DNA from: Thiomicrorhabdus chilensis DSM 12352
GTDB taxonomy: Bacteria; Pseudomonadota; Gammaproteobacteria; Thiomicrospirales; Thiomicrospiraceae
NCBI RefSeq assembly: GCF_000483485.1
Contig: NZ_KI519609.1
Span: 1,331,460-1,395,459, forward strand
DNA length: 64,000 nucleotides
Reading direction: 5' to 3'
A program made the translations under genes and the position numbers. Shown piece after piece: positions 1 through 64,000 of the stretch (positions are counted from its first letter, which is position 1; each line of letters starts with the position of its first letter). Under the pieces are notes generated by a model. That model saw only the letters and a list, made by a program, of their open reading frames with translations. It did no database searches and had not been told where the DNA came from.

Positions 1-1
1 C

Positions 2-508
2 CCCGACAATGTCCTGATCGCAAACGTAAATGGCGTGATGAATGCTGTCATGGCGTATGGCAATCATGTTGGTCCAACCATGTATTATGGGCCCGGGGCG
101 GGAGCGGGACCCACTGCTAGCGCGGTCGTAGCCGATATTATCGACGTCATTCGCTGGAAACATCAGCCAACTGAAGACCGAGTCCCGGCTTTAGGCTTTA
201 AAGCCGATCAGATGAAAAATCAGCCGGTTGTCGACATCGATGAAATCGAGACCGCTTATTACATTCGTTGTTTTGCACTGGATCACGCCGGTGTATTGGC
301 TAAAATCACCACCATTCTAGCGGATTACGAAATCAGTGTTGAACACATGCTGCAAGAACCGAGCACCAACAACAGCAAAGACGCCACCTTGGTTATGGTC
401 ACGAATACGGTTAAGGAAAACAAACTGAACCAGGCCTTGCAGACTTTGCAGGCACTGGATGAGATTGACGGTGAGATCATGCGCATTCGCGTAGATGCTC
501 TAGGATAA
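2..508 (+). CDS. hom: Homoserine dehydrogenase, C-terminal part (5' truncated by window edge)
   Basis: Homoserine dehydrogenase reduces aspartate semialdehyde to homoserine in the threonine/methionine branch. Only the last 168 residues are in the window; the frame is open from base 2, so the GTG at 35 is internal. The visible part begins in the end of the catalytic domain (ANVNGVMNAV, then GAGAGPTASAVVADI, the family signature) and ends in an ACT domain from about visible residue 85, the usual threonine-sensing regulatory module of the long bacterial form. Threonine synthase follows after 128 bp on the same strand, a natural pathway pair. Identification is confident from motif order; no aspartokinase domain can be assessed because the 5' end is missing. 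Confidence 0.93.
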   Translation, partial: PDNVLIANVNGVMNAVMAYGNHVGPTMYYGPGAGAGPTASAVVADIIDVIRWKHQPTEDRVPALGFKADQMKNQPVVDIDEIETAYYIRCFALDHAGVLAKITTILADYEISVEHMLQEPSTNNSKDATLVMVTNTVKENKLNQALQTLQALDEIDGEIMRIRVDALG

Positions 509-636
509 CTGCCCCAGGGATATCCACTCGCTCATTAGGCCTGATAATTAAAAAATTTGAAAATATTATGCAGAACAAGATCGCGCTGAGTGCGCGATGA
601 ACTGCATCAAACAAACTCAATGCGTTGGACAAATCT

Positions 637-2112
637 ATGAACTTTACTGAAACACGTGGCAATGATGGTCAGTTTCCTTTGGAAATGACTTTTTCACAAG
701 CGATTCTCAGCCCCATGTCTTCTTTTGGAGGCTTATATTCACCCAAATCTTTGCCCGATTTAGGCCTGCCGTTTCTTGAAAAACATTTGCAGTCGGATTA
801 CAAGACTCTAGCAACTGCGATATTGGCCGAGTTTGAAGTTGATATTGAGCAATCAATCATCGATGAAGCTTTGAGTTTATATGATCAGTTTGATGACCCT
901 CAAAACCCGGTACCGGTGGTTAAAGTCCGGGACGACCTCTATGTCAGTGAGCTTTACCATGGCCCAACACGAGCGTTCAAAGATATGGCTTTGCAGCCTT
1001 TTGGTACCGTTTTGTCGGCCATTGCCAAGGCACGAAATGAAAAATACCTGATCCTAGCGGCCACCAGCGGCGACACGGGCCCAGCCGCATTGGACACTTT
1101 CAGAAACCGTGAAAATGTCCAGGTAGCCTGTCTGTACCCTGAAGGCGGAACCTCTGACGTACAAAGACTGCAAATGGTCACGGAAAATGCTCCAAACCTT
1201 AAGGTCATCGGCATCAAAGGCGATTTTGATGATGCTCAGAGCGCGCTTAAGAAGCTACTGACTTCGGACTCCTTCAAGGCCAAATTGCAGGAAAATCAAA
1301 TTTCACTATCGGCCGCCAACTCGGTCAACTTCGGCCGCATTATCTTCCAAACCATCTACCACCTGCACAGCTACCTTGAGTTGATTCGCCAGGGTGCCAT
1401 TCAGATGGGTGAAAAGGTGTACTTGAACGTGCCCAGCGGTAATTTTGGAAATGCACTGGGTGGTTATTATGCCTTCAAGATGGGCTTACCGGTGGAGAAG
1501 ATCCTGATTGCCTCAAACAGCAACAATGTGTTGACCCAATTCATCCAAACGGGTGTCTATGATTTGAGAGATCTAAACGTCATTCCAACCAGCTCGCCTG
1601 CAATGGATATTTTGAAATCCTCCAATATCGAACGCATTTTATTTGATCTGTTTGGCGCACAACGCACCAAAGAGTTGATGCTGGCGTTGGATAAAGAAAA
1701 ACATTACGCTTTGACCCAAAGTGAATTGGCGGAGATTCAAGCGGTCTTCTCGGCTGACTTCTGTACAGATGACGAAGGGGAAGCCTATATCAAGCAAGCC
1801 TTTTCAGAAGGCTACCTGATGGATCCTCATACCGCAACCTGCTTCAAGTCCTACGACACTTGCCGCCAACATCCTGAGCTTAAAACCATTGTTTACTCAA
1901 CCGCGGAATGGACTAAGTTCTCACCGATCATTGCGAACGCTTTGACTGGAAAGAGCGGATTACATGACATTGAAGCTCTGAAAGTCATCTCTGAGCAGGC
2001 TGGAGTCAGCATTCCCGCTAAAATCCAGAAGTTGTTCGAAACCGAAATCAGCCAATCAACCGTCATTGACAAGCGCGATATCGAACAGGAAATTCTGAAT
2101 TTTCTTGGATAA
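637..2112 (+). CDS. thrC: Threonine synthase
   Basis: A PLP enzyme that converts O-phosphohomoserine to threonine, the step after homoserine kinase. The product is 491 residues from the ATG at 637; a TTG at 625 would add four residues, but the chosen start gives the typical N-terminus MNFTETRG. The PLP-binding lysine is Lys115 in HGPTRAFKDMA, and the phosphate-binding region ATSGDTGPAAL follows. The protein is longer than the 428-residue E. coli enzyme, as in other threonine synthases of the longer fold-type II subgroup. It lies downstream of hom and is closed by a strong terminator, so hom-thrC may be one unit. No obvious Shine-Dalgarno precedes the start. Confidence 0.95.
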   Translation: MNFTETRGNDGQFPLEMTFSQAILSPMSSFGGLYSPKSLPDLGLPFLEKHLQSDYKTLATAILAEFEVDIEQSIIDEALSLYDQFDDPQNPVPVVKVRDDLYVSELYHGPTRAFKDMALQPFGTVLSAIAKARNEKYLILAATSGDTGPAALDTFRNRENVQVACLYPEGGTSDVQRLQMVTENAPNLKVIGIKGDFDDAQSALKKLLTSDSFKAKLQENQISLSAANSVNFGRIIFQTIYHLHSYLELIRQGAIQMGEKVYLNVPSGNFGNALGGYYAFKMGLPVEKILIASNSNNVLTQFIQTGVYDLRDLNVIPTSSPAMDILKSSNIERILFDLFGAQRTKELMLALDKEKHYALTQSELAEIQAVFSADFCTDDEGEAYIKQAFSEGYLMDPHTATCFKSYDTCRQHPELKTIVYSTAEWTKFSPIIANALTGKSGLHDIEALKVISEQAGVSIPAKIQKLFETEISQSTVIDKRDIEQEILNFLG

Positions 2113-2135
2113 TTCCAAATCAACTTAGACTTAAC

Positions 2136-2161
2136 AAAAACCGGGAATTCCCGGTTTTTTT
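2136..2161 (+). terminator. Rho-independent terminator after thrC
   Basis: A 24-bp perfect palindrome: arms AAAAACCGGGAA and its complement meet with no loop, and the right arm runs into a T tract. It starts 23 bp after the thrC stop codon. The A tract on the left means it could also work on the minus strand, but no minus-strand gene ends here. Confidence 0.85.
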
Positions 2162-2213
2162 GTCTTGAACCGACCCCGATATTTTTCAATCACTTAACAA
2201 ACGAAATCAACTC

Positions 2214-3230
2214 ATGACACATGCCGTAACTTTCTGGCTTCCAGGCCTGCTCGATTCAAAACGACGCCAAGAGGCCGGGGAACAATTCAATCCCAAGGCC
2301 TTTCCCATTCTGCAGAACTTACTTAAAAAGGCCGATCTTTATCCGCTGACACAGAACAGGGACTTTTACCAAACGGCCAGCCAACTGTTTCATCAGCCGA
2401 CTTGTCTGCCAATAGCCGCCACCATGGCATCCATCCTGGTTCCATCTTTTGATGCCGACTGCTTCTGGGTCAAACTCGATCCGGTTCAGTTAATTCCCGA
2501 CCGGGATACCTTACTGCTGATTCCCGGGAAGGATTTGGGCATTAGAGAAGAGGAGGCCAAGGCACTGATTGAAGTTTTCAACCAACACTTTGAGCAGGAT
2601 CAGGTTCAAATTGAATACGGCACGCCAACCGATTGGTTCTTGCGCATCAAACAACCCATAGACCTGAAAACTCATACGCTCGATACGGTCAGCTATCGCT
2701 CATTAAGTGATCATTATCCCAGCGGTCATGCTGCCCAGTATTGGCGACAACTGCTGAATGAAGCCTCCATGCTGTTCTTTAATCACCCGATCAACGAAGA
2801 ACGTCGCGAGCAAGGCCTGCCCGAGATCAATGGACTTTGGCTTTGGGGAGAAGGGCAACTGCATGAAAACACCAAACAAAATCGAGAAAAAATGGTGGTC
2901 TGGTCAGAAAACACCTATTTGATGGGAATGGGGCATCTCTGCCAAACGCAAATCAGATCCTTTCCTGAAAACCAGCAGGCCTGGTCGCTGGAGGATGCGG
3001 ATTACCACTTTTTGATGCCGGAAATTTTACGCCAGAAACTCGATTCACTCTCTTTGGAAGAGTGGTTGCAAACTCTAGAATGGCTTGAGCATGAATGGTT
3101 ACAGCCTTTGTATCACGGCTTACGTGATAAGAAAATCGAATCACTGTTACTGGAGTTTGGAGATGGATTTCGTTACCACCTCCAACCTCAGCATTTAAAA
3201 CGCTTCTGGCGTTTTAAGAATCGACTTTAA
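2214..3230 (+). CDS. COG4255-type conserved protein (RpfE-like, phosphoglycerate-mutase-like annotation)
   Basis: A 338-residue soluble protein with no signal peptide or membrane segment. Its pattern (N-terminal WLPGLL; central GTPTDWFLRI; then RREQGLPEINGLWLWGEGQL) matches a gammaproteobacterial family often annotated as cofactor-independent phosphoglycerate mutase-like or RpfE regulatory protein; I know of no proven activity. The WLWG motif in the middle is the best diagnostic. Its stop codon ends at 3230 and the convergent transporter stop begins at 3231, leaving no space for a terminator. It carries two copies of the CAGGCCTG repeat (2242, 2976). The function is not established. Confidence 0.7.
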   Translation: MTHAVTFWLPGLLDSKRRQEAGEQFNPKAFPILQNLLKKADLYPLTQNRDFYQTASQLFHQPTCLPIAATMASILVPSFDADCFWVKLDPVQLIPDRDTLLLIPGKDLGIREEEAKALIEVFNQHFEQDQVQIEYGTPTDWFLRIKQPIDLKTHTLDTVSYRSLSDHYPSGHAAQYWRQLLNEASMLFFNHPINEERREQGLPEINGLWLWGEGQLHENTKQNREKMVVWSENTYLMGMGHLCQTQIRSFPENQQAWSLEDADYHFLMPEILRQKLDSLSLEEWLQTLEWLEHEWLQPLYHGLRDKKIESLLLEFGDGFRYHLQPQHLKRFWRFKNRL

Positions 3231-4208
3231 TCAGTGATCCGGCGAACAGATCTTATTCTGTTTCGCAGCTATCACGGTTTTATAGAAAAAATATACGATC
3301 ATCACTGTCAAAGCCGCCATCACCAACCAGCCAATCAACTGATAAGCTTGGCTGTTTGCAATTTGAGCCATCGTCAAGGAGGCAATCGACATTGCCGCCA
3401 ATGGGAACGTATAAGCCCACCAGGACAAGGCAAAGTTCAAATGCCTGAACTTATTGATGGAAAACACTAAGAATAGCGTGAAGAACAAGGCAAAGAAATA
3501 CAACACCCTGGCAAACCCATCCAATTGTCCACCGGTCAAAGCAACATAGGAAATGAAACCCACAGCGGGTGGGGCGATGAAAATGAAGAGGGTTGGTAAT
3601 AAACGTTCCGGCATGGGCGGATGGAAAATCAAACGGTAAAGCAATACCGATTTCAAAATTGGCCAAAACACGATGCCAATCGCGAAAAAGAACCAGTTGA
3701 TGTCTGCCGGTACGTGATGCACGCCTGCAATGGGAACCACGATATTACCGACAATCGGTATAAACCAAGCCGGATTGGAGTGTTCGATCTTGAAAAAATC
3801 ATGGTGAATCCAGTTGTACAACACCCACAAGGTCAAAACAAGCTGCAAAGCCGCACCTAAAAGCCAAAGGTTAAACGAGACTTTCACCGCCTCAATCTGC
3901 CAGAAGGCAATACTTAACAATAGCAGGCTGATGGCGATGGCCGGCATGAAATTCATTTTTACCGGATGCCGCATCTCTTCCCAGAAAGCCTGCTTGAAGC
4001 GGACCATCTTATAAAGATAGCCGGCCAGCAGAACACTGAATAACAAGACAACAAAAAACAGCAGATACTCTCCAGGTTTAATCGCCAAATCAAGCATGCT
4101 TTCGGTCTTAAGCAGGCCGATACATAAACCAGTCATGCCCATGATCATGCCAAAAAAACTGGCCGGAAAATACTGAAGTTTACTGAATCCAGAATGTGAT
4201 TTTTCCAT
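3231..4208 (-). CDS. TDT/SLAC1-family transporter (TehA-like)
   Basis: A 325-residue integral membrane protein with about ten hydrophobic helices. The N-terminus PASFFGMIMGMTGL and the repeated helix-loop pattern fit the tellurite-resistance/dicarboxylate transporter (TDT) superfamily that includes TehA, Mae1 and plant SLAC1 anion channels. The likely substrate is an anion or organic acid; sequence alone does not decide it. The gene stands alone, abutting the convergent upstream-numbered gene with zero bases between stop codons. Its 161-bp AT-rich upstream region holds an inverted repeat at 4242-4270 that could be an operator. Confidence 0.8.
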   Translation of the reverse strand: MEKSHSGFSKLQYFPASFFGMIMGMTGLCIGLLKTESMLDLAIKPGEYLLFFVVLLFSVLLAGYLYKMVRFKQAFWEEMRHPVKMNFMPAIAISLLLLSIAFWQIEAVKVSFNLWLLGAALQLVLTLWVLYNWIHHDFFKIEHSNPAWFIPIVGNIVVPIAGVHHVPADINWFFFAIGIVFWPILKSVLLYRLIFHPPMPERLLPTLFIFIAPPAVGFISYVALTGGQLDGFARVLYFFALFFTLFLVFSINKFRHLNFALSWWAYTFPLAAMSIASLTMAQIANSQAYQLIGWLVMAALTVMIVYFFYKTVIAAKQNKICSPDH

Positions 4209-4241
4209 CTTAAGGGTTCCTTAAAATTAATTTTACTTATC

Positions 4242-4270
4242 TATACATTAACTAAATTAATAGATGTATA
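4242..4270. promoter_or_regulatory. Inverted repeat upstream of the TDT transporter
   Basis: TATACAT at 4242-4248 is the exact reverse complement of ATGTATA at 4264-4270, and a second overlapping pair (ATCTAT/ATAGAT) uses nearly the same bases. It lies 34 bp upstream of the transporter ATG in very AT-rich DNA. The position fits an operator, but chance is possible in sequence this AT-rich. Confidence 0.35.
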
Positions 4271-4369
4271 AATTATATTAAAACTCAGGCAATCAATCAT
4301 GAATAAAGCATTAAAGTCTATCACTTAACCTTTAGCCAGATAAGTAATTTTAACATTTCAGGAGGAAGT

Positions 4370-6124
4370 TTAATGCATCCATTGAATGCGCAACTGCAAA
4401 TTGGTTCGTCCTGCATAATGGTTTAAACTTGGCTGATAAACACAGGTAACCGATTGTCCAGTGCGAACAGGGGTAGGCTCTGACTCGTGGCGCTTGGCGT
4501 TAAAATAGATAGCCTGTAACACCTTGCCGCCAGATGTCCTCAACTTACAAGACAGGTGGGTTTTAGTTTGCCCGACCTCTTTCAACTGAATGATCTCAAA
4601 ACGCCCACTGAAGGAGGGTTGTGGCCATTCACGACCAAAAGGTTCCAATAAAGCGATATGCTCCATTAAAACAGGAACCAAAAGATGGTCTTCAAGTTCA
4701 CCATCGGTTTCCAACAAGGGAACAGGAGGGCTTTCACCCACCTGATTCTGAATCGCCTGTTCAAATAAATCGGCAAAGACCTCCTGTTTTTCAAACGGAA
4801 TCATGCATCCGGCCGCTCCTTTGTGGCCGCCCATTGAACGGAACAATTCAGGATCTTGTTCGGACATCCACTGAAAAGCCTCACGCAAATCAATGTCGCT
4901 CACGATTGCTCTGCCGCTACCGGCCAAATAACCGTCCTCCAAATCGGTGAGCACAACGGTCGGCAAGCCAAACTGCTCTCCTATTCGGGTCGCGATGATG
5001 CCTTGAATTCCGGCATTGCCCTTAAGCGGAATCGCCAAGCTGTATTTATTCGCATGATAAAGCTCCCCAGCCCGGGTTTGAGCGTCTTCCAGCATAGATT
5101 GCTGCTGCAGACGACGGTCTTGATTATCCTGGTCGAGTTGATTGAGGTAACGCCTTGCCTGTTCAACACTTTTTGCAGTCAAAAAGTGATAGGCCGTGGT
5201 CACATCGCTGACTCGACTCGCCGCATTGATTCGGGTGGCAACCTGAAATGCCAGATATTCAGCATTGAAAGGTTCCCCTTGGTTATCATGTAATTGTTTC
5301 ATGGCTTGCCAGGCTGGCTGGTCAAACTGGTTGATATACTGCAAACCCGCTTTCACAATCGCCCGGTTATTCGGGCTTTTCAAGCTCACGCTGTCTGCAA
5401 TGGTGCCCAGAGCCACATTTAAAGCCAGAGCTTTTAAAGAGGGACTGTCTGCTTGAAGATAACCTTGCTGTACCAACTCCTGACGTACCTGTGTCATTAC
5501 CAAAAAAATCACGAAACAGCCCGCAATGGTTTTATCGTACTCACAGTCCGACTGCTGAGGATTGACAGTACATACGGCACTGGCCGGACTGCCTTCAATC
5601 GGCATCTGATGGTGGTCGGTCACGCAAACCGGAATACCGGCCTGCTTCAAGCGTTTGATTCGCGGTTCGTCGCTTGAACCCTGGTCGGCTGAAATCACCA
5701 GGGAAATCGGTTTTTCGATGCCCAGAATACGTTCACAGACTTCATCGGTGATGCCATAACCGGTTTTACGGTCACCGATGACATGCACCACACGCTCCTC
5801 AGGCACCTTAAAATAATCGACCAGAGCCGTCATCGCCACCCAGGCCGAGGTCACGCCATCGGTATCGTAATCGGTCGCCAGAACAATCACGCCATCCGCA
5901 CGGACCGCCTCGGCGATCAACCTAGCTGCGTGTTGTGAGTTTTTTAGCGCATCCGGATGCTGGATATGTTTTAATTTGGGAAAAACGATTTCCTCCAACT
6001 GTTCGACACAGTCGGTACGCTGGGCCACCAGCCTGGCTTGAAGTGGCGAAAGACCCAGATTCAGGCAGGCCTGGTAAACGGAAGAGGAGAGGGGACGTTG
6101 GACAATTTCAGGTGCTTTAATCAT
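4370..6124 (-). CDS. recJ: RecJ-family single-strand DNA exonuclease (DHH phosphoesterase)
   Basis: Predicted 5'-3' single-strand DNA exonuclease used in recombination and mismatch repair. The 584-residue length is close to E. coli RecJ (577). Metal-binding motifs are visible: DYDTDG at 85-90, SADQG near 146-149, the DHH triad at 170-172, and the DHHA1-type GGHKGAAG motif towards the C-terminus. Some positions differ from classical RecJ (DYDTDG for DFDADG; SADQG for TVDNG), so it could be a RecJ-like paralogue; the rest of the genome would settle this. It is divergent from the esterase gene with only 17 bp between start codons. One CAGGCCTG repeat lies at 6066. Confidence 0.82.
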   Translation of the reverse strand: MIKAPEIVQRPLSSSVYQACLNLGLSPLQARLVAQRTDCVEQLEEIVFPKLKHIQHPDALKNSQHAARLIAEAVRADGVIVLATDYDTDGVTSAWVAMTALVDYFKVPEERVVHVIGDRKTGYGITDEVCERILGIEKPISLVISADQGSSDEPRIKRLKQAGIPVCVTDHHQMPIEGSPASAVCTVNPQQSDCEYDKTIAGCFVIFLVMTQVRQELVQQGYLQADSPSLKALALNVALGTIADSVSLKSPNNRAIVKAGLQYINQFDQPAWQAMKQLHDNQGEPFNAEYLAFQVATRINAASRVSDVTTAYHFLTAKSVEQARRYLNQLDQDNQDRRLQQQSMLEDAQTRAGELYHANKYSLAIPLKGNAGIQGIIATRIGEQFGLPTVVLTDLEDGYLAGSGRAIVSDIDLREAFQWMSEQDPELFRSMGGHKGAAGCMIPFEKQEVFADLFEQAIQNQVGESPPVPLLETDGELEDHLLVPVLMEHIALLEPFGREWPQPSFSGRFEIIQLKEVGQTKTHLSCKLRTSGGKVLQAIYFNAKRHESEPTPVRTGQSVTCVYQPSLNHYAGRTNLQLRIQWMH

Positions 6125-6141
6125 GCGGAGATTTTAACAGA

Positions 6142-6786
6142 ATGGGGCAATGCAGTTGCGTCTATCTACACGGCTTTTTAAGCAGCGGAAACAGCCTAAA
6201 AGGGCAATGGTTCAAGCAGGCATTCGCAGTTCGGAAGAGTTCGTCCTCGTCAAGCATCCACTGCCGGGTTTTGACACCGACCTATCCAATGCAAGACCCA
6301 CAAGAAAGCATGCGTTTTCTGCACCAATTCATAAAACAGACAGGCCTGCTCAATTCTGAAAGAAAATGGTTTCTGGCCGGCTCTTCCATGGGCGGGTTTT
6401 ATGCCCGTTATCTGGCACATTATTACCGCGTTCCGCTGCTTATGATCAATCCGGCGCTCGATCCGATTGCTCTTATGTCGAATTATTATGGTATGCACTA
6501 CAATCCGCATACCCGTGAAGAACTGTTCATTGACCAGATCTATCGAGACAAGCTGGCTGAATTTTACCCGCAAACTGCTGCCAAACCATTGGATAGTCTG
6601 CTTTTGCTGGATAAGGGAGATGAAATCATCCCTTACCAATCCACGCTGAAACACTATAAAAAAGACGACAGGCAGCAATGCCTGATATTTGAAGGGGGAG
6701 ACCATGCGTTCCAACATCTGGAGGAGGCCAAACCGCAAATTGAACTTTTTTTGAGTGATAGCTTGTTCAAAAGCGACCAGTTTTAG
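6142..6786 (+). CDS. YqiA/YcfP-family alpha/beta-hydrolase esterase
   Basis: A 214-residue cytoplasmic hydrolase. It starts with the family hallmark YLHGFLSS; the nucleophile elbow GSSMGG puts the catalytic serine at Ser82; LLLDKGDEIIPY carries the acid and GGDHAFQHL the histidine. E. coli YqiA is an esterase active on short-chain substrates; the physiological substrate is unknown. The start is supported by GGAG at 6127-6130. There is a run of six serines near residue 33, which lengthens the first loop relative to typical members. The start codon is 17 bp from the divergent recJ start, so each promoter must overlap the other gene. Confidence 0.8.
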   Translation: MGQCSCVYLHGFLSSGNSLKGQWFKQAFAVRKSSSSSSIHCRVLTPTYPMQDPQESMRFLHQFIKQTGLLNSERKWFLAGSSMGGFYARYLAHYYRVPLLMINPALDPIALMSNYYGMHYNPHTREELFIDQIYRDKLAEFYPQTAAKPLDSLLLLDKGDEIIPYQSTLKHYKKDDRQQCLIFEGGDHAFQHLEEAKPQIELFLSDSLFKSDQF

Positions 6787-6828
6787 AATCAAACCTCAAT
6801 TCTATTGAGTTTGTCAAAAAGGGGAAAT

Positions 6829-7050
6829 CTAGGCGATGACGTCAATCAGTGAGCCGATCATTTCATCATAAGTTTTTAAGGCTTTTGCGGAGGCCTGAAC
6901 TTGTTTCTCGGCCAGGGTATTGTCGACCAAACTCTCGAGTTGCTGTCCACTTTGCGGATCAATGATGTTTTGTGTATTTTCCGCCAGGCGTTGAAAACCC
7001 TGATTGATACCGCTCACCGCCATTGCAGAAGGACTGTTTGAAACATTCAT
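6829..7050 (-). CDS. Small flagellar hook/rod-like protein of unknown function
   Basis: A 73-residue protein. The C-terminal half (LAEKQVQASAKALKTYDEMI, then GSLIDVIA) resembles the C-terminal coil of flagellar hook and rod proteins (the QRAFQANAKVIQTADEML type), and the N-terminus (SAMAVSGINQGFQRLAENTQNI) is like the N-terminal coil of the same family. It looks like both terminal coils joined without the middle domain. No flagellar genes are visible in the window. It may be a small domain-only relative; the function is unknown. The next minus-strand gene upstream in transcription is 59 bp away or more. Confidence 0.6.
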   Translation of the reverse strand: MNVSNSPSAMAVSGINQGFQRLAENTQNIIDPQSGQQLESLVDNTLAEKQVQASAKALKTYDEMIGSLIDVIA

Positions 7051-7108
7051 TAAATAGCATCCTTGAAAATTGAATTTTGTGCGCTCTGTTTAGCGGTTGA
7101 AATCAGGC

Positions 7109-7690
7109 TCAGTCGTTTTGAGCGACCGCATAGGGCGATTGCGTTTTTACCGTATACCGAACAAAGACATTGCCAAACTGCTCGCCGCCTTCACGATCGA
7201 CCAATATCTGAATCTTATCATCTTCCCAGCGGTAACTGGAATACGACAAGCTCCCACCCCAACCTTTTCTCGCCATAAAGGGCGTCTCACCCAAACCGGC
7301 CAACAACTGCTCAGCGACTTCATCCGTGGTAATCGCCGTCCGTCTATTCTGATGTTCAATCGAGTAGGGGCGATACAGTCGTTTGACGGAGGTCACCTTG
7401 CCCAAATTATTATAACGAAACTCCACATAGTAACTGTCACGCATGCGAGACCAGGTGAAAAACTTATCGACATTTCTCTGTCTAACGGTTGAACGCGCCT
7501 GCATGAATCCGCCTATCGCCCACAACTGCTCCCGTACCTGGTTGAGATCCGCAGTGACCAGATCAATTCCGAGTAACGTCACCTGATCCAAAGACGGCTT
7601 TGTTTCATCTTCTGCTTCAACCGAAAGCACCCACATCTGCAGCACGGCCGCCATTAGACAGACACAGCTTCCTTTCCTGAACAAATCCAT
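7109..7690 (-). CDS. Exported protein of unknown function
   Basis: A 193-residue protein from the ATG at 7690; an in-frame ATG at 7714 would add eight residues before the signal peptide. The N-terminus MDLFRKG is followed by a hydrophobic stretch and a likely signal-peptidase site after VEA, so a periplasmic location is predicted. The mature part has no motif I recognise; it is rich in charged and aromatic residues (KFFTWSRMRDSYYVEFRYN). It sits between the small hook-like gene and the APH/ATPase gene on the same strand. Confidence 0.65.
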   Translation of the reverse strand: MDLFRKGSCVCLMAAVLQMWVLSVEAEDETKPSLDQVTLLGIDLVTADLNQVREQLWAIGGFMQARSTVRQRNVDKFFTWSRMRDSYYVEFRYNNLGKVTSVKRLYRPYSIEHQNRRTAITTDEVAEQLLAGLGETPFMARKGWGGSLSYSSYRWEDDKIQILVDREGGEQFGNVFVRYTVKTQSPYAVAQND

Positions 7691-7754
7691 ACCAACCCCA
7701 CAACCTTGTCTCAATCAAGGCACCATTAGCCTTTAAAGGAACCTTAATCCATGA

Positions 7755-9341
7755 TTAATTGTTTATCGGCAGGTCCAGAAAATTCTGAAGCTGGGCTAGA
7801 GGAAAAATACGACGGATTTCTTTTGCTTTAAGTGTCAGTGACGGCTCTCGAGACGTAGGCGGCTCCAATAAGGTCAACTGACGATGCATCACATCAACAT
7901 CCGCATCCGAAGGACTGTCGTCCAACTGAATGCGCTGCTCGATTGACTTCTTAGCAAACTCCTCCTCAACATCAATGAAAATCAGCCCAAAATCAAACCC
8001 CATGTCCTGTGCCAGTTCCATAAAGGGTCGACGATGATCTTCTTTCAGAAAGGTGGCGTCCACCATCACCGACCGTCCTTGCTGCAAAATTTCAGCCGCC
8101 AAATCCCGTAAACGCCGATAGGTCCGACGACTCATTTCAGGCGAGTAGAGCTCCGCTTTAAGTGCTACATCAACTCGAGTTGTCGGGGAGATTCCGTAAA
8201 GGCGCTTGCGTTCAATATCCGAGCTGATGATAATCGCATCCACCAGCTCCAGCATCTGTTCGGCAAAATGGCTTTTGCCGGCCCCGGATATGCCTTGCAG
8301 CAGAAGCAAACGAGGAGGGGATTGTTCAAAAGCGTAGTCCTCCGCCTGCTCGATGTATTGCAAGGTTGTGTTCCTATACTCTTGATATTCCAGTGTTTGT
8401 TTATTAAGCTGATTCAACCTTAATGCCGATATCTTCGCTCGCACCAAGGCCCGATAAACCTGGTAAAAACGCAATAGGGAAAGTGCCTGGTAATCTCCGC
8501 TCATCGCCAAATAAGTATTCAGAACATAGCGTTTCAGCATAGTTTGTTTTCTGAAATCCAAATCGATTAACAGAAAAGCCAAATCGCTGATGACATCAAT
8601 CCAGCGAAATTCGTCATTGAATTCAATCCCATCAAACAGCGTCGGCACCTCCTCAATCAGGGTGATGTTATCCAGATGCAAATCCCCATGACATTCACGC
8701 ACAAACCCATCAGCCTTGCGCTGTTTCAAGGTGGGATGCAAATCCTTATATTGCTGACGGGTCCAGCTTAATAACTGCCGTAAGCGTATTTGATAGTCCG
8801 AACGGCAATTTTCCAACAAGGTCGGAAAGTTATCCAGCATCGGCTGCAAAATGGTTTCTGGCTCTCCCAAATGGGAGGTTTTTTCGACCCGGCAAGCTCC
8901 ATGGTGCAATTCGTAAATTTTATGCGCCAACTGGAAACGCTGTGTTGCCGTCAATTCATTGCTTCTCAAATAACGTCCCAGTACCCCATTGGGATCGAAC
9001 TGGTTCATCTTCAAAAGATACTCGACCGGCTTAGAGTCCTCTGCAAGACTCTGCTCAAAGGTAATTTTACCCTGCTCAGTTCGGTATAGTGGCAGCACGT
9101 CCAGGTACAAAGTAGGAGCGGTGCGTCGATTCAGGCGAAGTTCCTGTTGACAAAAATATTGGCGATCCGCAAGTTGCGTAAAGTCCAGAAAACCAAAATC
9201 CACTGGTTTTTTGAGTTTATAGGCATAAGGCCCTGTCAAGAACACCACCGAGATATGGGTTTCAATTGTGGTGATCAGCTCAACCGGGTGAGGGTAACTT
9301 TCTGGTAAACACAACAGGTCTATCAGTGTTTCAGTATCCAA
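7755..9341 (-). CDS. Bifunctional APH-like kinase / AAA (P-loop) nucleotide kinase fusion
   Basis: A 528-residue two-domain protein. Residues 30-260 resemble aminoglycoside phosphotransferase-type kinases, with the Brenner motif HGDLHLDN at 218-225 and a downstream acidic segment. Residues 343-520 form a small P-loop kinase with GISGAGKS at 350-357 and a Zeta-toxin/gluconate-kinase-like layout. This COG2187+COG0645 fusion is common in proteobacteria but has no established substrate. The two ATP-binding halves suggest phosphoryl transfer to a small molecule. It ends up close to the dksA terminator, which separates it from dksA. Confidence 0.8.
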   Translation of the reverse strand: MDTETLIDLLCLPESYPHPVELITTIETHISVVFLTGPYAYKLKKPVDFGFLDFTQLADRQYFCQQELRLNRRTAPTLYLDVLPLYRTEQGKITFEQSLAEDSKPVEYLLKMNQFDPNGVLGRYLRSNELTATQRFQLAHKIYELHHGACRVEKTSHLGEPETILQPMLDNFPTLLENCRSDYQIRLRQLLSWTRQQYKDLHPTLKQRKADGFVRECHGDLHLDNITLIEEVPTLFDGIEFNDEFRWIDVISDLAFLLIDLDFRKQTMLKRYVLNTYLAMSGDYQALSLLRFYQVYRALVRAKISALRLNQLNKQTLEYQEYRNTTLQYIEQAEDYAFEQSPPRLLLLQGISGAGKSHFAEQMLELVDAIIISSDIERKRLYGISPTTRVDVALKAELYSPEMSRRTYRRLRDLAAEILQQGRSVMVDATFLKEDHRRPFMELAQDMGFDFGLIFIDVEEEFAKKSIEQRIQLDDSPSDADVDVMHRQLTLLEPPTSREPSLTLKAKEIRRIFPLAQLQNFLDLPINN

Positions 9342-9375
9342 AGGCAGGTCTTTCGTTTATTTAAAAGTGGCATAA

Positions 9376-9403
9376 AAAAGCCAAGTTAATTTACTTGGCT
9401 TTT
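9376..9403 (-). terminator. Terminator after dksA
   Basis: An 11-bp stem AAAAGCCAAGT with a six-base loop and its complement; read on the minus strand it is followed by a T tract. It lies 40 bp past the dksA stop and before the next minus-strand gene. The symmetrical A and T tracts could allow use in both directions. Confidence 0.82.
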
Positions 9404-9442
9404 GAAAAGTGCAGGTGACAGCAACATGCTTTAACCTGAAGA

Positions 9443-9871
9443 TCAGGCGACACCTTGTTTTTCACGAATCTCTTGCTTGCGTTTCATCTCAACCGTCAGG
9501 GTTGCGGTTGGACGAGCTTCCATGCGCGCCAAACCGATCTCTTCGCCGCTCATCTTGCAATAACCGTATTCTCCGTTCTCAAGGTCCTTTAGAGACTTAT
9601 CGATTTTAGAGATCAATTTTCGTTCGCGGTCACGAGTACGTAATTCCAGCGCAAACTCTTCTTCCTGTGAGGCACGATCATTTGGGTCGGCCGGAGTATC
9701 GGAATCCTTCTGCAGGTGCGAAACGGTGGTGTTCGCTTCCTCAATCAACTGCTGTTTCCAGGCAATCAGTTTTTGCTTGAAATGTTCCAGCATTCTTGGA
9801 CTCATGTACTCTTCACCTTTTTCAGGTACGTATGGAGGATAGTCCTCAATAAAATCAGTATGAATATCCAT
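9443..9871 (-). CDS. dksA: DksA-type RNA polymerase-binding transcription factor, zinc-ligand-poor
   Basis: DksA binds the RNA polymerase secondary channel and works with ppGpp to repress rRNA and activate amino-acid promoters. The 142 residues contain the full coiled coil with the acidic tip DPNDRA (Asp62, Asp65, Ala67 matching E. coli D71, D74, A76) and EEEFALELRTRDRERKLI. The zinc-finger region keeps only Cys105; the other three ligands are Ser108, Thr126 and Met129, so it should not bind zinc in the usual way. A perfect AGGAG Shine-Dalgarno precedes the ATG. relA is also in this window. A terminator-like hairpin lies in the leader at 9942-9964. Confidence 0.93.
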   Translation of the reverse strand: MDIHTDFIEDYPPYVPEKGEEYMSPRMLEHFKQKLIAWKQQLIEEANTTVSHLQKDSDTPADPNDRASQEEEFALELRTRDRERKLISKIDKSLKDLENGEYGYCKMSGEEIGLARMEARPTATLTVEMKRKQEIREKQGVA

Positions 9872-9941
9872 GCTCTTCTCCTACAAAATAAGGGTCTTCT
9901 GCCATTAATTTTTGTTGTTATTAATTAAGACCAAAAAAAAT

Positions 9942-9964
9942 GCCGCAATAAGCCTTGCTTCGGC
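9942..9964 (-). promoter_or_regulatory. Terminator-like hairpin in the dksA leader
   Basis: Read on the minus strand, GCCGAAGC pairs with GCTT and, after a four-base bulge, CGGC, followed by A and eight T residues. It lies between a candidate promoter (9999-10027) and the dksA ATG at 9871. This could be an attenuator or the end of a short leader RNA; no peptide is obvious in it. Confidence 0.4.
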
Positions 9965-9998
9965 TTTTTGCACCATAGTTGAAAATTCTTAACCGCAT

Positions 9999-10027
9999 TT
10001 TATAGCAGGTTTTAATAAGGGCAACAA
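9999..10027 (-). promoter_or_regulatory. Candidate sigma-70 promoter for dksA
   Basis: Minus strand: TTGTTG (10022-10027), a 17-bp spacer, then TATAAA (9999-10004). Transcription would start near 9990, giving a leader of roughly 120 nt that contains the hairpin at 9942-9964. Confidence 0.45.
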
Positions 10028-10155
10028 GCAAAATTTTTTTACCTCAAACACGATTTTTTTTGGGTTTAATGATAAAGGACTTGTATTTCTTGCTATTCAT
10101 CCCCATTTCTTAGAGAATTCTTTACCAAATTAATCAAGTAATAGGGGATAACCTA

Positions 10156-10917
10156 ATGGCAACTTTACAAGCATTATTGTTTGATGTGGACGGCACTTTA
10201 GCCGACACTGAAAAAGACGGACACCGCGTCGCCTTTAATCTGGCATTTGAGAAAGCCGGTTTGGATTGGAACTGGGACGAGGCGCTTTATGGTGAACTGC
10301 TGGCGGTAACAGGTGGTAAGGAACGTATCCGTTTTTATCTGGAAAAATTCAATACCGACTTCGAAAAGCCGGAAAATTTTGACGATTTTGTCAAAGGCCT
10401 GCATGCTTCAAAAACCGACTTTTATACCAAGTTGCTGGCAGAAGGGGCTATCCCACTGCGCCCAGGTGTTGAGCGTTTAATCAACGAAGCGCGTGCAAAC
10501 AATATGAGAATGGCTGTTGTCACCACAACCACTCCGGCAAATGTCACGGCACTGCTTGAAAGCACTCTAGGGGCAGATTCGGAAAGCTGGTTTGAAGTGA
10601 TTGCCGCGGGTGATATTGTTCCAGCCAAAAAACCAGCGCCAGACATCTACGACTGGGCATTGGAACAGATGAACCTGAAGCCGGAAGAGGCCATAGCTTT
10701 TGAAGACTCGGCAAACGGCATCAAGTCATCAATTGCCGCCAAGGTTAAAACCATTATCACCATCAACGACTACACTCAGGAAGACGATTTCAGTGACGCC
10801 GACCTAGTCTTGGACCATATGGGTGAAGCCGACCAAGCCTTTAATGTGCTGGCGGGTGAAAACCATGGCCATAGCTTTTTAGATCTGGACTTGGTTAAAA
10901 AAGTTCACGCCGAATAA
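10156..10917 (+). CDS. cbbY: CbbY-type HAD phosphatase (xylulose-1,5-bisphosphate phosphatase)
   Basis: A HAD-superfamily phosphatase. CbbY removes xylulose-1,5-bisphosphate, an inhibitory by-product of Rubisco, so it points to a Calvin-cycle autotroph. The 253 residues start with the nucleophile motif FDVDGTLADTE (Asp10, Asp12), followed by the CbbY-type cap, VVTTTT (motif II), the motif III lysine in PAKKPAPDIY and AFEDSANGI (motif IV). A strong Shine-Dalgarno, AGGGGA, precedes the ATG. No Rubisco genes are in the window. Other sugar-phosphate HAD phosphatases (Gph, beta-phosphoglucomutase) are possible, but the length and motif IV favour CbbY. Confidence 0.85.
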   Translation: MATLQALLFDVDGTLADTEKDGHRVAFNLAFEKAGLDWNWDEALYGELLAVTGGKERIRFYLEKFNTDFEKPENFDDFVKGLHASKTDFYTKLLAEGAIPLRPGVERLINEARANNMRMAVVTTTTPANVTALLESTLGADSESWFEVIAAGDIVPAKKPAPDIYDWALEQMNLKPEEAIAFEDSANGIKSSIAAKVKTIITINDYTQEDDFSDADLVLDHMGEADQAFNVLAGENHGHSFLDLDLVKKVHAE

Positions 10918-10940
10918 AATTCAATTTTCAATTGATATAC

Positions 10941-10970
10941 AGCAAAACCAACAGGCCTGTTGGTTTTGCT
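10941..10970. terminator. 30-bp perfect palindrome between cbbY and hopJ-like gene, centred on CAGGCCTG
   Basis: A perfect 30-bp palindrome with arms AGCAAAACCAACAGG and complement, centred on the CAGGCCTG repeat at 10952-10959. It lies between two convergent genes and would form a bidirectional terminator, with TTTT near the end of each arm. It is the longest of the repeat-centred palindromes. Confidence 0.8.
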
Positions 10971-10998
10971 GCTTACTTAACATCTCGTTATAGATTTA

Positions 10999-11346
10999 TT
11001 ACTTTTTAAGTAAAGCCTCACCCTCAAACTGCACACCTTTCCATCCGCTGCGGATGAAATTACGAATATTCAGATGATCTTCTTTCTCAGGGTGTTGCAA
11101 AACATCTTTCGTGTAATAGTCACCAAAAGCGTTTAATGTCGCCTGCTCAGTCAAACCATGCATTTTTGCAAAAGCAAAAATCTTACAGGAACCGTTGTTG
11201 GTGTTCGCCTCATTAACCGTATCACCGTTCACAAATCGGACTGGACTAAATTCATACTCATTTTCAATAACTTGCATGACGATTTTAAAGTCGACTGGGC
11301 CTTGGTTAAGAGCCTTGATCAGTGAATCTGTTGTTAGATATTCCAT
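10999..11346 (-). CDS. HopJ-family protein
   Basis: A 115-residue protein matching the HopJ family (named after a Pseudomonas type III effector but widespread in non-pathogens). The start is typical (TDSLIKALNQGP) and the core FVNGDTVNEANTNNGSCKIFAFAKMHGL is the family signature, followed by ATLNAFGDYYTKDVL. No secretion genes are nearby, so an effector role is unlikely. A Shine-Dalgarno AAGGAA precedes the ATG. It is followed after 23 bp by nothing of its own strand other than the kinase gene transcribed before it, so the two may be co-transcribed. The cellular role is unknown. Confidence 0.8.
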   Translation of the reverse strand: MEYLTTDSLIKALNQGPVDFKIVMQVIENEYEFSPVRFVNGDTVNEANTNNGSCKIFAFAKMHGLTEQATLNAFGDYYTKDVLQHPEKEDHLNIRNFIRSGWKGVQFEGEALLKK

Positions 11347-11369
11347 TCTAGTTCCTTAATATCTTTAAA

Positions 11370-12815
11370 TTATTCTGTATAAAACTCGGAAACCAACCGG
11401 GTAACTCCGTAAGCTGCATCGAGCGATTGTGGAGAACGGTGCGTGACCGGAAGATAAGAACGTCTCAGGCACTGCCAAAGTACATTATGACTGCCTCCTC
11501 CCACACAGTATAAAGCCTTAAGTCGGCTAGCTCCCAATGTTTGCAGCCGATTATAGCCGAGTTCTTCCACATAGGAGAGCCCCTGTAACAAACTCAACAG
11601 AAATTCGGCTTTCTGTTCAACAGTGCTTCCTTTATCCGGAGCAGGCAAAGGGAGCTGCCCCTGAAAATCGGCATCGGCGATAGGAAAGCGTTCACCCGGA
11701 CTCAACAATGGATAGCAATCTGTCGAATAAAGGTGACCACACTCCTTTTCGGGATGATGGTCAAACCACCAGCGCACCAATTGTTTGATTTCGTCTAAGG
11801 AAAAATAATTCAATAACACCGCACCACCGCTATTTGACGCTCCTCCCACCAGCCAGTGGTCCCCGAGTTTATGGCTGTAAATGCCATATTCAGCATTGAA
11901 GATAGGCTTATCGGAGATCATCTTGATGGCGATGGTGGAGCCCAACGAGGTGACGGCTTCTCCCGACTCGGAAGCCCCGGACGCCAAGAAGCCGGCAACA
12001 CTGTCGGTGGTACCGGCATGCACCAGAACGGTTTCAGGCAGCTTGAACTGTTTTGCCGTTTTCTTAGCGATCGTACCCAGCACCGTTCCCGGTTTAACCA
12101 CTTCGGGCAAATCGATCTGTACACCCTGTTTTTCGGAAGCATCCGCCAATACGGCTCGCACCCACTCCGGCCATTGCTGCAATTGCGAATCGTAACCGAG
12201 CTTCAGGGCGTTGTTCTCATCGGTTGACGTGAGGTGACCGAGCAAGATGGCATTGATGAAATCCACCTGATGGCAGATATGCGTTGTCTCCGCCGGCCTT
12301 TCAGATTCCGATTCAAGCATAAACAGCACCTTGGCCAGAGTGCTATTCGCCCCCAGGGCACCGCTTTCAACGCCTAACTGTTTGATTTTTTTAGATATAA
12401 GCTGAGCTTGGCTTTTCGCCTGCTGATCGTCATACATCAACGCATCGGTAAGCGCATAACCGTTACGGTCGCATAACAACACGGTCGAAGAGGTGGCATC
12501 GGCCACGATATGACCAATCTGGCTCCACGATTCACAAACAGAAAGTTCCGACAATAAATCAATTAACGCCTTTTCCCAAACCAAAGAGGATTGGACACTT
12601 CGACCACTTGCAAACTCCTTACACGGTGCAGGCATGGGCACCGATGCGCTGTATACAACCTCTGAATAGTCGAGGCTTTCAGCATGATTGTCCCGTGTGG
12701 ATTCGTCACAGCCTTTGGCACGCACAATGACACCTCGCATACCACTGGTGCCGATATCCAACCCTAGAATAAGAGGCGAGTCACAACCAGATGCATCATA
12801 CTTGCTCGATTTCAT
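11370..12815 (-). CDS. FGGY-family carbohydrate kinase (pentulose/hexulose kinase)
   Basis: A sugar kinase of about 481 residues. The N-terminal phosphate-loop motif LGLDIGTSGMRG and the second-domain motifs VHAGTTDSVAGFLAS and YCVGGGSHNVLWQ fit the FGGY family (xylulo-, ribulo-, glycerol kinases). The exact sugar cannot be read from sequence. I chose the ATG at 12815 because TGGAG lies 10 bp upstream; the ATG at 12875 would add 20 residues with no such site. It is next to hopJ-like and close to cbbY; a role in pentulose phosphate metabolism alongside the Calvin cycle is possible. Confidence 0.8.
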   Translation of the reverse strand: MKSSKYDASGCDSPLILGLDIGTSGMRGVIVRAKGCDESTRDNHAESLDYSEVVYSASVPMPAPCKEFASGRSVQSSLVWEKALIDLLSELSVCESWSQIGHIVADATSSTVLLCDRNGYALTDALMYDDQQAKSQAQLISKKIKQLGVESGALGANSTLAKVLFMLESESERPAETTHICHQVDFINAILLGHLTSTDENNALKLGYDSQLQQWPEWVRAVLADASEKQGVQIDLPEVVKPGTVLGTIAKKTAKQFKLPETVLVHAGTTDSVAGFLASGASESGEAVTSLGSTIAIKMISDKPIFNAEYGIYSHKLGDHWLVGGASNSGGAVLLNYFSLDEIKQLVRWWFDHHPEKECGHLYSTDCYPLLSPGERFPIADADFQGQLPLPAPDKGSTVEQKAEFLLSLLQGLSYVEELGYNRLQTLGASRLKALYCVGGGSHNVLWQCLRRSYLPVTHRSPQSLDAAYGVTRLVSEFYTE

Positions 12816-13085
12816 TAACTGATTTCTCCATTTCTGTGCCTCAGCACTATCCCAACAGCCAAAGCATATAAACACAGAAGCTCAGGCGTTTTTCTATAAT
12901 TTGATTTAAACAAAGACTTGCGGATTCTTTTATTTCAAGGTATTGACCACAATATTTAGCATGATTTTAACTGACTTTAAGTAGAAATTCTGGGGCTATA
13001 AAAGGTACAATCTTCTTTATTGACTTTAATTCTCTGTTGAATCAGAGAGAGACCAGGTTTAAGCGCATATTCCGGAGCCGTTTTC

Positions 13086-14045
13086 ATGAATGAGTTACAG
13101 CAAGTTTTGCTGGTGTTTGCAGTGATTGTCATTGCGGTGTTGTATTTTTTGAGCAAAAAGCGACAAACAAAACCAAAAGATCAAACCAGTCAAACCAACC
13201 CTGTTTCGACTTCAACCCAACCCGATTCAACAAACCAGGACTCTCATTCAAAACTGGAGGCTTCCCTAGCCTTAAATTCACTGGGTGAATCACACGCGGC
13301 GCTTTCCGAGCAAACCGAAGCACGTTTGAACATTCAAGAACCCGACGTTCCGGAAAACCAGACTAGCCTGCCGTTTGGTGATGAATTCACGACTGAGGCC
13401 GCCTATGAACAGTCTCAGCCTTTAACCGATCAAGCCGATTCCAACCCTGCAGATGAAGAACTTCACAGCAGCGACCAAAAGGGACCGAAACACCACGTTT
13501 TGGAAGTGGAAGAGCTTTACACGCTGGATGAAGTCGGCGCAGGCGCTGCAACCGAGCCCAAGGTAAACTTTGGCATTCCTGAGGAAAAAGAAGGGGTATC
13601 GCCAGGCGTATCAAAAGGTGAAAAAACCGAACCGCAAATCTTTGCCTTACTGGTTTTGAGCACGGGCGGATCCGGACAGGAGTTTTCGATGGATACGGTT
13701 CATCAGGCCTTATTGGGAGTTGGCTTGTCCCTATCCGCTAACCAAATTTATGTCACCACCGACAGCAAAGGCAACGAAATCATCCGCGTGGCCAACATTC
13801 TCGAACCCGGTACCTTTCCAAGTGAAAACCTGCAGAGTTATAGCACGCCGGGCATAGCACTGATACTTGAACTTCCTGCCAGCGTTCGTGCACCCGCTGC
13901 CATGCATGACCTGATCATGATGGCTCGTAAGGTTTCTCAGCGCCTGAATGGACGACTTTATAATATGGAACGCCATCTTATTAAAGAATCCGACCTGCAA
14001 GCAATGCGTGATGCCGCCGTTGAGTACGAATCTGAACCCCTTTAA
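13086..14045 (+). CDS. zipA: Cell division protein ZipA homologue
   Basis: ZipA tethers FtsZ to the membrane at the division site. The 319 residues show an N-terminal membrane anchor (about residues 5-23), a long acidic Pro/Gln/Ser-rich linker, and a C-terminal ZipA domain of about 140 residues starting near PQIFALLVLST. The order N-anchor/linker/C-domain and the neighbour ligA are as in E. coli. A Shine-Dalgarno, GGAG, lies at 13075-13078. The linker is poorly conserved as in other ZipA proteins. ligA follows after 60 bp on the same strand. Confidence 0.9.
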   Translation: MNELQQVLLVFAVIVIAVLYFLSKKRQTKPKDQTSQTNPVSTSTQPDSTNQDSHSKLEASLALNSLGESHAALSEQTEARLNIQEPDVPENQTSLPFGDEFTTEAAYEQSQPLTDQADSNPADEELHSSDQKGPKHHVLEVEELYTLDEVGAGAATEPKVNFGIPEEKEGVSPGVSKGEKTEPQIFALLVLSTGGSGQEFSMDTVHQALLGVGLSLSANQIYVTTDSKGNEIIRVANILEPGTFPSENLQSYSTPGIALILELPASVRAPAAMHDLIMMARKVSQRLNGRLYNMERHLIKESDLQAMRDAAVEYESEPL

Positions 14046-14093
14046 CTTTCCTGCCCCGGACGGCTTTCTCCGGGGAGTTTACACGCCAATTAA

Positions 14094-16668
<2,575 letters not shown>

Positions 16669-16690
16669 GCACCGTCTGAAAGCACATCAG

Positions 16691-16712
16691 AAATGGGCAG
16701 GCCTGCCCATTT
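16691..16712. terminator. 22-bp perfect palindrome centred on CAGGCCTG, after darP
   Basis: Arms AAATGGGCAGG and its complement with the CAGGCCTG repeat at 16698-16705; TTTT continues beyond the right arm. It lies between the convergent darP and exporter genes, so it likely terminates both. Confidence 0.75.
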
Positions 16713-16739
16713 TCACCCACTCCCAAAATTCATTTTCTT

Positions 16740-17630
16740 TTATAATCTCGCTTTGTTACGCAAAAATCCCCTAAAACGCCATTCGAAGATAACCAAGCCA
16801 AATACCACCAACGCGGTACCGAACCACACACTTGCATTCAAAACCTCATCATTGAGAAAATGGCCCAATAAAATCGCAAATACCGGAGTAATCACCGGAA
16901 TCAACGCCACCTTGATGGCTTCAACATTCTTCAACAAATAGAAGTACAGCAAGAAACCGAGCACCGAACCGATGCTCGCGGCATACAAAATTGCTCCGCT
17001 CTCTCTAAGTCCCAGTTCCGGCCAGTGAAACAGGGTTTCTGGGGCAATCATAAAATGCCCCAAGACGCTAAACCACAAAGCCCCCACCACCACATGTATG
17101 GCCGACAATTGATGGTTCATGCGTTTTACCAATACGGTACCAAAGGAATGGAAAGTAACCGACATCAGGGCTACCAGAATCGCCATTACTTGCAGTTGGG
17201 CATGGTGCTGTTTCAAATTTGGTGCAAAAATAATGAATAGGCCAAGCAAACTAATGACTACCCCCAGGGTTTTTTTCAGGGTCAAACGGCTATCTGGCAG
17301 ACAAAAATGCGCCAGAAGCCCTGTAACCACCGGGGTGAGTGCAAACACGATTGCAATCCATCCGGATGGCAGATATTGGGACGCCCAGTACATGCAAGTC
17401 AAGCCTCCTAGAATCGGAATACTGGCTGCGACGTAGACCTTAAGGGCAGCGGGCTTAAATGAAAAACCCGAATTTGACCGCCACAACAAAAACGGCAAAA
17501 TGAGCAGGGCACCCAAAGCAGTGCGTGAGGCCACGCCAAACAACCAATCGGTCTGCCCACTCCATTTAATCGCCAACGGTGTGGTCGTCCAAATTAAGAC
17601 AATGCCAATATAAGCAAGGATGATTTTCAT
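16740..17630 (-). CDS. EamA/DMT-family transporter
   Basis: A 296-residue membrane protein with ten hydrophobic helices in two EamA halves, typical of drug/metabolite exporters (RhaT/YdcZ-like). The start MKIILAYIGIVLIWTTTPLAIKWS is the usual one for the family. The substrate is unknown (amino acids, purines and other metabolites are known for relatives). It stands alone between the darP terminator and the asparaginase gene. Confidence 0.85.
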   Translation of the reverse strand: MKIILAYIGIVLIWTTTPLAIKWSGQTDWLFGVASRTALGALLILPFLLWRSNSGFSFKPAALKVYVAASIPILGGLTCMYWASQYLPSGWIAIVFALTPVVTGLLAHFCLPDSRLTLKKTLGVVISLLGLFIIFAPNLKQHHAQLQVMAILVALMSVTFHSFGTVLVKRMNHQLSAIHVVVGALWFSVLGHFMIAPETLFHWPELGLRESGAILYAASIGSVLGFLLYFYLLKNVEAIKVALIPVITPVFAILLGHFLNDEVLNASVWFGTALVVFGLVIFEWRFRGFLRNKARL

Positions 17631-17729
17631 TTAAAAACTCAGAGAAGGCTTAAAGAAGCAGGCCGGGTATTAGGGAAAAGATGGATGCAAAGAGCAGGAC
17701 TCAAAACGCTAAGGCAATCGAGGGTGCCG

Positions 17730-18224
17730 TCAAAGCGTTTCAAATATTCCGGCGCTTAGGTTTTTCTTAACCTGATCGGCTCGGAACAAACGGCCATTCA
17801 TGGCGATGAAGACCCCCGATCCAGCGATTTGTGCCGCCATCAGCGCGGATCCCATATTAAAACTGGCATCCGATTGGCTCAGTCGATAAGGCCGCATGGC
17901 ACCGGTCAACACAATGGTTTTATCAGACAACTTGCTGTTGTGTTGCAGTGCCTTTGCGGTTTCCACCATAGTATCGGTGCCATGCGTAATCACAATATGA
18001 TTTTCCGGGCAAACTTCGCAGGCCAGGTTAATCTTACGACGATCCTCTTCGGTCATCTGCAAGCTGTCTTTCTCGAACAATACCTCAACCGTCAGAGCCA
18101 AGCCGCAGCGCGCTTCTTCCAGAAGAGAGGGAATACAGCTGGCTGGAAAGGTTAATTCACCGCTAATCGGGTCATAATCCTTATCCAGGGTTCCACCGGT
18201 TACGAATAGATGAACTGGAAACAT
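17730..18224 (-). CDS. Single-domain asparaginase-like protein
   Basis: A 164-residue protein corresponding to the N-terminal domain of asparaginases, with TGGTLDK at 9-15 (nucleophile Thr) and HGTDTM at 81-86. Classical L-asparaginases are over 300 residues; this short form, containing both active-site loops, is found in a number of proteobacteria and its activity is not known to me. A Shine-Dalgarno AAAGGA lies just upstream of the ATG. It is 43 bp past the LexA-like gene on the same strand, so co-transcription is possible. Confidence 0.8.
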   Translation of the reverse strand: MFPVHLFVTGGTLDKDYDPISGELTFPASCIPSLLEEARCGLALTVEVLFEKDSLQMTEEDRRKINLACEVCPENHIVITHGTDTMVETAKALQHNSKLSDKTIVLTGAMRPYRLSQSDASFNMGSALMAAQIAGSGVFIAMNGRLFRADQVKKNLSAGIFETL

Positions 18225-18267
18225 CCTGATCCTTTAAGGTGCATGAAGACTCATTACAATGGCTAAC

Positions 18268-18729
18268 TTACGGCTGTCTTAAAATACCGGTGACAATTCC
18301 CAATATCTCAATTTCATCATTGGTGAGGATGATTGGTTCCATCTCGGGATTGGCAGGCTGAAGACGCACACCGCTTTTTTCGATATAAATCTTCTTCATG
18401 GTGACTTCTTCATTATTGATGCGCACCACAACCGACTCCCCGTTTTCCGCACTGGAACGCCGTTCGATAATGACAATGTCGCCATCCTCGATGTTTTCGT
18501 CGCGCATTGAATTGCCTTTGACACGCAACGCAAAGGTTTCTTTTTTGACCATTGAAGAGGGCACAGTGACCGTATCATAGTCCAACTCCATCTGTATCGG
18601 ATCTCCGGCCGAAGTCCAGCCCAACACCGGAATTTCAACCAATTCCTCTTCGAGCCACTCCAGCGGATCGGCCGACTGAAAAGAGAGTTTTTGATTGCGC
18701 TTGGGAACTAAATACGACAGGTTGCTCAT
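18268..18729 (-). CDS. LexA/UmuD-like S24 autoprotease without a DNA-binding domain
   Basis: A 153-residue protein. The S24 domain is complete: cleavage site Ala41-Gly42 in GWTSAGDP, nucleophile Ser74 in KGNSMRDENIEDGD, and Lys112 in EEVTMKK, with a C-terminus (LQPANPEMEPI, then VEILG-type ending) close to LexA. The N-terminal winged helix of LexA is absent; about 30 residues replace it, and only 35 bp separate the start from the next gene, so it is not a missed upstream exon-like segment. The start at 18729 is preferred over 18750 because GAGGTG lies at proper spacing. It may be a UmuD-like or modified LexA protein; no umuC is nearby. Confidence 0.78.
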   Translation of the reverse strand: MSNLSYLVPKRNQKLSFQSADPLEWLEEELVEIPVLGWTSAGDPIQMELDYDTVTVPSSMVKKETFALRVKGNSMRDENIEDGDIVIIERRSSAENGESVVVRINNEEVTMKKIYIEKSGVRLQPANPEMEPIILTNDEIEILGIVTGILRQP

Positions 18730-18764
18730 GCTTTCACACCTCAAGGTCAAAAATCAAAATCGGA

Positions 18765-19067
18765 TTAGGGCAAAACTTGTTTAAAGGGTTTGACAATGAC
18801 TTTCTCATAGACGCCCGCCTTAATATAGGGATCGCTGTCTGCCCACTGCTGGGCTTTTTCCAAGGAGTCAAACTCTGCCACAATCAGACTACCAGAAAAA
18901 CCTTCATCGCCAGGCTTGGGGCAGTCCATTGCCGGGTTGGGCCCGGCCAAAACCAGTTTTCCCGCTTCATTCAATGCCTTTAAGCGTGCCACATGATCAG
19001 GCCGTGCTTTCGCTCTTAAAGGCAAGCTGTCGGCAACATCAAAGGCAAAAATAGAATATAACATCAT
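18765..19067 (-). CDS. yciI: YciI-family protein
   Basis: A 100-residue dimeric alpha-beta barrel protein of the YciI/DGPF family. The conserved His and Asp lie in RPDHVARL and DPYIKAGVYEKV. Its biochemical role is unclear. The neighbour yciB is the same as in E. coli. AAAGGA precedes the start; the second ATG at 19064 gives better spacing but differs by one residue only. Confidence 0.88.
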   Translation of the reverse strand: MMLYSIFAFDVADSLPLRAKARPDHVARLKALNEAGKLVLAGPNPAMDCPKPGDEGFSGSLIVAEFDSLEKAQQWADSDPYIKAGVYEKVIVKPFKQVLP

Positions 19068-19136
19068 CGGTTCCTTTCAACTCAAGAGGCTTAATTTAGG
19101 CTTATTTAAAGATATCTTATCATGGGTGAACAGGGC

Positions 19137-19754
19137 TTATCGGTCCTGTTTTTTATCTTTGGCAGACTCTGAAGAGTCATGGGGATCCACTCCATCCAGC
19201 AGTTCATTGGCTTCCGCTTTTGAATCCGACTCTTGAATGTAACGGCTGATATAAACCCCTTGCAAAATGATAAACACCAGTGTCATTCCCATCAGACCGA
19301 ATAATTTAAAATCGACCCAGGTATCGGTATCGTAATTGAACGCCACATACAGATTGACCACCCCTGAAAACACGAAAAACACCATCCACATGAAACTCAG
19401 TCTAATCCATACCAAATCCGGCAGATGAATCGCTTGATCCATCATCCTGCGGATAATAGGTTTACTGCCAATGAAATGGCTTCCTAAAAAGACCAGCGCG
19501 AAGCCCCAGTTGACGATGGTCGGCTTCCATTTTATGAAATCCTCATCTTGCAAAATCAGCGTCAAGCCGCCTAAAACCAAAATCAAGGCAAGCGTAATCA
19601 AGTGAATTTTCTCAACACGCTTGTGCTTAAGATAGACATACCCCACTTGCAGGATTGTTGCCACGATAATGACGGCGGTGGCGACATAGATACCTTGTAA
19701 TTTATAGGCAATGAAAAACAGAACAACGGGGAACAGGTCAAATAATAGTTTCAT
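19137..19754 (-). CDS. yciB: YciB/IspZ inner-membrane protein (septation family)
   Basis: A 205-residue polytopic membrane protein with about five helices. The start MKLLFDLFPVVLFFIAYK is the family hallmark, and the block KPTIVNWGFALVFLGS is conserved. YciB affects envelope integrity and septation. A charged C-terminal tail of about 25 residues (SKAEANELLDG onwards) is longer than in E. coli YciB (179 residues). It precedes yciI on the same strand, as in enteric bacteria. Confidence 0.92.
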   Translation of the reverse strand: MKLLFDLFPVVLFFIAYKLQGIYVATAVIIVATILQVGYVYLKHKRVEKIHLITLALILVLGGLTLILQDEDFIKWKPTIVNWGFALVFLGSHFIGSKPIIRRMMDQAIHLPDLVWIRLSFMWMVFFVFSGVVNLYVAFNYDTDTWVDFKLFGLMGMTLVFIILQGVYISRYIQESDSKAEANELLDGVDPHDSSESAKDKKQDR

Positions 19755-19937
19755 GAATCACTTTGGTTAACTTAAATTATCGGTTAAAGTGTCTTCCACG
19801 CCAGAAAGACAAAGATAATGAGGATTCTAGCCGTGTTTAGGACAGATTAAAAGCGGGCGTCGGTAAAAGAATCATTTTTGTCAGAGATTTTTAATCCAAC
19901 CTCATTCAAACCCACTTAAAAAATACAAACGAATTCC

Positions 19938-20810
19938 ATGAAAGTTGATTTTCACTGCCATACCACCGCCTCCGATGGGGCCTTAACGCCCAGCCAATTA
20001 ATCGAACTGGCTGTGCAGCACCAGATTGAACAGCTTGCCATCACCGATCATGACACCACCGCAGGTTATGAGTCAGCCCGAAACCAGCAGGCCTGTCAAG
20101 AAAGCCTGAAACTGATCAGCGGAGTGGAAATCTCCTGTCAATGGCAAGGGCACACCATCCACATCGTAGGCCTGGATTTTGACTGCGAAAACAAAACGTT
20201 ACAAGCAGGTCTTGAACATATTCGCGACTTGCGCCGGACACGAGCCGAAGCCATCTTAAACAAGTTAAGCGCACGCCCCAACTTCAGCCAACACAACCTC
20301 CCAAAGCTGCTTGAACAACAAGTTGGGGAAGGCATTGTGGGCCGTGGCCATTTTGCTCAGCTTTTGATTCAACTTGGCTATGTCAAAAACAGCCAGCAGG
20401 CCTTCGACCGCTACCTAAAAAGAGGTCGGGTAGGATTTGTAAAAAGCGAATGGCCAGAACTCGAGCAGGTTGTAAACTGGATCACACAAGCCGGAGGAAT
20501 CGCAATCATTGCGCATCCGGCAATCTATAAATTCACCAGCAACAAACTGAATCGACTCATTCAGGACTTTAAATCGGCCGGCGGCCAGGGCATTGAGGTG
20601 ATTAATCAGCCACGATCCTCGTCCGACAGCATTGGCATGGCCGAGCGCGCGCAACGTTTTGGGCTACTGGCTTCAAAAGGTTCCGATTTCCATAGACCGG
20701 AACATACGTGGCGAGGATTAGGCTGGTTGGCTCCTTTGCCTGCCCAGTGTGATCCAGTCTGGCATCATTTCAACCACGCCTCCACCCCGTCATCTCATCA
20801 ACCTTCTTAG
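19938..20810 (+). CDS. rnm: PHP-domain phosphoesterase (RNase AM / YciV family)
   Basis: A 290-residue PHP-domain enzyme. Metal motifs are visible: HCHTTASDG near the start, ITDHDTT, VEIS and the final GSDFHRP. E. coli YciV (RNase AM) is a 5'-3' exonuclease that matures 5S/16S/23S rRNA ends. The gene order with yciO and rluB matches the E. coli trp-adjacent cluster. One CAGGCCTG repeat at 20088 encodes part of QQAC. Confidence 0.88.
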   Translation: MKVDFHCHTTASDGALTPSQLIELAVQHQIEQLAITDHDTTAGYESARNQQACQESLKLISGVEISCQWQGHTIHIVGLDFDCENKTLQAGLEHIRDLRRTRAEAILNKLSARPNFSQHNLPKLLEQQVGEGIVGRGHFAQLLIQLGYVKNSQQAFDRYLKRGRVGFVKSEWPELEQVVNWITQAGGIAIIAHPAIYKFTSNKLNRLIQDFKSAGGQGIEVINQPRSSSDSIGMAERAQRFGLLASKGSDFHRPEHTWRGLGWLAPLPAQCDPVWHHFNHASTPSSHQPS

Positions 20811-20929
20811 CGAATCACTTAGTGGTATAATATTGAGTTGAATGACTTAATCCTAAAGGCTTGGATGAGTATGTCATTCAGTTCGAAGTCATCAATGCTT
20901 AACCAAATAGAAAGTGCAGAGTAAATAAC

Positions 20930-21553
20930 GTGCGTAAAGAGTGCCAGTATATTTCTGTCCATCCGGACAACCCGCAACCTAGATTGTTAGCGCAAGTCGT
21001 TGAAATACTAGACAAAGGGGGAGTGATCGCCTATCCGACCGAGTCAGGGTATGCACTGGGCTGTCTGCTCGACAACAGTGAAGGGGCAAAACGCATCAAA
21101 GCCATTCGTGGCCTGGATGACAGCCACAACCTCACACTGGTCTGCCGCGACTTGAGCAATCTCTCTGAATACGCCAAGGTTGGCAACACCCAGTTTCGTT
21201 ATCTGAAGAGCCATCTACCTGGACCCTATACGTTTATTTTACCGGCTAGCCGAGAAGTCCCGCGCCGTTTGCAGAACCCTAAACGCAAAACCATTGGTTT
21301 AAGAGTCACCCCCAATATTGTCGCTAATGCCGTTCTGGCTTATTTCGACAAGCCGCTGCTCAGCTCGACCCTGATCATGCCCGGTGATCAACACCCGATG
21401 ACAGACGGCTGGAGCATACGAGAAGATTTGGGTCATGCTCTGGATGCGGTACTCGATGGCGGCTTCAGTGGCTATGAACCGACTACGATCATCGACTTCA
21501 CTGATGATGAACCTGTGTTGATCCGTCAGGGTCAAGGAGTCTATACAGAGTGA
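20930..21553 (+). CDS. yciO: YciO (Sua5/YrdC/TsaC-family protein)
   Basis: A 207-residue relative of the threonylcarbamoyl-AMP synthase TsaC. The N-terminal ATP-binding lobe shows GGVIAYPTESGYALGC and the later LPGPYTFILPASREVPRR and KRKTIGLRV are the YciO signature. YciO is a TsaC paralogue with weak or unclear activity. Start is GTG at 20930. It overlaps the downstream protease gene by 4 bp (GTGA). Confidence 0.9.
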   Translation: MRKECQYISVHPDNPQPRLLAQVVEILDKGGVIAYPTESGYALGCLLDNSEGAKRIKAIRGLDDSHNLTLVCRDLSNLSEYAKVGNTQFRYLKSHLPGPYTFILPASREVPRRLQNPKRKTIGLRVTPNIVANAVLAYFDKPLLSSTLIMPGDQHPMTDGWSIREDLGHALDAVLDGGFSGYEPTTIIDFTDDEPVLIRQGQGVYTE

Positions 21554-22206
21554 ACGAACTCACCCTGATACAGAAAATAGCGGTCTGGGCGATACCGGTA
21601 ATGTTCGCCATCACCGTGCATGAGGTTGCCCATGGCTGGGCGGCTTCGCGCTTGGGTGACCAAACCGCACGAATGCTGGGTCGTTTGACTCTGAATCCGT
21701 TCAAACACATAGACCCGATTGGCACCGTGGTTGTGCCTCTGTTACTGCTGACCTTGGGCGGCTTCGTTTTCGGCTGGGCCAAAGCGGTACCGGTGAATGC
21801 ACAAAATTTCAAACGCCCCCGTCACGATATGGCCTGGGTGGCGATGGCCGGCCCTTCATCCAATTTGATTATGGCCATTTTCTGGGCATTCATTGCCAAA
21901 CTCGGCATGCTGTTGCAAATCAACGCACCGGATGTGGCGACTTTTATGATATACAGCGGCATGGCCGGAGTGAGCATCAATCTGATTTTGCTTGTTTTGA
22001 ACCTGCTTCCCATTCCACCACTGGACGGCAGTCATGTAGTGTCGGCTATGCTTCCCCCAAAACTGGCTTGGCAGTACAACCGCATTGCTCCGTTTGGGTT
22101 CTTTATTTTACTGGGTCTCATGGTGATGGGTTTATTGTCCCCGATCTTGATTGGCCCTTACACTTTTTTACAGCAATTCATTTACGGCTTAGTGGGGCTC
22201 CACTGA
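21550..22206 (+). CDS. Site-2 protease family (M50) membrane metalloprotease
   Basis: A 218-residue membrane protein with the zinc motif HEVAHGW near residue 25 and a second metal-site/NPDG-like segment LLPIPPLDGSHV near residue 155. Such short S2P proteins are common next to scpAB or rluB; natural substrates are not known. It begins with GTG at 21550, overlapping the yciO stop by 4 bp, so translation is coupled. No PDZ domain is present. Confidence 0.88.
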   Translation: MNELTLIQKIAVWAIPVMFAITVHEVAHGWAASRLGDQTARMLGRLTLNPFKHIDPIGTVVVPLLLLTLGGFVFGWAKAVPVNAQNFKRPRHDMAWVAMAGPSSNLIMAIFWAFIAKLGMLLQINAPDVATFMIYSGMAGVSINLILLVLNLLPIPPLDGSHVVSAMLPPKLAWQYNRIAPFGFFILLGLMVMGLLSPILIGPYTFLQQFIYGLVGLH

Positions 22207-22233
22207 GTTTACAATGAGCACTAGAGCATTTTT

Positions 22234-23109
22234 ATGAGTCAAGTACCCGGCGAAAAATTACAGAAAATCTTAGCCAGAGCAGGTTATGGATCGCGTCGAT
22301 CCGTAGAAAGCATGATCTCTTTAGGCAAGGTCAAAATCAACGGCCGTACCGCCACACTCGGAGATCGGGCAACCGAAGACGACCAGATCAAAGTCAATGA
22401 ACAGCTTGTCAAACAGACACGATTGGCCAAACAGCCGACCCAGGTGATTTTATACAACAAGCCGGAAGGGCGGGTGTGTACACGTAATGACGAGAAAGGA
22501 CGCGACACCATATTCACCCAGCTACCCAGAATTTTCAATGGCCGCTGGATCAGCATCGGGCGTCTCGACCTTAACACCAGCGGTCTGCTGATTCTGACCA
22601 ATAACGGTGAATTGGCCAACCGCCTGGCCCATCCCTCCTACGAAGTCGAACGTGAATACATGGTAAGGGTGTTTGGAGAAGTCGAAGACTCGGTGATCAA
22701 AAAGCTCAAAGAAGGTGTTGTTCTTGAGGACGGTCCTGCCAAATTCGAGAAAATCAGCCGACTGAAGTCCGATGACGAATCCATGAACAACTGGTTCAGA
22801 GTCACCATCAAAGAAGGCCGAAACCGTGAAGTGCGACGCATGTGGGAATCCCAAGGGGTTCAGGTCAGTCGTCTGCAACGTGTACGTTATGGTGATTTCC
22901 AAATGCCTAGAAACCTACGTAAGGGCAAGACCGAGCCGTTGACATGGAAACAGATCAATCAACTGTTGAAAAGTGTGGATCTGCCGGAAGAAGCTCGCCC
23001 TGACCAGAGAACCGCCGCTCCGACCAAGAAAACCTTTGTGAAAAATTCACGTTCCGCCAAACGCGCCATCAGCGGTAAAAAACGTACTATTCATGATTTG
23101 AGCAAATGA
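22234..23109 (+). CDS. rluB: 23S rRNA pseudouridine synthase RluB
   Basis: RluB converts U2605 of 23S rRNA to pseudouridine. The 291 residues comprise an N-terminal S4 domain (KLQKILARAGYGSRR), the RsuA-type catalytic core with Asp112 in GRLDLNTSGLL, and a basic C-terminal tail of about 50 residues (rich in Lys/Arg/Pro). It completes the yciV-yciO-M50-rluB group on the plus strand; scpA/scpB, often beside rluB, are absent here. Confidence 0.92.
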   Translation: MSQVPGEKLQKILARAGYGSRRSVESMISLGKVKINGRTATLGDRATEDDQIKVNEQLVKQTRLAKQPTQVILYNKPEGRVCTRNDEKGRDTIFTQLPRIFNGRWISIGRLDLNTSGLLILTNNGELANRLAHPSYEVEREYMVRVFGEVEDSVIKKLKEGVVLEDGPAKFEKISRLKSDDESMNNWFRVTIKEGRNREVRRMWESQGVQVSRLQRVRYGDFQMPRNLRKGKTEPLTWKQINQLLKSVDLPEEARPDQRTAAPTKKTFVKNSRSAKRAISGKKRTIHDLSK

Positions 23110-23230
23110 AATCAAGCCTTAAACATCCTTGTAAAGCCTGCGCAAAAACCACATTACCATCAAACCGCCCCAGTCCAAAACTTGGCTACGGCTTAATGTG
23201 AATTAATGTGACTAATACCTCAAAAATGGG

Positions 23231-23238
23231 CAGGCCTG
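23231..23238. repeat. CAGGCCTG repeat, intergenic copy
   Basis: Copy between rluB and the minus-strand unknown gene; the left side has the extended arm (CCCATTTT read outward). It is adjacent to the nested hairpin at 23243-23279. Confidence 0.8.
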
Positions 23239-23242
23239 TCGG

Positions 23243-23279
23243 TCTAGAGTTAAAAGCTAAGCTAGCTTTCGGCTCTAGA
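23243..23279. terminator. Nested hairpin at convergent gene ends
   Basis: TCTAGAG (23243-23249) pairs with CTCTAGA (23273-23279) and, inside a symmetrical 3+3 internal loop, AAAGCTA pairs with TAGCTTT around a three-base loop. It covers the stop codon of the minus-strand gene. No T tract follows directly, but on the minus strand the CAGGCCTG repeat and TTTTT follow. It may be a terminator or an RNA end-protecting structure. Confidence 0.45.
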
Positions 23280-23904
23280 GTGTGTCGGTTTCTTCCAGCT
23301 TATCCAAGTCTAGGGTTTTGACAATATCCAAATCTTGAACCCAAATAATCTCACTGGAATAGTCTCCCTTGTCATGTCGGGAAATTGAAGTTTTCCAGAA
23401 CCATCCATCTTTGCCTTGCACATTGACCAACTTACCAACCAAATGAATGATATCGCCGGTTTTAACCTGTTTGATACTTTCCCGCACCTCATCGTTGGCT
23501 GGTATCAGATGGGTATTCGCGGTTTGACCGATAATTTCATAGTTGCGCATGCGAGCGGTCTCGGAATGCCAGGAATACCAACGTAAGTTCTGACGGAATT
23601 CAAATTGATCAACTATTTCCTGGTCGGACATAGAGCGCCACCCAAGCACAAAATCCACCGGAGAAATTTCTGAAGCACGATCCAGATAATAAGGTTCCTG
23701 CCGCAGGACTTTGGCCTGGATCTCAAACTCGGCGACTGGCGTTAAGATGTGCTCTTTATAGGTAAACGGTTCGGCATAAGCTACCGTGTACTGGGTTGGC
23801 TCCGAGTAGGCTTCAACACCAGGCTTGAGGTGCACGACTTCAGCAGGCTTGAAATAAGACCACGCAAAATAGGCCAAGATAGCTATTACAATCAGAATTT
23901 TCAT
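23275..23904 (-). CDS. Membrane-anchored protein of unknown function
   Basis: A 209-residue protein with one N-terminal hydrophobic segment (residues 2-18, MKILIVIAILAYFAWSYF), which should anchor it with the rest in the periplasm. The soluble part contains a core with FVLGWRSMSD and the C-terminal region around VGKLVNVQGKDGWFWKTS that recurs in uncharacterised periplasmic proteins. I do not recognise a named family. It is alone on the minus strand, convergent with rluB. Confidence 0.7.
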   Translation of the reverse strand: MKILIVIAILAYFAWSYFKPAEVVHLKPGVEAYSEPTQYTVAYAEPFTYKEHILTPVAEFEIQAKVLRQEPYYLDRASEISPVDFVLGWRSMSDQEIVDQFEFRQNLRWYSWHSETARMRNYEIIGQTANTHLIPANDEVRESIKQVKTGDIIHLVGKLVNVQGKDGWFWKTSISRHDKGDYSSEIIWVQDLDIVKTLDLDKLEETDTL

Positions 23905-23972
23905 AATCTTATTCTAGCACTCGTCAATACAGTTTGATTAAAAATGATTTTACTGCTAAACCTAAGCCCAAT

Positions 23973-24407
23973 TCAAAAAAACATGATCCACTGCAGCATC
24001 CCCAATACAATTGCATAACGTATGCCTTTTCCAATGAACACCAGCGTTACAAACAAAGCAAAATGCACACGCATGATGCCCGCAAGAAAGGTCAGTAAAT
24101 CTCCAAAAACCGGAGCCCAGGCAAACAACAAGGACCACACGCCATAACGTTGGAACCAATGTTGACCCTTTTGCAGTTTATCACCTTTAAACGGAAACCA
24201 ACTACGATCCTGAAAATGCAGAAAATAACGACCAAGCGCATAATTGAAAACCGAGCCCAATGTATTTCCCAATGTGGCCACACACCATAAAAGCAAAAGA
24301 TCATGACCCGAGGCCGCTAATGCGGTCAACAACACTTCAGAGGCTGCCGGTAACAAGGTAGCGGCCAGAAAAGAAACCAAAAATAAGCTAAAATATACGT
24401 CCATCAT
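23973..24407 (-). CDS. YqaA-family DedA-like membrane protein
   Basis: A 144-residue integral membrane protein. The motifs FLAATLLPAASEVLL and GNTLGSVFNYALGR are the YqaA signature within the DedA/VTT superfamily; DedA proteins act in lipid scrambling and proton-linked envelope homeostasis. The start ATG at 24407 is 9 bp from the divergent rnhA start, so promoters overlap the opposite gene. Confidence 0.85.
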   Translation of the reverse strand: MMDVYFSLFLVSFLAATLLPAASEVLLTALAASGHDLLLLWCVATLGNTLGSVFNYALGRYFLHFQDRSWFPFKGDKLQKGQHWFQRYGVWSLLFAWAPVFGDLLTFLAGIMRVHFALFVTLVFIGKGIRYAIVLGMLQWIMFF

Positions 24408-24416
24408 CCCTAAACC

Positions 24417-24965
24417 ATGCTTAAAAGGTCATTTAAAACCCAATTTCGTATGCCACAACTTAACAGCGCCAGCTCAATTTACCAAACCTCAACAGACAGT
24501 CTGCGCGTCTATACCGACGGAAGCTACCATGCCCAGCAAAACCTTGGAGGTTGGGGAGTGGTCATCATTGATGCACATCAAAAGGTATGGCAATACTCTG
24601 GCTGCAAACGCCACACGTCAAGCCTGGAAATGGAATTGACTGCGGCGGTATTCGCTTTGCAACAGCTTGTCGATGATTCGGTTTCTGCTAAAAACATCAG
24701 CTTGTATACCGATTCCAAAATCCTTCTGGAAGGGCTTGAATATAAAATCGAACATTATCGTCGGCAAAACTGGATTCACAAATCCGGCAGGCCTGTTGAA
24801 TCTCGAGAGTTGTGGTTGCGTCTGCAACATCTCAGCCAGAGCTTGCCGGTTTCAATCAATTGGGTAAAAGGGCATGCCCGAAATCCAGGCAACCTAATGG
24901 CAGACGCCTTAGCCAGAAAAGCCTTATTGACTTCGTGCCACACTCGCCAATCAGATAACAACTAA
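24417..24965 (+). CDS. rnhA: Ribonuclease H-like protein (RNase HI)
   Basis: Degrades the RNA strand of RNA-DNA hybrids. The 182 residues contain the four acidic catalytic residues: Asp34 in YTDGS, Glu73 in MELTAA, Asp99 in YTDS, and Asp163 in MADALA, with His153 of KGHARNPGN in the flexible loop. The N-terminus (to residue 28) is longer than E. coli RNase HI; an ATG at 24450 would remove 11 residues. A CAGGCCTG repeat at 24788 encodes GRP. Identity as the main RNase HI rather than a paralogue depends on the rest of the genome. Confidence 0.85.
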   Translation: MLKRSFKTQFRMPQLNSASSIYQTSTDSLRVYTDGSYHAQQNLGGWGVVIIDAHQKVWQYSGCKRHTSSLEMELTAAVFALQQLVDDSVSAKNISLYTDSKILLEGLEYKIEHYRRQNWIHKSGRPVESRELWLRLQHLSQSLPVSINWVKGHARNPGNLMADALARKALLTSCHTRQSDNN

Positions 24966-25025
24966 ATAGAGCCTGCCTTACTGGTGAGCGATATTTAAAG
25001 TGCATACCCACACAGCAGTGCGCTT

Positions 25026-25241
25026 TTAATAATGGGGTGGCGGTGACTCCTGACCGGGGTCTTTGATCGACTCTTCCCTCAAGGTTTTAAGGTATTCCGA
25101 CAGAAGCCTTAACTGGGTTTTCAAGGTTTGAATCTCTTGATGCTGTTCCGCAACGGTTTTTTGTAGAGCTTCAAGGGTGTCGTCCTGAAACGCCTGTGTG
25201 ACTTCTATGGCGTGTAATTTATCCTGCAATTCTTCTGTCAT
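25026..25241 (-). CDS. slyX: SlyX family protein
   Basis: A 71-residue coiled-coil protein ending in the SlyX-characteristic PPPHY. Heptad-like spacing covers residues 5-58. The function is unknown; in E. coli slyX lies opposite slyD. It stands 60 bp after rnhA's end and upstream of the M61 gene on the minus strand. Confidence 0.88.
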   Translation of the reverse strand: MTEELQDKLHAIEVTQAFQDDTLEALQKTVAEQHQEIQTLKTQLRLLSEYLKTLREESIKDPGQESPPPHY

Positions 25242-25300
25242 CTGTTTAAAGCCTTTAATCCGATATTCCCATTATTTCACTTGCAACCTAACTCAAATCG

Positions 25301-27130
25301 TCAGGCCGTCTTATTCTGCTGGCTATCATCCAACAGCAGCCAGGCACTTTGGCTCTCTGCATTGAGCTGCAATTCAACCCGGTCATGGAGCGCAGGCTGA
25401 AGTTCAATTTGGGCCTGCCTTAACTCATCCCGTCTAAAATAATGACAACTCCAACTGACCGAGGTGTTTTGCAGGTTGATACGTTTCAACTGTTTTTCAA
25501 TCACCGAAGACGAAGCGGTCTTAAGGCCGTTAAGGGCAAGAATCTCATCGCCCGCCGCCAAACCCGCTTGATAAGCGGCCTGACCTTGCCAAACATGAGT
25601 GACCTTAACCGTTTGGTGTTCAGTGTCCGCCAGATTAGCACCCAAATGAGCCGGTAACAGCGATCCTTGGGCTTCACCGCCTTTATCGGTCAAACTGGTC
25701 GGTGCGCGCAAACCGAAGCTCACCCCCTCCAAAGGAAGCCAATCTGCAAAAGGCAGGTCTTGTGTGCCATATAGATAATTCTCAAAAAATTCACTCAAGT
25801 CCAATCCGCTGACCTGTGAACAGATAGACTCTATCTCATACTCTTCTAACCCCTGGCCCGTTTGACCGTAGTGATTCCAAAGATGAAGCAAAACATCATC
25901 CAGCGATTTACGATTTTGAGTGTGCTGACGAATCGTCAAATCCAATCCCAAAGCGATCAAACTGCCCTTGGTGTAATAGCTGATGATGGCGTTGGGCGCG
26001 TTTTCATCTTGCTGATAAAACTTTGTCCAGGTCAACCAACTCGATTCTGCAGCCGATTGCTTGAAACGGCCTGGCATGCGGTAAACCCGGGTCATCTGTT
26101 CAGCCAGCACCTTAAGGTACTGTTGAGCATCGATAATGCCGGCGCGCAATAGAATAAGGGCATCGTAATAGGACGTAATGCCCTCAAACCACCATAACTG
26201 ATTGGTGTAGGCCGGTTCTTTCAGATCCGATTGCTGATAAACTTTCGGCTGAATGCGTTTGACGTTCCATAAATGGAAATATTCATGGCTACACAGCTCC
26301 AAAAACTGTAAATAGCCTTCGGTGGCTTCTTCCATGCCAACATAAGGCAAGTCGTCGCGACTGCACATCAACGCGGTAGAGTTACGATGTTCCAAGCCGC
26401 CATAATCACTTCCGGTGACCATCACCTGAAACAGGTAACTTTCCATGGGGGCTTCACCCCCAAACAACCTGATTTCCGTTTCACAGATTTTAATCAAATC
26501 TTGCTTAAGTCTCTGTGTATCTATATTGAACAGGCCTGTCAAAACCATCCGGTGAGGAATGCCGCAGGCTTCAAAATGAATTTCGGTATAGGTGCCCATT
26601 TCAAAGGGGTAATCAATTAAGGCCGCATAATCCTCGGCCTCATACAAACCATAACCCCGATCATCAACCGATAGGGCGGGCATGCCCGTTGCCACACGCC
26701 AATCTTGATTGACGCAAAATTCAGTCGACAACAACTCCAAAGTGCACGCTTGCTGCTCCTGACCGTCTACCCCTAAAAATACAGAAGTGCCATTGAAAAA
26801 ACCGTGTGTCTCATCAAAGTGAGCGCCTCTTACCGACAGATCCCATGCGTACACTTTATATGACAAGACCACCGGCGCTCCGTCACTGGCAAACTGCCAG
26901 GTTGATTTATCGAGCGAGACCAATTCCACGTGCTGACCGGATTGTGTGTTGGCGCGCACTTCAATCAAATGTTTGGCAAAATCGCGAATCAAATAACTGC
27001 CAGGAATCCAATTGGGCAGTGATACGGTCTGCACCGGAGTGGCGGGCTGGGAAATCGTCAGGGTGACTTCATACAGATGGCCTTTGGGATCGGCTGGGGA
27101 GAGGGTATAGTGAATAGGGCTAAGTTTCAT
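25301..27130 (-). CDS. M61-family metallopeptidase with PDZ domain
   Basis: A predicted zinc aminopeptidase of about 610 residues (glycyl aminopeptidase family M61). The catalytic zinc motif is HEYFHLWNVKR, flanked by the family blocks IPGSYLIRDFAKHL and GGLEHRNSTALMC. A PDZ-like domain occupies the last 120 residues (GLAAGDEILALNGL). The start at 27130 gives the usual N-terminus MKLSPIHYTLSPAD; upstream ATGs at 27160 and 27205 lack good ribosome sites. It has no signal peptide from this start, so a cytoplasmic location is likely. A CAGGCCTG repeat is at 26531. Confidence 0.85.
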   Translation of the reverse strand: MKLSPIHYTLSPADPKGHLYEVTLTISQPATPVQTVSLPNWIPGSYLIRDFAKHLIEVRANTQSGQHVELVSLDKSTWQFASDGAPVVLSYKVYAWDLSVRGAHFDETHGFFNGTSVFLGVDGQEQQACTLELLSTEFCVNQDWRVATGMPALSVDDRGYGLYEAEDYAALIDYPFEMGTYTEIHFEACGIPHRMVLTGLFNIDTQRLKQDLIKICETEIRLFGGEAPMESYLFQVMVTGSDYGGLEHRNSTALMCSRDDLPYVGMEEATEGYLQFLELCSHEYFHLWNVKRIQPKVYQQSDLKEPAYTNQLWWFEGITSYYDALILLRAGIIDAQQYLKVLAEQMTRVYRMPGRFKQSAAESSWLTWTKFYQQDENAPNAIISYYTKGSLIALGLDLTIRQHTQNRKSLDDVLLHLWNHYGQTGQGLEEYEIESICSQVSGLDLSEFFENYLYGTQDLPFADWLPLEGVSFGLRAPTSLTDKGGEAQGSLLPAHLGANLADTEHQTVKVTHVWQGQAAYQAGLAAGDEILALNGLKTASSSVIEKQLKRINLQNTSVSWSCHYFRRDELRQAQIELQPALHDRVELQLNAESQSAWLLLDDSQQNKTA

Positions 27131-27357
27131 GAATGGATTCTCGACTTTTCTGGGTGACATTAACGTTTCGACACTGCTTAGAGTTGGCTTATTTGCACAA
27201 AGCATCCTTTCAACGCCGCCACGTTGAAACAGCTCGTGGCTTAGTATAAAGCAGGGGTCACCTTGGGTTAAAGATTCCGCGCGCTTTATTTTTTGAATGG
27301 TTTGCCATCAAATCATAAAGGACTGCATCTAGTCGTGAGATTTATACCCTGAAGGTT

Positions 27358-27363
27358 TATAAT
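27358..27363 (+). promoter_or_regulatory. Candidate -10 element of gltX
   Basis: TATAAT 37 bp upstream of the GTG start of gltX; no convincing -35 is present 17 bp before it, so the element is weak or activator-dependent. Confidence 0.3.
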
Positions 27364-27399
27364 GTCGCTTTATTTCAGATTACACCTTAAGGATACCTT

Positions 27400-28809
27400 G
27401 TGATTCGTACTCGATTTGCTCCCAGCCCGACAGGCTACTTACATATTGGTGGGGTGAGAACCGCCCTGTTTTCATGGTTATACGCTAAAAAGCTTGGCGG
27501 CGAGTTCATCCTCAGAATTGAAGACACCGATCTGGAACGCTCTACACAGGAATCGGTCAATGCGATTTTAGAGGGCATGAGCTGGCTAGGACTGGACTAT
27601 GACCAAGGGCCGTTTTACCAAACGCATCGTTTTGAGCGTTACAAAGAAGTCATCGACTTATTATTTGAAAAAGGTCTGGCTTATTATTGTTACGCCACGC
27701 CGGAAGAACTGGATGAAATGCGCGAAGCTCAAAAGGCGGCCGGAGAAAAACCACGCTACGATGGCCGTTACCGCAACTTTAACGGAGAAGCACCGGAAGG
27801 CATTAAGCCCGTCATCCGCTTTAAAAACCCGGAAGAGGGTGAAGTGGTGATCAACGATCAGGTCAAAGGTAAAGTCGTCATTGCCAATAAGGAACTGGAT
27901 GATTTGATCATTGCACGTTCCGACGGCACGCCTACCTACAACCTGACGGTTGTCGTTGATGATTGGGATATGGGTGTGACACATGTCATCCGCGGGGATG
28001 ACCACTTGAACAATACACCCAGACAGATCAACCTCTATGAAGCGATTGGTGCGGAAGTGCCTAAGTTCTCTCACATCCCCATGGTGCTCGGAGAAGACGG
28101 TAGCCGGCTGTCGAAACGACACGGTGCAGTCAGTGTATTGCAATACAAGGAGCAAGGCTTCTTGCCTGAAGCTTTGTTGAATTACTTGGTTCGACTAGGC
28201 TGGTCATATGGTGACCAAGAAATCTTCACCATCGACCAAATGATCGAGTTCTTTGATCTGGATTCGGTCAATAGCTCGCCTTCGACATTTAACACCGAAA
28301 AGCTGACCTGGATCAATGAACAGCACATCAAGATGGCCAAACCAGAGCATCTATCCCGTCATTTGGCACCCTTTGTCACCGAACTGGGCTGCGACTTGAA
28401 TAACGGGCCGGATTTGGCGGACGTAGCGGACCTTCTTCGTGATCGTGCCAAGACTTTTATCGAAATGGCGAATTCCGCGACCTATTTCTATCAAGATTTT
28501 GAGGAATTCGAAGCCGGGGCCGCCAAGAAACACTTGCGTCCGGTGGCTGAAGAGCCTCTGCAATTGCTATTCAATAAATTGCAAAGCTTGGATAATTGGC
28601 AGAGCGAAACCATTCACGAAGCCATCCAAGCCGCTGCTGAAGAGCTGGAGCTAGGCATGGGAAAAGTAGGCATGCCTCTGCGAGTAGCCATCACCGGGGG
28701 AGGGCAATCGCCTGCTATTGACGCCACAGCACAGCTGATTGGACAAAAACGCTGTCTGGAACGCATTAAAATGGCGTTGGCTTTTATTGAGAAGCGTAAA
28801 GAAGGGTAA
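27400..28809 (+). CDS. gltX: Glutamate-tRNA ligase
   Basis: Charges tRNA-Glu with glutamate. The 469 residues show the class I HIGH-type motif in [12 protein letters not shown] at residues 7-16, [13 protein letters not shown], and the KMSKS equivalent LSKRHG. Start is GTG at 27400 with AAGGA seven bases upstream. A terminator follows, and 290 bp later comes a tRNA operon that includes two tRNA-Glu genes. In E. coli gltX also neighbours tRNA-Ala(GGC) genes. Confidence 0.97.
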
Positions 28810-28828
28810 CAGGCTTCTTGCTTCAATG

Positions 28829-28858
28829 AAGGAGGTTGTGCATTCAACCTCCTTTTTT
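28829..28858 (+). terminator. Terminator after gltX
   Basis: A 10-bp stem AAGGAGGTTG with a six-base loop and its complement, then a T tract, 20 bp past the gltX stop. Confidence 0.88.
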
Positions 28859-29003
28859 ATGACCAAACTTTTTCACCACACCGAACTTTCACATAGTTCA
28901 AAGATCAATTTTAAGCATTTCTCGTCATAAAAAGCGGGACTGTTTACTCGAAACCCACCCCCACAACCTATAAATCAAGCACTTACCAAAGTCCGCATTC
29001 TGA

Positions 29004-29011
29004 CAGGCCTG
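29004..29011. repeat. CAGGCCTG repeat, intergenic copy upstream of tRNA operon
   Basis: Core of a 14-bp perfect palindrome (TGACAGGCCTGTCA) just before the terminator at 29015-29040. Confidence 0.8.
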
Positions 29012-29014
29012 TCA

Positions 29015-29040
29015 ATGACAAAAAAGTGTCATGTTTTTTT
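29015..29040 (+). terminator. Second terminator, upstream of tRNA operon
   Basis: ATGACA (29015-29020), a six-base loop, TGTCAT (29027-29032), G and seven T residues. It lies 157 bp after the gltX terminator and just before the tRNA promoter. It may insulate the tRNA operon or end a short unannotated RNA. Confidence 0.65.
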
Positions 29041-29050
29041 AAATAAATGC

Positions 29051-29078
29051 TTGACCATCGCCGCCAACTCTATATAAT
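29051..29078 (+). promoter_or_regulatory. Sigma-70 promoter of the tRNA operon
   Basis: TTGACC (29051-29056), a 16-bp spacer, TATAAT (29073-29078), 18 bp before the first tRNA base. A strong match, as expected for stable RNA. Confidence 0.85.
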
Positions 29079-29096
29079 ACGCATCCATCAGCTCGA

Positions 29097-29172
29097 GGGG
29101 CTATAGCTCAGCTGGGAGAGCGCAACACTGGCAGTGTTGAGGTCAGCGGTTCGATCCCGCTTAGCTCCACCA
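29097..29172 (+). tRNA. tRNA-Ala (GGC)
   Basis: Acceptor GGGGCTA/TAGCTCC, anticodon stem CAACA/TGTTG, loop CTGGCAG with anticodon GGC, D and T arms present, encoded CCA end. It is the first gene of a four-tRNA operon; the spacer to the next gene holds a GAAA-loop hairpin (29209-29228). Confidence 0.95.
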
Positions 29173-29263
29173 AAGTTGATAAAATCCATGATTTATTATG
29201 GTGATATTAAATCGAAGAAATTCGATTTTGACTTTTACATTTTAAAGTCGCATTTATTAATGC

Positions 29264-29339
29264 GTCCCGTTCGTCTAGAGGCCTAGGACACGGCCCTTTC
29301 ACGGCTGTAACAGGGGTTCGACTCCCCTACGGGACGCCA
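29264..29339 (+). tRNA. tRNA-Glu (TTC), first copy
   Basis: Acceptor GTCCCGT/ACGGGAC, anticodon loop CTTTCAC with anticodon TTC, T-loop GTTCGACTC, encoded CCA. Sequence identical to the copy at 29520-29595. Confidence 0.95.
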
Positions 29340-29343
29340 CTAT

Positions 29344-29418
29344 GCGGGAATAGCTCAGCGGTAGAGCACAACCTTGCCAAGGTTGGGGTCGCGAGTTCGA
29401 TCCTCGTTTCCCGCTCCA
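29344..29418 (+). tRNA. tRNA-Gly (GCC)
   Basis: Acceptor GCGGGAA/TTCCCGC, anticodon loop TTGCCAA with anticodon GCC, T-loop GTTCGATCC, encoded CCA. Only four bases separate it from the first tRNA-Glu. Confidence 0.95.
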
Positions 29419-29519
29419 TTTTTAGATTGGTTCATTTGATGTGCTTCTAGGTCAGTACACGAATTCAGTTGAGCAAATCGCTTGTTGAAATACAAGCTGA
29501 ATGAATTTCATTCAAATCT

Positions 29520-29595
29520 GTCCCGTTCGTCTAGAGGCCTAGGACACGGCCCTTTCACGGCTGTAACAGGGGTTCGACTCCCCTACGGGACGCCA
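29520..29595 (+). tRNA. tRNA-Glu (TTC), second copy
   Basis: Identical over 76 bases to the copy at 29264, consistent with recent duplication or gene conversion; the flanks differ. It is followed by the operon terminator. Confidence 0.95.
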
Positions 29596-29601
29596 CATTT
29601 T

Positions 29602-29628
29602 AAAGCCCACCTTATGGTGGGTTTTTTT
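29602..29628 (+). terminator. Terminator of the tRNA operon
   Basis: CCCACC/GGTGGG stem with a TTAT loop followed by seven T residues, about 10 bp after the last tRNA. Confidence 0.88.
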
Positions 29629-29824
29629 ATTTCTGGCGTTTGAATTTTCCCGCTGTTACACTATTTATATCAGCGCAATGTCTGCCTGACTCTCTTTTCT
29701 ACACCGTCGTAGTCTCAACAATCTCTCTTCTTGATAATTAGTGCTAAAAACGATTTTTGCAATCGTATTTTCACATACATTGGTTACAATGAAGTTTTAC
29801 TCACATTACTTTTCAGGGGTGCTT

Positions 29825-31273
29825 ATGTCGCAAGCAGATATCGGACTCATTGGCCTTGCAGTCATGGGACAAAACTTGGTTCTTAATATGGCCGATCACG
29901 GTTTTTCGGTCTCGGTATTCAATCGTAGCCCCGAAAAAACAAGGGATTTTTTATCGGGCGAGGCGGTTAACAAGTCGATTATCGGCACCTATTCATTAGC
30001 AGAATTTGTTGGATCCCTCAAAGCACCCCGCAAAGTCATGCTGATGGTCAAGGCCGGCGAAGTGGTCGATGCTTTCATAGAGCAGCTATTACCCTTGCTC
30101 GACAAGGGAGACATCATCATTGACGGCGGCAATTCTCTTTATACTGACTCGACAAGAAGAACTCAGGAGCTTGCAGAAAAAGGCTTCTTGTTCATAGGCA
30201 CTGGCGTATCAGGTGGAGAAGAGGGCGCACGCAACGGCCCATCCATCATGCCCGGCGGAAATCAGCAGGCCTGGTCAGCGGTCAAGCCTATTTTTCAGGC
30301 GATTTCAGCCAAAGCCGATCAACAACCCTGCTGTGACTGGGTAGGAGACGGCGGTGCCGGCCATTATGTCAAAATGGTTCATAACGGCATTGAATACGGC
30401 GACATGCAGTTGATTTCAGAAGCCTATCAATTAATGCGCGAAGGCTTGGGCATGAGCGCCGAGGAATGTCATGAAACCTTTGCGCAGTGGAACCAAGGAG
30501 TGCTCGATTCATACCTGATTGAAATCACCGCCGACATCCTCACATTCAAGGATACCGATGGGAACCCTCTGATTGACAAAATTCTGGATGCAGCCGGTCA
30601 AAAGGGAACTGGTAAATGGACCGGCATCAGCTCACTGGAAATGGGCGTGCCCTTAACGTTGATTACCGAATCGGTATACGCACGCTGCCTGTCTGCCTTA
30701 AAAGACGAACGTGTCACCGCTTCCAAAATCTATCCACGTGCTTCTCAGCCAAGCGATGCAAATCGAACCGAGGTTTTACAGGCGATTCATGATGCGCTCT
30801 ATGCCTCAAAAATCATCTCTTACACACAAGGCTATATGCTCATGAAAGAGGCGGCCAAAGAATTTGGCTGGGATTTGAATTACGGTGGCATCGCACTGAT
30901 GTGGCGCGGCGGCTGCATTATTCGCAGCACCTTCCTCGGCGAAATTAAACGCGCCTACGATGAAGCTCCTGAACTCCAGAACCTGCTTCAGGACAACTTT
31001 TTTGAACAGGCAATCAAAACCAGTGAAGCCAACTGGCGCAAGGCGATTATTTTCGGGATCCAGCAGAGTATCCCAACACCAGCATTAAGCTCAGCTTTGG
31101 CCTTTTTTGACGGCTATCGTAGCGAAAAGGTCTCGGCCAATATGTTGCAAGCTCAACGTGATTATTTTGGTGCCCATACTTATGAACGTATCGATGCCCC
31201 AAGGGGGGAGCGCTTTCATACGGACTGGATTCAATCGGGCGGCAAGATCAGCTCCACGAGCTATGAGGTTTAA
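29825..31273 (+). CDS. gnd: 6-phosphogluconate dehydrogenase, decarboxylating
   Basis: Oxidises 6-phosphogluconate to ribulose-5-phosphate with NADP. The 482 residues start [21 protein letters not shown] at the ATG at 29825, supported by AGGGGT upstream; the open frame extends to a GTG at 29741 that lacks the family N-terminus. Conserved blocks include [30 protein letters not shown] and [13 protein letters not shown]. First gene of gnd-zwf-pgl: all three oxidative pentose phosphate enzymes in one operon, with zwf starting two bases after the stop. CAGGCCTG at 30266 encodes part of QQAW. Confidence 0.95.
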
Positions 31274-31275
31274 TC

Positions 31276-32775
31276 ATGCCAAATAATAACACGCCTTGCA
31301 CCTATGTCATTTTCGGTGCAACCGGCAACCTTTCGCTCACCAAGCTGATGCCAGCCTTCTACCACCTGGAAACTGAAGGACGATTGGCTGACGATTTAAA
31401 CATCGTCGCCATTGGCCGTCGCGACCTGACGGATGCCGACTGGCAGAATATGATTGTCGAACACATCAATAAAACCGCGCGAGGTGGGCTTTGCGACGTC
31501 ACTTTCAAAAAGTTCACAAAACGCCTGACTTATTTCAAAATGGACATCAATGATAAACGTAAGTACCCGAAACTACTGGATTTTATTGTTGACAAGGGCT
31601 GGTCTCGCAATATGGCGTTTTATCTGTCGATGAGTCCATCGGATTTCGGCCCGGTTGTCCAGCACCTTGGCGAATCTGACCTTTTGGATCAAACGCAAGG
31701 CTGGAAACGCGTGGTGTTAGAGAAACCGTTCGGTTATGACCTGGATTCTGCGAAAGCGCTGCAATACCAGTTGAACCATTACCTGGAAGAAGAGCAGACT
31801 TACCGTATTGATCATTATTTAGGGAAAGGCATGGTGCAAAACATCATGGTATTCCGCTTTGCCAACCTGCTGATGGAACCCTTGTGGAACCGCAACTACA
31901 TCGACCACATTCAGATTACCCACTCTGAAGACCGTCCAGTGGGAAGCCGTGCCGGGTATTACGACACCAGCGGTGCAATGCGCGATATGATCCAAAGCCA
32001 CTTATTACAATTATTAGCGTTGATTGCGATGGAACCTCCGGCCTCTATGGAAGCCGAAGCTTTACGTGATGAAAAGGTCAAACTTCTAAATTCTATTCGC
32101 CCCATTACCAAAAAGAACGTCAATGCCCAAGCCTACCGAGCTCAGTATGGTGAAGGCGTGATTCATGAACAAGCGGTTAAATCCTATCTGCAGGAAGAGG
32201 GGGTAAACGAAGACAGCGTGACCGAAACTTACGCCGCACTGAAGCTCTATATCGACAACTGGCGCTGGGAAGGGGTACCTTTTTATCTGCAGACCGGCAA
32301 GAATATGCCTAAAAGCCAGACCTTGATCTCAATCTGTTTCAAACATCCGCCACAGCAATTTTTCAAGGCTTCGCAAGTCAAGAAAATGGAACCCAACTGG
32401 ATTGTGTTCAGCATCCAACCAGAGGAATCCATCAAAATTGAAATGACCGCAAAACAGCCAGGCCTGGAAATCAATACCCGTCAAATCAGCCTAGACGCCA
32501 GTTTGTGTCATGCAGAAGGGTACACCATTGATGCCTACGAAGAGCTGTTACTTGATGTCATCAAAGGCGACCGATCCCTCTTCCTGCGCTATGACGAAGT
32601 CAAGGCCGCATGGAGTGTTGTCGACCCCATCATTCAAACCTGGGCTTCCAATACCAGCTATATTGACACCTATCCATCCGGATCATGGGGACCCAAGGAC
32701 TCCAGCAAATTATTTGATCAGCCGGGACAGGAGTGGCGACAAAGTGCCGAACTCGAAGAGTCACTTTGTGAATAA
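31276..32775 (+). CDS. zwf: Glucose-6-phosphate 1-dehydrogenase
   Basis: Makes 6-phosphogluconolactone and NADPH, the first step of the oxidative pentose phosphate pathway. The 499 residues contain IFGATGNLS (nucleotide binding), [10 protein letters not shown] and the active-site [13 protein letters not shown]. It begins two bases after gnd and overlaps pgl by eight bases. In an autotroph this branch would supply reducing power and pentoses from stored hexose, an inference. Confidence 0.95.
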
Positions 32776-33496
32776 GCTACCTGAAAACTGGAGACTGTTC
32801 GACTCAGCGGAAGAAGTCGCTCAGTACACCAGCCACAAAATCATGGAACTGGCAGATGAAGCTATTTCCGAAAGAGGGGCATTTCATCTTGTAACGGCGG
32901 GGGGTACAACGCCCCTTTCAATCTACCGAATTCTGGCGGAATTGGACAGGTCACATTCAACTAAAATGAATTGGGACAAATGGCACGTTTATTTGGGCGA
33001 TGAACGCTGTTTACCGAAAAACGACCCGGAACGCAACAGTGTGTCTCTGAATGAGTGCTGGCTGGGAAAAAGTCGCATCCCCAAATCACAGATTCACATG
33101 ATCCCAGCCGAACTCGGCGCCAAAGAGGCGGCGGTAATCTATGAAAAAATTGTCAAGGGCGTTTTTTTTGATTGTGTGCTGCTGGGCATGGGAGAGGACG
33201 GTCACACGGCCAGCCTGTTTCCCGGCCATTGCCATGAACACGAACAGAAGCATTTGGTTCAAACCGAGTTTCACTCCCCCAAACCGCCGGCTGAGAGAGT
33301 CACCCTGTCAAGCAAGTGCCTGAGTCAATCTCGACATCTGTTCAAACTGGTAACAGGGTCGAGCAAACAAGAGGCCGTTGGCAAGTGGCTCGCTGGCGCG
33401 GCACTCCCGATAGCCGAAATCCAGGCCACGCACACGCAAGTGTTTATCAGCGATGACAGTCTACCTAAAAAAGTATCCAACCCCACAACCGAATAA
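32768..33496 (+). CDS. pgl: 6-phosphogluconolactonase
   Basis: Hydrolyses the lactone formed by Zwf. The product is about 242 residues from the GTG at 32768, whose frame begins [11 protein letters not shown]; it overlaps the zwf end by eight bases, suggesting coupling. Motifs: [25 protein letters not shown] and [14 protein letters not shown], all DevB/Pgl type. One base separates its stop codon from the convergent relA stop. Confidence 0.93.
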
Positions 33497-33497
33497 G

Positions 33498-35642
33498 TTA
33501 GATTTTAGTAATCGAAGCAGCTTCAACATTTTGAATCTGTTCGATCTGGTCCAATACATCTCCTAAAGGAGTATGGATTTCCATCTCCAGGGTCAACAAC
33601 ATCGTCACAGAACGCTCATTACTGTCGGTATGCGTTTTTGAGTCCAACAGATTGATGTCGAGATCGGTCAATACACTCATGACATCCCGCAACAGTCCTT
33701 TACGGTCAAACGCGGTAATTGACAACTCCGCCGTAAAGCCTTCAGAGCTGGCTTCGGTCTGATCACTCCATGAGACCTCAATGATTCGCTGACGCTCATC
33801 ATGCGTTAGGTTCAGTATATTTGGACAATCACTGCGATGCACGGTAATGCCGCGGCCTCGAGTCACGTAACCGACAATATCGTCCCCTTTTTGCGGGTGA
33901 CAACAAGGGGCAAGTTGGGTCTTGAGCTGGGTTGCACCTACCACATACACGGGGCGATCATGCGGAATCTCTTCATCGTAAGCGGGGCGCTTAAACCCAA
34001 ACACTTTTTGCTGAGGTTTCAATTGCTCTTGAATCGAGTTGGCAAGTTGACGTTCGTTGATCTGTCCCTTACCGATCGCTTCATACAACTCCTCTTCAGA
34101 CTCCACCCTAAAGCGTTTTACAATCAACTTGGCTTTGACTTGAGTGGCATTCAAACGCTTAATTTCCCGATTAAACAGGGATTCTCCAGCATGAATGTTC
34201 TGGGTTCTATCTTGCTTGTTAAACCAGTTTTTTACTTTATTACGGGCACTGCTGCTGTTCAGATAACCCAAATTTGGATTCAGCCAATTACGGCTCGGCC
34301 CACCATGCTTAACCGAGAGGATTTCAACCTTATCACCGGTTTTCAGCCGAGTGCTCAGCGGCTGGATTCGACCGTTTATTTTGGCTCCTCGACACCCGTG
34401 TCCGAGCTCGGTATGAATGCTGTAGGCAAAATCCAGCGGTGTCGCCCCTTGGCGAAGGGTCATGATTTCATTCTGAGGGGTCATCACATAGATGTGCTGG
34501 CTTTTCAGCTCAGTACTGATCTCTTTAAAGACATCCGGATCGTTCGGGTTTTCCAGAAGCTGTCTAACATTGGCGATGCTCTTTTCCAGGTTTTTATCAA
34601 CCCCTTTTCCGCCTTCTTTATAACGCCAGTGCGCTGCCACCCCATATTCAGCGTAGTGGTGCATATCATTGGTACGAATCTGAATCTCAACCGTTTTGCC
34701 TTCTGGCCCCAAGATCACCGTATGAATCGACTGATAACCGTTATCCTTTGGACTGGTAATGTAATCGTCAAACTCATCTTTAATATAACTCCAATGACTG
34801 TGAATGAGTCCCAAAACCTCATAGCACTCTTTTATGGAATCGACATAAATCCTTACCGCTCTGAGATCAAACAATTCGTCAATCGGCAAGTTCTTGCGTT
34901 GCATCTTCTTCCAGATACTGTAGATGTGTTTAGGGCGTCCAGAGATTTTAGCCTCGATATTCTGCGACTTTAACAAGGTCTGTAAAATATCAATCACCGA
35001 CTGAATGTACTTTTCCCTGCCATGTCGTTTCGAATCAAGTTGACTGGCAATGTCCTTGTACTGTTCGGGATGCAAAAAACGGAAAGAGAGATCTTCCAGC
35101 TCCCACTTGAGCTGGGCGATCCCAAGACGGTTCGCCAGCGGCGAAAAAATCAGTTGAGTTTCTTCGGCTATCTGCTTGCGCACCGCCGGTTCTTCAAATT
35201 TCAAATGCCTTAGACGTGCAACTCGATAAGCCAGCTTGACAATCATAATGCGAATATCGGTTGTCATGGCCAGAAGCATCTGGCGTAAACGCTCGTTTTG
35301 CACATCCGAACGATGACTGATGTCAAAGTCTTTAAACTGATTCAGAAAACGGATACCTTCAACCAATTCTGCAGTTGATTCACCGAAATGCTCGACTATG
35401 AAGTCCTGATTATAAATCTCTTCAACATTCGCATCACTTAATAATGTTGCAACCAATGTATCGGCGTCGACCTTAAGATCGGCCAGAATTTTGGCCACAT
35501 CCATACTGCGAACCACCGACTTCTCGGGCAGGGTTTCAGCCTCCAACGCAATCTTGCAGGCGAGCTGGCATTTTTCAAGCTCAACCCCTGTCAGCTCTTC
35601 AGAATGAAAAAGAAGTTTAAAAAGTTGGATGGCATTCTTCAT
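33498..35642 (-). CDS. relA: RelA-type (p)ppGpp synthetase
   Basis: Makes (p)ppGpp on ribosomes during amino-acid starvation. The 714 residues have the RelA/SpoT order: N-terminal pseudo-hydrolase, synthetase, TGS, helical, zinc-finger-like and ACT domains. The hydrolase site lacks the SpoT HD motif (around LLSDANVEE), and the synthetase has the EFDD segment of RelA rather than the RxKD of SpoT. GYQSIHTV and KTVEIQIRT mark the active site; CCHPQKGDDIVGY is the conserved cysteine region; the ACT domain begins near VEELSITA-type text at residue 640. Partner of dksA, also in this window. Confidence 0.93.
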   Translation of the reverse strand: MKNAIQLFKLLFHSEELTGVELEKCQLACKIALEAETLPEKSVVRSMDVAKILADLKVDADTLVATLLSDANVEEIYNQDFIVEHFGESTAELVEGIRFLNQFKDFDISHRSDVQNERLRQMLLAMTTDIRIMIVKLAYRVARLRHLKFEEPAVRKQIAEETQLIFSPLANRLGIAQLKWELEDLSFRFLHPEQYKDIASQLDSKRHGREKYIQSVIDILQTLLKSQNIEAKISGRPKHIYSIWKKMQRKNLPIDELFDLRAVRIYVDSIKECYEVLGLIHSHWSYIKDEFDDYITSPKDNGYQSIHTVILGPEGKTVEIQIRTNDMHHYAEYGVAAHWRYKEGGKGVDKNLEKSIANVRQLLENPNDPDVFKEISTELKSQHIYVMTPQNEIMTLRQGATPLDFAYSIHTELGHGCRGAKINGRIQPLSTRLKTGDKVEILSVKHGGPSRNWLNPNLGYLNSSSARNKVKNWFNKQDRTQNIHAGESLFNREIKRLNATQVKAKLIVKRFRVESEEELYEAIGKGQINERQLANSIQEQLKPQQKVFGFKRPAYDEEIPHDRPVYVVGATQLKTQLAPCCHPQKGDDIVGYVTRGRGITVHRSDCPNILNLTHDERQRIIEVSWSDQTEASSEGFTAELSITAFDRKGLLRDVMSVLTDLDINLLDSKTHTDSNERSVTMLLTLEMEIHTPLGDVLDQIEQIQNVEAASITKI

Positions 35643-35895
35643 GTCGCTATTTTGAGTTTATTGAGTAATAGCCCATATTATAACCGTCGAGACGCTAAAG
35701 TCTGATGCTAATCCCCATTTTTTCAAATTCTACGGTCCTCAATAAATGCCATAGGCATGTATCAGTTTCTATATTAAAAAATAATCTCAAGCATGCAGTT
35801 TTCACTTCATGCTCTATAAACCGAGCCTTTCTGAAAATCTAGGTTATCTGAGATATAATCACTTCAATTCAACCTAATCCAGCAGTACAACCTTT

Positions 35896-36969
35896 ATGAA
35901 GCAAACCGAATACCACCAAGCCAGTAACAGTGCCCAGAATTTCAGCGTGGCACCTATGCTGGACTGGACGGATAGACATTGCCGTTTTTTTCATCGCCAG
36001 CTCTCTCAACAGGCCTGGCTGTATTCAGAAATGGTTACCACCGGAGCGATCATTCACGGGGACAACCTACCGCGTTTTCTGGGACACAATCCTGAGGAAG
36101 TTCCAGTCGTGCTTCAACTTGGCGGTAGCGATGCCAAAGACCTGGCCACTTGTGCAAGGCTGGGAGAGGAGTGGGGGTATTCCGAAATCAATCTGAACGT
36201 AGGCTGCCCAAGCGACCGCGTACAAAACAATATGATCGGTGCCTGCTTGATGGGCTATCCGCACATCGTGGCTGAAGCGGTCACTGCAATGAAGGCCGTC
36301 ACTTCAATCCCGGTCACGGTCAAATGTCGAATCGGCATCGACAATCAGGAAGATTTTGAGCTTTTGAGAATATTCATAGCAGGCCTGGTGGAAGCACAAG
36401 TCGACGGCGTTGTCATTCACGCGCGAAAAGCTTGGCTGCAAGGACTTTCTCCAAAAGAAAACCGTGAAGTGCCGCCTTTGAATTACGGCTGGGTGCATCG
36501 CATCAAAACTGAATTTCCAGAACTTCCAGTCGCCATCAACGGCGGAATCAAGTCACCCCAGCAAGGGCTAATCCACCTAAAACCCTATCAGGCGGATGAT
36601 ATTATTTATCCTGCGGTGGATGGCGTGATGCTTGGACGGGCAGTTTACGAGCAACCATATTTATTAAGTGAGATCGATTCACTTTACTATGGTAGTAGCC
36701 AACCGGCTCCCAGCCGCCAACAAGTGCTTGAAAACATGTATCCCTACCTCGAACGGCACCTTTCCGATGGTGGGAAATTGATCCAGGTTACACGACACAT
36801 GCTGGGGCTGTTTCACGGCCTGCCCGGGGGCCGGATCTGGCGTCGCCATTTATCGCAAAACGCCTTTAAAAAAGAGGCGGGCATCGAGGTCGTGGAGACA
36901 GCCTATCAGATGGTCGTCGCTGAAATTGCCCGCATGGATGAAAAACTCCCAAAAGAGGGGACATCATGA
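35896..36969 (+). CDS. dusA: tRNA-dihydrouridine synthase A
   Basis: An FMN enzyme reducing uridines 20/20a in the tRNA D-loop. The start SVAPMLDWTDRHCRFFHR is the DusA hallmark; the catalytic cysteine is Cys104 in NVGCPSDRVQ, and ARKAWLQGLSPKENR is also DusA-type. 357 residues. It overlaps the next gene by four bases (ATGA), and two CAGGCCTG repeats lie at 36010 and 36380. Confidence 0.95.
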   Translation: MKQTEYHQASNSAQNFSVAPMLDWTDRHCRFFHRQLSQQAWLYSEMVTTGAIIHGDNLPRFLGHNPEEVPVVLQLGGSDAKDLATCARLGEEWGYSEINLNVGCPSDRVQNNMIGACLMGYPHIVAEAVTAMKAVTSIPVTVKCRIGIDNQEDFELLRIFIAGLVEAQVDGVVIHARKAWLQGLSPKENREVPPLNYGWVHRIKTEFPELPVAINGGIKSPQQGLIHLKPYQADDIIYPAVDGVMLGRAVYEQPYLLSEIDSLYYGSSQPAPSRQQVLENMYPYLERHLSDGGKLIQVTRHMLGLFHGLPGGRIWRRHLSQNAFKKEAGIEVVETAYQMVVAEIARMDEKLPKEGTS

Positions 36970-38609
36970 CATTTCTAGAGGTGCCATTTCGGGAAAAGGA
37001 TCAGGCCAAATCGCTTGGTGCTCGCTGGGATAATATCAGTAAAAAATGGTATGTGCCCACCGAATTGAAAGACGAGCTCAACAAGTTTGAACGCTGGCTT
37101 CCAACGTCTGAACTTGGCGCACAATCCAACTCAAATCAAGTCAATCTGCCCGATTCTCAAAATGATTTGCCGCTTGCAATGGATACCCAATCCCAAAAGG
37201 GCGCGCCCCTGTCTCAGGTGCTCAAGAAGGTGCAAATGGCGTTGCGCCAAAAATTCCCCGGCGGCACCTGGGTCATTGCCGAAATTGCCAACCTCAACCG
37301 TAACCGCGGGCATATTTACCTTGAACTGTCCGAAACCAATGCACAAGGCCAAACCTTGGCAAGCTGTCGTGCTATGATTTGGCAAAGCCAAGTCGAACGC
37401 CTGCTGGGGCGTTTCAGCCTTGAGACGGGCAGTGAGTTGGCGGTCGGACAAAAAATATTGCTACTGGCCGAGATCAACTTCCATGAGCAATATGGATTCT
37501 CTTTTGTCATCCAAGACATAGATCCGACCTTTACTCTGGGAGAGCTTGAAGCCAAACTCAATTCAATCCGCAAGCAGTTGATTCAAGAGAAGCTCTATGA
37601 GCTGAACAAACGCTACACCTTGCCTAACGACTTTTTCAGAATCGCAGTCATCGCGCCACTAGCCGCGGCTGGCCTGGGAGATTTCAGAGCGGACGCCGAC
37701 CAACTTCAGCAGGCTGGATTATGCGAGTTTAAATATTTCTACAGCGCTTTTCAGGGAGATCAGGTCGAAACCGAAATGTTGGCGGCGCTGGATGCCATTG
37801 AGTCACTGCATGCAACCAATCCATTTGATGCCCTGGTTATCTTACGTGGAGGTGGCGCCAAACTCGATTTGAACCAGCTCAACCTCTACCCTCTGGCCAA
37901 ACGTATTTGTGAAGCCAAGCTTCCGGTGCTCAGCGGAATAGGGCATGAACGTGACAACACCATTCTCGACGAAGTAGCCCACACTCGTTACGACACACCC
38001 AGCAAAGTCATTGCCGACATCCGCAACCGAATTTTTCAGCAGGCGCATACGGCCAGACAAAACTGGCTGCAAATTGAACAAACCAGCCGGTTACAAGTGA
38101 AACAACTTCACCATCAACTGGATCAGTTGGACCACACCATTCAGAATAATAGTCAGGCCTGTCTGTTTTTCTGGAAAGACAATTTGGAACCATTAAAATA
38201 CCAGCTCCAGCGCCAAACGCGGCAAAAGCTCAACACCACCCAAGAAACCCTGGAACAGCTCCAGAACAGAATACTGACCGCCATCAACCAGCAAATCGAT
38301 CGCAGCAAACTTCATCTTGAGCAAAACCACCAGGCAATCCTGTTAGAGGCCAAACGCAGCCTGGACTATCAGCATAGCCAGATTATCCAGTGGATTGCTT
38401 TTATATTGAGTTCGGGCCCAAAAACCCAATTAAACCGCGGGTTTGTGATGGCCAAAAACGAGCAGGGCATGCCCATTAAAACAGCAAAAGAGGCCAAACG
38501 GCTTGGACATCTGCAGCTACAATTTATCGATGGCAGCCTGGAGGCGGAAATCCCCAAAAAGGCGACGATCAAACCGCCTGAAAACAACCTCAATGAGGTG
38601 GATAAATAA
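36966..38609 (+). CDS. xseA: Exodeoxyribonuclease VII large subunit with added N-terminal DUF5710-like domain
   Basis: Exonuclease VII degrades single-stranded DNA from both ends. The 547 residues are about 90 longer than E. coli XseA (456). Residues 3-45 (LEVPFREKDQAKSLGARWD, then KKWYVP) match the DUF5710 pattern, more usual in plasmid and primase-type proteins; a 35-residue linker follows. The OB fold starts near residue 83 (SQVLKKVQMALRQKFPGGTWV), then the catalytic domain (LRGGGAKLDLNQLN, LSGIGHERDNTILDEVAHTRYDTPSKV) and coiled coils. It overlaps dusA by 4 bp and precedes xseB. The frame is continuous across the junction. Confidence 0.93.
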   Translation: MTFLEVPFREKDQAKSLGARWDNISKKWYVPTELKDELNKFERWLPTSELGAQSNSNQVNLPDSQNDLPLAMDTQSQKGAPLSQVLKKVQMALRQKFPGGTWVIAEIANLNRNRGHIYLELSETNAQGQTLASCRAMIWQSQVERLLGRFSLETGSELAVGQKILLLAEINFHEQYGFSFVIQDIDPTFTLGELEAKLNSIRKQLIQEKLYELNKRYTLPNDFFRIAVIAPLAAAGLGDFRADADQLQQAGLCEFKYFYSAFQGDQVETEMLAALDAIESLHATNPFDALVILRGGGAKLDLNQLNLYPLAKRICEAKLPVLSGIGHERDNTILDEVAHTRYDTPSKVIADIRNRIFQQAHTARQNWLQIEQTSRLQVKQLHHQLDQLDHTIQNNSQACLFFWKDNLEPLKYQLQRQTRQKLNTTQETLEQLQNRILTAINQQIDRSKLHLEQNHQAILLEAKRSLDYQHSQIIQWIAFILSSGPKTQLNRGFVMAKNEQGMPIKTAKEAKRLGHLQLQFIDGSLEAEIPKKATIKPPENNLNEVDK

Positions 38610-38670
38610 TGGATTCCCGTCCAACCAAATCCATCACTTTACCTAACGTTTTACTACCTAAAGGATAACC

Positions 38671-38898
38671 ATGAGCCAAGCATCCGATAGCTTTAAAAAC
38701 AATTACGCCAAACTTCAAGAGATCGCGCAAAAACTATCCAATACCCAAGAAGTGGATATTGACGAACTGGTGCCCATGGTCGACGAGGCCACTCGCGCTT
38801 ACCAGCTGTGCAAATCTCGCATCGAAGCGGTCGAAAGCGCACTCAGTAAACGCCTGGAAAAGGATTCCGACTCAGAAGACGACAATCAAGAGTCATAA
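38671..38898 (+). CDS. xseB: Exodeoxyribonuclease VII small subunit
   Basis: A 75-residue partner of XseA. FKNNYAKLQEIAQKLSN and the VDELVPMVDEAT segment are typical of the family, with an acidic C-terminal tail. It is 61 bp after xseA; arsC follows after 3 bp. In many gammaproteobacteria xseB is linked to ispA, which is absent here. Confidence 0.9.
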   Translation: MSQASDSFKNNYAKLQEIAQKLSNTQEVDIDELVPMVDEATRAYQLCKSRIEAVESALSKRLEKDSDSEDDNQES

Positions 38899-38901
38899 GG
38901 T

Positions 38902-39270
38902 ATGCCAAGCGCCAAAATTTACCACAACCCGCGCTGCTCAAAAAGCCGCAACAGTTTGCAAATCCTGTTGGATCATCAATTTGAAGTCGAAGAGGTGCGC
39001 TACCTGGAAACTCCACCGAGCAAAGAGGAGCTCATGGAATTGTGCCAGCTGATGCACACCACACCACTGGAAATCATGCGCACTGGGGAGAGTCTTTTCA
39101 AAAAACTCGGGCTCAGCAAACACGATCAGCGAAGCGATGACGAATGGTTTGAAATTCTTGTCAACAATCCAAAACTCATCGAAAGACCCATCGTCAAAAT
39201 TGGCGGCCGAGCGATTATGGGTCGGCCACCGGAAAACGTTTTGCACTTGATACAATCGATTCAAAACTAG
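38902..39270 (+). CDS. arsC: Arsenate reductase (glutaredoxin-type, ArsC)
   Basis: A 122-residue ArsC-family enzyme that reduces arsenate to arsenite with glutathione and glutaredoxin. The catalytic cysteine is in YHNPRCSKSRN (Cys12), and the three arginines that bind arsenate in the E. coli plasmid enzyme are present (IMRTGE, ERPIV, GRPPE). No other ars gene is nearby, so it may serve a housekeeping or YffB-like role. It starts three bases after xseB, part of the same transcript. Confidence 0.85.
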   Translation: MPSAKIYHNPRCSKSRNSLQILLDHQFEVEEVRYLETPPSKEELMELCQLMHTTPLEIMRTGESLFKKLGLSKHDQRSDDEWFEILVNNPKLIERPIVKIGGRAIMGRPPENVLHLIQSIQN

Positions 39271-39394
39271 AAAACTGAATCGCAAGAGTTTTAAAAAGCC
39301 AACCTTAATTAAACGCAATCATTAAAAACGATGGATTTTTTAAGGCAGGTTTCACTTCATGTATAGGTTGAATCCCAATTCAGCTAAAAATGAG

Positions 39395-39402
39395 CAGGCC
39401 TG
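39395..39402. repeat. CAGGCCTG repeat, intergenic copy after arsC
   Basis: Both sides carry the extended arm (CTCATTTT on the left read outward, TCTATTTT on the right). It may act as a weak terminator for arsC. Confidence 0.8.
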
Positions 39403-39548
39403 TCTATTTTACCAATCCAAAAAACCCCATCCTCATCAGATTAAAATTCGCCAATCCCTAAACGTCATTCGACAACCGATCAAAGCCATCAAATAAAGAA
39501 TACAAAAGAGAGCATACCCCCAATAATCACACCCCAAATCCAATTTAA

Positions 39549-39564
39549 CATAATATATATTATG
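39549..39564. promoter_or_regulatory. 16-bp AT palindrome
   Basis: CATAATATATATTATG is a perfect palindrome with GC-flanked ends. It could be an operator or a chance feature of AT-rich DNA; no gene start lies near. Confidence 0.3.
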
Positions 39565-39601
39565 CGAACTAATAATCAAGTATCTGACACCACATAAAAA
39601 C

Positions 39602-39623
39602 CCGTTCGACCAAGCCTGAACGG
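39602..39623 (-). terminator. Minus-strand hairpin with T tract (distal)
   Basis: CCGTTC/GAACGG stem with a ten-base loop; read on the minus strand it is followed by GTTTTT. It is about 190 bp beyond the stronger terminator at 39794, so it could end a separate short RNA rather than the gene at 39845. Confidence 0.5.
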
Positions 39624-39691
39624 ACTTTCAACCTGCATAACACACAAACTTCCTCTCATCGTCCCGAGATGAAAAATGCATTATGCGCATT

Positions 39692-39697
39692 ATTATA
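39692..39697 (-). promoter_or_regulatory. Candidate -10 box of a possible minus-strand small RNA
   Basis: TATAAT on the minus strand, about 80-90 bases before the hairpin at 39602-39623. No clear -35 is visible. Confidence 0.22.
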
Positions 39698-39793
39698 ACG
39701 ATTACTTTTTGAACGCTTATAAACGTAAACGGAACTCCCGCTCAAATCGTCATATTCACACTGAACGTAAAAAAACAAAACCCGAGAAACAAA

Positions 39794-39816
39794 AAAGCCG
39801 GGATAACCCCGGCTTT
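39794..39816 (-). terminator. Terminator of the minus-strand antitoxin-like membrane gene
   Basis: Nine-bp stem AAAGCCGGG/CCCGGCTTT with a five-base loop and T tract on the minus strand, 29 bp past the stop of the gene at 39845. Confidence 0.85.
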
Positions 39817-39844
39817 CATCAATGGCGTCTATTTTTTACAGGAT

Positions 39845-40291
39845 TCAGGAGCCAACCACCGGCAGTGCCACAAACAGTAAAAGTTCAATCACCCCTACCA
39901 ACACTGGCAACCAGGCCTTTTCAACACGGTCTTTAACCGCCTTCAATCCCATAACAATCCCGCCGATTGCAAGAACATAAGCCACCGGAGCCAGCAAGAT
40001 GGAAATAAACAGCAGCGGCGCGAGCGCGACCAGCACCCAACTGGCAGTCACGCTATTGCTCGGATTATAAGTTTTGGTGTTACGCATATCATCCGGGGTT
40101 GAGCTGGATGACTGGAGTCGAGCCATGACCGTATTGATATCAGCCTCTGAGATCTCATCCTGAACCACTTCGATGTCGGTCATCCCCAAAGTGATTTTTT
40201 TATTTCGGTACAAGGATCTGACCAGATCATCCCAGGTGGCATCTTCGGCCAACTGATCAACTAGGTGATGCGCTTCTTGCTTGATTGTCAT
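39845..40291 (-). CDS. Small protein: antitoxin-like N-terminus fused to membrane helices
   Basis: A 148-residue protein. Residues 1-60 (VDQLAEDATWDDLVRSLYRNKKITLGMTDIEVVQ) resemble a common small cytoplasmic family annotated as antitoxin-like (pattern DATWDDLxxxIYxxxxIxxGL). Residues 85-148 form three hydrophobic helices with YVLAIGGIVMGLKAV, like short DUF4190-type membrane segments. No toxin gene is adjacent. A GGAGGAG Shine-Dalgarno gives strong support for the start. The function is unknown. Confidence 0.7.
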   Translation of the reverse strand: MTIKQEAHHLVDQLAEDATWDDLVRSLYRNKKITLGMTDIEVVQDEISEADINTVMARLQSSSSTPDDMRNTKTYNPSNSVTASWVLVALAPLLFISILLAPVAYVLAIGGIVMGLKAVKDRVEKAWLPVLVGVIELLLFVALPVVGS

Positions 40292-40460
40292 AAAACTCCT
40301 CCAGACGAGTTACTATTGCTCTAAATGTTTTATAGTATTTTTCAACAACCTCAAAAATGGTTTTTCCACTGATAATACGGCCAATCTCAGCGGTTACCGT
40401 TACCTTTTATGCGGTTTTGGATTATTATATCGTCATATTCGAATGATTTACCAGACGGGT

Positions 40461-40490
40461 TTGCTTATAGATTGATAAATCGCCTAATAT
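40461..40490 (+). promoter_or_regulatory. Candidate sigma-70 promoter of rpoN
   Basis: TTGCTT (40461-40466), 18-bp spacer, TAATAT (40485-40490), about 80 bp before the rpoN ATG. Moderate match. Confidence 0.4.
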
Positions 40491-40569
40491 AGCTAAATAG
40501 CTCACAAAGGCGAATACACTACAATCCAGAATTGAGAGCAAGCATTTTGTTATTTAGGAGTTCTACTGC

Positions 40570-42084
40570 ATGGCACTGATGCCGGGTTTACAAATTAATG
40601 TTGGTCAACAGCTAAAACTAACGCCTCAGCTGCAACAATCCATCAAGATTCTTCAATATTCCGCACTTGAAGTGCAGCAGACCATTGAAGCCACGCTTGA
40701 AACCAACTACATGCTGGAAGTAGAAGACGATGCCCTTTCCGAAGAGGACTTGCTTGGCGACAGCGATAACCAGAAACAAAATGAAGACAAGCCCGATTCC
40801 GAAGCGCCTGGCAGTGACGAGCAGCCTTTGGACATCAATCATGACGAAAAAATATCCGAAGACCTGGAAATAGACTGTAACTGGGAAGAGGTTTATTCCG
40901 ATTATTCAACCTCTACCACCACATCAAGCCAATCCAATGAGGATTTCGTCAGTGCCGAGAACTATACGGCCGAACATGAAAGTCTGCACGATCACCTTTA
41001 CTGGCAGTCCGACATCTACCCTTGGAACCCGGGTGAAGACTTGATTGCCGATTTTTTGATCGACGACATCAATGACGAAGGTTACCTGACAACCCCCCTG
41101 ATGGAACTGCTCGAATCGATTCAGAGCCATTACCCGGAATCCGAGTTTGACCTGGAAAGCCTGGAGAGCGTACTGAAAACCATTCAGCAGTTTGAACCCA
41201 CCGGCGTCGGGGCTCGTAATGTACAGGAATCATTATTACTGCAACTGGCCAACATGCAACAGACTCCCTATGTGGTTACCGCAAAACAGTTGATTTCAGA
41301 ACATTTCGACTGGCTGTCGTTTCATGACCATAAACGCATCAAGAAAATGTACGGCCTCAACGACGAAGAATTGACAAGACTTTTTAAACTGATTCAATCG
41401 CTCAACCCTAGACCAGGGCGTGACTTCTCATCAACCGATTCCGAAGTCATCATTCCCGATTTACGCCTGAAACGCACCAAAGAAGGTTGGCTAGTGGAAC
41501 TCAACAGCGATGCTTTCCCGCGTCTCAAGGTCAACAGCATGTACATCGACCTGGCCAACCAACTCGACAACAGCGAACAATCCAAAAAAATCAAAGAGCA
41601 GCTGTTTGAAGCCAAAGGGCTTATCAAAAGCATCCATAGTCGCGGTGAGACTCTGCTCAAAGTCGGCACCTTTATCGTTGAGAGACAGCATGCTTTTTTT
41701 GAAGAGGGTGAACTGGCAATGCAACCCCTGGTGCTTAGAGATGTAGCCGAACATCTTGGTTTGCACGAATCCACTATATCCCGTGCCACCAACCAGAAAT
41801 ACATCCAAACCCCCAGAGGCACATTTGAACTCAAATACTTTTTCTCATCGGGGGTCAGCCAATATGGCAGTGCCGATCAATCTGCGGTTGCCATCAAAGC
41901 ACACATCAAAGGCCTGATTGACAAGGAAGACCCCAAGAAACCGTTAAGCGACAACAAGTTGATGGAGTTGTTGGAAACAGAAAAAGAGATCAGTGTAGCA
42001 CGCAGAACCATCGCCAAATACCGCGAAGCATTAGGCATCCCCTCTTCCAGCGAACGTAAGAAAATCAATAAATATAAACTGTAA
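40570..42084 (+). CDS. rpoN: RNA polymerase sigma-54 factor
   Basis: Sigma-54 directs transcription from -24/-12 promoters with AAA+ activators. The 504 residues have the Gln/Leu-rich region I (INVGQQLKLTPQLQQSIKILQ), an acidic region II (residues 60-130), the core-binding region and the C-terminal RpoN box ARRTIAKYREALGI. Shine-Dalgarno AGGAG precedes the ATG. The usual companions (lptB upstream, hpf/ptsN downstream) are not here, an unusual setting. A weak hairpin lies just after it. Confidence 0.96.
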   Translation: MALMPGLQINVGQQLKLTPQLQQSIKILQYSALEVQQTIEATLETNYMLEVEDDALSEEDLLGDSDNQKQNEDKPDSEAPGSDEQPLDINHDEKISEDLEIDCNWEEVYSDYSTSTTTSSQSNEDFVSAENYTAEHESLHDHLYWQSDIYPWNPGEDLIADFLIDDINDEGYLTTPLMELLESIQSHYPESEFDLESLESVLKTIQQFEPTGVGARNVQESLLLQLANMQQTPYVVTAKQLISEHFDWLSFHDHKRIKKMYGLNDEELTRLFKLIQSLNPRPGRDFSSTDSEVIIPDLRLKRTKEGWLVELNSDAFPRLKVNSMYIDLANQLDNSEQSKKIKEQLFEAKGLIKSIHSRGETLLKVGTFIVERQHAFFEEGELAMQPLVLRDVAEHLGLHESTISRATNQKYIQTPRGTFELKYFFSSGVSQYGSADQSAVAIKAHIKGLIDKEDPKKPLSDNKLMELLETEKEISVARRTIAKYREALGIPSSSERKKINKYKL

Positions 42085-42196
42085 ACCTTCTTAAAACCTA
42101 GTTGGTTTTGGGAAATTAAGTGATTTTTAAGCCATCTCACACTATAATTCTTGTTTATTCTATTTAATCAAAAAACTTAGCAAGGTCGTCGTCACC

Positions 42197-43126
42197 ATGA
42201 ATCGAATGAATGTAGAACAAGTTCAACAAGTCGCTCAACAACAATGGGAACAACAGGCGGATTTTAAGGAATATATGTCGGCCGTAAACCCGCCTATGCC
42301 TAAAATCGAAGTAATCAGCTACCCCAATGAACTTCATGAAACCGGGGAAACCCGTGTTATTCCATTCGACCTTTCGGCAGAACTCAACATTCGTTATCCA
42401 GCTACATCGCCTAACTTACTGGCGAATTTCATCCGCATCTGTTCCGGAGAGACCATCAAAACCGACGTCAAAGCGACCTCTCAAATGTTTTATGTGATTC
42501 GCGGAGCCGGAAAAACCCAGATGAAACACGGAACCATTGAATGGAAAGCCGGAGACCTTTTCACTCTGCCTTCCGTTCCGGATGCTCTGCACCATGCCAG
42601 CGAAGATACCGCAATCTACTGGGTTCACGATTCACCACTATTAAATTACCTGGGAGTGCAGCCCAGTGAAGAAAAGTTCACACCAGTTCTTTATACAAAA
42701 GAACGCCTGGATAATGAACTGAACTCCGTGCGCCAGGAAGCGGAAGGCCGCAACCGTACCGGGATTCTATTAGCCAACCCTAATTTCCCGCTAACCATGA
42801 CATTAACACATACTTTGTGGTCGCTTTATAACGCTCTACCTGCTGGTGTCACTCAAAAACCGCATCGTCACAACTCAATCGCACTCGACTATTGCGTGCA
42901 TGCCGGCCCGGAAACCTACACCTTAATCGGCAAGGAAATTGATGACGAAGGCAATATCATCGACCCGATCAAAGCGATGTGGACCCCTGGTTCGATGTTC
43001 ATCACACCTCCTGGTTGGTGGCATTCGCACCATAACGACTCAGATGAAGACGCAATTGTTTTGCCGATTCAGGATGCTGGCCTGATTATGAACATGCAGG
43101 TGCTGGACTTTAAATACGTTCGCTAG
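42197..43126 (+). CDS. Bicupin protein (gentisate-dioxygenase-like fold), function unknown
   Basis: A 309-residue protein with two cupin modules: the first around QMFYVIRGAGKTQMKHGTIEWKAGD, the second with KPHRHNSIALDYCVH and PPGWWHSHHNDSDEDA. Metal-binding histidines are present mainly in the second cupin. The layout resembles gentisate 1,2-dioxygenase, but no aromatic-degradation genes are near. It sits 112 bp after rpoN and 57 bp before a response regulator; no -24/-12 promoter was seen. The substrate is unknown. Confidence 0.7.
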   Translation: MNRMNVEQVQQVAQQQWEQQADFKEYMSAVNPPMPKIEVISYPNELHETGETRVIPFDLSAELNIRYPATSPNLLANFIRICSGETIKTDVKATSQMFYVIRGAGKTQMKHGTIEWKAGDLFTLPSVPDALHHASEDTAIYWVHDSPLLNYLGVQPSEEKFTPVLYTKERLDNELNSVRQEAEGRNRTGILLANPNFPLTMTLTHTLWSLYNALPAGVTQKPHRHNSIALDYCVHAGPETYTLIGKEIDDEGNIIDPIKAMWTPGSMFITPPGWWHSHHNDSDEDAIVLPIQDAGLIMNMQVLDFKYVR

Positions 43127-43183
43127 CGTTTGTCACTTGTCATCGCGGGTAACACCATTTAAAAACGAAGGCTGAGGGCTTTT

Positions 43184-43900
43184 ATGCACAATACAGATTA
43201 CACGATTGCCGTCATTGAAGATGACCCGATACAACTGGAGACACTTGTCACCGCTCTGCAACAGCAGGGTTTTTCAGTGGAAGCCTTTAGTGATCGAGCC
43301 TCTGCGGAAAGTTATTTTGAGCAGACCCTGCCTGACTTGGTGATTTCGGATATCATTCTGGGCCAGGAAGTCGATGGCGGATTTGATCTGGCGAAACGCC
43401 TTTTGAGCTACAACCAGCCGATTCCGATTATCTTCCTCTCCGAAAGACAGTCGGAATTTGACATCTATACCGGCCACGCACTGGGTGCGATCGATTACCT
43501 TCCGAAACCCATCAGCCTCAATGTCTTGATCGTTAAGGTCAAAAACCTTCTGAGAATAACCGCATCATCAAAAGAGCAGGCCGCTTCCGGCAAAGAGCAG
43601 TCGGTAATCGACCACCTTGAAATAGAGCCTTCTCAGTACAAAGCCTTCTGGTACGGTAAACCTTTAGACTTGACTGCAACGGAATTTGAAATGCTGAGAC
43701 AATTTGCCACCACCGGTGAAGGCGGCGTCGTCACTTACGATAACCTGCAATCCTCAACACAAGGCGTGGTGGAACGAAACACCATCAATACCCACATATG
43801 CAGAATCCGCAATGCCTTCAAAAAAATAACCCCAGACTTCAACCTGATTCACAATGAATATGGACGCGGTTACAGCTGGCAACATAAAGACGAGGATTGA
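43184..43900 (+). CDS. Response regulator, similar to dedicated-sortase-system regulators
   Basis: A 238-residue OmpR-like regulator: receiver with phospho-acceptor Asp56 in DLVISDIILGQEVDGG, switch Lys in YLPKPISL, then a winged-helix domain (LDLTATEFEMLRQFA; NTINTHICRIRNAFKKI; YGRGYSW). The receiver text EVDGGFDL and IIFLSERQSEFDIYTG with late DFN-IHNEYGRGYSW resembles the response regulator of the proteobacterial dedicated sortase system. No sortase gene is in the window. It is followed 49 bp later by its kinase. GAGGG precedes the start. Confidence 0.82.
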   Translation: MHNTDYTIAVIEDDPIQLETLVTALQQQGFSVEAFSDRASAESYFEQTLPDLVISDIILGQEVDGGFDLAKRLLSYNQPIPIIFLSERQSEFDIYTGHALGAIDYLPKPISLNVLIVKVKNLLRITASSKEQAASGKEQSVIDHLEIEPSQYKAFWYGKPLDLTATEFEMLRQFATTGEGGVVTYDNLQSSTQGVVERNTINTHICRIRNAFKKITPDFNLIHNEYGRGYSWQHKDED

Positions 43901-43949
43901 ACCGGGAACTCTTTCCTCGAAACCCCACTTCTAAAACGAGTCCGCATTT

Positions 43950-45509
43950 ATGTTTTTCAAACCGCTTAACCTTCGCCTTTCGATTCGAACTCGTTTCTTT
44001 ATCTTATTGTTATTATTGACCATTCTTCCTTTTCTAGCCTACCGGTTCGCCATTGACCTGCACCGACTTCTGTTGAACAATCAAGCGATTGTACAGAAAC
44101 AAACTGTGGAAAACCTGGCTTTGATTCTGCAAAACCGAACCGATCTCTGGGCACTGCAAATCCAATCGGGCGATCCCAGCAGGCTGAGCCACCTCAATCT
44201 AAAGAATTCAGTCTTATGGATTGTCAATGAATACGGGCAAACCACCTACGTGGTTGGCAACTTGCCGGACTCCGATGCAGGCCTGGATGAAAAAGACGTA
44301 TTTACCGCTATCGGCAAAACCCTGATTAAAACCCTGGCCACGGTAATTCCTTATTCCCTGCCCTATCCTTACCCGCAAAGCCAGACACCCGAAATCAACC
44401 TCATCGCCAATGCGCTTAAAGGCAACACCTTTCAGCAGTATCGAATGGATGAAAACCAGCAACCCATATCCCTGATGTCTGCTACCCCTTTGAGTTTCAA
44501 AAACAACATTATCGGCGGCCTGGTCCTTGAAGAAAAGATGGAAACCCTCTCCAGCGATACGCTGGATTATTTCTACAGATTGATCGGAATCGGGGCGATG
44601 ATTTTTCTGATTGTGACCATTGGCGCCATTGTCCATACAGCCTCTTTGTCCAACAGAATCATACGCTTGGACAATGATGTTAAACTTACATTTAACATAC
44701 AAGGTAAACTCAAAGACCATATTTTTCCCGACCAATTTCAGCAGTTCTATAATGACGAACTGTCCGATCTACGCCACCACATTCACGAAATGCTGGGTCA
44801 GCTTGGCGCCTATGAACGTTATCTCAAACAGCTTCCTAGAACCTTGCGACACGAACTTCACAACCCCCTGAATCGGCTTTCAATGGCCTTGCATTTGCTT
44901 GAAAACGATACACAAAGCAAACAGTTGGAATACGCTCAACATGCCGTTGCGCAACTCAAACAAATTATCGCTTCACTTTCCGAAGCGACCAGCATCGAAG
45001 ACAGCCTCACCCAACAGCCACCGGAAATATTCGCCATTGGAGAGATGCTGCAGCACTATCTAGAGAACAGTTTGACACTGCATCCAGAGTACCAGCTGCA
45101 ATTCGACAACAAAATCTCAAAACAGTGCAAAGTGCTGGGCGACGGCTTTATGATTGAACAAATGCTGGACAAGCTTTTGAGCAACGCCAAAGATTTCAGC
45201 GATCACCGCAAACCCATCCGCGTTCAGTGCACACACGATAACCAAAACGTCAGCATTGCCGTCGAAAACAGCGGTCCAGCCCTGCCTAAAGGACATGAAA
45301 AACGCATTTTTGACGGCATGACATCGATTCGCGATTTAAATCAGGACAGCCAGACCCATTTAGGGCTCGGGTTATATATTGTTAAACTGATTACCGATTA
45401 CCATAAAGGGCGCGTCTATGCAGAAAACCTGTATGCCGATGATCAACAGCACGTAGAGGGTGTGCGTTTTACCGTTGAATTGCCGATTGTGACTCAAAAA
45501 ACAGCCTAG
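43950..45509 (+). CDS. Membrane sensor histidine kinase paired with the response regulator
   Basis: A 519-residue kinase: TM1 at about 15-33, a periplasmic sensor of about 180 residues, TM2 at about 212-233, a HAMP-like segment, then a HisKA-type helix with His301 in LPRTLRHELHNPLNRL, and an HATPase domain (N box LLSNAKDF; THLGLGLYIVKLI). The text SEATSIEDSL after the H box matches sortase-linked kinases, which have the same spacing. Its periplasmic sensor has no motif I recognise. It likely phosphorylates the regulator at 43184. Confidence 0.82.
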   Translation: MFFKPLNLRLSIRTRFFILLLLLTILPFLAYRFAIDLHRLLLNNQAIVQKQTVENLALILQNRTDLWALQIQSGDPSRLSHLNLKNSVLWIVNEYGQTTYVVGNLPDSDAGLDEKDVFTAIGKTLIKTLATVIPYSLPYPYPQSQTPEINLIANALKGNTFQQYRMDENQQPISLMSATPLSFKNNIIGGLVLEEKMETLSSDTLDYFYRLIGIGAMIFLIVTIGAIVHTASLSNRIIRLDNDVKLTFNIQGKLKDHIFPDQFQQFYNDELSDLRHHIHEMLGQLGAYERYLKQLPRTLRHELHNPLNRLSMALHLLENDTQSKQLEYAQHAVAQLKQIIASLSEATSIEDSLTQQPPEIFAIGEMLQHYLENSLTLHPEYQLQFDNKISKQCKVLGDGFMIEQMLDKLLSNAKDFSDHRKPIRVQCTHDNQNVSIAVENSGPALPKGHEKRIFDGMTSIRDLNQDSQTHLGLGLYIVKLITDYHKGRVYAENLYADDQQHVEGVRFTVELPIVTQKTA

Positions 45510-45531
45510 GCAAGGCAAACCCAAAAACAAA

Positions 45532-45555
45532 AAAACCAGCAGGCCTGCTGGTTTT
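45532..45555. terminator. 24-bp perfect palindrome centred on CAGGCCTG
   Basis: Arms AAAACCAGCAGG and complement centred on the repeat at 45540-45547, between the convergent kinase and SPOR genes. TTTT ends each arm. Probably a bidirectional terminator. Confidence 0.78.
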
Positions 45556-45593
45556 CAATAAGTACAAAATGCATGCCCTTTCAGGCAGATTGC

Positions 45594-46841
45594 CTAAGGC
45601 AGTTTTGACGTCAAATCTTTAAACTTTCTGACCCAAGCGGAAATCCCATATTCTGCCTTAACGGCTTTCGCACGATTATTGGCGTCGGCCCTACTGGCAT
45701 AACTGCCTGTCAATAAGACATAACGGCGACTCTCGTTACGAACTTGCTCGACAATGCGCGTATCCGATAAAGCTTTCTGTTTAACCATACTCAATAAAGC
45801 CTGCTTGTCCGACATGCTGGCCAACTGCAATACGTAGTGTTGTTCAGGCTGTTGCTGAAGCCATTTCTCATCGGGACTGTAAGCTTTCAAAGATTGTGTC
45901 TCAAGCTCAACCGCTTCGGGTTTGGCTATCTCCTCAACCAATTTAACAATAGGTTGCTTAACCAGCGGAGTGGAAACCTTCGGGGCAATCGGCTCAACAG
46001 GTTGCGCCACTTGCTGAGCCTGGATCGCGCCGCCCTTCTGATCCTGTGGCTTTTCAATCAAGACTTCATCTTTCAGAGTCGAATCAATCGACTTCACTTC
46101 ATTTCCGCTTTGCGACAAACGCTCCAAAATCATTTCAAGCTTTTGGTCAATGCGTTTTTCCAACTGCGAGGTATACGTCTTCAACTTCTCTTCCAGAACC
46201 GCTTCGGTCACGACTTTTCCGGATTGAACTGGACTTGCCGAAGTGGCGGCGGAATCGACTGAAGCCGCTCCATCAACTCTACTCAGCTCAACAGCCGAGA
46301 CCGGAGCGCTTTCAAGACGCGCCAGCAAAGCCTTCTGTTGCTGCTGAATGGCGGATAACTGCGCCTCCAGATCCATGACCCTTTTTTCAAGTGCGGTGAA
46401 AGCCTCAGGTTTTCCGCCCGTCGCCAGACTCTGCTGCAGTTCGTCCATTGATTTCTGCAAACGCTCGGTTTCAGCCATACCGCTTTCCTTTACGGCGATG
46501 ACTTCTTGCAACTCTTTATTGATGGTGGTGTAGGCAATATAGAGAACACCCAAAATGGTCAGTAACAAGGTCAACAAAATGATGACACCAAAAAATGAGC
46601 TTTTATTGGTAACCGGTTTAGATTTTAAATTGGTCTCTTTGTTGCCAGATGGGTTCTGATTCGATGGATTAGACGTACTGGGCATAACTTCCTCTGCTGC
46701 ATTCAACCAATCGCTTAAAGAGTGGGCGTTTTGTTGAGTGGCATCCGCTGAACGGGTTGATGACATTTGTTGAGCCTGGCTTTCAATTGCTTTAAGCAAT
46801 TCTGCGCGCTCTTTTTCCAATTCCGAAATTGTTTGTGCCAT
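45594..46841 (-). CDS. SPOR-domain inner-membrane protein (DamX-like)
   Basis: A 415-residue protein. A soluble, Ser/Gln-rich N-terminus (1-82) precedes one transmembrane helix (about 85-105), a long coiled-coil stretch (105-180 and 210-250), and a C-terminal SPOR domain (about 335-412; HYVLQLASMSDKQALL, then YVLLTGSYASRADAN) that binds denuded peptidoglycan at the septum. The architecture resembles DamX, although the N-terminal ATPase of some SPOR proteins is lacking. It may act in cell division with ZipA. Confidence 0.78.
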   Translation of the reverse strand: MAQTISELEKERAELLKAIESQAQQMSSTRSADATQQNAHSLSDWLNAAEEVMPSTSNPSNQNPSGNKETNLKSKPVTNKSSFFGVIILLTLLLTILGVLYIAYTTINKELQEVIAVKESGMAETERLQKSMDELQQSLATGGKPEAFTALEKRVMDLEAQLSAIQQQQKALLARLESAPVSAVELSRVDGAASVDSAATSASPVQSGKVVTEAVLEEKLKTYTSQLEKRIDQKLEMILERLSQSGNEVKSIDSTLKDEVLIEKPQDQKGGAIQAQQVAQPVEPIAPKVSTPLVKQPIVKLVEEIAKPEAVELETQSLKAYSPDEKWLQQQPEQHYVLQLASMSDKQALLSMVKQKALSDTRIVEQVRNESRRYVLLTGSYASRADANNRAKAVKAEYGISAWVRKFKDLTSKLP

Positions 46842-46934
46842 AAATTTTTGACAATATCCGAGTGAAAATCAGAATTTATTGTAAAATGCTTTATGCCAAA
46901 AAGATACAGCGGTAATGAAAAGGATTGATAAAAA

Positions 46935-47078
46935 ATGCCCGATTTTGATAGTGTAAGCTCCGCATTAATGATTACATTCAGCCTACTTGGGGTTTCCATT
47001 CTGGTTGTCGGGCTTGCCATGTGGTGGCTTTACCGAGTTTTCGGCCATCGTGACGACAGCAGATCTCAAGACGATTAA
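46935..47078 (+). CDS. 47-residue single-pass membrane protein
   Basis: An open frame MPDFDSVSSALM, one hydrophobic helix (about 11-31, MITFSLLGVSILVVGLAMW), then a basic-to-acidic tail ending RSQDD. AAGGA lies about 12 bp upstream. It is divergent from the SPOR gene and lies in the 268-bp gap before ychJ; the length, charge pattern and helix suggest a real gene, but I recognise no family. It resembles small oxidase or envelope accessory subunits in size only. Confidence 0.55.
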   Translation: MPDFDSVSSALMITFSLLGVSILVVGLAMWWLYRVFGHRDDSRSQDD

Positions 47079-47109
47079 CCTTAACAGCTAGCCAAAAATT
47101 CGGGATTAT

Positions 47110-47532
47110 TTACTCAAACTCTCCGGTCAGATAAACCCAGCGGCCGTTTTTATCACGCTGAAACTCACTTTTCTCGATCATTTGATGAGTTTCAAACCCT
47201 ATCTGATATTGGGCAGCAAAGGTCACCCAGCCCTTCTTGTCTTTCGAACGTCCTTTTTGACACTTGAGAATCGTCAATTTTTGCCAACTCAAACCGTTTT
47301 CAAATTCAATTTGAGCAGGCCTGCTCTGTGAATCCCAAGTTTTTAGCAGATATTCTTCAAGCCTCAAGGCAAAGGCCACATAACGCGAACGCATCAACTG
47401 CTCAGCCTCTTCGGGAAAATGAGTACCAATATGATAGGCTTGGCAACAATTTGCATAGGACTTGCCAGACCCACACAAGCAAAACGCATCTCCCTTATGA
47501 AGAGCGTTCAGGTCATCCGCTAAACTTGGCAT
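47110..47532 (-). CDS. ychJ: YchJ-family SEC-C motif protein
   Basis: A 140-residue protein starting with the metal-binding SEC-C-like motif FCLCGSGKSYANCC. The remainder is the UPF0225 (YchJ) fold with MRSRYVAFAL and WVTFAAQY. It has no proven function. Its start overlaps the preceding MATE gene by 20 bp on the same strand. It contains CAGGCCTG at 47316. Confidence 0.88.
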   Translation of the reverse strand: MPSLADDLNALHKGDAFCLCGSGKSYANCCQAYHIGTHFPEEAEQLMRSRYVAFALRLEEYLLKTWDSQSRPAQIEFENGLSWQKLTILKCQKGRSKDKKGWVTFAAQYQIGFETHQMIEKSEFQRDKNGRWVYLTGEFE

Positions 47533-48892
47533 AATATTGTCCTTTTAGACGCACAAATAACAGGATGGCCGCCAATAACAGTCCCATCACAATGCCCAAC
47601 CAGAAACCTTGCACTCCCATTGGAGATGGACTCAACCAATCGGTGAACGCCATAATATAGCCCACGCCCAAACCCAGTCCCCAATAGCTGATAAACGTTA
47701 CCACCATGGTGACCCGAGTGTCGTGAAGACCACGCAAACCACCGGCACAGGCCACCTGAATGGCATCAAACACCTGATAATAGGCCGCATAAACCAGTAA
47801 GGTACTGGCCAGAATCAGCACCTCTTGATCCTTAGAGTAAATGGAGACAATCTGCTCCTTTAACCCATAAGTGAGCAAAGATAAAGCGCCTCCCACAAAA
47901 AGCGCAAATCCAATCCCCGCATACAAACTAATTAAGACCGCCTGCTGGTCATTTTCTCCAAAGCCCTTGCCGACTCTGACCGTAATTGCCATGGCGATAC
48001 TTAAAGGCAGCATGAAGGCCAGTGACGTAAAACTGATAGCGACCTGATGGCCAGCAATCACCACCGCACCGAGTTGCGCGATAAACAACGCGATAAAACT
48101 GAATAGACTCACCTCAAAAATAAGCGCCATGGCATTGGGAACGCCTAAATTTAAAATATCGGCTATGCCTGCACGCCATTTTGGCCAGGCAAAGCTTTTG
48201 AAGCGAACTAATGAACGGGTCAAGGGGGCACGTACCGCGTACAAAATACCCAATATAAACATCAACCACATCACGATGGCACTGGCGATGCCGCAACCGG
48301 CTGCACCCATCGGCTCAACCACTCCATAACCGTAGATAAACAAAGCGTTTAGAGGGATATTGACCAGAAGCGCAAGAAAGCTAATCCACATAGTGGGCAA
48401 GGTCGTCCCAAGGCCTTCCCAGAAAAAACGCAAAGCCTGGTAAAGTGCCACGCCGGGCATGCCAAAAGCGATGTAAAACAGATAGTCGCTGGTCAGTCGA
48501 TAAACCGCTTCCGACAGCGACAACCTATCCAGAAGTTGATCAAGATTCATTAGAATCAACAATGAAATCAATCCCAAAGGAATCGCCAGCCAAAGCCCCT
48601 GATGAAGATAAAGCGTGACGGCTGCATTGTTTTTAGCACCCGACTGCTTGGAAACCAATGGCGTCAAAGCCAGTAAGACACCAGTTGAAAAGATAAAAAC
48701 TGGCAACATGATGCTTGAACCCAAGCCGATCGCCGCCAAGTCATCGGTCCCCACCCAGCCTGACATAATCGTATCGATAACTCCCAAGCCCGTTAGAGCC
48801 AATTGCGCCAAAAAAATGGGAAGAGCCAGCTTGAAGAGCAACTTGCTTTCTGTCAGAAGCTGCACAAAAAATATACGGTTTGCAGGGTTCAC
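47513..48892 (-). CDS. MATE-family multidrug/cation antiporter
   Basis: A 459-residue twelve-helix transporter of the NorM type (Na+ or H+ antiport of cationic drugs). Conserved blocks: LALTGLGVIDTIMSGWVGTDDLAAIGLG and, in the second half, IAGHQVAISFTSLAFMLPLSI. The acidic residues near the N-terminal helix are present. The gene overlaps ychJ by 20 bp. Substrate unknown. Confidence 0.9.
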   Translation of the reverse strand: MNPANRIFFVQLLTESKLLFKLALPIFLAQLALTGLGVIDTIMSGWVGTDDLAAIGLGSSIMLPVFIFSTGVLLALTPLVSKQSGAKNNAAVTLYLHQGLWLAIPLGLISLLILMNLDQLLDRLSLSEAVYRLTSDYLFYIAFGMPGVALYQALRFFWEGLGTTLPTMWISFLALLVNIPLNALFIYGYGVVEPMGAAGCGIASAIVMWLMFILGILYAVRAPLTRSLVRFKSFAWPKWRAGIADILNLGVPNAMALIFEVSLFSFIALFIAQLGAVVIAGHQVAISFTSLAFMLPLSIAMAITVRVGKGFGENDQQAVLISLYAGIGFALFVGGALSLLTYGLKEQIVSIYSKDQEVLILASTLLVYAAYYQVFDAIQVACAGGLRGLHDTRVTMVVTFISYWGLGLGVGYIMAFTDWLSPSPMGVQGFWLGIVMGLLLAAILLFVRLKGQYYAKFSG

Positions 48893-48898
48893 CAGGCG

Positions 48899-49342
48899 TC
48901 ATTTATCCTTTTCTTCATCAGTCGTTGCCTTCTTGGGAAGTGGAGACTGGGCCTGCTTTAGGGTTTCCTGAGCACGTTCTTCTGAATCGCTCCAATACTC
49001 CTCACCCAACTGCTCTTGCAGAGATTCAAGAGTCTCCTCAGTCATCTCATCGTCCAGGGTTTCAAATTGCTGGGCCGGAACGATCGCTTGAGGCAGAAAA
49101 TAAACGATCAATAATTTAAAAAACCAGTACACCGTGGCATAGACCACCACCGCCAACATCAAAACCAGAGGAATGCCAAGCAGTAGGTCGACCATAATCG
49201 CCTGCCCTTCAAACAACTTGGTCACCAACTCTTTTTCAATGAAAGCGAAATACAGCCAGGCGACCACGCTCAACAAGCTGACAAGCACCACATAAAGGTT
49301 GATTCGAGGATGGATGTGGGAATTTTTAAATAAACAAAACAT
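48899..49342 (-). CDS. Membrane protein of unknown function
   Basis: A 147-residue protein with two hydrophobic helices (about 14-33 and 48-78) and an acidic coiled-coil C-terminal third (ETLDDEMTEETLESLQEQLGEE). It starts MFCLFKNSHIHPR. Six bases separate it from the MATE gene, so it is in the same transcript. No family recognised; the acidic tail suggests a cytoplasmic interaction surface. Confidence 0.7.
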   Translation of the reverse strand: MFCLFKNSHIHPRINLYVVLVSLLSVVAWLYFAFIEKELVTKLFEGQAIMVDLLLGIPLVLMLAVVVYATVYWFFKLLIVYFLPQAIVPAQQFETLDDEMTEETLESLQEQLGEEYWSDSEERAQETLKQAQSPLPKKATTDEEKDK

Positions 49343-49376
49343 ATACTTAAGAGGTTATCCAAGGTTATTTAGAGTT

Positions 49377-50012
49377 TTATAAAACTCGTTTTTGATAAAA
49401 AAGCCACTGCAAAGCAATGATAGTACTCCCCACATTAAATTGGCCCTGTTGCAGTCGGCGTTCAGCCTCTTCATAAGGCAACTGTACAATCTTAATGTCT
49501 TCGTGATCTTCGTCCAACCCGGCGTAAGTGGGCAGTAGATCTGCATCAATCTCAGAGGCAAATAAATGCAAAACCTCATCACTTCCCCCCGGGCTGGGAT
49601 AAAACTGGCAAACATACTCAAGAGATTCTAAACGTGTCCCAGCCTCTTCCAAAGCTTCACGTCTGGCGGCGTCTTCTGGCGTTTCACCTGAATCAATCAT
49701 ACCGGCTACCGGCTCCAGCAACCAGGCCTGCTCATTTTCACCGGACTTTAAAGCATGCTGCAAAGCGCCTGCCCGACATTGCTCCACCAAAACAACCACC
49801 CTACTGACGGGATCGTACAACAATACGATAGCAGCTTCGCCGCGACCAAACAGTTCACGCTGAATGGTTTGCGTCCAGCCGCCCTGATAAAGGGTATGCT
49901 TAAAGTCAATCAAGTCGATCCTGAAAAAACCGTCATAACCGCTTTCTATCCGCTGGACTTCAATAGCTTTTGTTTCTTGCTTCCCGTTCAAAACATCGCT
50001 GTTAATGGTCAT
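49377..50012 (-). CDS. nudF: ADP-ribose pyrophosphatase (Nudix)
   Basis: A 211-residue Nudix hydrolase. The Nudix box GMIDSGETPEDAARREALEEAG is complete and the residues around it (GRGEAAIVLLYDPVSR; FYPSPGGSDEVLHLFASEID) are the NudF/ADP-ribose pyrophosphatase type. It starts with a clear Shine-Dalgarno GGAG. It is 18 bp after alr and contains CAGGCCTG at 49733. Confidence 0.9.
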   Translation of the reverse strand: MTINSDVLNGKQETKAIEVQRIESGYDGFFRIDLIDFKHTLYQGGWTQTIQRELFGRGEAAIVLLYDPVSRVVVLVEQCRAGALQHALKSGENEQAWLLEPVAGMIDSGETPEDAARREALEEAGTRLESLEYVCQFYPSPGGSDEVLHLFASEIDADLLPTYAGLDEDHEDIKIVQLPYEEAERRLQQGQFNVGSTIIALQWLFYQKRVL

Positions 50013-50030
50013 ATTGAAACTCCACCTGTC

Positions 50031-51101
50031 TTATTGAACTTCAATAAACGGGACTCGCTGAGTCACACCGCACAAAAGTTCATAGCCGATGGTGCCCGCA
50101 CAATCTGCAATTTCATCAACGCTCAAAGCTTCGTCTCCCCATAAGACGGCTTCCTCACCAATGCGAACCTGACCGGCCATCTCCGTGAGGTCAACGCACA
50201 CCATATCCATTGATACTCGGCCAATAATCGGAACCCGCTGGCCCTTGATGAGCACAGGAGTACCACTTGGAGCATGCCGCGGGTAACCGTCACCGTAGCC
50301 GATTGCTACCACGCCCACATAGGTATCGCGCGGCGCCTGCCAAGTATTGCCATAGCCGACACTTTCGCCTTTGGAAATTTTTTTCAGGGAAGTAATCTCC
50401 GACACCAATCGCATCACGGGCTTTAAATCATACTCTTCAAGAAACGGATGGCCTGCGCCATAGAGCATAATGCCGGGCCGAACCCACTCATATTGCGCTT
50501 GTTTAAAACGCTGCAAACCGGCGGAATTGGAAAGGCTTCTTGGGTATGCATAGGGGCGACTGAACTCGTCAAAACAGGCTATCTGCTGCAGAGTGAAGCT
50601 CTCGGACTCATCAGCGGAGGCCAAGTGAGAAATTAGGTGAATCTGGAACGGTTTAGGGCTGCGTTCCAACTTAGCGATGACTGAATCGACTTCCCCAGGA
50701 TTAAAGCCTAAACGATGCATGCCAGTATCAACCTTAACCCACACATGGATTTTACCGTCATAATGCGAAGCCAGAAGCCAATCCAACTGGTGACTTGAAT
50801 GGATGACAAGATCCAACCGATGTTGATAGACCAATGGAATTTCAGCTTCGGAAAACAAGCCTTCCAACAACAGGATTCGATGCAAAAACCCTTTCTGCCG
50901 GAGGATAATCGCCTCTTCAATGCAAGCCACACCAAAGCCATCCGCACAATTGAACTGATGGGCTACGCGTGCGATGCCATGACCGTAACCATTGGCTTTC
51001 AATACCGCTAACACCTTGCTGTCGGGCGCCATTTTTTTAACAGTTTGCAAATTATGCCGCAGGGCTGGCAAACTAATGAACGCTTTGGCGGGACGGTACA
51101 T
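50031..51101 (-). CDS. alr: Alanine racemase
   Basis: Makes D-alanine for peptidoglycan. 356 residues; the PLP lysine is Lys35 in VLKANGYGHG, the second catalytic tyrosine lies in SVGYGNTW, and YGDGYPR is conserved. Transcribed with dnaB upstream (14 bp gap), as in E. coli (dnaB-alr). Confidence 0.95.
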   Translation of the reverse strand: MYRPAKAFISLPALRHNLQTVKKMAPDSKVLAVLKANGYGHGIARVAHQFNCADGFGVACIEEAIILRQKGFLHRILLLEGLFSEAEIPLVYQHRLDLVIHSSHQLDWLLASHYDGKIHVWVKVDTGMHRLGFNPGEVDSVIAKLERSPKPFQIHLISHLASADESESFTLQQIACFDEFSRPYAYPRSLSNSAGLQRFKQAQYEWVRPGIMLYGAGHPFLEEYDLKPVMRLVSEITSLKKISKGESVGYGNTWQAPRDTYVGVVAIGYGDGYPRHAPSGTPVLIKGQRVPIIGRVSMDMVCVDLTEMAGQVRIGEEAVLWGDEALSVDEIADCAGTIGYELLCGVTQRVPFIEVQ

Positions 51102-51115
51102 AAAGCCACTATCCT

Positions 51116-52582
51116 TTAGTAGTGCGCTTCATCGGAAACATAAGCCGCATGATTTTCAAAACGGGTATATTCACCAATAAAGGTTAAACGCACGGTTCCC
51201 AATGCGCCGTTACGATGTTTACCCAGAATGATTTCGGCAATGCCTTTATCCTCACTCTCTTTATTGTAAACCTCATCGCGATAGATAAAGATAATCAAAT
51301 CGGCATCCTGCTCGATTGCACCCGATTCACGCAAATCCGACATCACCGGACGCTTATTGGGGCGCTGTTCCAAACTTCGGTTTAGCTGAGAAAGTGCAAT
51401 GACCGGGATCTCCAACTCTTTGGCCAAGGCTTTCAGACCACGGGAAATTTCAGAAATCTCGTTCACTCGGTTTTCCGCACCGGCAGAACCACGCATCAAC
51501 TGTAGATAATCGACCACAATCAATCCCAGGCCGGTGACTTTTGAATCTGGATTCTCTTCACCCGCCTGAACCGCTTCCTTACGCTGCAAGTCACGGATGT
51601 CCTTATCAATCCGTCGTGCTCTCGCTCTCAATTCGGTAATCATCAAAGCCGGAGTATCATCAATATAGACCTTGGCTTGAGACAAGACATTGATCGCCTT
51701 ATTCAGTTTAGGCCAATCCTCCTGCTGCAATTTACCGGTACGCATGCGTCCGGCATCAATCCGTCCGATTGAACTGATCATACGCATCGCCAAAGACTCA
51801 CCCGGCATCTCCATACTGAAGACTGCAACAGGCGTATTGTTTTTGGTGGCGATATTTTCCGCCATGTTCATCGAGAAGGTCGTTTTACCCATGGAAGGAC
51901 GACCTGCGACAATGATCAAATCACCCTTCTGAAGCCCTGAGGTAATTTCATCGAATTCGGTCAAGTGCGTGGCTTGTCCGGTAATGGTACCTTCCGTATT
52001 GAAGAGTTCATCGATTTTGTTGATAGCCGATTCAAGCAAGACATCCATGGTTTTGTATTGACGTTCTTTGCCTTCACCGTGCTCCGCAATTGACATAATC
52101 TTGGATTCAGCGATATCCAAGATTTCACGAATGTCCTTCCCCTGTGGAAAATAGGCGGTTTCGGTGACGTCATTACTGGCTTGAATCAGACTTCTTAGAA
52201 TCGATTTATCGCGCACAATTCGCGCATAATAAAGAATATTGGCGGAACCGGGAGTGTTTTTGACCAACTCAGCCAGATAATCCTTATCACCCGCCAAGTC
52301 CAATTGCCCCACCGACTTCAAATATTCCACAACTGTAACCAGGTCGAATGGCTTATTATGACGACTCAGCGCCACAATCGAAGAAAAGATCGCCTGATGC
52401 TGCTGAGTGTAGAAGTCGCGCTCATTGACAACAACGGCGACATCTTCAAAAACCTCATTGGACAACATCAAGCCCCCTAACACAGACTGCTCGGCTTCAA
52501 TCGAGTGTGGCGGAACTTTAAACAAGGATTCCGCGGTATTTTGGGTATTTCCTGAAGATTGTCTGGATTGGCTTGAATTCAT
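51116..52582 (-). CDS. dnaB: Replicative DNA helicase DnaB
   Basis: The hexameric replication-fork helicase. 488 residues: N-terminal scaffold domain (HSIEAEQSVLGGLMLSNE), linker, and RecA-like ATPase with Walker A GRPSMGKTT and the Walker B region LIVVDYLQLMRG, plus the C-terminal arginine-finger segment. No intein is present. It follows rplI on the same strand as in E. coli (rplI then dnaB then alr). Confidence 0.97.
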   Translation of the reverse strand: MNSSQSRQSSGNTQNTAESLFKVPPHSIEAEQSVLGGLMLSNEVFEDVAVVVNERDFYTQQHQAIFSSIVALSRHNKPFDLVTVVEYLKSVGQLDLAGDKDYLAELVKNTPGSANILYYARIVRDKSILRSLIQASNDVTETAYFPQGKDIREILDIAESKIMSIAEHGEGKERQYKTMDVLLESAINKIDELFNTEGTITGQATHLTEFDEITSGLQKGDLIIVAGRPSMGKTTFSMNMAENIATKNNTPVAVFSMEMPGESLAMRMISSIGRIDAGRMRTGKLQQEDWPKLNKAINVLSQAKVYIDDTPALMITELRARARRIDKDIRDLQRKEAVQAGEENPDSKVTGLGLIVVDYLQLMRGSAGAENRVNEISEISRGLKALAKELEIPVIALSQLNRSLEQRPNKRPVMSDLRESGAIEQDADLIIFIYRDEVYNKESEDKGIAEIILGKHRNGALGTVRLTFIGEYTRFENHAAYVSDEAHY

Positions 52583-52722
52583 AAAGGCTTCAAAGGGTAC
52601 GATAAAAAGTAAGAAGCGATCATTATAGCGGAATGTATCCGATAAGTGTTTAAGCCGCTTTAAAAATTGGCGATCAAATCACTTCTCAACAAGAGAAGAA
52701 TAGGGAAAAACGTAGGCATAAA

Positions 52723-52755
52723 AAAAGCGGCAGACCCGAAAGGCATGCCGCTTTT
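52723..52755 (-). terminator. Terminator after rplI
   Basis: Ten-bp stem AAAAGCGGCA with a 13-base loop and its complement, followed on the minus strand by seven T residues. It lies 22 bp past the rplI stop and separates the ribosomal operon from dnaB. Confidence 0.88.
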
Positions 52756-52776
52756 ATTGACAGTAAAACCGTAGGA

Positions 52777-53229
52777 TCACTCCTGGATGGCTTTAATCTC
52801 AACAGTAATTGAAGCCACAACATCAGAGTGAAGTTGAACATCAATTTCATAGGTACCAACGTGACGCAATACACCTTCTGGCATACGGATGTTACGACGA
52901 GGCACATCAAAACCAGCCGCTACAAGCGCGTCTGAAATATCCTGTGTACCCACAGAACCGAAAAGTTTACCTTCATCACCAGCAACAGACTCGATGGTAA
53001 TTACCTGTCCATTTAGGTTTTCGTAAATACCTTGAGCAACAGCCAATTCAGCCGCAGCCGCTTTTTCTAGCTCGGCACGAATCTTTTCGAACTCTGCAAC
53101 GTTTTCTTTTGTTGCTGGCTTAGCTTTTCCTTGTGGAATCAGGAAGTTACGCGCATAACCAGCTTTTACTGAAACTTGGTCACCAAGTGAACCTAAGTTT
53201 TGTACTTTTTCAAGCAGAATAACATTCAT
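52777..53229 (-). CDS. rplI: 50S ribosomal protein L9
   Basis: 150 residues; [19 protein letters not shown] and [16 protein letters not shown] are the L9 N-domain, with the connecting helix and C-domain after residue 60. The last gene of the rpsF-rpsR-membrane gene-rplI operon, as in Pseudomonas. Confidence 0.97.
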
Positions 53230-53246
53230 AGCTTAAACCTCTTAAA

Positions 53247-54137
53247 TTATTCTTGTTCCCATCGGCTTCTAAAGTTGGCCCAAATGTCCAACAAACCAAT
53301 GGTCGCGAGTATCAGCATAGCTTGAGGAAATAGAAATAACAGCACATATAAAGTCACCAGCCATGCAGTGTGGAGTTGTTTTACCGTTACTGCCTGATGC
53401 GCAATGGCCAAGCCTTGAAACATCAAACCAGCAACCATCACGCCAGACAAATCATAGACAATTCCAGAATCCGCGCCAGTAATTAAACCGGCCAAAGCCA
53501 AAACGATGGCAACATAGGCCGTCGATTTAGGCAAAGACATCTGATAAAAATCAGATTGGAACTGTCCTGGATGGTATAGACTCCCCTGCCACCAACGGCC
53601 CACGACCAAAATCGAAAACCACAATACCACTGCAAACATCGCCAACAACATGGTGACCATATTTGCCAGGGTTTGAATCGCTTCCGGCTGATACTCAACC
53701 GAAGAGGATTCAAGCAGCGGTTTGACTTGCTGATCGAACAGGGTCATCCACCATTCTGACGGAGAGGGAACGAGTATGTGCAATGCAATCACACCCACGC
53801 CCGCCAAAACCATCGCCATCTGCAAGGAAAGAGCCAATGAGTTTGTATTTCGCAATACCAAAGCCATTAACCAAACCGGCACCATGTATTCAGCAACTGA
53901 AATAATGGCTGGAACATAAGAACCAGTCATCACCACAGTCAATCCAACATTGGCCAGCACACTCCAAACAAGGACTTTAACTCCCTCACCCACCCCAACT
54001 CTCAGGGTAACCAAGGTAATGATCGCACCCACAATCAATCCGACAGGTGCAATCCAAACACTTAACGCTGAAAACAGAACCGCGGCAATCAGAGCCTGCA
54101 TCGGCCCTTTCATGACATAATTTGCGATTGATAACAT
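53247..54137 (-). CDS. Membrane protein between rpsR and rplI (DUF2232-like)
   Basis: A 296-residue polytopic protein with about eight helices. An equivalent gene lies in the same place between rpsR and rplI in Pseudomonas, and text such as VLRVGVGEGVKVLVWSVLANVGLT fits a DUF2232-type membrane protein. The function is unknown. Co-transcription with ribosomal proteins is implied by 17-30 bp gaps. Confidence 0.75.
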   Translation of the reverse strand: MLSIANYVMKGPMQALIAAVLFSALSVWIAPVGLIVGAIITLVTLRVGVGEGVKVLVWSVLANVGLTVVMTGSYVPAIISVAEYMVPVWLMALVLRNTNSLALSLQMAMVLAGVGVIALHILVPSPSEWWMTLFDQQVKPLLESSSVEYQPEAIQTLANMVTMLLAMFAVVLWFSILVVGRWWQGSLYHPGQFQSDFYQMSLPKSTAYVAIVLALAGLITGADSGIVYDLSGVMVAGLMFQGLAIAHQAVTVKQLHTAWLVTLYVLLFLFPQAMLILATIGLLDIWANFRSRWEQE

Positions 54138-54167
54138 GCGCTACCTGTTAATTCTAATTCTTCAAAA

Positions 54168-54395
54168 TTATTTGTGTTGATCAGTATATGGCAACAAAGC
54201 AATCATACGCGCACGCTTGATTGCCGTTGCTAATTGGCGCTGATACTTAGCGCTTGTTCCAGTAATACGACTTGGAACAATTTTGCCAGTTTCAGTGATG
54301 TATGACTTCAAAGTATCTAAATCTTTGTAATCAATCTCTTTAACGCCTTCTACTGTAAAACGACAGAATTTTTTTCTTCCAAAACCTCTAGCCAT
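54168..54395 (-). CDS. rpsR: 30S ribosomal protein S18
   Basis: 75 residues, identical in length to E. coli S18; core [19 protein letters not shown] and [20 protein letters not shown] are diagnostic. Three bases after rpsF. Confidence 0.97.
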
Positions 54396-54398
54396 CTC

Positions 54399-54731
54399 TT
54401 ACTCCTTAGAATCTTTTTTAGCAACCATAACAGAAGGCTCAGTAACCGCCTCTTTACGCTTGATAAACATGCTACGAAGCACTGCATCGTTATAGTAAAA
54501 AGCATTTTCAAGCTCATCTAGAGCTTCTTGATTACATTCGATATTCATTAGAATGTAGTGTGCTTTATGAACCTTATTAATAAGGTAAGCAAGTTGACGA
54601 CGACCCCAATCTTCTAGGCGGTGAATCTGACCACCAGATTGTTCAATAAGGGTACGATAACGTTCTAGCATGGCAGGAACCTGTTCGCTTTGATCAGGGT
54701 GCACTAGAAATACGACTTCATAATGACGCAT
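54399..54731 (-). CDS. rpsF: 30S ribosomal protein S6
   Basis: 110 residues; [17 protein letters not shown] and the [10 protein letters not shown] strand mark the S6 fold. Short C-terminal acidic tail as in other S6 proteins. AAGGAG Shine-Dalgarno, with the promoter at 54825-54853. priB, found next to rpsF in enterics, is absent. Confidence 0.97.
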
Positions 54732-54824
54732 TCATATTCTCCTTATGGATGATATAACAGTCTCCCGCTTCCAACGGACAGCAGTGAGACAAGGAAATTC
54801 AAACACTTAGTCTGAAAGGCGCGA

Positions 54825-54853
54825 ATTATAACCGAAGAGACCCCATATTTCAA
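54825..54853 (-). promoter_or_regulatory. Sigma-70 promoter of rpsF operon
   Basis: Minus strand: TTGAAA (54848-54853), 17-bp spacer, TATAAT (54825-54830), then a GC-rich discriminator (TCGCGCC), the usual mark of ppGpp/DksA-sensitive promoters. Leader of about 95 nt to the rpsF ATG. Confidence 0.78.
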
Positions 54854-54900
54854 ACACTTATATTCAATCAATAAGGAAGGCGACATATTTAAACTGGTTT

Positions 54901-55620
54901 TCAAGCAATACTTTGGTTAATGTCCTGCAGAACCTGCAATGGAGTGACTGATTGGGTAATCGGGCGACCTACCACCAAGTAACTGGCACCAGCCTCCATC
55001 GCTTCTTTAGGTGTCATAATCCTCTTTTGGTCATTCACATCACTGCCTTGAGGTCGAATACCCGGGGTAACGAGACAAAAAGCCTCCCCCAAAGCCTCCC
55101 TAAGGTCTCCGGCTTCCTGAGCAGAACACACTACTCCATCCATACCTGAATCTTGAGCCAACCTGGCGAGACGCATGACATTTTCCTGCGGACTGCCGGA
55201 CAAGCCAATTTCCTGCAAGTCATCTTGCTCCATACTGGTGAGAATGGTCACCGCTATCAATAACGGCTTTTTAGGTTGATTCAATTCGGCAATTGCTTGC
55301 TGTGCGGCCTGCATCATCTTGCGTCCGCCCAAAGCATGGACATTGACCATCCAAACTCCCATTCTAGCAGCCGCCTGTACCGCCTTAGCTACCGTATTAG
55401 GTATATCATGGTACTTAAGATCTAAAAAAACCTCAAAATCCTTTTTAATCAGCGATTTAACAAACTCCGGGCCTGCAACGGCAAATAATTCTTTCCCAAC
55501 TTTCAAACGACATAAAGAAGGATCCAACCCCTCCACAAACAACAAGGCCGACTGTGCATCGGCAAAATCCAGCGCAATCAGCACCTTTGGATCCAGACCT
55601 TCTTTTTTAAGAAAACTCAT
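54901..55620 (-). CDS. pyrF: Orotidine 5'-phosphate decarboxylase
   Basis: Final step to UMP. 239 residues; active-site LDLKYHDIPNTV (Lys-Asp-x-x-Asp-type catalytic array) and the C-terminal VVGRPITQS are conserved. LapA lies 13 bp upstream, the usual order lapA-(lapB)-pyrF, although lapB is missing here. Confidence 0.94.
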   Translation of the reverse strand: MSFLKKEGLDPKVLIALDFADAQSALLFVEGLDPSLCRLKVGKELFAVAGPEFVKSLIKKDFEVFLDLKYHDIPNTVAKAVQAAARMGVWMVNVHALGGRKMMQAAQQAIAELNQPKKPLLIAVTILTSMEQDDLQEIGLSGSPQENVMRLARLAQDSGMDGVVCSAQEAGDLREALGEAFCLVTPGIRPQGSDVNDQKRIMTPKEAMEAGASYLVVGRPITQSVTPLQVLQDINQSIA

Positions 55621-55633
55621 TCAAAAAAACCTA

Positions 55634-55966
55634 TTATTTATTATTAATCAACAGACTACGATTCTTTTCTAATGTCGAGACCGAAGCTGATTGCGTTTTT
55701 CTCAACTGCACAATCTGATCAGCCAGCTTCTTATTTTCACGCTGTTTCTGAGTCAAACGCCACCTTAGACGCGTTATCTGCAAAAGCATCACAGCCGAAC
55801 CTACCAGCATCCCAATAATGAACACAGCGGCCATAATGATACTTAGAGCCGAATCATACTGAAACCAAAATAGGTCGATCTTAACCGTATGTGGATTCAA
55901 GACTCCGAGTGAAACTCCGAGAATCAAAAAAAGCACGGTCAATACAAATGAAATAATTTTAAACAT
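55634..55966 (-). CDS. lapA: LapA-domain protein (DUF1049)
   Basis: 110 residues with two N-terminal helices and a DUF1049 core (NPHTVKIDLFWFQYDSALSIIMAAVFIIGMLVG), then a coiled coil. LapA works with LapB to control LpxC and lipopolysaccharide synthesis; LapB is absent between lapA and pyrF, where it normally sits. LapB may be elsewhere or replaced. Confidence 0.85.
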   Translation of the reverse strand: MFKIISFVLTVLFLILGVSLGVLNPHTVKIDLFWFQYDSALSIIMAAVFIIGMLVGSAVMLLQITRLRWRLTQKQRENKKLADQIVQLRKTQSASVSTLEKNRSLLINNK

Positions 55967-56016
55967 GAGAAAGGAGTGTCTCTATCAGGAAGATAGAGAA
56001 ATTATAGAGGATAAAT

Positions 56017-56049
56017 AAAAAAGGGGCTACCAAATGGCGCCCCTTTTTT
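56017..56049 (-). terminator. Terminator after ihfB
   Basis: Eleven-bp stem GCCCCTTTTTT with its complement around an 11-base loop, three bases past the ihfB stop on the minus strand. It separates ihfB from lapA, so lapA-pyrF need their own promoter. Confidence 0.85.
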
Positions 56050-56052
56050 AAA

Positions 56053-56358
56053 TTAAACTATGATGTCAGTTGACTCTTTAGACTCGTCGACCCGCTCTCT
56101 TAAAGACTTTCCAGGCTTAAAGTGAGGGACTCGTTTGTCTGACAACTTAACCGTCTCCCCAGTTTTTGGGTTACGGCCAATCCTAGCTTTTCTATGATGT
56201 AAACTAAAACTCCCAAAACCTCGAATTTCAATACGCTCGCCCTGAGACAAGGTATTGATCATAGAATCGAGAATTTTATTTACCGCAATCTCAACGTCTT
56301 TTTGACTGAATTGAGTCTGCTTTCTTGCAATAAGTTCAATAAGTTCTGACTTGGTCAT
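56053..56358 (-). CDS. ihfB: Integration host factor subunit beta
   Basis: DNA-bending HU-family subunit; 101 residues with [27 protein letters not shown] and the DNA-contacting arm [22 protein letters not shown] (Pro at the intercalating position). It follows rpsA as in E. coli. The leader contains alternative hairpins (56438-56510) that could regulate it. No strong Shine-Dalgarno. Confidence 0.95.
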
Positions 56359-56437
56359 AATGATAATGCTCTTATTATCTTATATTCTCGAAAAAGAGAG
56401 TTTTAACGAATCTGTTCGAGTGGACAGGCTAACCGGC

Positions 56438-56510
56438 CCACACAAACAGAAAGACCAAAAGTGTGGCTGAAAAATCAAGCCACAAACGCAATCGCTGTTT
56501 AGGCGATTGC
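56438..56510 (-). promoter_or_regulatory. Alternative hairpins between rpsA and ihfB
   Basis: Three elements: a GCAATCGC/GCGATTGC hairpin (56488-56510); TGTGGCT pairing with AGCCACA (56462-56484); and CCACAC (56438-56443) that could instead pair with GTGTGG (56461-56466). The last two are mutually exclusive, an attenuator-like arrangement, without an obvious T tract after the first. Confidence 0.4.
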
Positions 56511-56517
56511 CGTCAGA

Positions 56518-58185
56518 TTACATTTTGTCTTTGAAAAGGTCACCAAGAGTTGTTCCTGCTGCTGCAGGCTGCTGTCCGGTGTAGTCTTTGATAGCTTCTG
56601 CTTCTTCGTGCGCTTCTTTTGCTTTAACAGAAAGAGAAACTGAACGGTTTTTACGATCGATATTAGTAATCTTCGCTGAAACCGTATCCCCTTCTTTAAG
56701 AACAGAAGATGCGTCGCGAGTATCTTCCAACAACTCAGAAGCACGCAGATAACCTTCAACCTCAGGACCTAGATCAATAACAGCACCTTTCTCATCGACA
56801 GATTTAACCGTTCCTTCAACAATGCTGTTTTTACCATGATCGGCTACATATTGACCGAATGGATCCTGCTCAAGCTGCTTAAGGCCTAGAGAAATACGCT
56901 CACGATCTGGATCGATCGAAAGGATAACCGTTTCTAGCTCATCACCTTTTTTGAATTCACGAATCGCTTCTTCACCAGACTGATTCCATGAAATATCGGT
57001 CAAATGAACCAAACCATCAATACCACCCTCTAAACCGATGAAGATACCGAAGTCAGTAATCGACTTGATGCTACCGGTAATCTTGTCGCCTTTAGCGTGA
57101 GTAGCAGAGAAGCTTTCCCAAGGATTAACAGTACACTGCTTGATCGATAGAGAGATACGACGACGCTCTTGATCAACATCAAGAATTTTAACACGTACTT
57201 CTTGACCCAAGTGGACCACTTTAGATGGGTGAATGTTACGGTTTGTCCAATCAAGTTCAGAAGTATGAACAAGACCTTCAATACCGTCTTCAATTTCGAT
57301 GAACGCACCGTAATCAGTAATGTTAGCCACTTTACCAGCCGCTTCCGCACCGATTGGGTAACGAGCCACCATATCTGCCCATGGATCTTCTTCAAGCTGC
57401 TTAAGACCTAGAGATACACGGTTACGTTCTTTGTCGAATTTAAGAACCTTAACTTCAATCTCATCGCCAACCTGAACGATTTCAGATGGGTGGTTAACAC
57501 GACGCCAAGCCATATCTGTAATATGCAGAAGACCGTCAACACCACCAAGGTCGATGAACGCACCGTAGTCAGTAAGGTTCTTGACGATACCTTTAAGAAC
57601 AGAACCTTCTTCCATATTAGAAAGCAGTGCTTCACGTTCAGCTGAACTTTCCTGCTCAATAACCGCACGACGAGATACAACCACGTTGTTACGCTTACGA
57701 TCAAGCTTAACAAGTTTAGTTTCAACTTCTTTCCCTTCAAGGAAACCAAAGTCGCGAATCGGACGAATATCCACAAGTGAACCAGGTAAGAAACCACGTA
57801 CACCATCAACATCAACCGTCAGACCACCTTTAACTTTACCAGTTACATGGGCCATAACGACTTCGCCATCTTCCATAGCCGCTTCAAGACGATCCCAAGT
57901 CTTAGCACGCTTAGCTTTCTCACGTGACAGACGAGTTTCACCCATACCGTCTTCTAGAGACTCAAGGAAAACTTCAACTTCGTCACCCACGGCCACTTCA
58001 AGTTGACCTTCAGCGTCTAGAAATTGATTCTTAGGAATAGCCGACTCAGACTTCATGCCTGCGTCAACCATGACGGTTTCTTTGTCGATGCCGACAACGG
58101 TTCCGATAATTAGAGAACCTGTGTTAAATCTGTCTTCTTGTTGTAAAGACTCTTCAAATAATTCAGCGAAAGATAATTCACTCAT
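56518..58185 (-). CDS. rpsA: 30S ribosomal protein S1
   Basis: The largest 30S protein, with six S1/OB repeats (e.g. [57 protein letters not shown]). 555 residues from the ATG at 58185; the upstream ATG at 58230 is not part of the family N-terminus [14 protein letters not shown]. No canonical Shine-Dalgarno is visible, as in E. coli rpsA, whose leader is a structured non-SD translation site. A terminator lies between cmk and this gene, so a separate promoter is required. Confidence 0.96.
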
Positions 58186-58302
58186 GGATAAAGTACCAAT
58201 AATTGCACATAGCCGACTGTAATTTTCCAATTGGGGTTTTAAAAAACAACCGGGTCAGTTAAAAAAATGTCGATTTCCCAAACAATCAACAGAAAAAACA
58301 AA

Positions 58303-58331
58303 ATCCTTGCTTTGGAAAACAAAGCAAGGAT
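58303..58331 (-). terminator. Terminator between cmk and rpsA
   Basis: A 12-bp perfect stem ATCCTTGCTTTG with a five-base loop, then TTTTGTTTTTT on the minus strand. It lies 55 bp after the cmk stop. Confidence 0.85.
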
Positions 58332-58385
58332 CATAAAACTCTTTTATTTCAACCAATTAGGTTAAAATTAATTCATAAAGACACC

Positions 58386-59063
58386 TTAAGGCAAAAGTCG
58401 CTTATCTCGCAATATCTGCTCTGCTCGTTGGCAAACTTGCTCGATATTTAAATCACTGGTATCGATGACAACCGCATCATCCGCAGGTTTTAAAGGCGAT
58501 GTCGAACGATTGGAGTCCCGCTCGTCCCGTTCTTTGATGTCTTGAATTATCTGGCCAATGTTAGCACTAACCCCTTGGTTTTTCAACTGTTTAACGCGTC
58601 TTTCTGCACGAATTTCGGCAGACGCCGTTAAAAACAGCTTCACTTCCGCATCCGGAAATACCACAGTACCCATATCACGGCCATCCGCCACCAATCCCGG
58701 CGATTTTGCAAAGGCCTGTTGGCGCTCCAACAAAGCCACTCTCACCTCCGGAATCGCCGCCACCTTTGAGGCGACTGCAGCCACTTCTTCAGTCCGCACA
58801 CTGGAAGTCACATCTTCACCGTCAAAAAGAATGCTTGTGGCCACAAACTCAACCGGCAGGGATTCGGCTAAGGCTACTAAAGCCGGAACATCCTGAACGT
58901 CCAAATTTTGCTTAACAGCCCCGTAAGCCAAAGCCCGATAAATGGCGCCACTGTCCAACAGATGAAATTGGGTTTTACAGGTCAAATATTGGGATAAGGT
59001 CCCTTTTCCGACACCACTCGGACCATCAACGGTAATCACCGGACAAGTGTTTATTGACGCCAT
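58386..59063 (-). CDS. cmk: Cytidylate kinase
   Basis: Phosphorylates CMP/dCMP. 225 residues; P-loop GPSGVGKGT near residue 14, DGRDMGTVVFPDAEVKLFLTAS and the LID RRVKQL are present. Three bases after aroA, in the order aroA-cmk-rpsA seen in many gammaproteobacteria. Confidence 0.95.
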   Translation of the reverse strand: MASINTCPVITVDGPSGVGKGTLSQYLTCKTQFHLLDSGAIYRALAYGAVKQNLDVQDVPALVALAESLPVEFVATSILFDGEDVTSSVRTEEVAAVASKVAAIPEVRVALLERQQAFAKSPGLVADGRDMGTVVFPDAEVKLFLTASAEIRAERRVKQLKNQGVSANIGQIIQDIKERDERDSNRSTSPLKPADDAVVIDTSDLNIEQVCQRAEQILRDKRLLP

Positions 59064-59066
59064 TGC

Positions 59067-60407
59067 TCACGCCTCCTGTTTGGATTCAATTTGCATACCA
59101 ACCTCATTCATCAAACTGACAAAGGTTGGAAAAGAGGTATTCACATTGGCGCAATCATCAATCACCACCTCGGATACCGCATTCAAACCAGCGACAGTCA
59201 TAGCCATAGAAATTCGATGGTCATGGTGACTCTGAATCTCCGCGGCTTGAGGTGACTGCTGCCCTCCATTTATGACCATACCATCCGGGGTTGGCACAGC
59301 ATCAATGCCGACTGCCTGCAAGGCATCCGCCATCACTTGAATGCGATCCGACTCCTTAACACGCAACTCTTCCGCACCGCTTAAAACAGTTTGTCCGGTT
59401 GCACTGGCCGCGGCCACAAAAAGCACCGGGAATTCATCAATCGCCAAAGGAACCAGTGATTCGGGAATCTCAATACCTTGTAAAGGAGCATAACGGATGT
59501 GCACATCAGCTACGGGCTCCCCCCCTACTTCATGAGCATTTTCCAAAACAATATTGGCGCCCATTAATTTTAAAATATCAATCACACCGGTACGGGTAGG
59601 ATTCATCCCCACATGCTCTATGACAAGGTCAGACCCTTCTGAAACCGCAGCCGCCACCATAAAAAAAGCCGCTGACGAAATATCGGAAGGCACATCGATA
59701 TGGCGTGCTTTCAAACTCCCACCACCTTGCAGACAAGCCCGGGTGCGGCTGTTATCTAGCCGCGTTGAAACCACTTCATAACCAAAACCGTTGAGCATGC
59801 GTTCAGTATGGTCGCGGGTTGGTGCAGGCTCTTCCGCACAGGTTTTGCCTTGTGCATACAGGCCTGCCAACAATACACAGGATTTCACCTGGGCGCTCGC
59901 CATGGGCAAAACATAATCAATGGCCTTAAGAGTTTGGCCGTGTCCGCATATCTTCATCGGCAAGGTGCCCCCTTCTGCCGTTTCGATTTTCGCACCCATC
60001 ATCGCCAAAGGGTCGGTCACACGTTTCATAGGGCGTTTAGACAAAGAAGCATCTCCAACGAGTTCGCAATCAAAATCCTGTCCTGCAAGAATACCCGCCA
60101 GTAAACGTGTGGAAGTTCCTGAATTGCCCATATCCATTGGTTTTTCAGGTTTCTTCAAACCACGCAAACCCACACCATGAATGGTCACATTTCCCTTATC
60201 CGGCCCCTCTATCTGAACGCCCATATCCTTAAACGCCTGCAGTGTTGCCAAGGCATCGGCACCCTCTAGAAAGCCGGTCACCGTGGTGGTGCCTTCGGAA
60301 ATGGCTCCCAGCATAATACTGCGATGTGAGATCGACTTATCTCCGGGCACTCGGATACGTCCGTGGATACGTCCACCGGGTTGAACAATAAATTTTACGT
60401 TTGCCAT
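59067..60407 (-). CDS. aroA: 3-phosphoshikimate 1-carboxyvinyltransferase (EPSP synthase)
   Basis: Sixth step of the shikimate pathway. 446 residues; N-terminal PGDKSISHRSIMLGAIS, GNSGTSTRLLAG and, towards the end, RVKESDRI plus DHRISMAM are the class-defining blocks. The GNAGT-type region reads GNSGTSTR, as in class II (glyphosate-tolerant-type) enzymes. Follows tyrA after 52 bp. Confidence 0.96.
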   Translation of the reverse strand: MANVKFIVQPGGRIHGRIRVPGDKSISHRSIMLGAISEGTTTVTGFLEGADALATLQAFKDMGVQIEGPDKGNVTIHGVGLRGLKKPEKPMDMGNSGTSTRLLAGILAGQDFDCELVGDASLSKRPMKRVTDPLAMMGAKIETAEGGTLPMKICGHGQTLKAIDYVLPMASAQVKSCVLLAGLYAQGKTCAEEPAPTRDHTERMLNGFGYEVVSTRLDNSRTRACLQGGGSLKARHIDVPSDISSAAFFMVAAAVSEGSDLVIEHVGMNPTRTGVIDILKLMGANIVLENAHEVGGEPVADVHIRYAPLQGIEIPESLVPLAIDEFPVLFVAAASATGQTVLSGAEELRVKESDRIQVMADALQAVGIDAVPTPDGMVINGGQQSPQAAEIQSHHDHRISMAMTVAGLNAVSEVVIDDCANVNTSFPTFVSLMNEVGMQIESKQEA

Positions 60408-60459
60408 AAAGTTTTCTTTAATTTTCTATTTAATTGGAATTGATTCAATGGATTGAACG

Positions 60460-61332
60460 TCAATCCTGCTTATTCACTATATGCTTGTCGCGAGCCTGCT
60501 TGGCTTCATCAAACAGATGATAAAGCCCCTGTGCATCCTTGCCTTCAACCAGTTGAATCAGCTCAGTCAAGGCGTGCTGATAGTTTTTCAACCATTTGGC
60601 GATGGCACTGGAGTTGTTAACGGCAATATCACGCCACATGACAGGATCACTGGAAGCGATGCGAGTAAAGTCCCTGAATCCGCCTGCAGTGTACTGAAAC
60701 ACATTGCCCAGTTCAGCGTGCTCATTCAACAATTCGACCAAACTGAAAGCCAGCAAGTGCGGCAGGTGGCTAGTCGCAGCCAGCACTTCATCATGATAGT
60801 CCGGGGCCATACTCACAACATTGGCCCCCAAGGCTTTCCACAAATTTTCGACCGTTTTCAAGGCGTTTAAATCGGTTTCTTCTGTAGGTGTTAAAATCAC
60901 TCGATGATCCACAAACAAATCTGCAGTCGCCGCTTCAACCCCGCTTTTTTCTTTTCCTGCAATCGGGTGTCCGGCAACAAAATGCGGTGGCAGTTCACCA
61001 AAAACCTGTTTGACCGCCTCGATCACACTCATCTTGGCGCTGCCCACATCCGAAATAATGACGTTCTCTTTCAAAAACGGGGACATATCCTGCAACACCG
61101 ACTGCATGGCACCCAAGGGAACACCCAGCATAATCAAATCGCTATCGGATACTGCCTGCTCCATATCGGTTGTATAGGCGTCTATCACGCCCAATTCAAC
61201 GGCGGTTTTGAGATTGGCCTCATTTTGACCAAACCCGATCACCTGAGGTACCAGGCCTGCTTGTTTTATACCTTTGGCAAAAGAGCCACCAATCAGACCC
61301 ACGCCAATTATCGTTATCTTCTTCAGTTCCAT
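60460..61332 (-). CDS. tyrA: Prephenate dehydrogenase
   Basis: Makes 4-hydroxyphenylpyruvate for tyrosine. 290 residues; NAD-binding GVGLIGGSFAKGI at the start, HPIAGKEKSGVEAA and HLPHLLAFSL are conserved. A single-domain enzyme without a chorismate mutase domain, as in Pseudomonas (cyclohexadienyl type). CAGGCCTG at 61252. Confidence 0.94.
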   Translation of the reverse strand: MELKKITIIGVGLIGGSFAKGIKQAGLVPQVIGFGQNEANLKTAVELGVIDAYTTDMEQAVSDSDLIMLGVPLGAMQSVLQDMSPFLKENVIISDVGSAKMSVIEAVKQVFGELPPHFVAGHPIAGKEKSGVEAATADLFVDHRVILTPTEETDLNALKTVENLWKALGANVVSMAPDYHDEVLAATSHLPHLLAFSLVELLNEHAELGNVFQYTAGGFRDFTRIASSDPVMWRDIAVNNSSAIAKWLKNYQHALTELIQLVEGKDAQGLYHLFDEAKQARDKHIVNKQD

Positions 61333-61358
61333 TCAATTCTTTAATATTAGGGCTTAAC

Positions 61359-62474
61359 TCAGCGCTGTAAAATGGCCTTTAGGGCTTCAATGAAATGTGC
61401 ATTCTCTTCTTGAGTACCGATCGAAATGCGCAAGGTGTCAGGCATGCCATAATTGGCAACCGGCCGAACAATGACACCCAACTCCAAAAGCGCCTGATTG
61501 ACTTCTGAAGCCTTACCGGGAAAGTGGGCACATAAAAAGTTACCACTAGACGGAATTCTGTCGATTTGCAACTCATCCAGAGCCGAGCAAATTTGTTGCA
61601 TTCCATCACGGTTTATCTGAACGCTTTGTTTAACAAACCCCGGATCCTGAATGGCCGCTACCGCCGCTACCTGAGCATAATGATTAACATTAAAAGGCTC
61701 GCGCAACTGGTTGATGTATTGAATTATTTCCTCACACCCAACCATGTAGCCAACTCGCAATGAAGCCAAACCATAAGCCTTGGAGAACGTCCTTGATATC
61801 AGTAGATTCGGGTAAGATTGCACATAATCTAAGCCGTTTGGATACTCCGGAAAATCACAAAATTCCAGATAAGCTTCGTCCAATACCACCACAACATTAT
61901 CAGGAACCTGGGAAATAAAGGCCTCCCACTCCTGTCGTGAAAACACCGTGCCGGTCGGATTATTAGGATTGGCAATATAAATCACTTTAGTGTTATCGGT
62001 CACCGCCCCAAGCATGGCCTGCAAATCATGCCCCCAATCCACAGAGGGAACTTCAACCGCTGTTGCACCGACTACTTGTGCCGACAACGGATAAACCGCA
62101 AAACCGTATTCGGAATAAATCACCTCATCGCCTGGACCTGCAAACACCCGCGCCACCAGTTCCAACAACTCATTAGAACCATTACCAATGGCAATTTGCG
62201 CCGGACTGACTTTCAAAAAATCCGCCAACACCTCTTTTAAACGGTAAGCGCTGCCATCCGGATAACGCGAAATTTCGCACAATGCCGTCTGAATGGCGGA
62301 AACAACCTTAGGACTGGCGCCCAAGGGATTTTCATTGGAAGCCAGCTTAGATACTTTGCTCAAACCCAGTTCACGCTGCAATTCGCTGACAGGTTTTCCG
62401 GGCACATAAGGGTGAATACCCAAAATTTGAGGCTGAACCGTATCACAGAATTGCATGGTCATCTTTTTCATCAT
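61359..62474 (-). CDS. hisC: Histidinol-phosphate aminotransferase
   Basis: 371 residues, PLP lysine in RTFSKAYGLASLRVGY, LASNENPLGASP near residue 45 and DEAYLEFC. In this type of operon the enzyme may also transaminate aromatic precursors. 26 bp before tyrA; the order pheA-hisC-tyrA-aroA is the classical supraoperon of Pseudomonas. Confidence 0.94.
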   Translation of the reverse strand: MMKKMTMQFCDTVQPQILGIHPYVPGKPVSELQRELGLSKVSKLASNENPLGASPKVVSAIQTALCEISRYPDGSAYRLKEVLADFLKVSPAQIAIGNGSNELLELVARVFAGPGDEVIYSEYGFAVYPLSAQVVGATAVEVPSVDWGHDLQAMLGAVTDNTKVIYIANPNNPTGTVFSRQEWEAFISQVPDNVVVVLDEAYLEFCDFPEYPNGLDYVQSYPNLLISRTFSKAYGLASLRVGYMVGCEEIIQYINQLREPFNVNHYAQVAAVAAIQDPGFVKQSVQINRDGMQQICSALDELQIDRIPSSGNFLCAHFPGKASEVNQALLELGVIVRPVANYGMPDTLRISIGTQEENAHFIEALKAILQR

Positions 62475-62556
62475 TTTTTATTTCTTAATAAGACCCGATT
62501 TAAGTCTTGTTTTAATATCGAGAATTCAGAGAGAAGTTGGCTTTCAACAAGACAAC

Positions 62557-63663
62557 TCAAGCCTCCAAAGGGGAAACCGGATAAGAACCCAGAATCTTGA
62601 AAAAAGAGGCTTTATCCTTAACCTCTTCCAGAGCCTGTCTGACATTTTCATCCACCTGATGCCCCAATACATCGATGAAAAATAGATAATCCCATTTTTT
62701 ATCGGTCGATGGACGTGAAATGATTCGCGTCATACTGATATCACGTTTGGAAAAACAAGACAAGAGCTCAAGCAGAGCGCCGGATTTATTTGGAATCGAC
62801 ACAATCATGGCGGTTTTATCTTCACCGCTCGGCTGGGTAGTCTCACGACCAATCACCCAAAACTTGGTGGTATTGTCACGCTGATCTTCAATATTGGATT
62901 CCAAGATTCTCAAGCCATAAAGTTGCGCCGCCTGCTCGGAAGCGATGGCCGCTAAAGAACCATCCTCTTGCGCCATCTTAGCCGCCAAAGCATTCGAATC
63001 GACCGCCTCAAGTTCCGCCCAGGGCATATTGTTTTTCAACCAATGCTCGCACTGCCCCAAAGCCTGGCTGTGCGCCACCACCTTGCGAATCAACTCAACT
63101 TCATCACCTTTGGAGAGCAGACAATGATGAACCGCCAGATCGACTTCGCCAGAAATAGTCAGGCCTGTGTGAATCATCTCCTTTTCGGTATTTTTTACCA
63201 CACCCTCCGAAGAGTTTTCGACCGGAACAATGCCGTAGTTCGCATCCCCCTTTTCAACCGTAGCGAACACCTCCTCAATAGAGGAAACCGCAATCGGATG
63301 TGCCGAAGAACCAAACTGTTTGATGACGCTGGCATGCGAATAACTGCCCTCAGGCCCCAAATAAGCCACTGAAATGGGTTGTTCCAAGGCCAGGCAAGCC
63401 GACATGATTTCACGAAAAAGACGCGCCATTTCATTGTCAGGCAACAAGCTGGTATTGCGCTGCTTGACGGCACGCAAAACCTGAGCCTCACGTTCAGGAC
63501 GGTAAAAAATGGTTTCGACCTTTCCACCCTGGGTTTTGATATCGGCCACTTTCTGAGCACAAGCTGCTCTCTGTCCAATTAACTCCTGAATTTGCTCATC
63601 AATGGAGTCGATTCGGTTGCGAATTTCAGTTAATTGTTGCTGTTCTGTCATCTGTTCTGCCAT
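62557..63663 (-). CDS. pheA: Bifunctional chorismate mutase / prephenate dehydratase
   Basis: 368 residues: chorismate mutase AroQ domain (1-90), prephenate dehydratase (from LGPEGSYSHASVIKQFG, about 95-275), then an ACT domain with SGALLELLSCFSKRDISMTRI for phenylalanine feedback. The equivalent of the ESRP motif reads RIISRPS. Starts at 63663 or at the fifth codon. CAGGCCTG at 63160. Confidence 0.95.
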   Translation of the reverse strand: MAEQMTEQQQLTEIRNRIDSIDEQIQELIGQRAACAQKVADIKTQGGKVETIFYRPEREAQVLRAVKQRNTSLLPDNEMARLFREIMSACLALEQPISVAYLGPEGSYSHASVIKQFGSSAHPIAVSSIEEVFATVEKGDANYGIVPVENSSEGVVKNTEKEMIHTGLTISGEVDLAVHHCLLSKGDEVELIRKVVAHSQALGQCEHWLKNNMPWAELEAVDSNALAAKMAQEDGSLAAIASEQAAQLYGLRILESNIEDQRDNTTKFWVIGRETTQPSGEDKTAMIVSIPNKSGALLELLSCFSKRDISMTRIISRPSTDKKWDYLFFIDVLGHQVDENVRQALEEVKDKASFFKILGSYPVSPLEA

Positions 63664-63705
63664 CTTGCCCGACCTGATACTCGATTGTCTGGATTCATTT
63701 TTAAA

Positions 63706-64000
63706 TTAAGCGTGTTTAGCTGCGAATTCACGCATAAATTCAATCAGGGCGTCCACTCCGGCTTCCGGCATGGCGTTATAGATACTGGCACGCATACCAC
63801 CAAACGCTTTGTGCCCTTTCAAACTGAGCAGGCCTGCTGATTTTGACCCTTCCAAAAACTGTCCATCCAATTCACTGTTCTTCAAAGTGAAGGTGACATT
63901 CATCCACGAGCGGTTATGCGGCACGATACTATTACTATAAAACTCCGACGCGTCTATAAACTCGTACAGCTTACGTGCTTTAGCTTGGTTGATTTTGGCA
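63706..64000 (-). CDS. serC: Phosphoserine aminotransferase, C-terminal part (5' end beyond window)
   Basis: The minus-strand frame is open past the window end: [20 protein letters not shown], then [11 protein letters not shown] and [29 protein letters not shown], the C-terminus of SerC. It begins the serC-pheA-hisC-tyrA-aroA-cmk row; gyrA is expected before it. CAGGCCTG at 63829. Confidence 0.92.

What the first reader, a model, noticed from the sequence alone, without database searches (positions are those of the whole stretch)
2242..63836. Massively over-represented palindrome CAGGCCTG (25 copies in 64 kb)
By hand I count 25 exact copies of one 8-mer for which about one is expected. It is spread evenly through unrelated genes on both strands and in intergenic gaps, so it is not a dispersed gene family or transposon. 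Behaviour is like HIP1 of cyanobacteria or the uptake sequences of Haemophilus/Neisseria, but I do not know this sequence as either. Possible roles: DNA uptake label for natural transformation, binding site of a nucleoid or chromosome-organisation protein, or a methylation site.
Basis: partly seen in the sequence, partly recalled or inferred. Interest (0 to 1): 0.88.

Follow-up and report, generated by a model that had tools for sequence, protein, structure and literature searches.

The report
Palindromic DNA-uptake-like sequence with dialects
A sulfur-oxidising bacterium and many of its relatives carry hundreds to a thousand copies of one short mirrored DNA word, spelled differently in some species, that most likely marks their own DNA for uptake, which would make it a new family of such labels if experiments confirm it.

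Summary
The window holds 25 copies of CAGGCCTG (0.78 expected); the 2.44 Mb genome (nearest named relatives: Thiomicrorhabdus) holds 900, against 26 for the reversed word. The recognised unit is longer: a graded 24-bp dyad, AAAA-YnRR-CAGGCCTG-YYnR-TTTT, found inside genes as well as between them. Of 62 genomes of the family, 31 carry at least 400 copies. Some relatives carry other spellings instead: CCCCARCCTGGYAGATTTT, AAWYTCAACAGGCCGG and ACCGGCCGGT. At a few orthologous positions one species has one spelling and its relative the other. Sites are about 6-fold denser outside genes, cluster just after gene 3' ends, and show no polarity relative to replication. ComEC scores over its cut-off in all 30 motif-rich genomes scanned. 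In 16 of those 30, the window's own included, neither of the two methyltransferase families searched was found. Copy number, dialects, intergenic excess and competence genes match the DNA uptake sequences of Neisseriaceae and Pasteurellaceae; methyltransferase-linked palindromes (HIP1) fit less well. No uptake was measured and no receptor identified. Best reading: a third family-level uptake-sequence system, mostly palindromic, for which my searches found no report; about 0.68 likely.

The parts
2242..2249 (.). core site, in ORF 2214-3230(+)
2976..2983 (.). core site, in ORF 2214-3230(+); A-tract on left flank
6066..6073 (.). core site inside recJ-like ORF 4370-6124(-)
6341..6348 (.). core site, in UPF0227 ORF 6142-6786(+)
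10940..10971 (.). core site 10952-10959 in a perfect 32-bp palindrome just after the 3' end of ORF 10156-10917(+); RNA hairpin -21.2 kcal/mol, terminator-like
16690..16713 (.). core site 16698-16705 in a near-perfect 24-bp dyad, intergenic; RNA hairpin -13.5 kcal/mol; T. cannonii has CAGGCCGG in the aligned columns
20088..20095 (.). core site, in PHP-domain ORF 19938-20810(+)
23231..23238 (.). core site, intergenic by crude gene call
24788..24795 (.). core site, genic by crude gene call
26531..26538 (.). core site in ORF 25301-27205(-); T. cannonii has CAGGCCGG in the aligned columns
29004..29011 (.). core site, intergenic, upstream of a tRNA cluster
30266..30273 (.). core site inside gnd 29741-31273(+)
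32459..32466 (.). core site inside glucose-6-phosphate dehydrogenase ORF 31276-32775(+)
36010..36017 (.). core site inside dihydrouridine synthase ORF 35896-36969(+)
36380..36387 (.). core site inside the same dihydrouridine synthase ORF
38154..38161 (.). core site inside xseA 36966-38609(+)
39387..39410 (.). core site 39395-39402 with A- and T-rich tracts on both sides, intergenic by crude gene call
44278..44285 (.). core site inside histidine kinase ORF 43950-45509(+)
45532..45555 (.). core site 45540-45547 in a perfect 24-bp dyad, intergenic, core 31 bp after the 3' end of ORF 43950-45509(+) and facing ORF 45594-46841(-); hairpin -13.0 kcal/mol
47316..47323 (.). core site, genic by crude gene call
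49723..49730 (.). core site in ORF 49377-50012(-); T-tract on right flank
59859..59866 (.). core site inside EPSP synthase ORF 59067-60407(-)
61252..61259 (.). core site inside prephenate dehydrogenase ORF 60460-61332(-)
63160..63167 (.). core site inside prephenate dehydratase ORF 62557-63663(-)
63821..63844 (.). core site 63829-63836 with A- and T-rich tracts on both sides, intergenic by crude gene call

Best explanation
The word is the core of a DNA uptake sequence of the family around Thiomicrorhabdus. Proposed mechanism: in naturally competent cells a surface type IV pilin, perhaps a minor pilin of an MSHA-type pilus, binds the 24-bp dyad, reading CCTG-N4-TTTT half-sites in either direction. 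The pilus pulls that DNA in and ComEC passes one strand inward. Recombination of preferentially taken-up DNA then copies sites into the genome (molecular drive), so they pile up where they do least harm: between genes, at gene ends where a full dyad can also serve as a transcription terminator, and in tolerant codons. When receptor specificity shifts, the set drifts to a new spelling (dialect) or decays. SHOWN: over-representation, dyad structure, dialects, placement, lack of polarity, ComEC and pilus genes. INFERRED: uptake bias, receptor, drive.
For: (1) 900 genome copies, even spread. (2) Extended motif CAGGCCTGNNNNTTTT 475 times against 1 for its reversed control. AT tracts occur in genic sites too (38% of sides; 65% in intergenic sites), so they are not merely terminator tails; the two sides are independent (48 both, 97 one, 51 neither of 196 distinct sites; 47.5, 98.0 and 50.5 expected). 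(3) Family-wide: 31 of 62 genomes have >=400 copies, 30 of 62 have <=74, one 236; 0-7 extended copies in each of 183 sampled genomes of other families of the class. (4) Other iterated words in five relatives that lack CAGGCCTG. T. cannonii has CAGGCCGG where G000 or a relative has CAGGCCTG in 4 of 15 aligned pairs. (5) G000 sites are exact in 11 of 23 aligned pairs with same-dialect genomes and in 0 of 28 with other-dialect or motif-poor ones; background 8-mer identity 8-11%. (6) 42% of sites intergenic against 10.6% non-coding DNA; convergent gaps 28 of 70 against 15% of random; median 30 bp from a 3' end against 67. (7) ComEC over its cut-off in all 30 motif-rich genomes scanned. (8) No replication polarity, 38 against 48. 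Dialects and terminator association are reported for DUS and USS (passages of PMC3630211 and PMC12616744), non-coding excess in PMC1939737 (passages).
Against: No uptake or transformation data. ComEC and pilins are also present in genomes where I found no motif, so the machinery does not predict the motif. The one pilin tested as receptor does not track it (close orthologues, 56% identity or more, in 9 of 60 genomes). 10 of 12 one-mismatch classes are below expectation (only AAGGCCTG 1.7x and TAGGCCTG 1.65x are above), whereas a graded uptake drive predicts more near-misses. A palindromic core is unusual for an uptake sequence, and PMC1939737 (passage) holds that DUS/USS are mostly not biased to places downstream of coding sequences, unlike here. 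Respelling at the same place was seen only for the T. cannonii dialect, not for G026 (0 of 11 pairs) or within genus g3 (0 of 1), and one motif-poor pair also shows CAGGCCGG (1 of 11). ComEA and DprA were not searched.
Confidence: 0.68

Rival explanations
1. A HIP1-like methylation palindrome: a DNA methyltransferase that recognises GGCC, AGGCCT or similar, together with biased repair, creates and keeps the sites; dialects reflect other methyltransferases.
For: GC-rich palindromic core, sharp edges, and one-mismatch excess only at the end base, as described for HIP1; cyanobacteria replace HIP1 by alternate palindromes that go with cognate methyltransferases (abstract and passages of PMC4390886). 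G026's ACCGGCCGGT is also palindromic.
Against: At E <= 1e-10, no PF00145 match in 22 of 30 motif-rich genomes, no PF01555 match in 21 of 30, neither in 16 of 30 including G000. The G007/G008/G013 dialect is non-palindromic over 19 bp. AT tracts 5-8 bp outside the core carry information. Strong 3'-end placement.
Confidence: 0.13
2. An intracellular binding site: an abundant dimeric DNA-binding protein (nucleoid, chromosome-organising or terminator-associated) uses the dyad as its operator.
For: Two-fold symmetric 24-bp dyad and even spacing; gene-end enrichment and terminator-like hairpins at some sites.
Against: 101 of 175 sites lie inside genes by crude gene calls, with no replication polarity. 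Hundreds of sites would need to be respelled separately under selection in congeners, and about half of the family does without this word. Known organiser sites (parS, matS, SlmA sites) number tens, not a thousand (recalled).
Confidence: 0.13
3. A by-product of codon, GC or terminator composition.
For: Some sites are terminator-like hairpins and genic sites use reading frames unequally (53, 34, 14).
Against: 12-fold over an order-3 model in 464 kb, 900 against 26 for the reversed word, 12-74 copies in several congeners, 101 of 175 sites inside genes.
Confidence: 0.01

Closest known systems
DNA uptake sequence (DUS) of Neisseriaceae and its dialects
   Same: Hundreds to thousands of copies, family-restricted, several dialects around a conserved CTG core, terminator association; some family members without any; [quoted passage not shown]
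   Different: DUS is a non-palindromic 10-12-mer (recalled). Here the dominant form is itself a palindrome with outer AT tracts, in an unrelated family; no ComP orthologue was identified or searched for by name.
Uptake signal sequence (USS) of Pasteurellaceae
   Same: Core plus outer AT-rich tracts, dialects, terminator association (PMC12616744, passages); about 1471 copies in H. influenzae (PMC1939737, passage).
   Different: The USS is not palindromic and its AT-rich regions lie downstream only (PMC12616744, passages); here tracts lie on both sides independently, 5-8 bp from a different core.
HIP1 and alternate HIPs of cyanobacteria
   Same: Highly iterated GC-rich octameric palindrome with replacements in relatives (PMC4390886, abstract and passages).
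   Different: HIP1 is GCGATCGC and goes with methyltransferases; here the two methyltransferase families searched are absent from the window's genome, one dialect is non-palindromic, and recognition extends to 24 bp.

Membership tests
DNA uptake sequences (DUS/USS kind) | Strong genome-wide over-representation | tested here: met
DNA uptake sequences (DUS/USS kind) | Dialects in related species with a shared core | tested here: met
   the G026 word shares GGCC but not CCTG
DNA uptake sequences (DUS/USS kind) | Excess outside genes, terminator use | tested here: met
   hairpins folded for three sites
DNA uptake sequences (DUS/USS kind) | Graded over-representation of near-miss words | tested here: not met
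   only 2 of 12 one-mismatch classes above expectation; expected by the drive model in PMC1939737 passages
DNA uptake sequences (DUS/USS kind) | Natural-competence machinery in the genome | tested here: inconclusive
   ComEC and type IV pilus genes present but ComEC and pilins also in motif-poor genomes; ComEA and DprA not searched
DNA uptake sequences (DUS/USS kind) | Cognate surface receptor | tested here: inconclusive
   One pilin tested does not track the motif; others not tested for covariation
DNA uptake sequences (DUS/USS kind) | Preferential uptake of DNA that carries the site | not testable with these tools
   needs an uptake or transformation assay
Neisseriaceae DUS or Pasteurellaceae USS proper | The published core words and host families | tested here: not met
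   Different core and different bacterial family; published words recalled
HIP1-type palindromes | GCGATCGC core | tested here: not met
   core is CAGGCCTG
HIP1-type palindromes | Associated methyltransferase | tested here: inconclusive
   PF00145 and PF01555 not matched in G000 nor in 16 of 30 motif-rich genomes in all; other methyltransferase families not searched
HIP1-type palindromes | Palindromic in alternate versions too | tested here: not met
   CCCCARCCTGGYAGATTTT in G007/G008/G013
Chi / KOPS type oriented sites | Polarity relative to replication | tested here: not met
   38 against 48 one-sided sites by GC-skew strand; palindromic core

The most novel reading that the evidence does not exclude
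A third, independently evolved family of DNA uptake sequences, whose ancestral form is a true dyad read as two CCTG-N4-TTTT half-sites (by a pilin dimer, or from either side), with derived asymmetric and respelled dialects, and served in some members by an MSHA-type pilus alone (single-contig genome G052 has 1128 sites, one type IV filament ATPase match, no PilT/PilU over cut-off and two PF07963 pilin matches).
Probability: 0.35. Interest if true: 0.87.

Novelty: new variant of a known kind. Interest (0 to 1): 0.77.

Why it matters
Self-recognising uptake sequences are known from two families, Neisseriaceae and Pasteurellaceae. A third, with several dialects, a palindromic form and an asymmetric form that keeps one half-site, would let the origin, respelling and loss of such sequences be followed inside one family, and would make the search for receptors a comparative problem (which pilin changes when the spelling changes). 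It also predicts that these bacteria are naturally transformable, and which DNA tag would help to transform them.

Tried and rejected
One-sided AT tract: my first profile oriented each site by its T content and suggested a USS-like one-sided tract; some searches showed that the two sides are independent, so I dropped it. One search counted one site twice because two stretches overlap by 10 kb (197 sites; 196 distinct). Lone pilin beside xerC/hslV as receptor: close orthologues (56% identity or more) in 9 of 60 genomes, among them motif-poor G029; weaker pilin matches in 55 of 60. Charge of pilins as a receptor clue: no clear separation. PilT as a requirement: G010, G015, G052, G053 and G060 (99-100% complete, motif-rich) and the less complete G048 and G057 have no PilT/PilU match over the cut-off. 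A word in motif-poor genomes: the tables of top words showed nothing comparable in samples of G030, G051, G029 (80 kb each), G024, G050 (40 kb each), G028, G042, G017 (40 kb each), G004 and G040 (20 kb each). Site-by-site dialect match in genus g3: one aligned site, no match; G026 dialect against CAGGCCTG genomes: 11 aligned pairs, none with CAGGCCTG. Text search for the 8-mer: 848 papers; none of the 30 listed titles is a study of a bacterial repeat.
Full report
OBSERVATION. CAGGCCTG occurs 25 times in the window and 900 times in the 2,443,034-base genome, against 26 for the word read backwards. In 464 kb (the window plus 20 spaced stretches) there are 175 sites against 14 expected from an order-3 model. 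Counts per 20 kb are 3-11, variance/mean 0.62, more even than chance. The nearest named isolates by the window's LigA are Thiomicrorhabdus sp. ZW0627 and zzn3 at 79% identity. That the genus is made of sulfur oxidisers is general knowledge, also in abstracts listed.

THE UNIT. Aligned flanks carry information to +8 on each side: AAAA-YnRR-CAGGCCTG-YYnR-TTTT. The T-tract (at least 3 T of +5..+8) is on both sides in 48, one side in 97 and neither in 51 of 196 distinct sites; independence at the observed per-side rate of 0.49 predicts 47.5, 98.0 and 50.5 (one search gave 48/97/52 of 197 because one site was counted twice). So the unit is a dyad of two half-sites, not a one-sided motif; one search had suggested the latter because I had oriented the sites by T content. 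Genic sites (101) keep the tract on 38% of sides and intergenic sites (74) on 65%, so the tract is part of what is recognised and not only a terminator tail. The pattern CAGGCCTGNNNNTTTT occurs 242 + 233 times in the genome, control 0 + 1.

PLACEMENT. By crude gene calls (ORFs of at least 80 codons), 74 of 175 sites are outside genes, which leave 10.6% of the DNA non-coding: a six-fold higher density. Of 70 intergenic sites with both neighbours called, 28 are between convergent genes (15% at random), 35 tandem (60%) and 7 divergent (25%), and the median distance to a 3' end is 30 bp against 67. Full dyads there fold as hairpins: -21.2, -13.5 and -13.0 kcal/mol at window 10952, 16698 and 45540; a genic site, 2242, does not. 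In intergenic sites the two flanks pair slightly more than permuted flanks (3.92 against 3.67, sd 0.15), in genic sites slightly less (2.45 against 2.66, sd 0.14), consistent with part-time use as terminators. A generic terminator scan of window 10000-29900 found no more terminator-like sites than shuffles and did not list 16698 or 10952. One-sided sites show no polarity with the GC-skew strand (38 against 48); within genes the T-tract lies on the coding strand 19 times and on the template 33 times. Reading frames are used unequally: 53, 34 and 14.

FAMILY. Among 62 genomes of the family (the same 62 that an order-wide search returned), 31 have at least 400 copies, 30 have 74 or fewer and one incomplete genome has 236. 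Motif-rich genomes occur in four of the seven genera. In each of 183 sampled genomes of other families of the class the extended pattern occurs 0-7 times. A MiaB tree of 15 genomes separates two genera with 100/100 support and shows CAGGCCTG in both, with the CCARCCTGG pair (100/96) nested in one (7 of 12 inner branches open). CAGGCCTG is therefore probably ancestral.

DIALECTS. Samples of motif-poor relatives revealed other iterated words: G007, G008 and G013 CCCCARCCTGGYAGATTTT (by exact 9-mer seeds 20 sites in 100 kb, 21 in 140 kb, 18 in 80 kb); G023 AAWYTCAACAGGCCGGST (51 seeds in 120 kb; AACAGGCCGG 19 against 0.4 expected in 60 kb); G026 TTACCGGCCGGTWA (73 seeds in 180 kb). Motif-rich relatives differ in flanks: G005 has GYnR and clear T tracts, G006 and G015 weaker ones; G031 and G021 ACCAGGCCTGGT; G052 and G053 ASCAGGCCTGST without clear tracts. 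The CCARCCTGG dialect keeps one half-site (CCTG-GYAG-ATTTT) and lacks the symmetric partner. No comparable word stood out in the top-word tables of G030, G051, G029, G024, G050, G028, G042, G017, G004 and G040. Thiomicrorhabdus cannonii HH3 (locus L141) has 11 CAGGCCGG and 1 CAGGCCTG in 22 kb.

SITE HOMOLOGY. Aligning G000 stretches to relatives, G000 sites are exactly conserved in 3 of 8, 2 of 6 and 6 of 9 aligned pairs with three groups of same-dialect genomes (11 of 23 pairs; by distinct G000 sites 3 of 6, 2 of 6 and 3 of 5), and in 0 of 28 pairs with other-dialect or motif-poor genomes; 8-mer identity over the same alignments is 8-11%. The motif-poor group held three metagenome loci (L138-L140) whose state is known only from counts of four words. 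In the T. cannonii group 2 of 6 pairs have CAGGCCGG at the same place (window 16698 and 26531); in the motif-poor group 1 of 11 does. From the T. cannonii side, 4 of 15 aligned pairs have CAGGCCTG in the aligned columns. Nothing of the kind was seen for G026 (0 of 11 pairs) or within genus g3 (one aligned site).

MACHINERY. ComEC (TIGR00361) scores over its cut-off in 51 of 60 genomes, among them all 30 motif-rich genomes of that set, but also in motif-poor ones such as G030, G051 and G029. PilT/PilU over cut-off: 50 of 60; not in motif-rich G010, G015, G052, G053 and G060, nor in the less complete G048 and G057. G052 (single contig, 1128 copies) has one match to the PilT-family model, below cut-off, two PF07963 pilin matches and a gene cluster whose secretin best matches MshL (196.6 bits, below the 250.2 cut-off) and whose ATPase carries an MshEN domain. 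If a type IV filament takes up DNA there, it is this MSHA-type one: inference. Its 245-residue minor pilin and two neighbours are receptor candidates without further evidence.

METHYLATION RIVAL. At E <= 1e-10, PF00145 was matched in 8 of the 30 motif-rich genomes scanned and PF01555 in 9; 16 of 30, G000 included, have neither. HsdM, Dam, MethyltransfD12 and other classes were not searched, so the rival is weakened, not excluded. Elhai 2015 (PMC4390886; abstract and passages) reports alternate palindromes with cognate methyltransferases in cyanobacteria and end-base bias in one-mismatch words; here too the only two of 12 one-mismatch classes above expectation (1.7 and 1.65 times) change the end base.

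COMPARISON. In Neisseriaceae, DUS dialects share a CTG core, lie at terminators as inverted pairs, are absent from some family members, and in Simonsiella overlap as dyads (PMC3630211, passages). USS have a core plus downstream AT-rich regions and variants (PMC12616744, passages). Bakkali 2007 cites 65% (H. influenzae) and 35% (N. gonorrhoeae) of uptake sequences inside reading frames; here 58%. The same paper argues that they are mostly not biased to places downstream of coding sequences and that a drive should raise near-miss words (PMC1939737, passages); the sites here differ on both points. Searches for uptake sequence or signal with Thiomicrospira (none), natural transformation with Hydrogenovibrio (two papers, listing only), competence with Thiomicrorhabdus (one paper, listing only) and a mixed search (12 of 123 listed, none holding the uptake term) found no report of such a sequence in this family; the library lacks most subscription journals.

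VERDICT. The sequence behaves like an uptake sequence in copy number, dialects, intergenic excess and lack of polarity; machinery covariation and near-miss excess do not support it, and membership in the functional class awaits an uptake assay.

Noticed in passing
window, whole: A second palindrome, GGGCATGCCC, is over-represented (3 sites; both-strand expectation 0.05-0.07; inner GGCATGCC 7 sites), far below CAGGCCTG.
   Followed up: no
L055 (G052:C1:1-20000): Palindrome GGATATCC 4 sites in 20 kb where about 0.1 is expected, besides CAGGCCTG.
   Followed up: no
L040 (G007:C1:1-20000): About 28 copies of words such as AGACCTAGCC and CCGCGGCTAG; looks like a CRISPR or other direct-repeat array.
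   Followed up: no
L042 (G013:C1:1-20000): Six copies of a repeat containing AGGGGTAAGGCGAGAA.
   Followed up: no
G023:C1:50689-51309 and 88072-89325: ComEC matched in two parts about 37 kb apart on one contig, as if split by a rearrangement or assembly error.
   Followed up: no
L086, L087, L175, L178, L181-L189, L191: A family of mostly acidic minor-pilin-like proteins, many sharing a PCPD or LPCP motif, in clusters next to an MSHA-type pilin or alone, in motif-rich and motif-poor genomes alike.
   Followed up: partly
window 29097-29595: tRNA cluster Ala-Glu-Gly-Glu with two tRNA-Glu(ttc).
   Followed up: no
L085 8730-18648: A 10-kb stretch of G000 with no site that holds what look like a TnpB-type and an IS200-type transposase (reading of the ORF starts only).
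   Followed up: no
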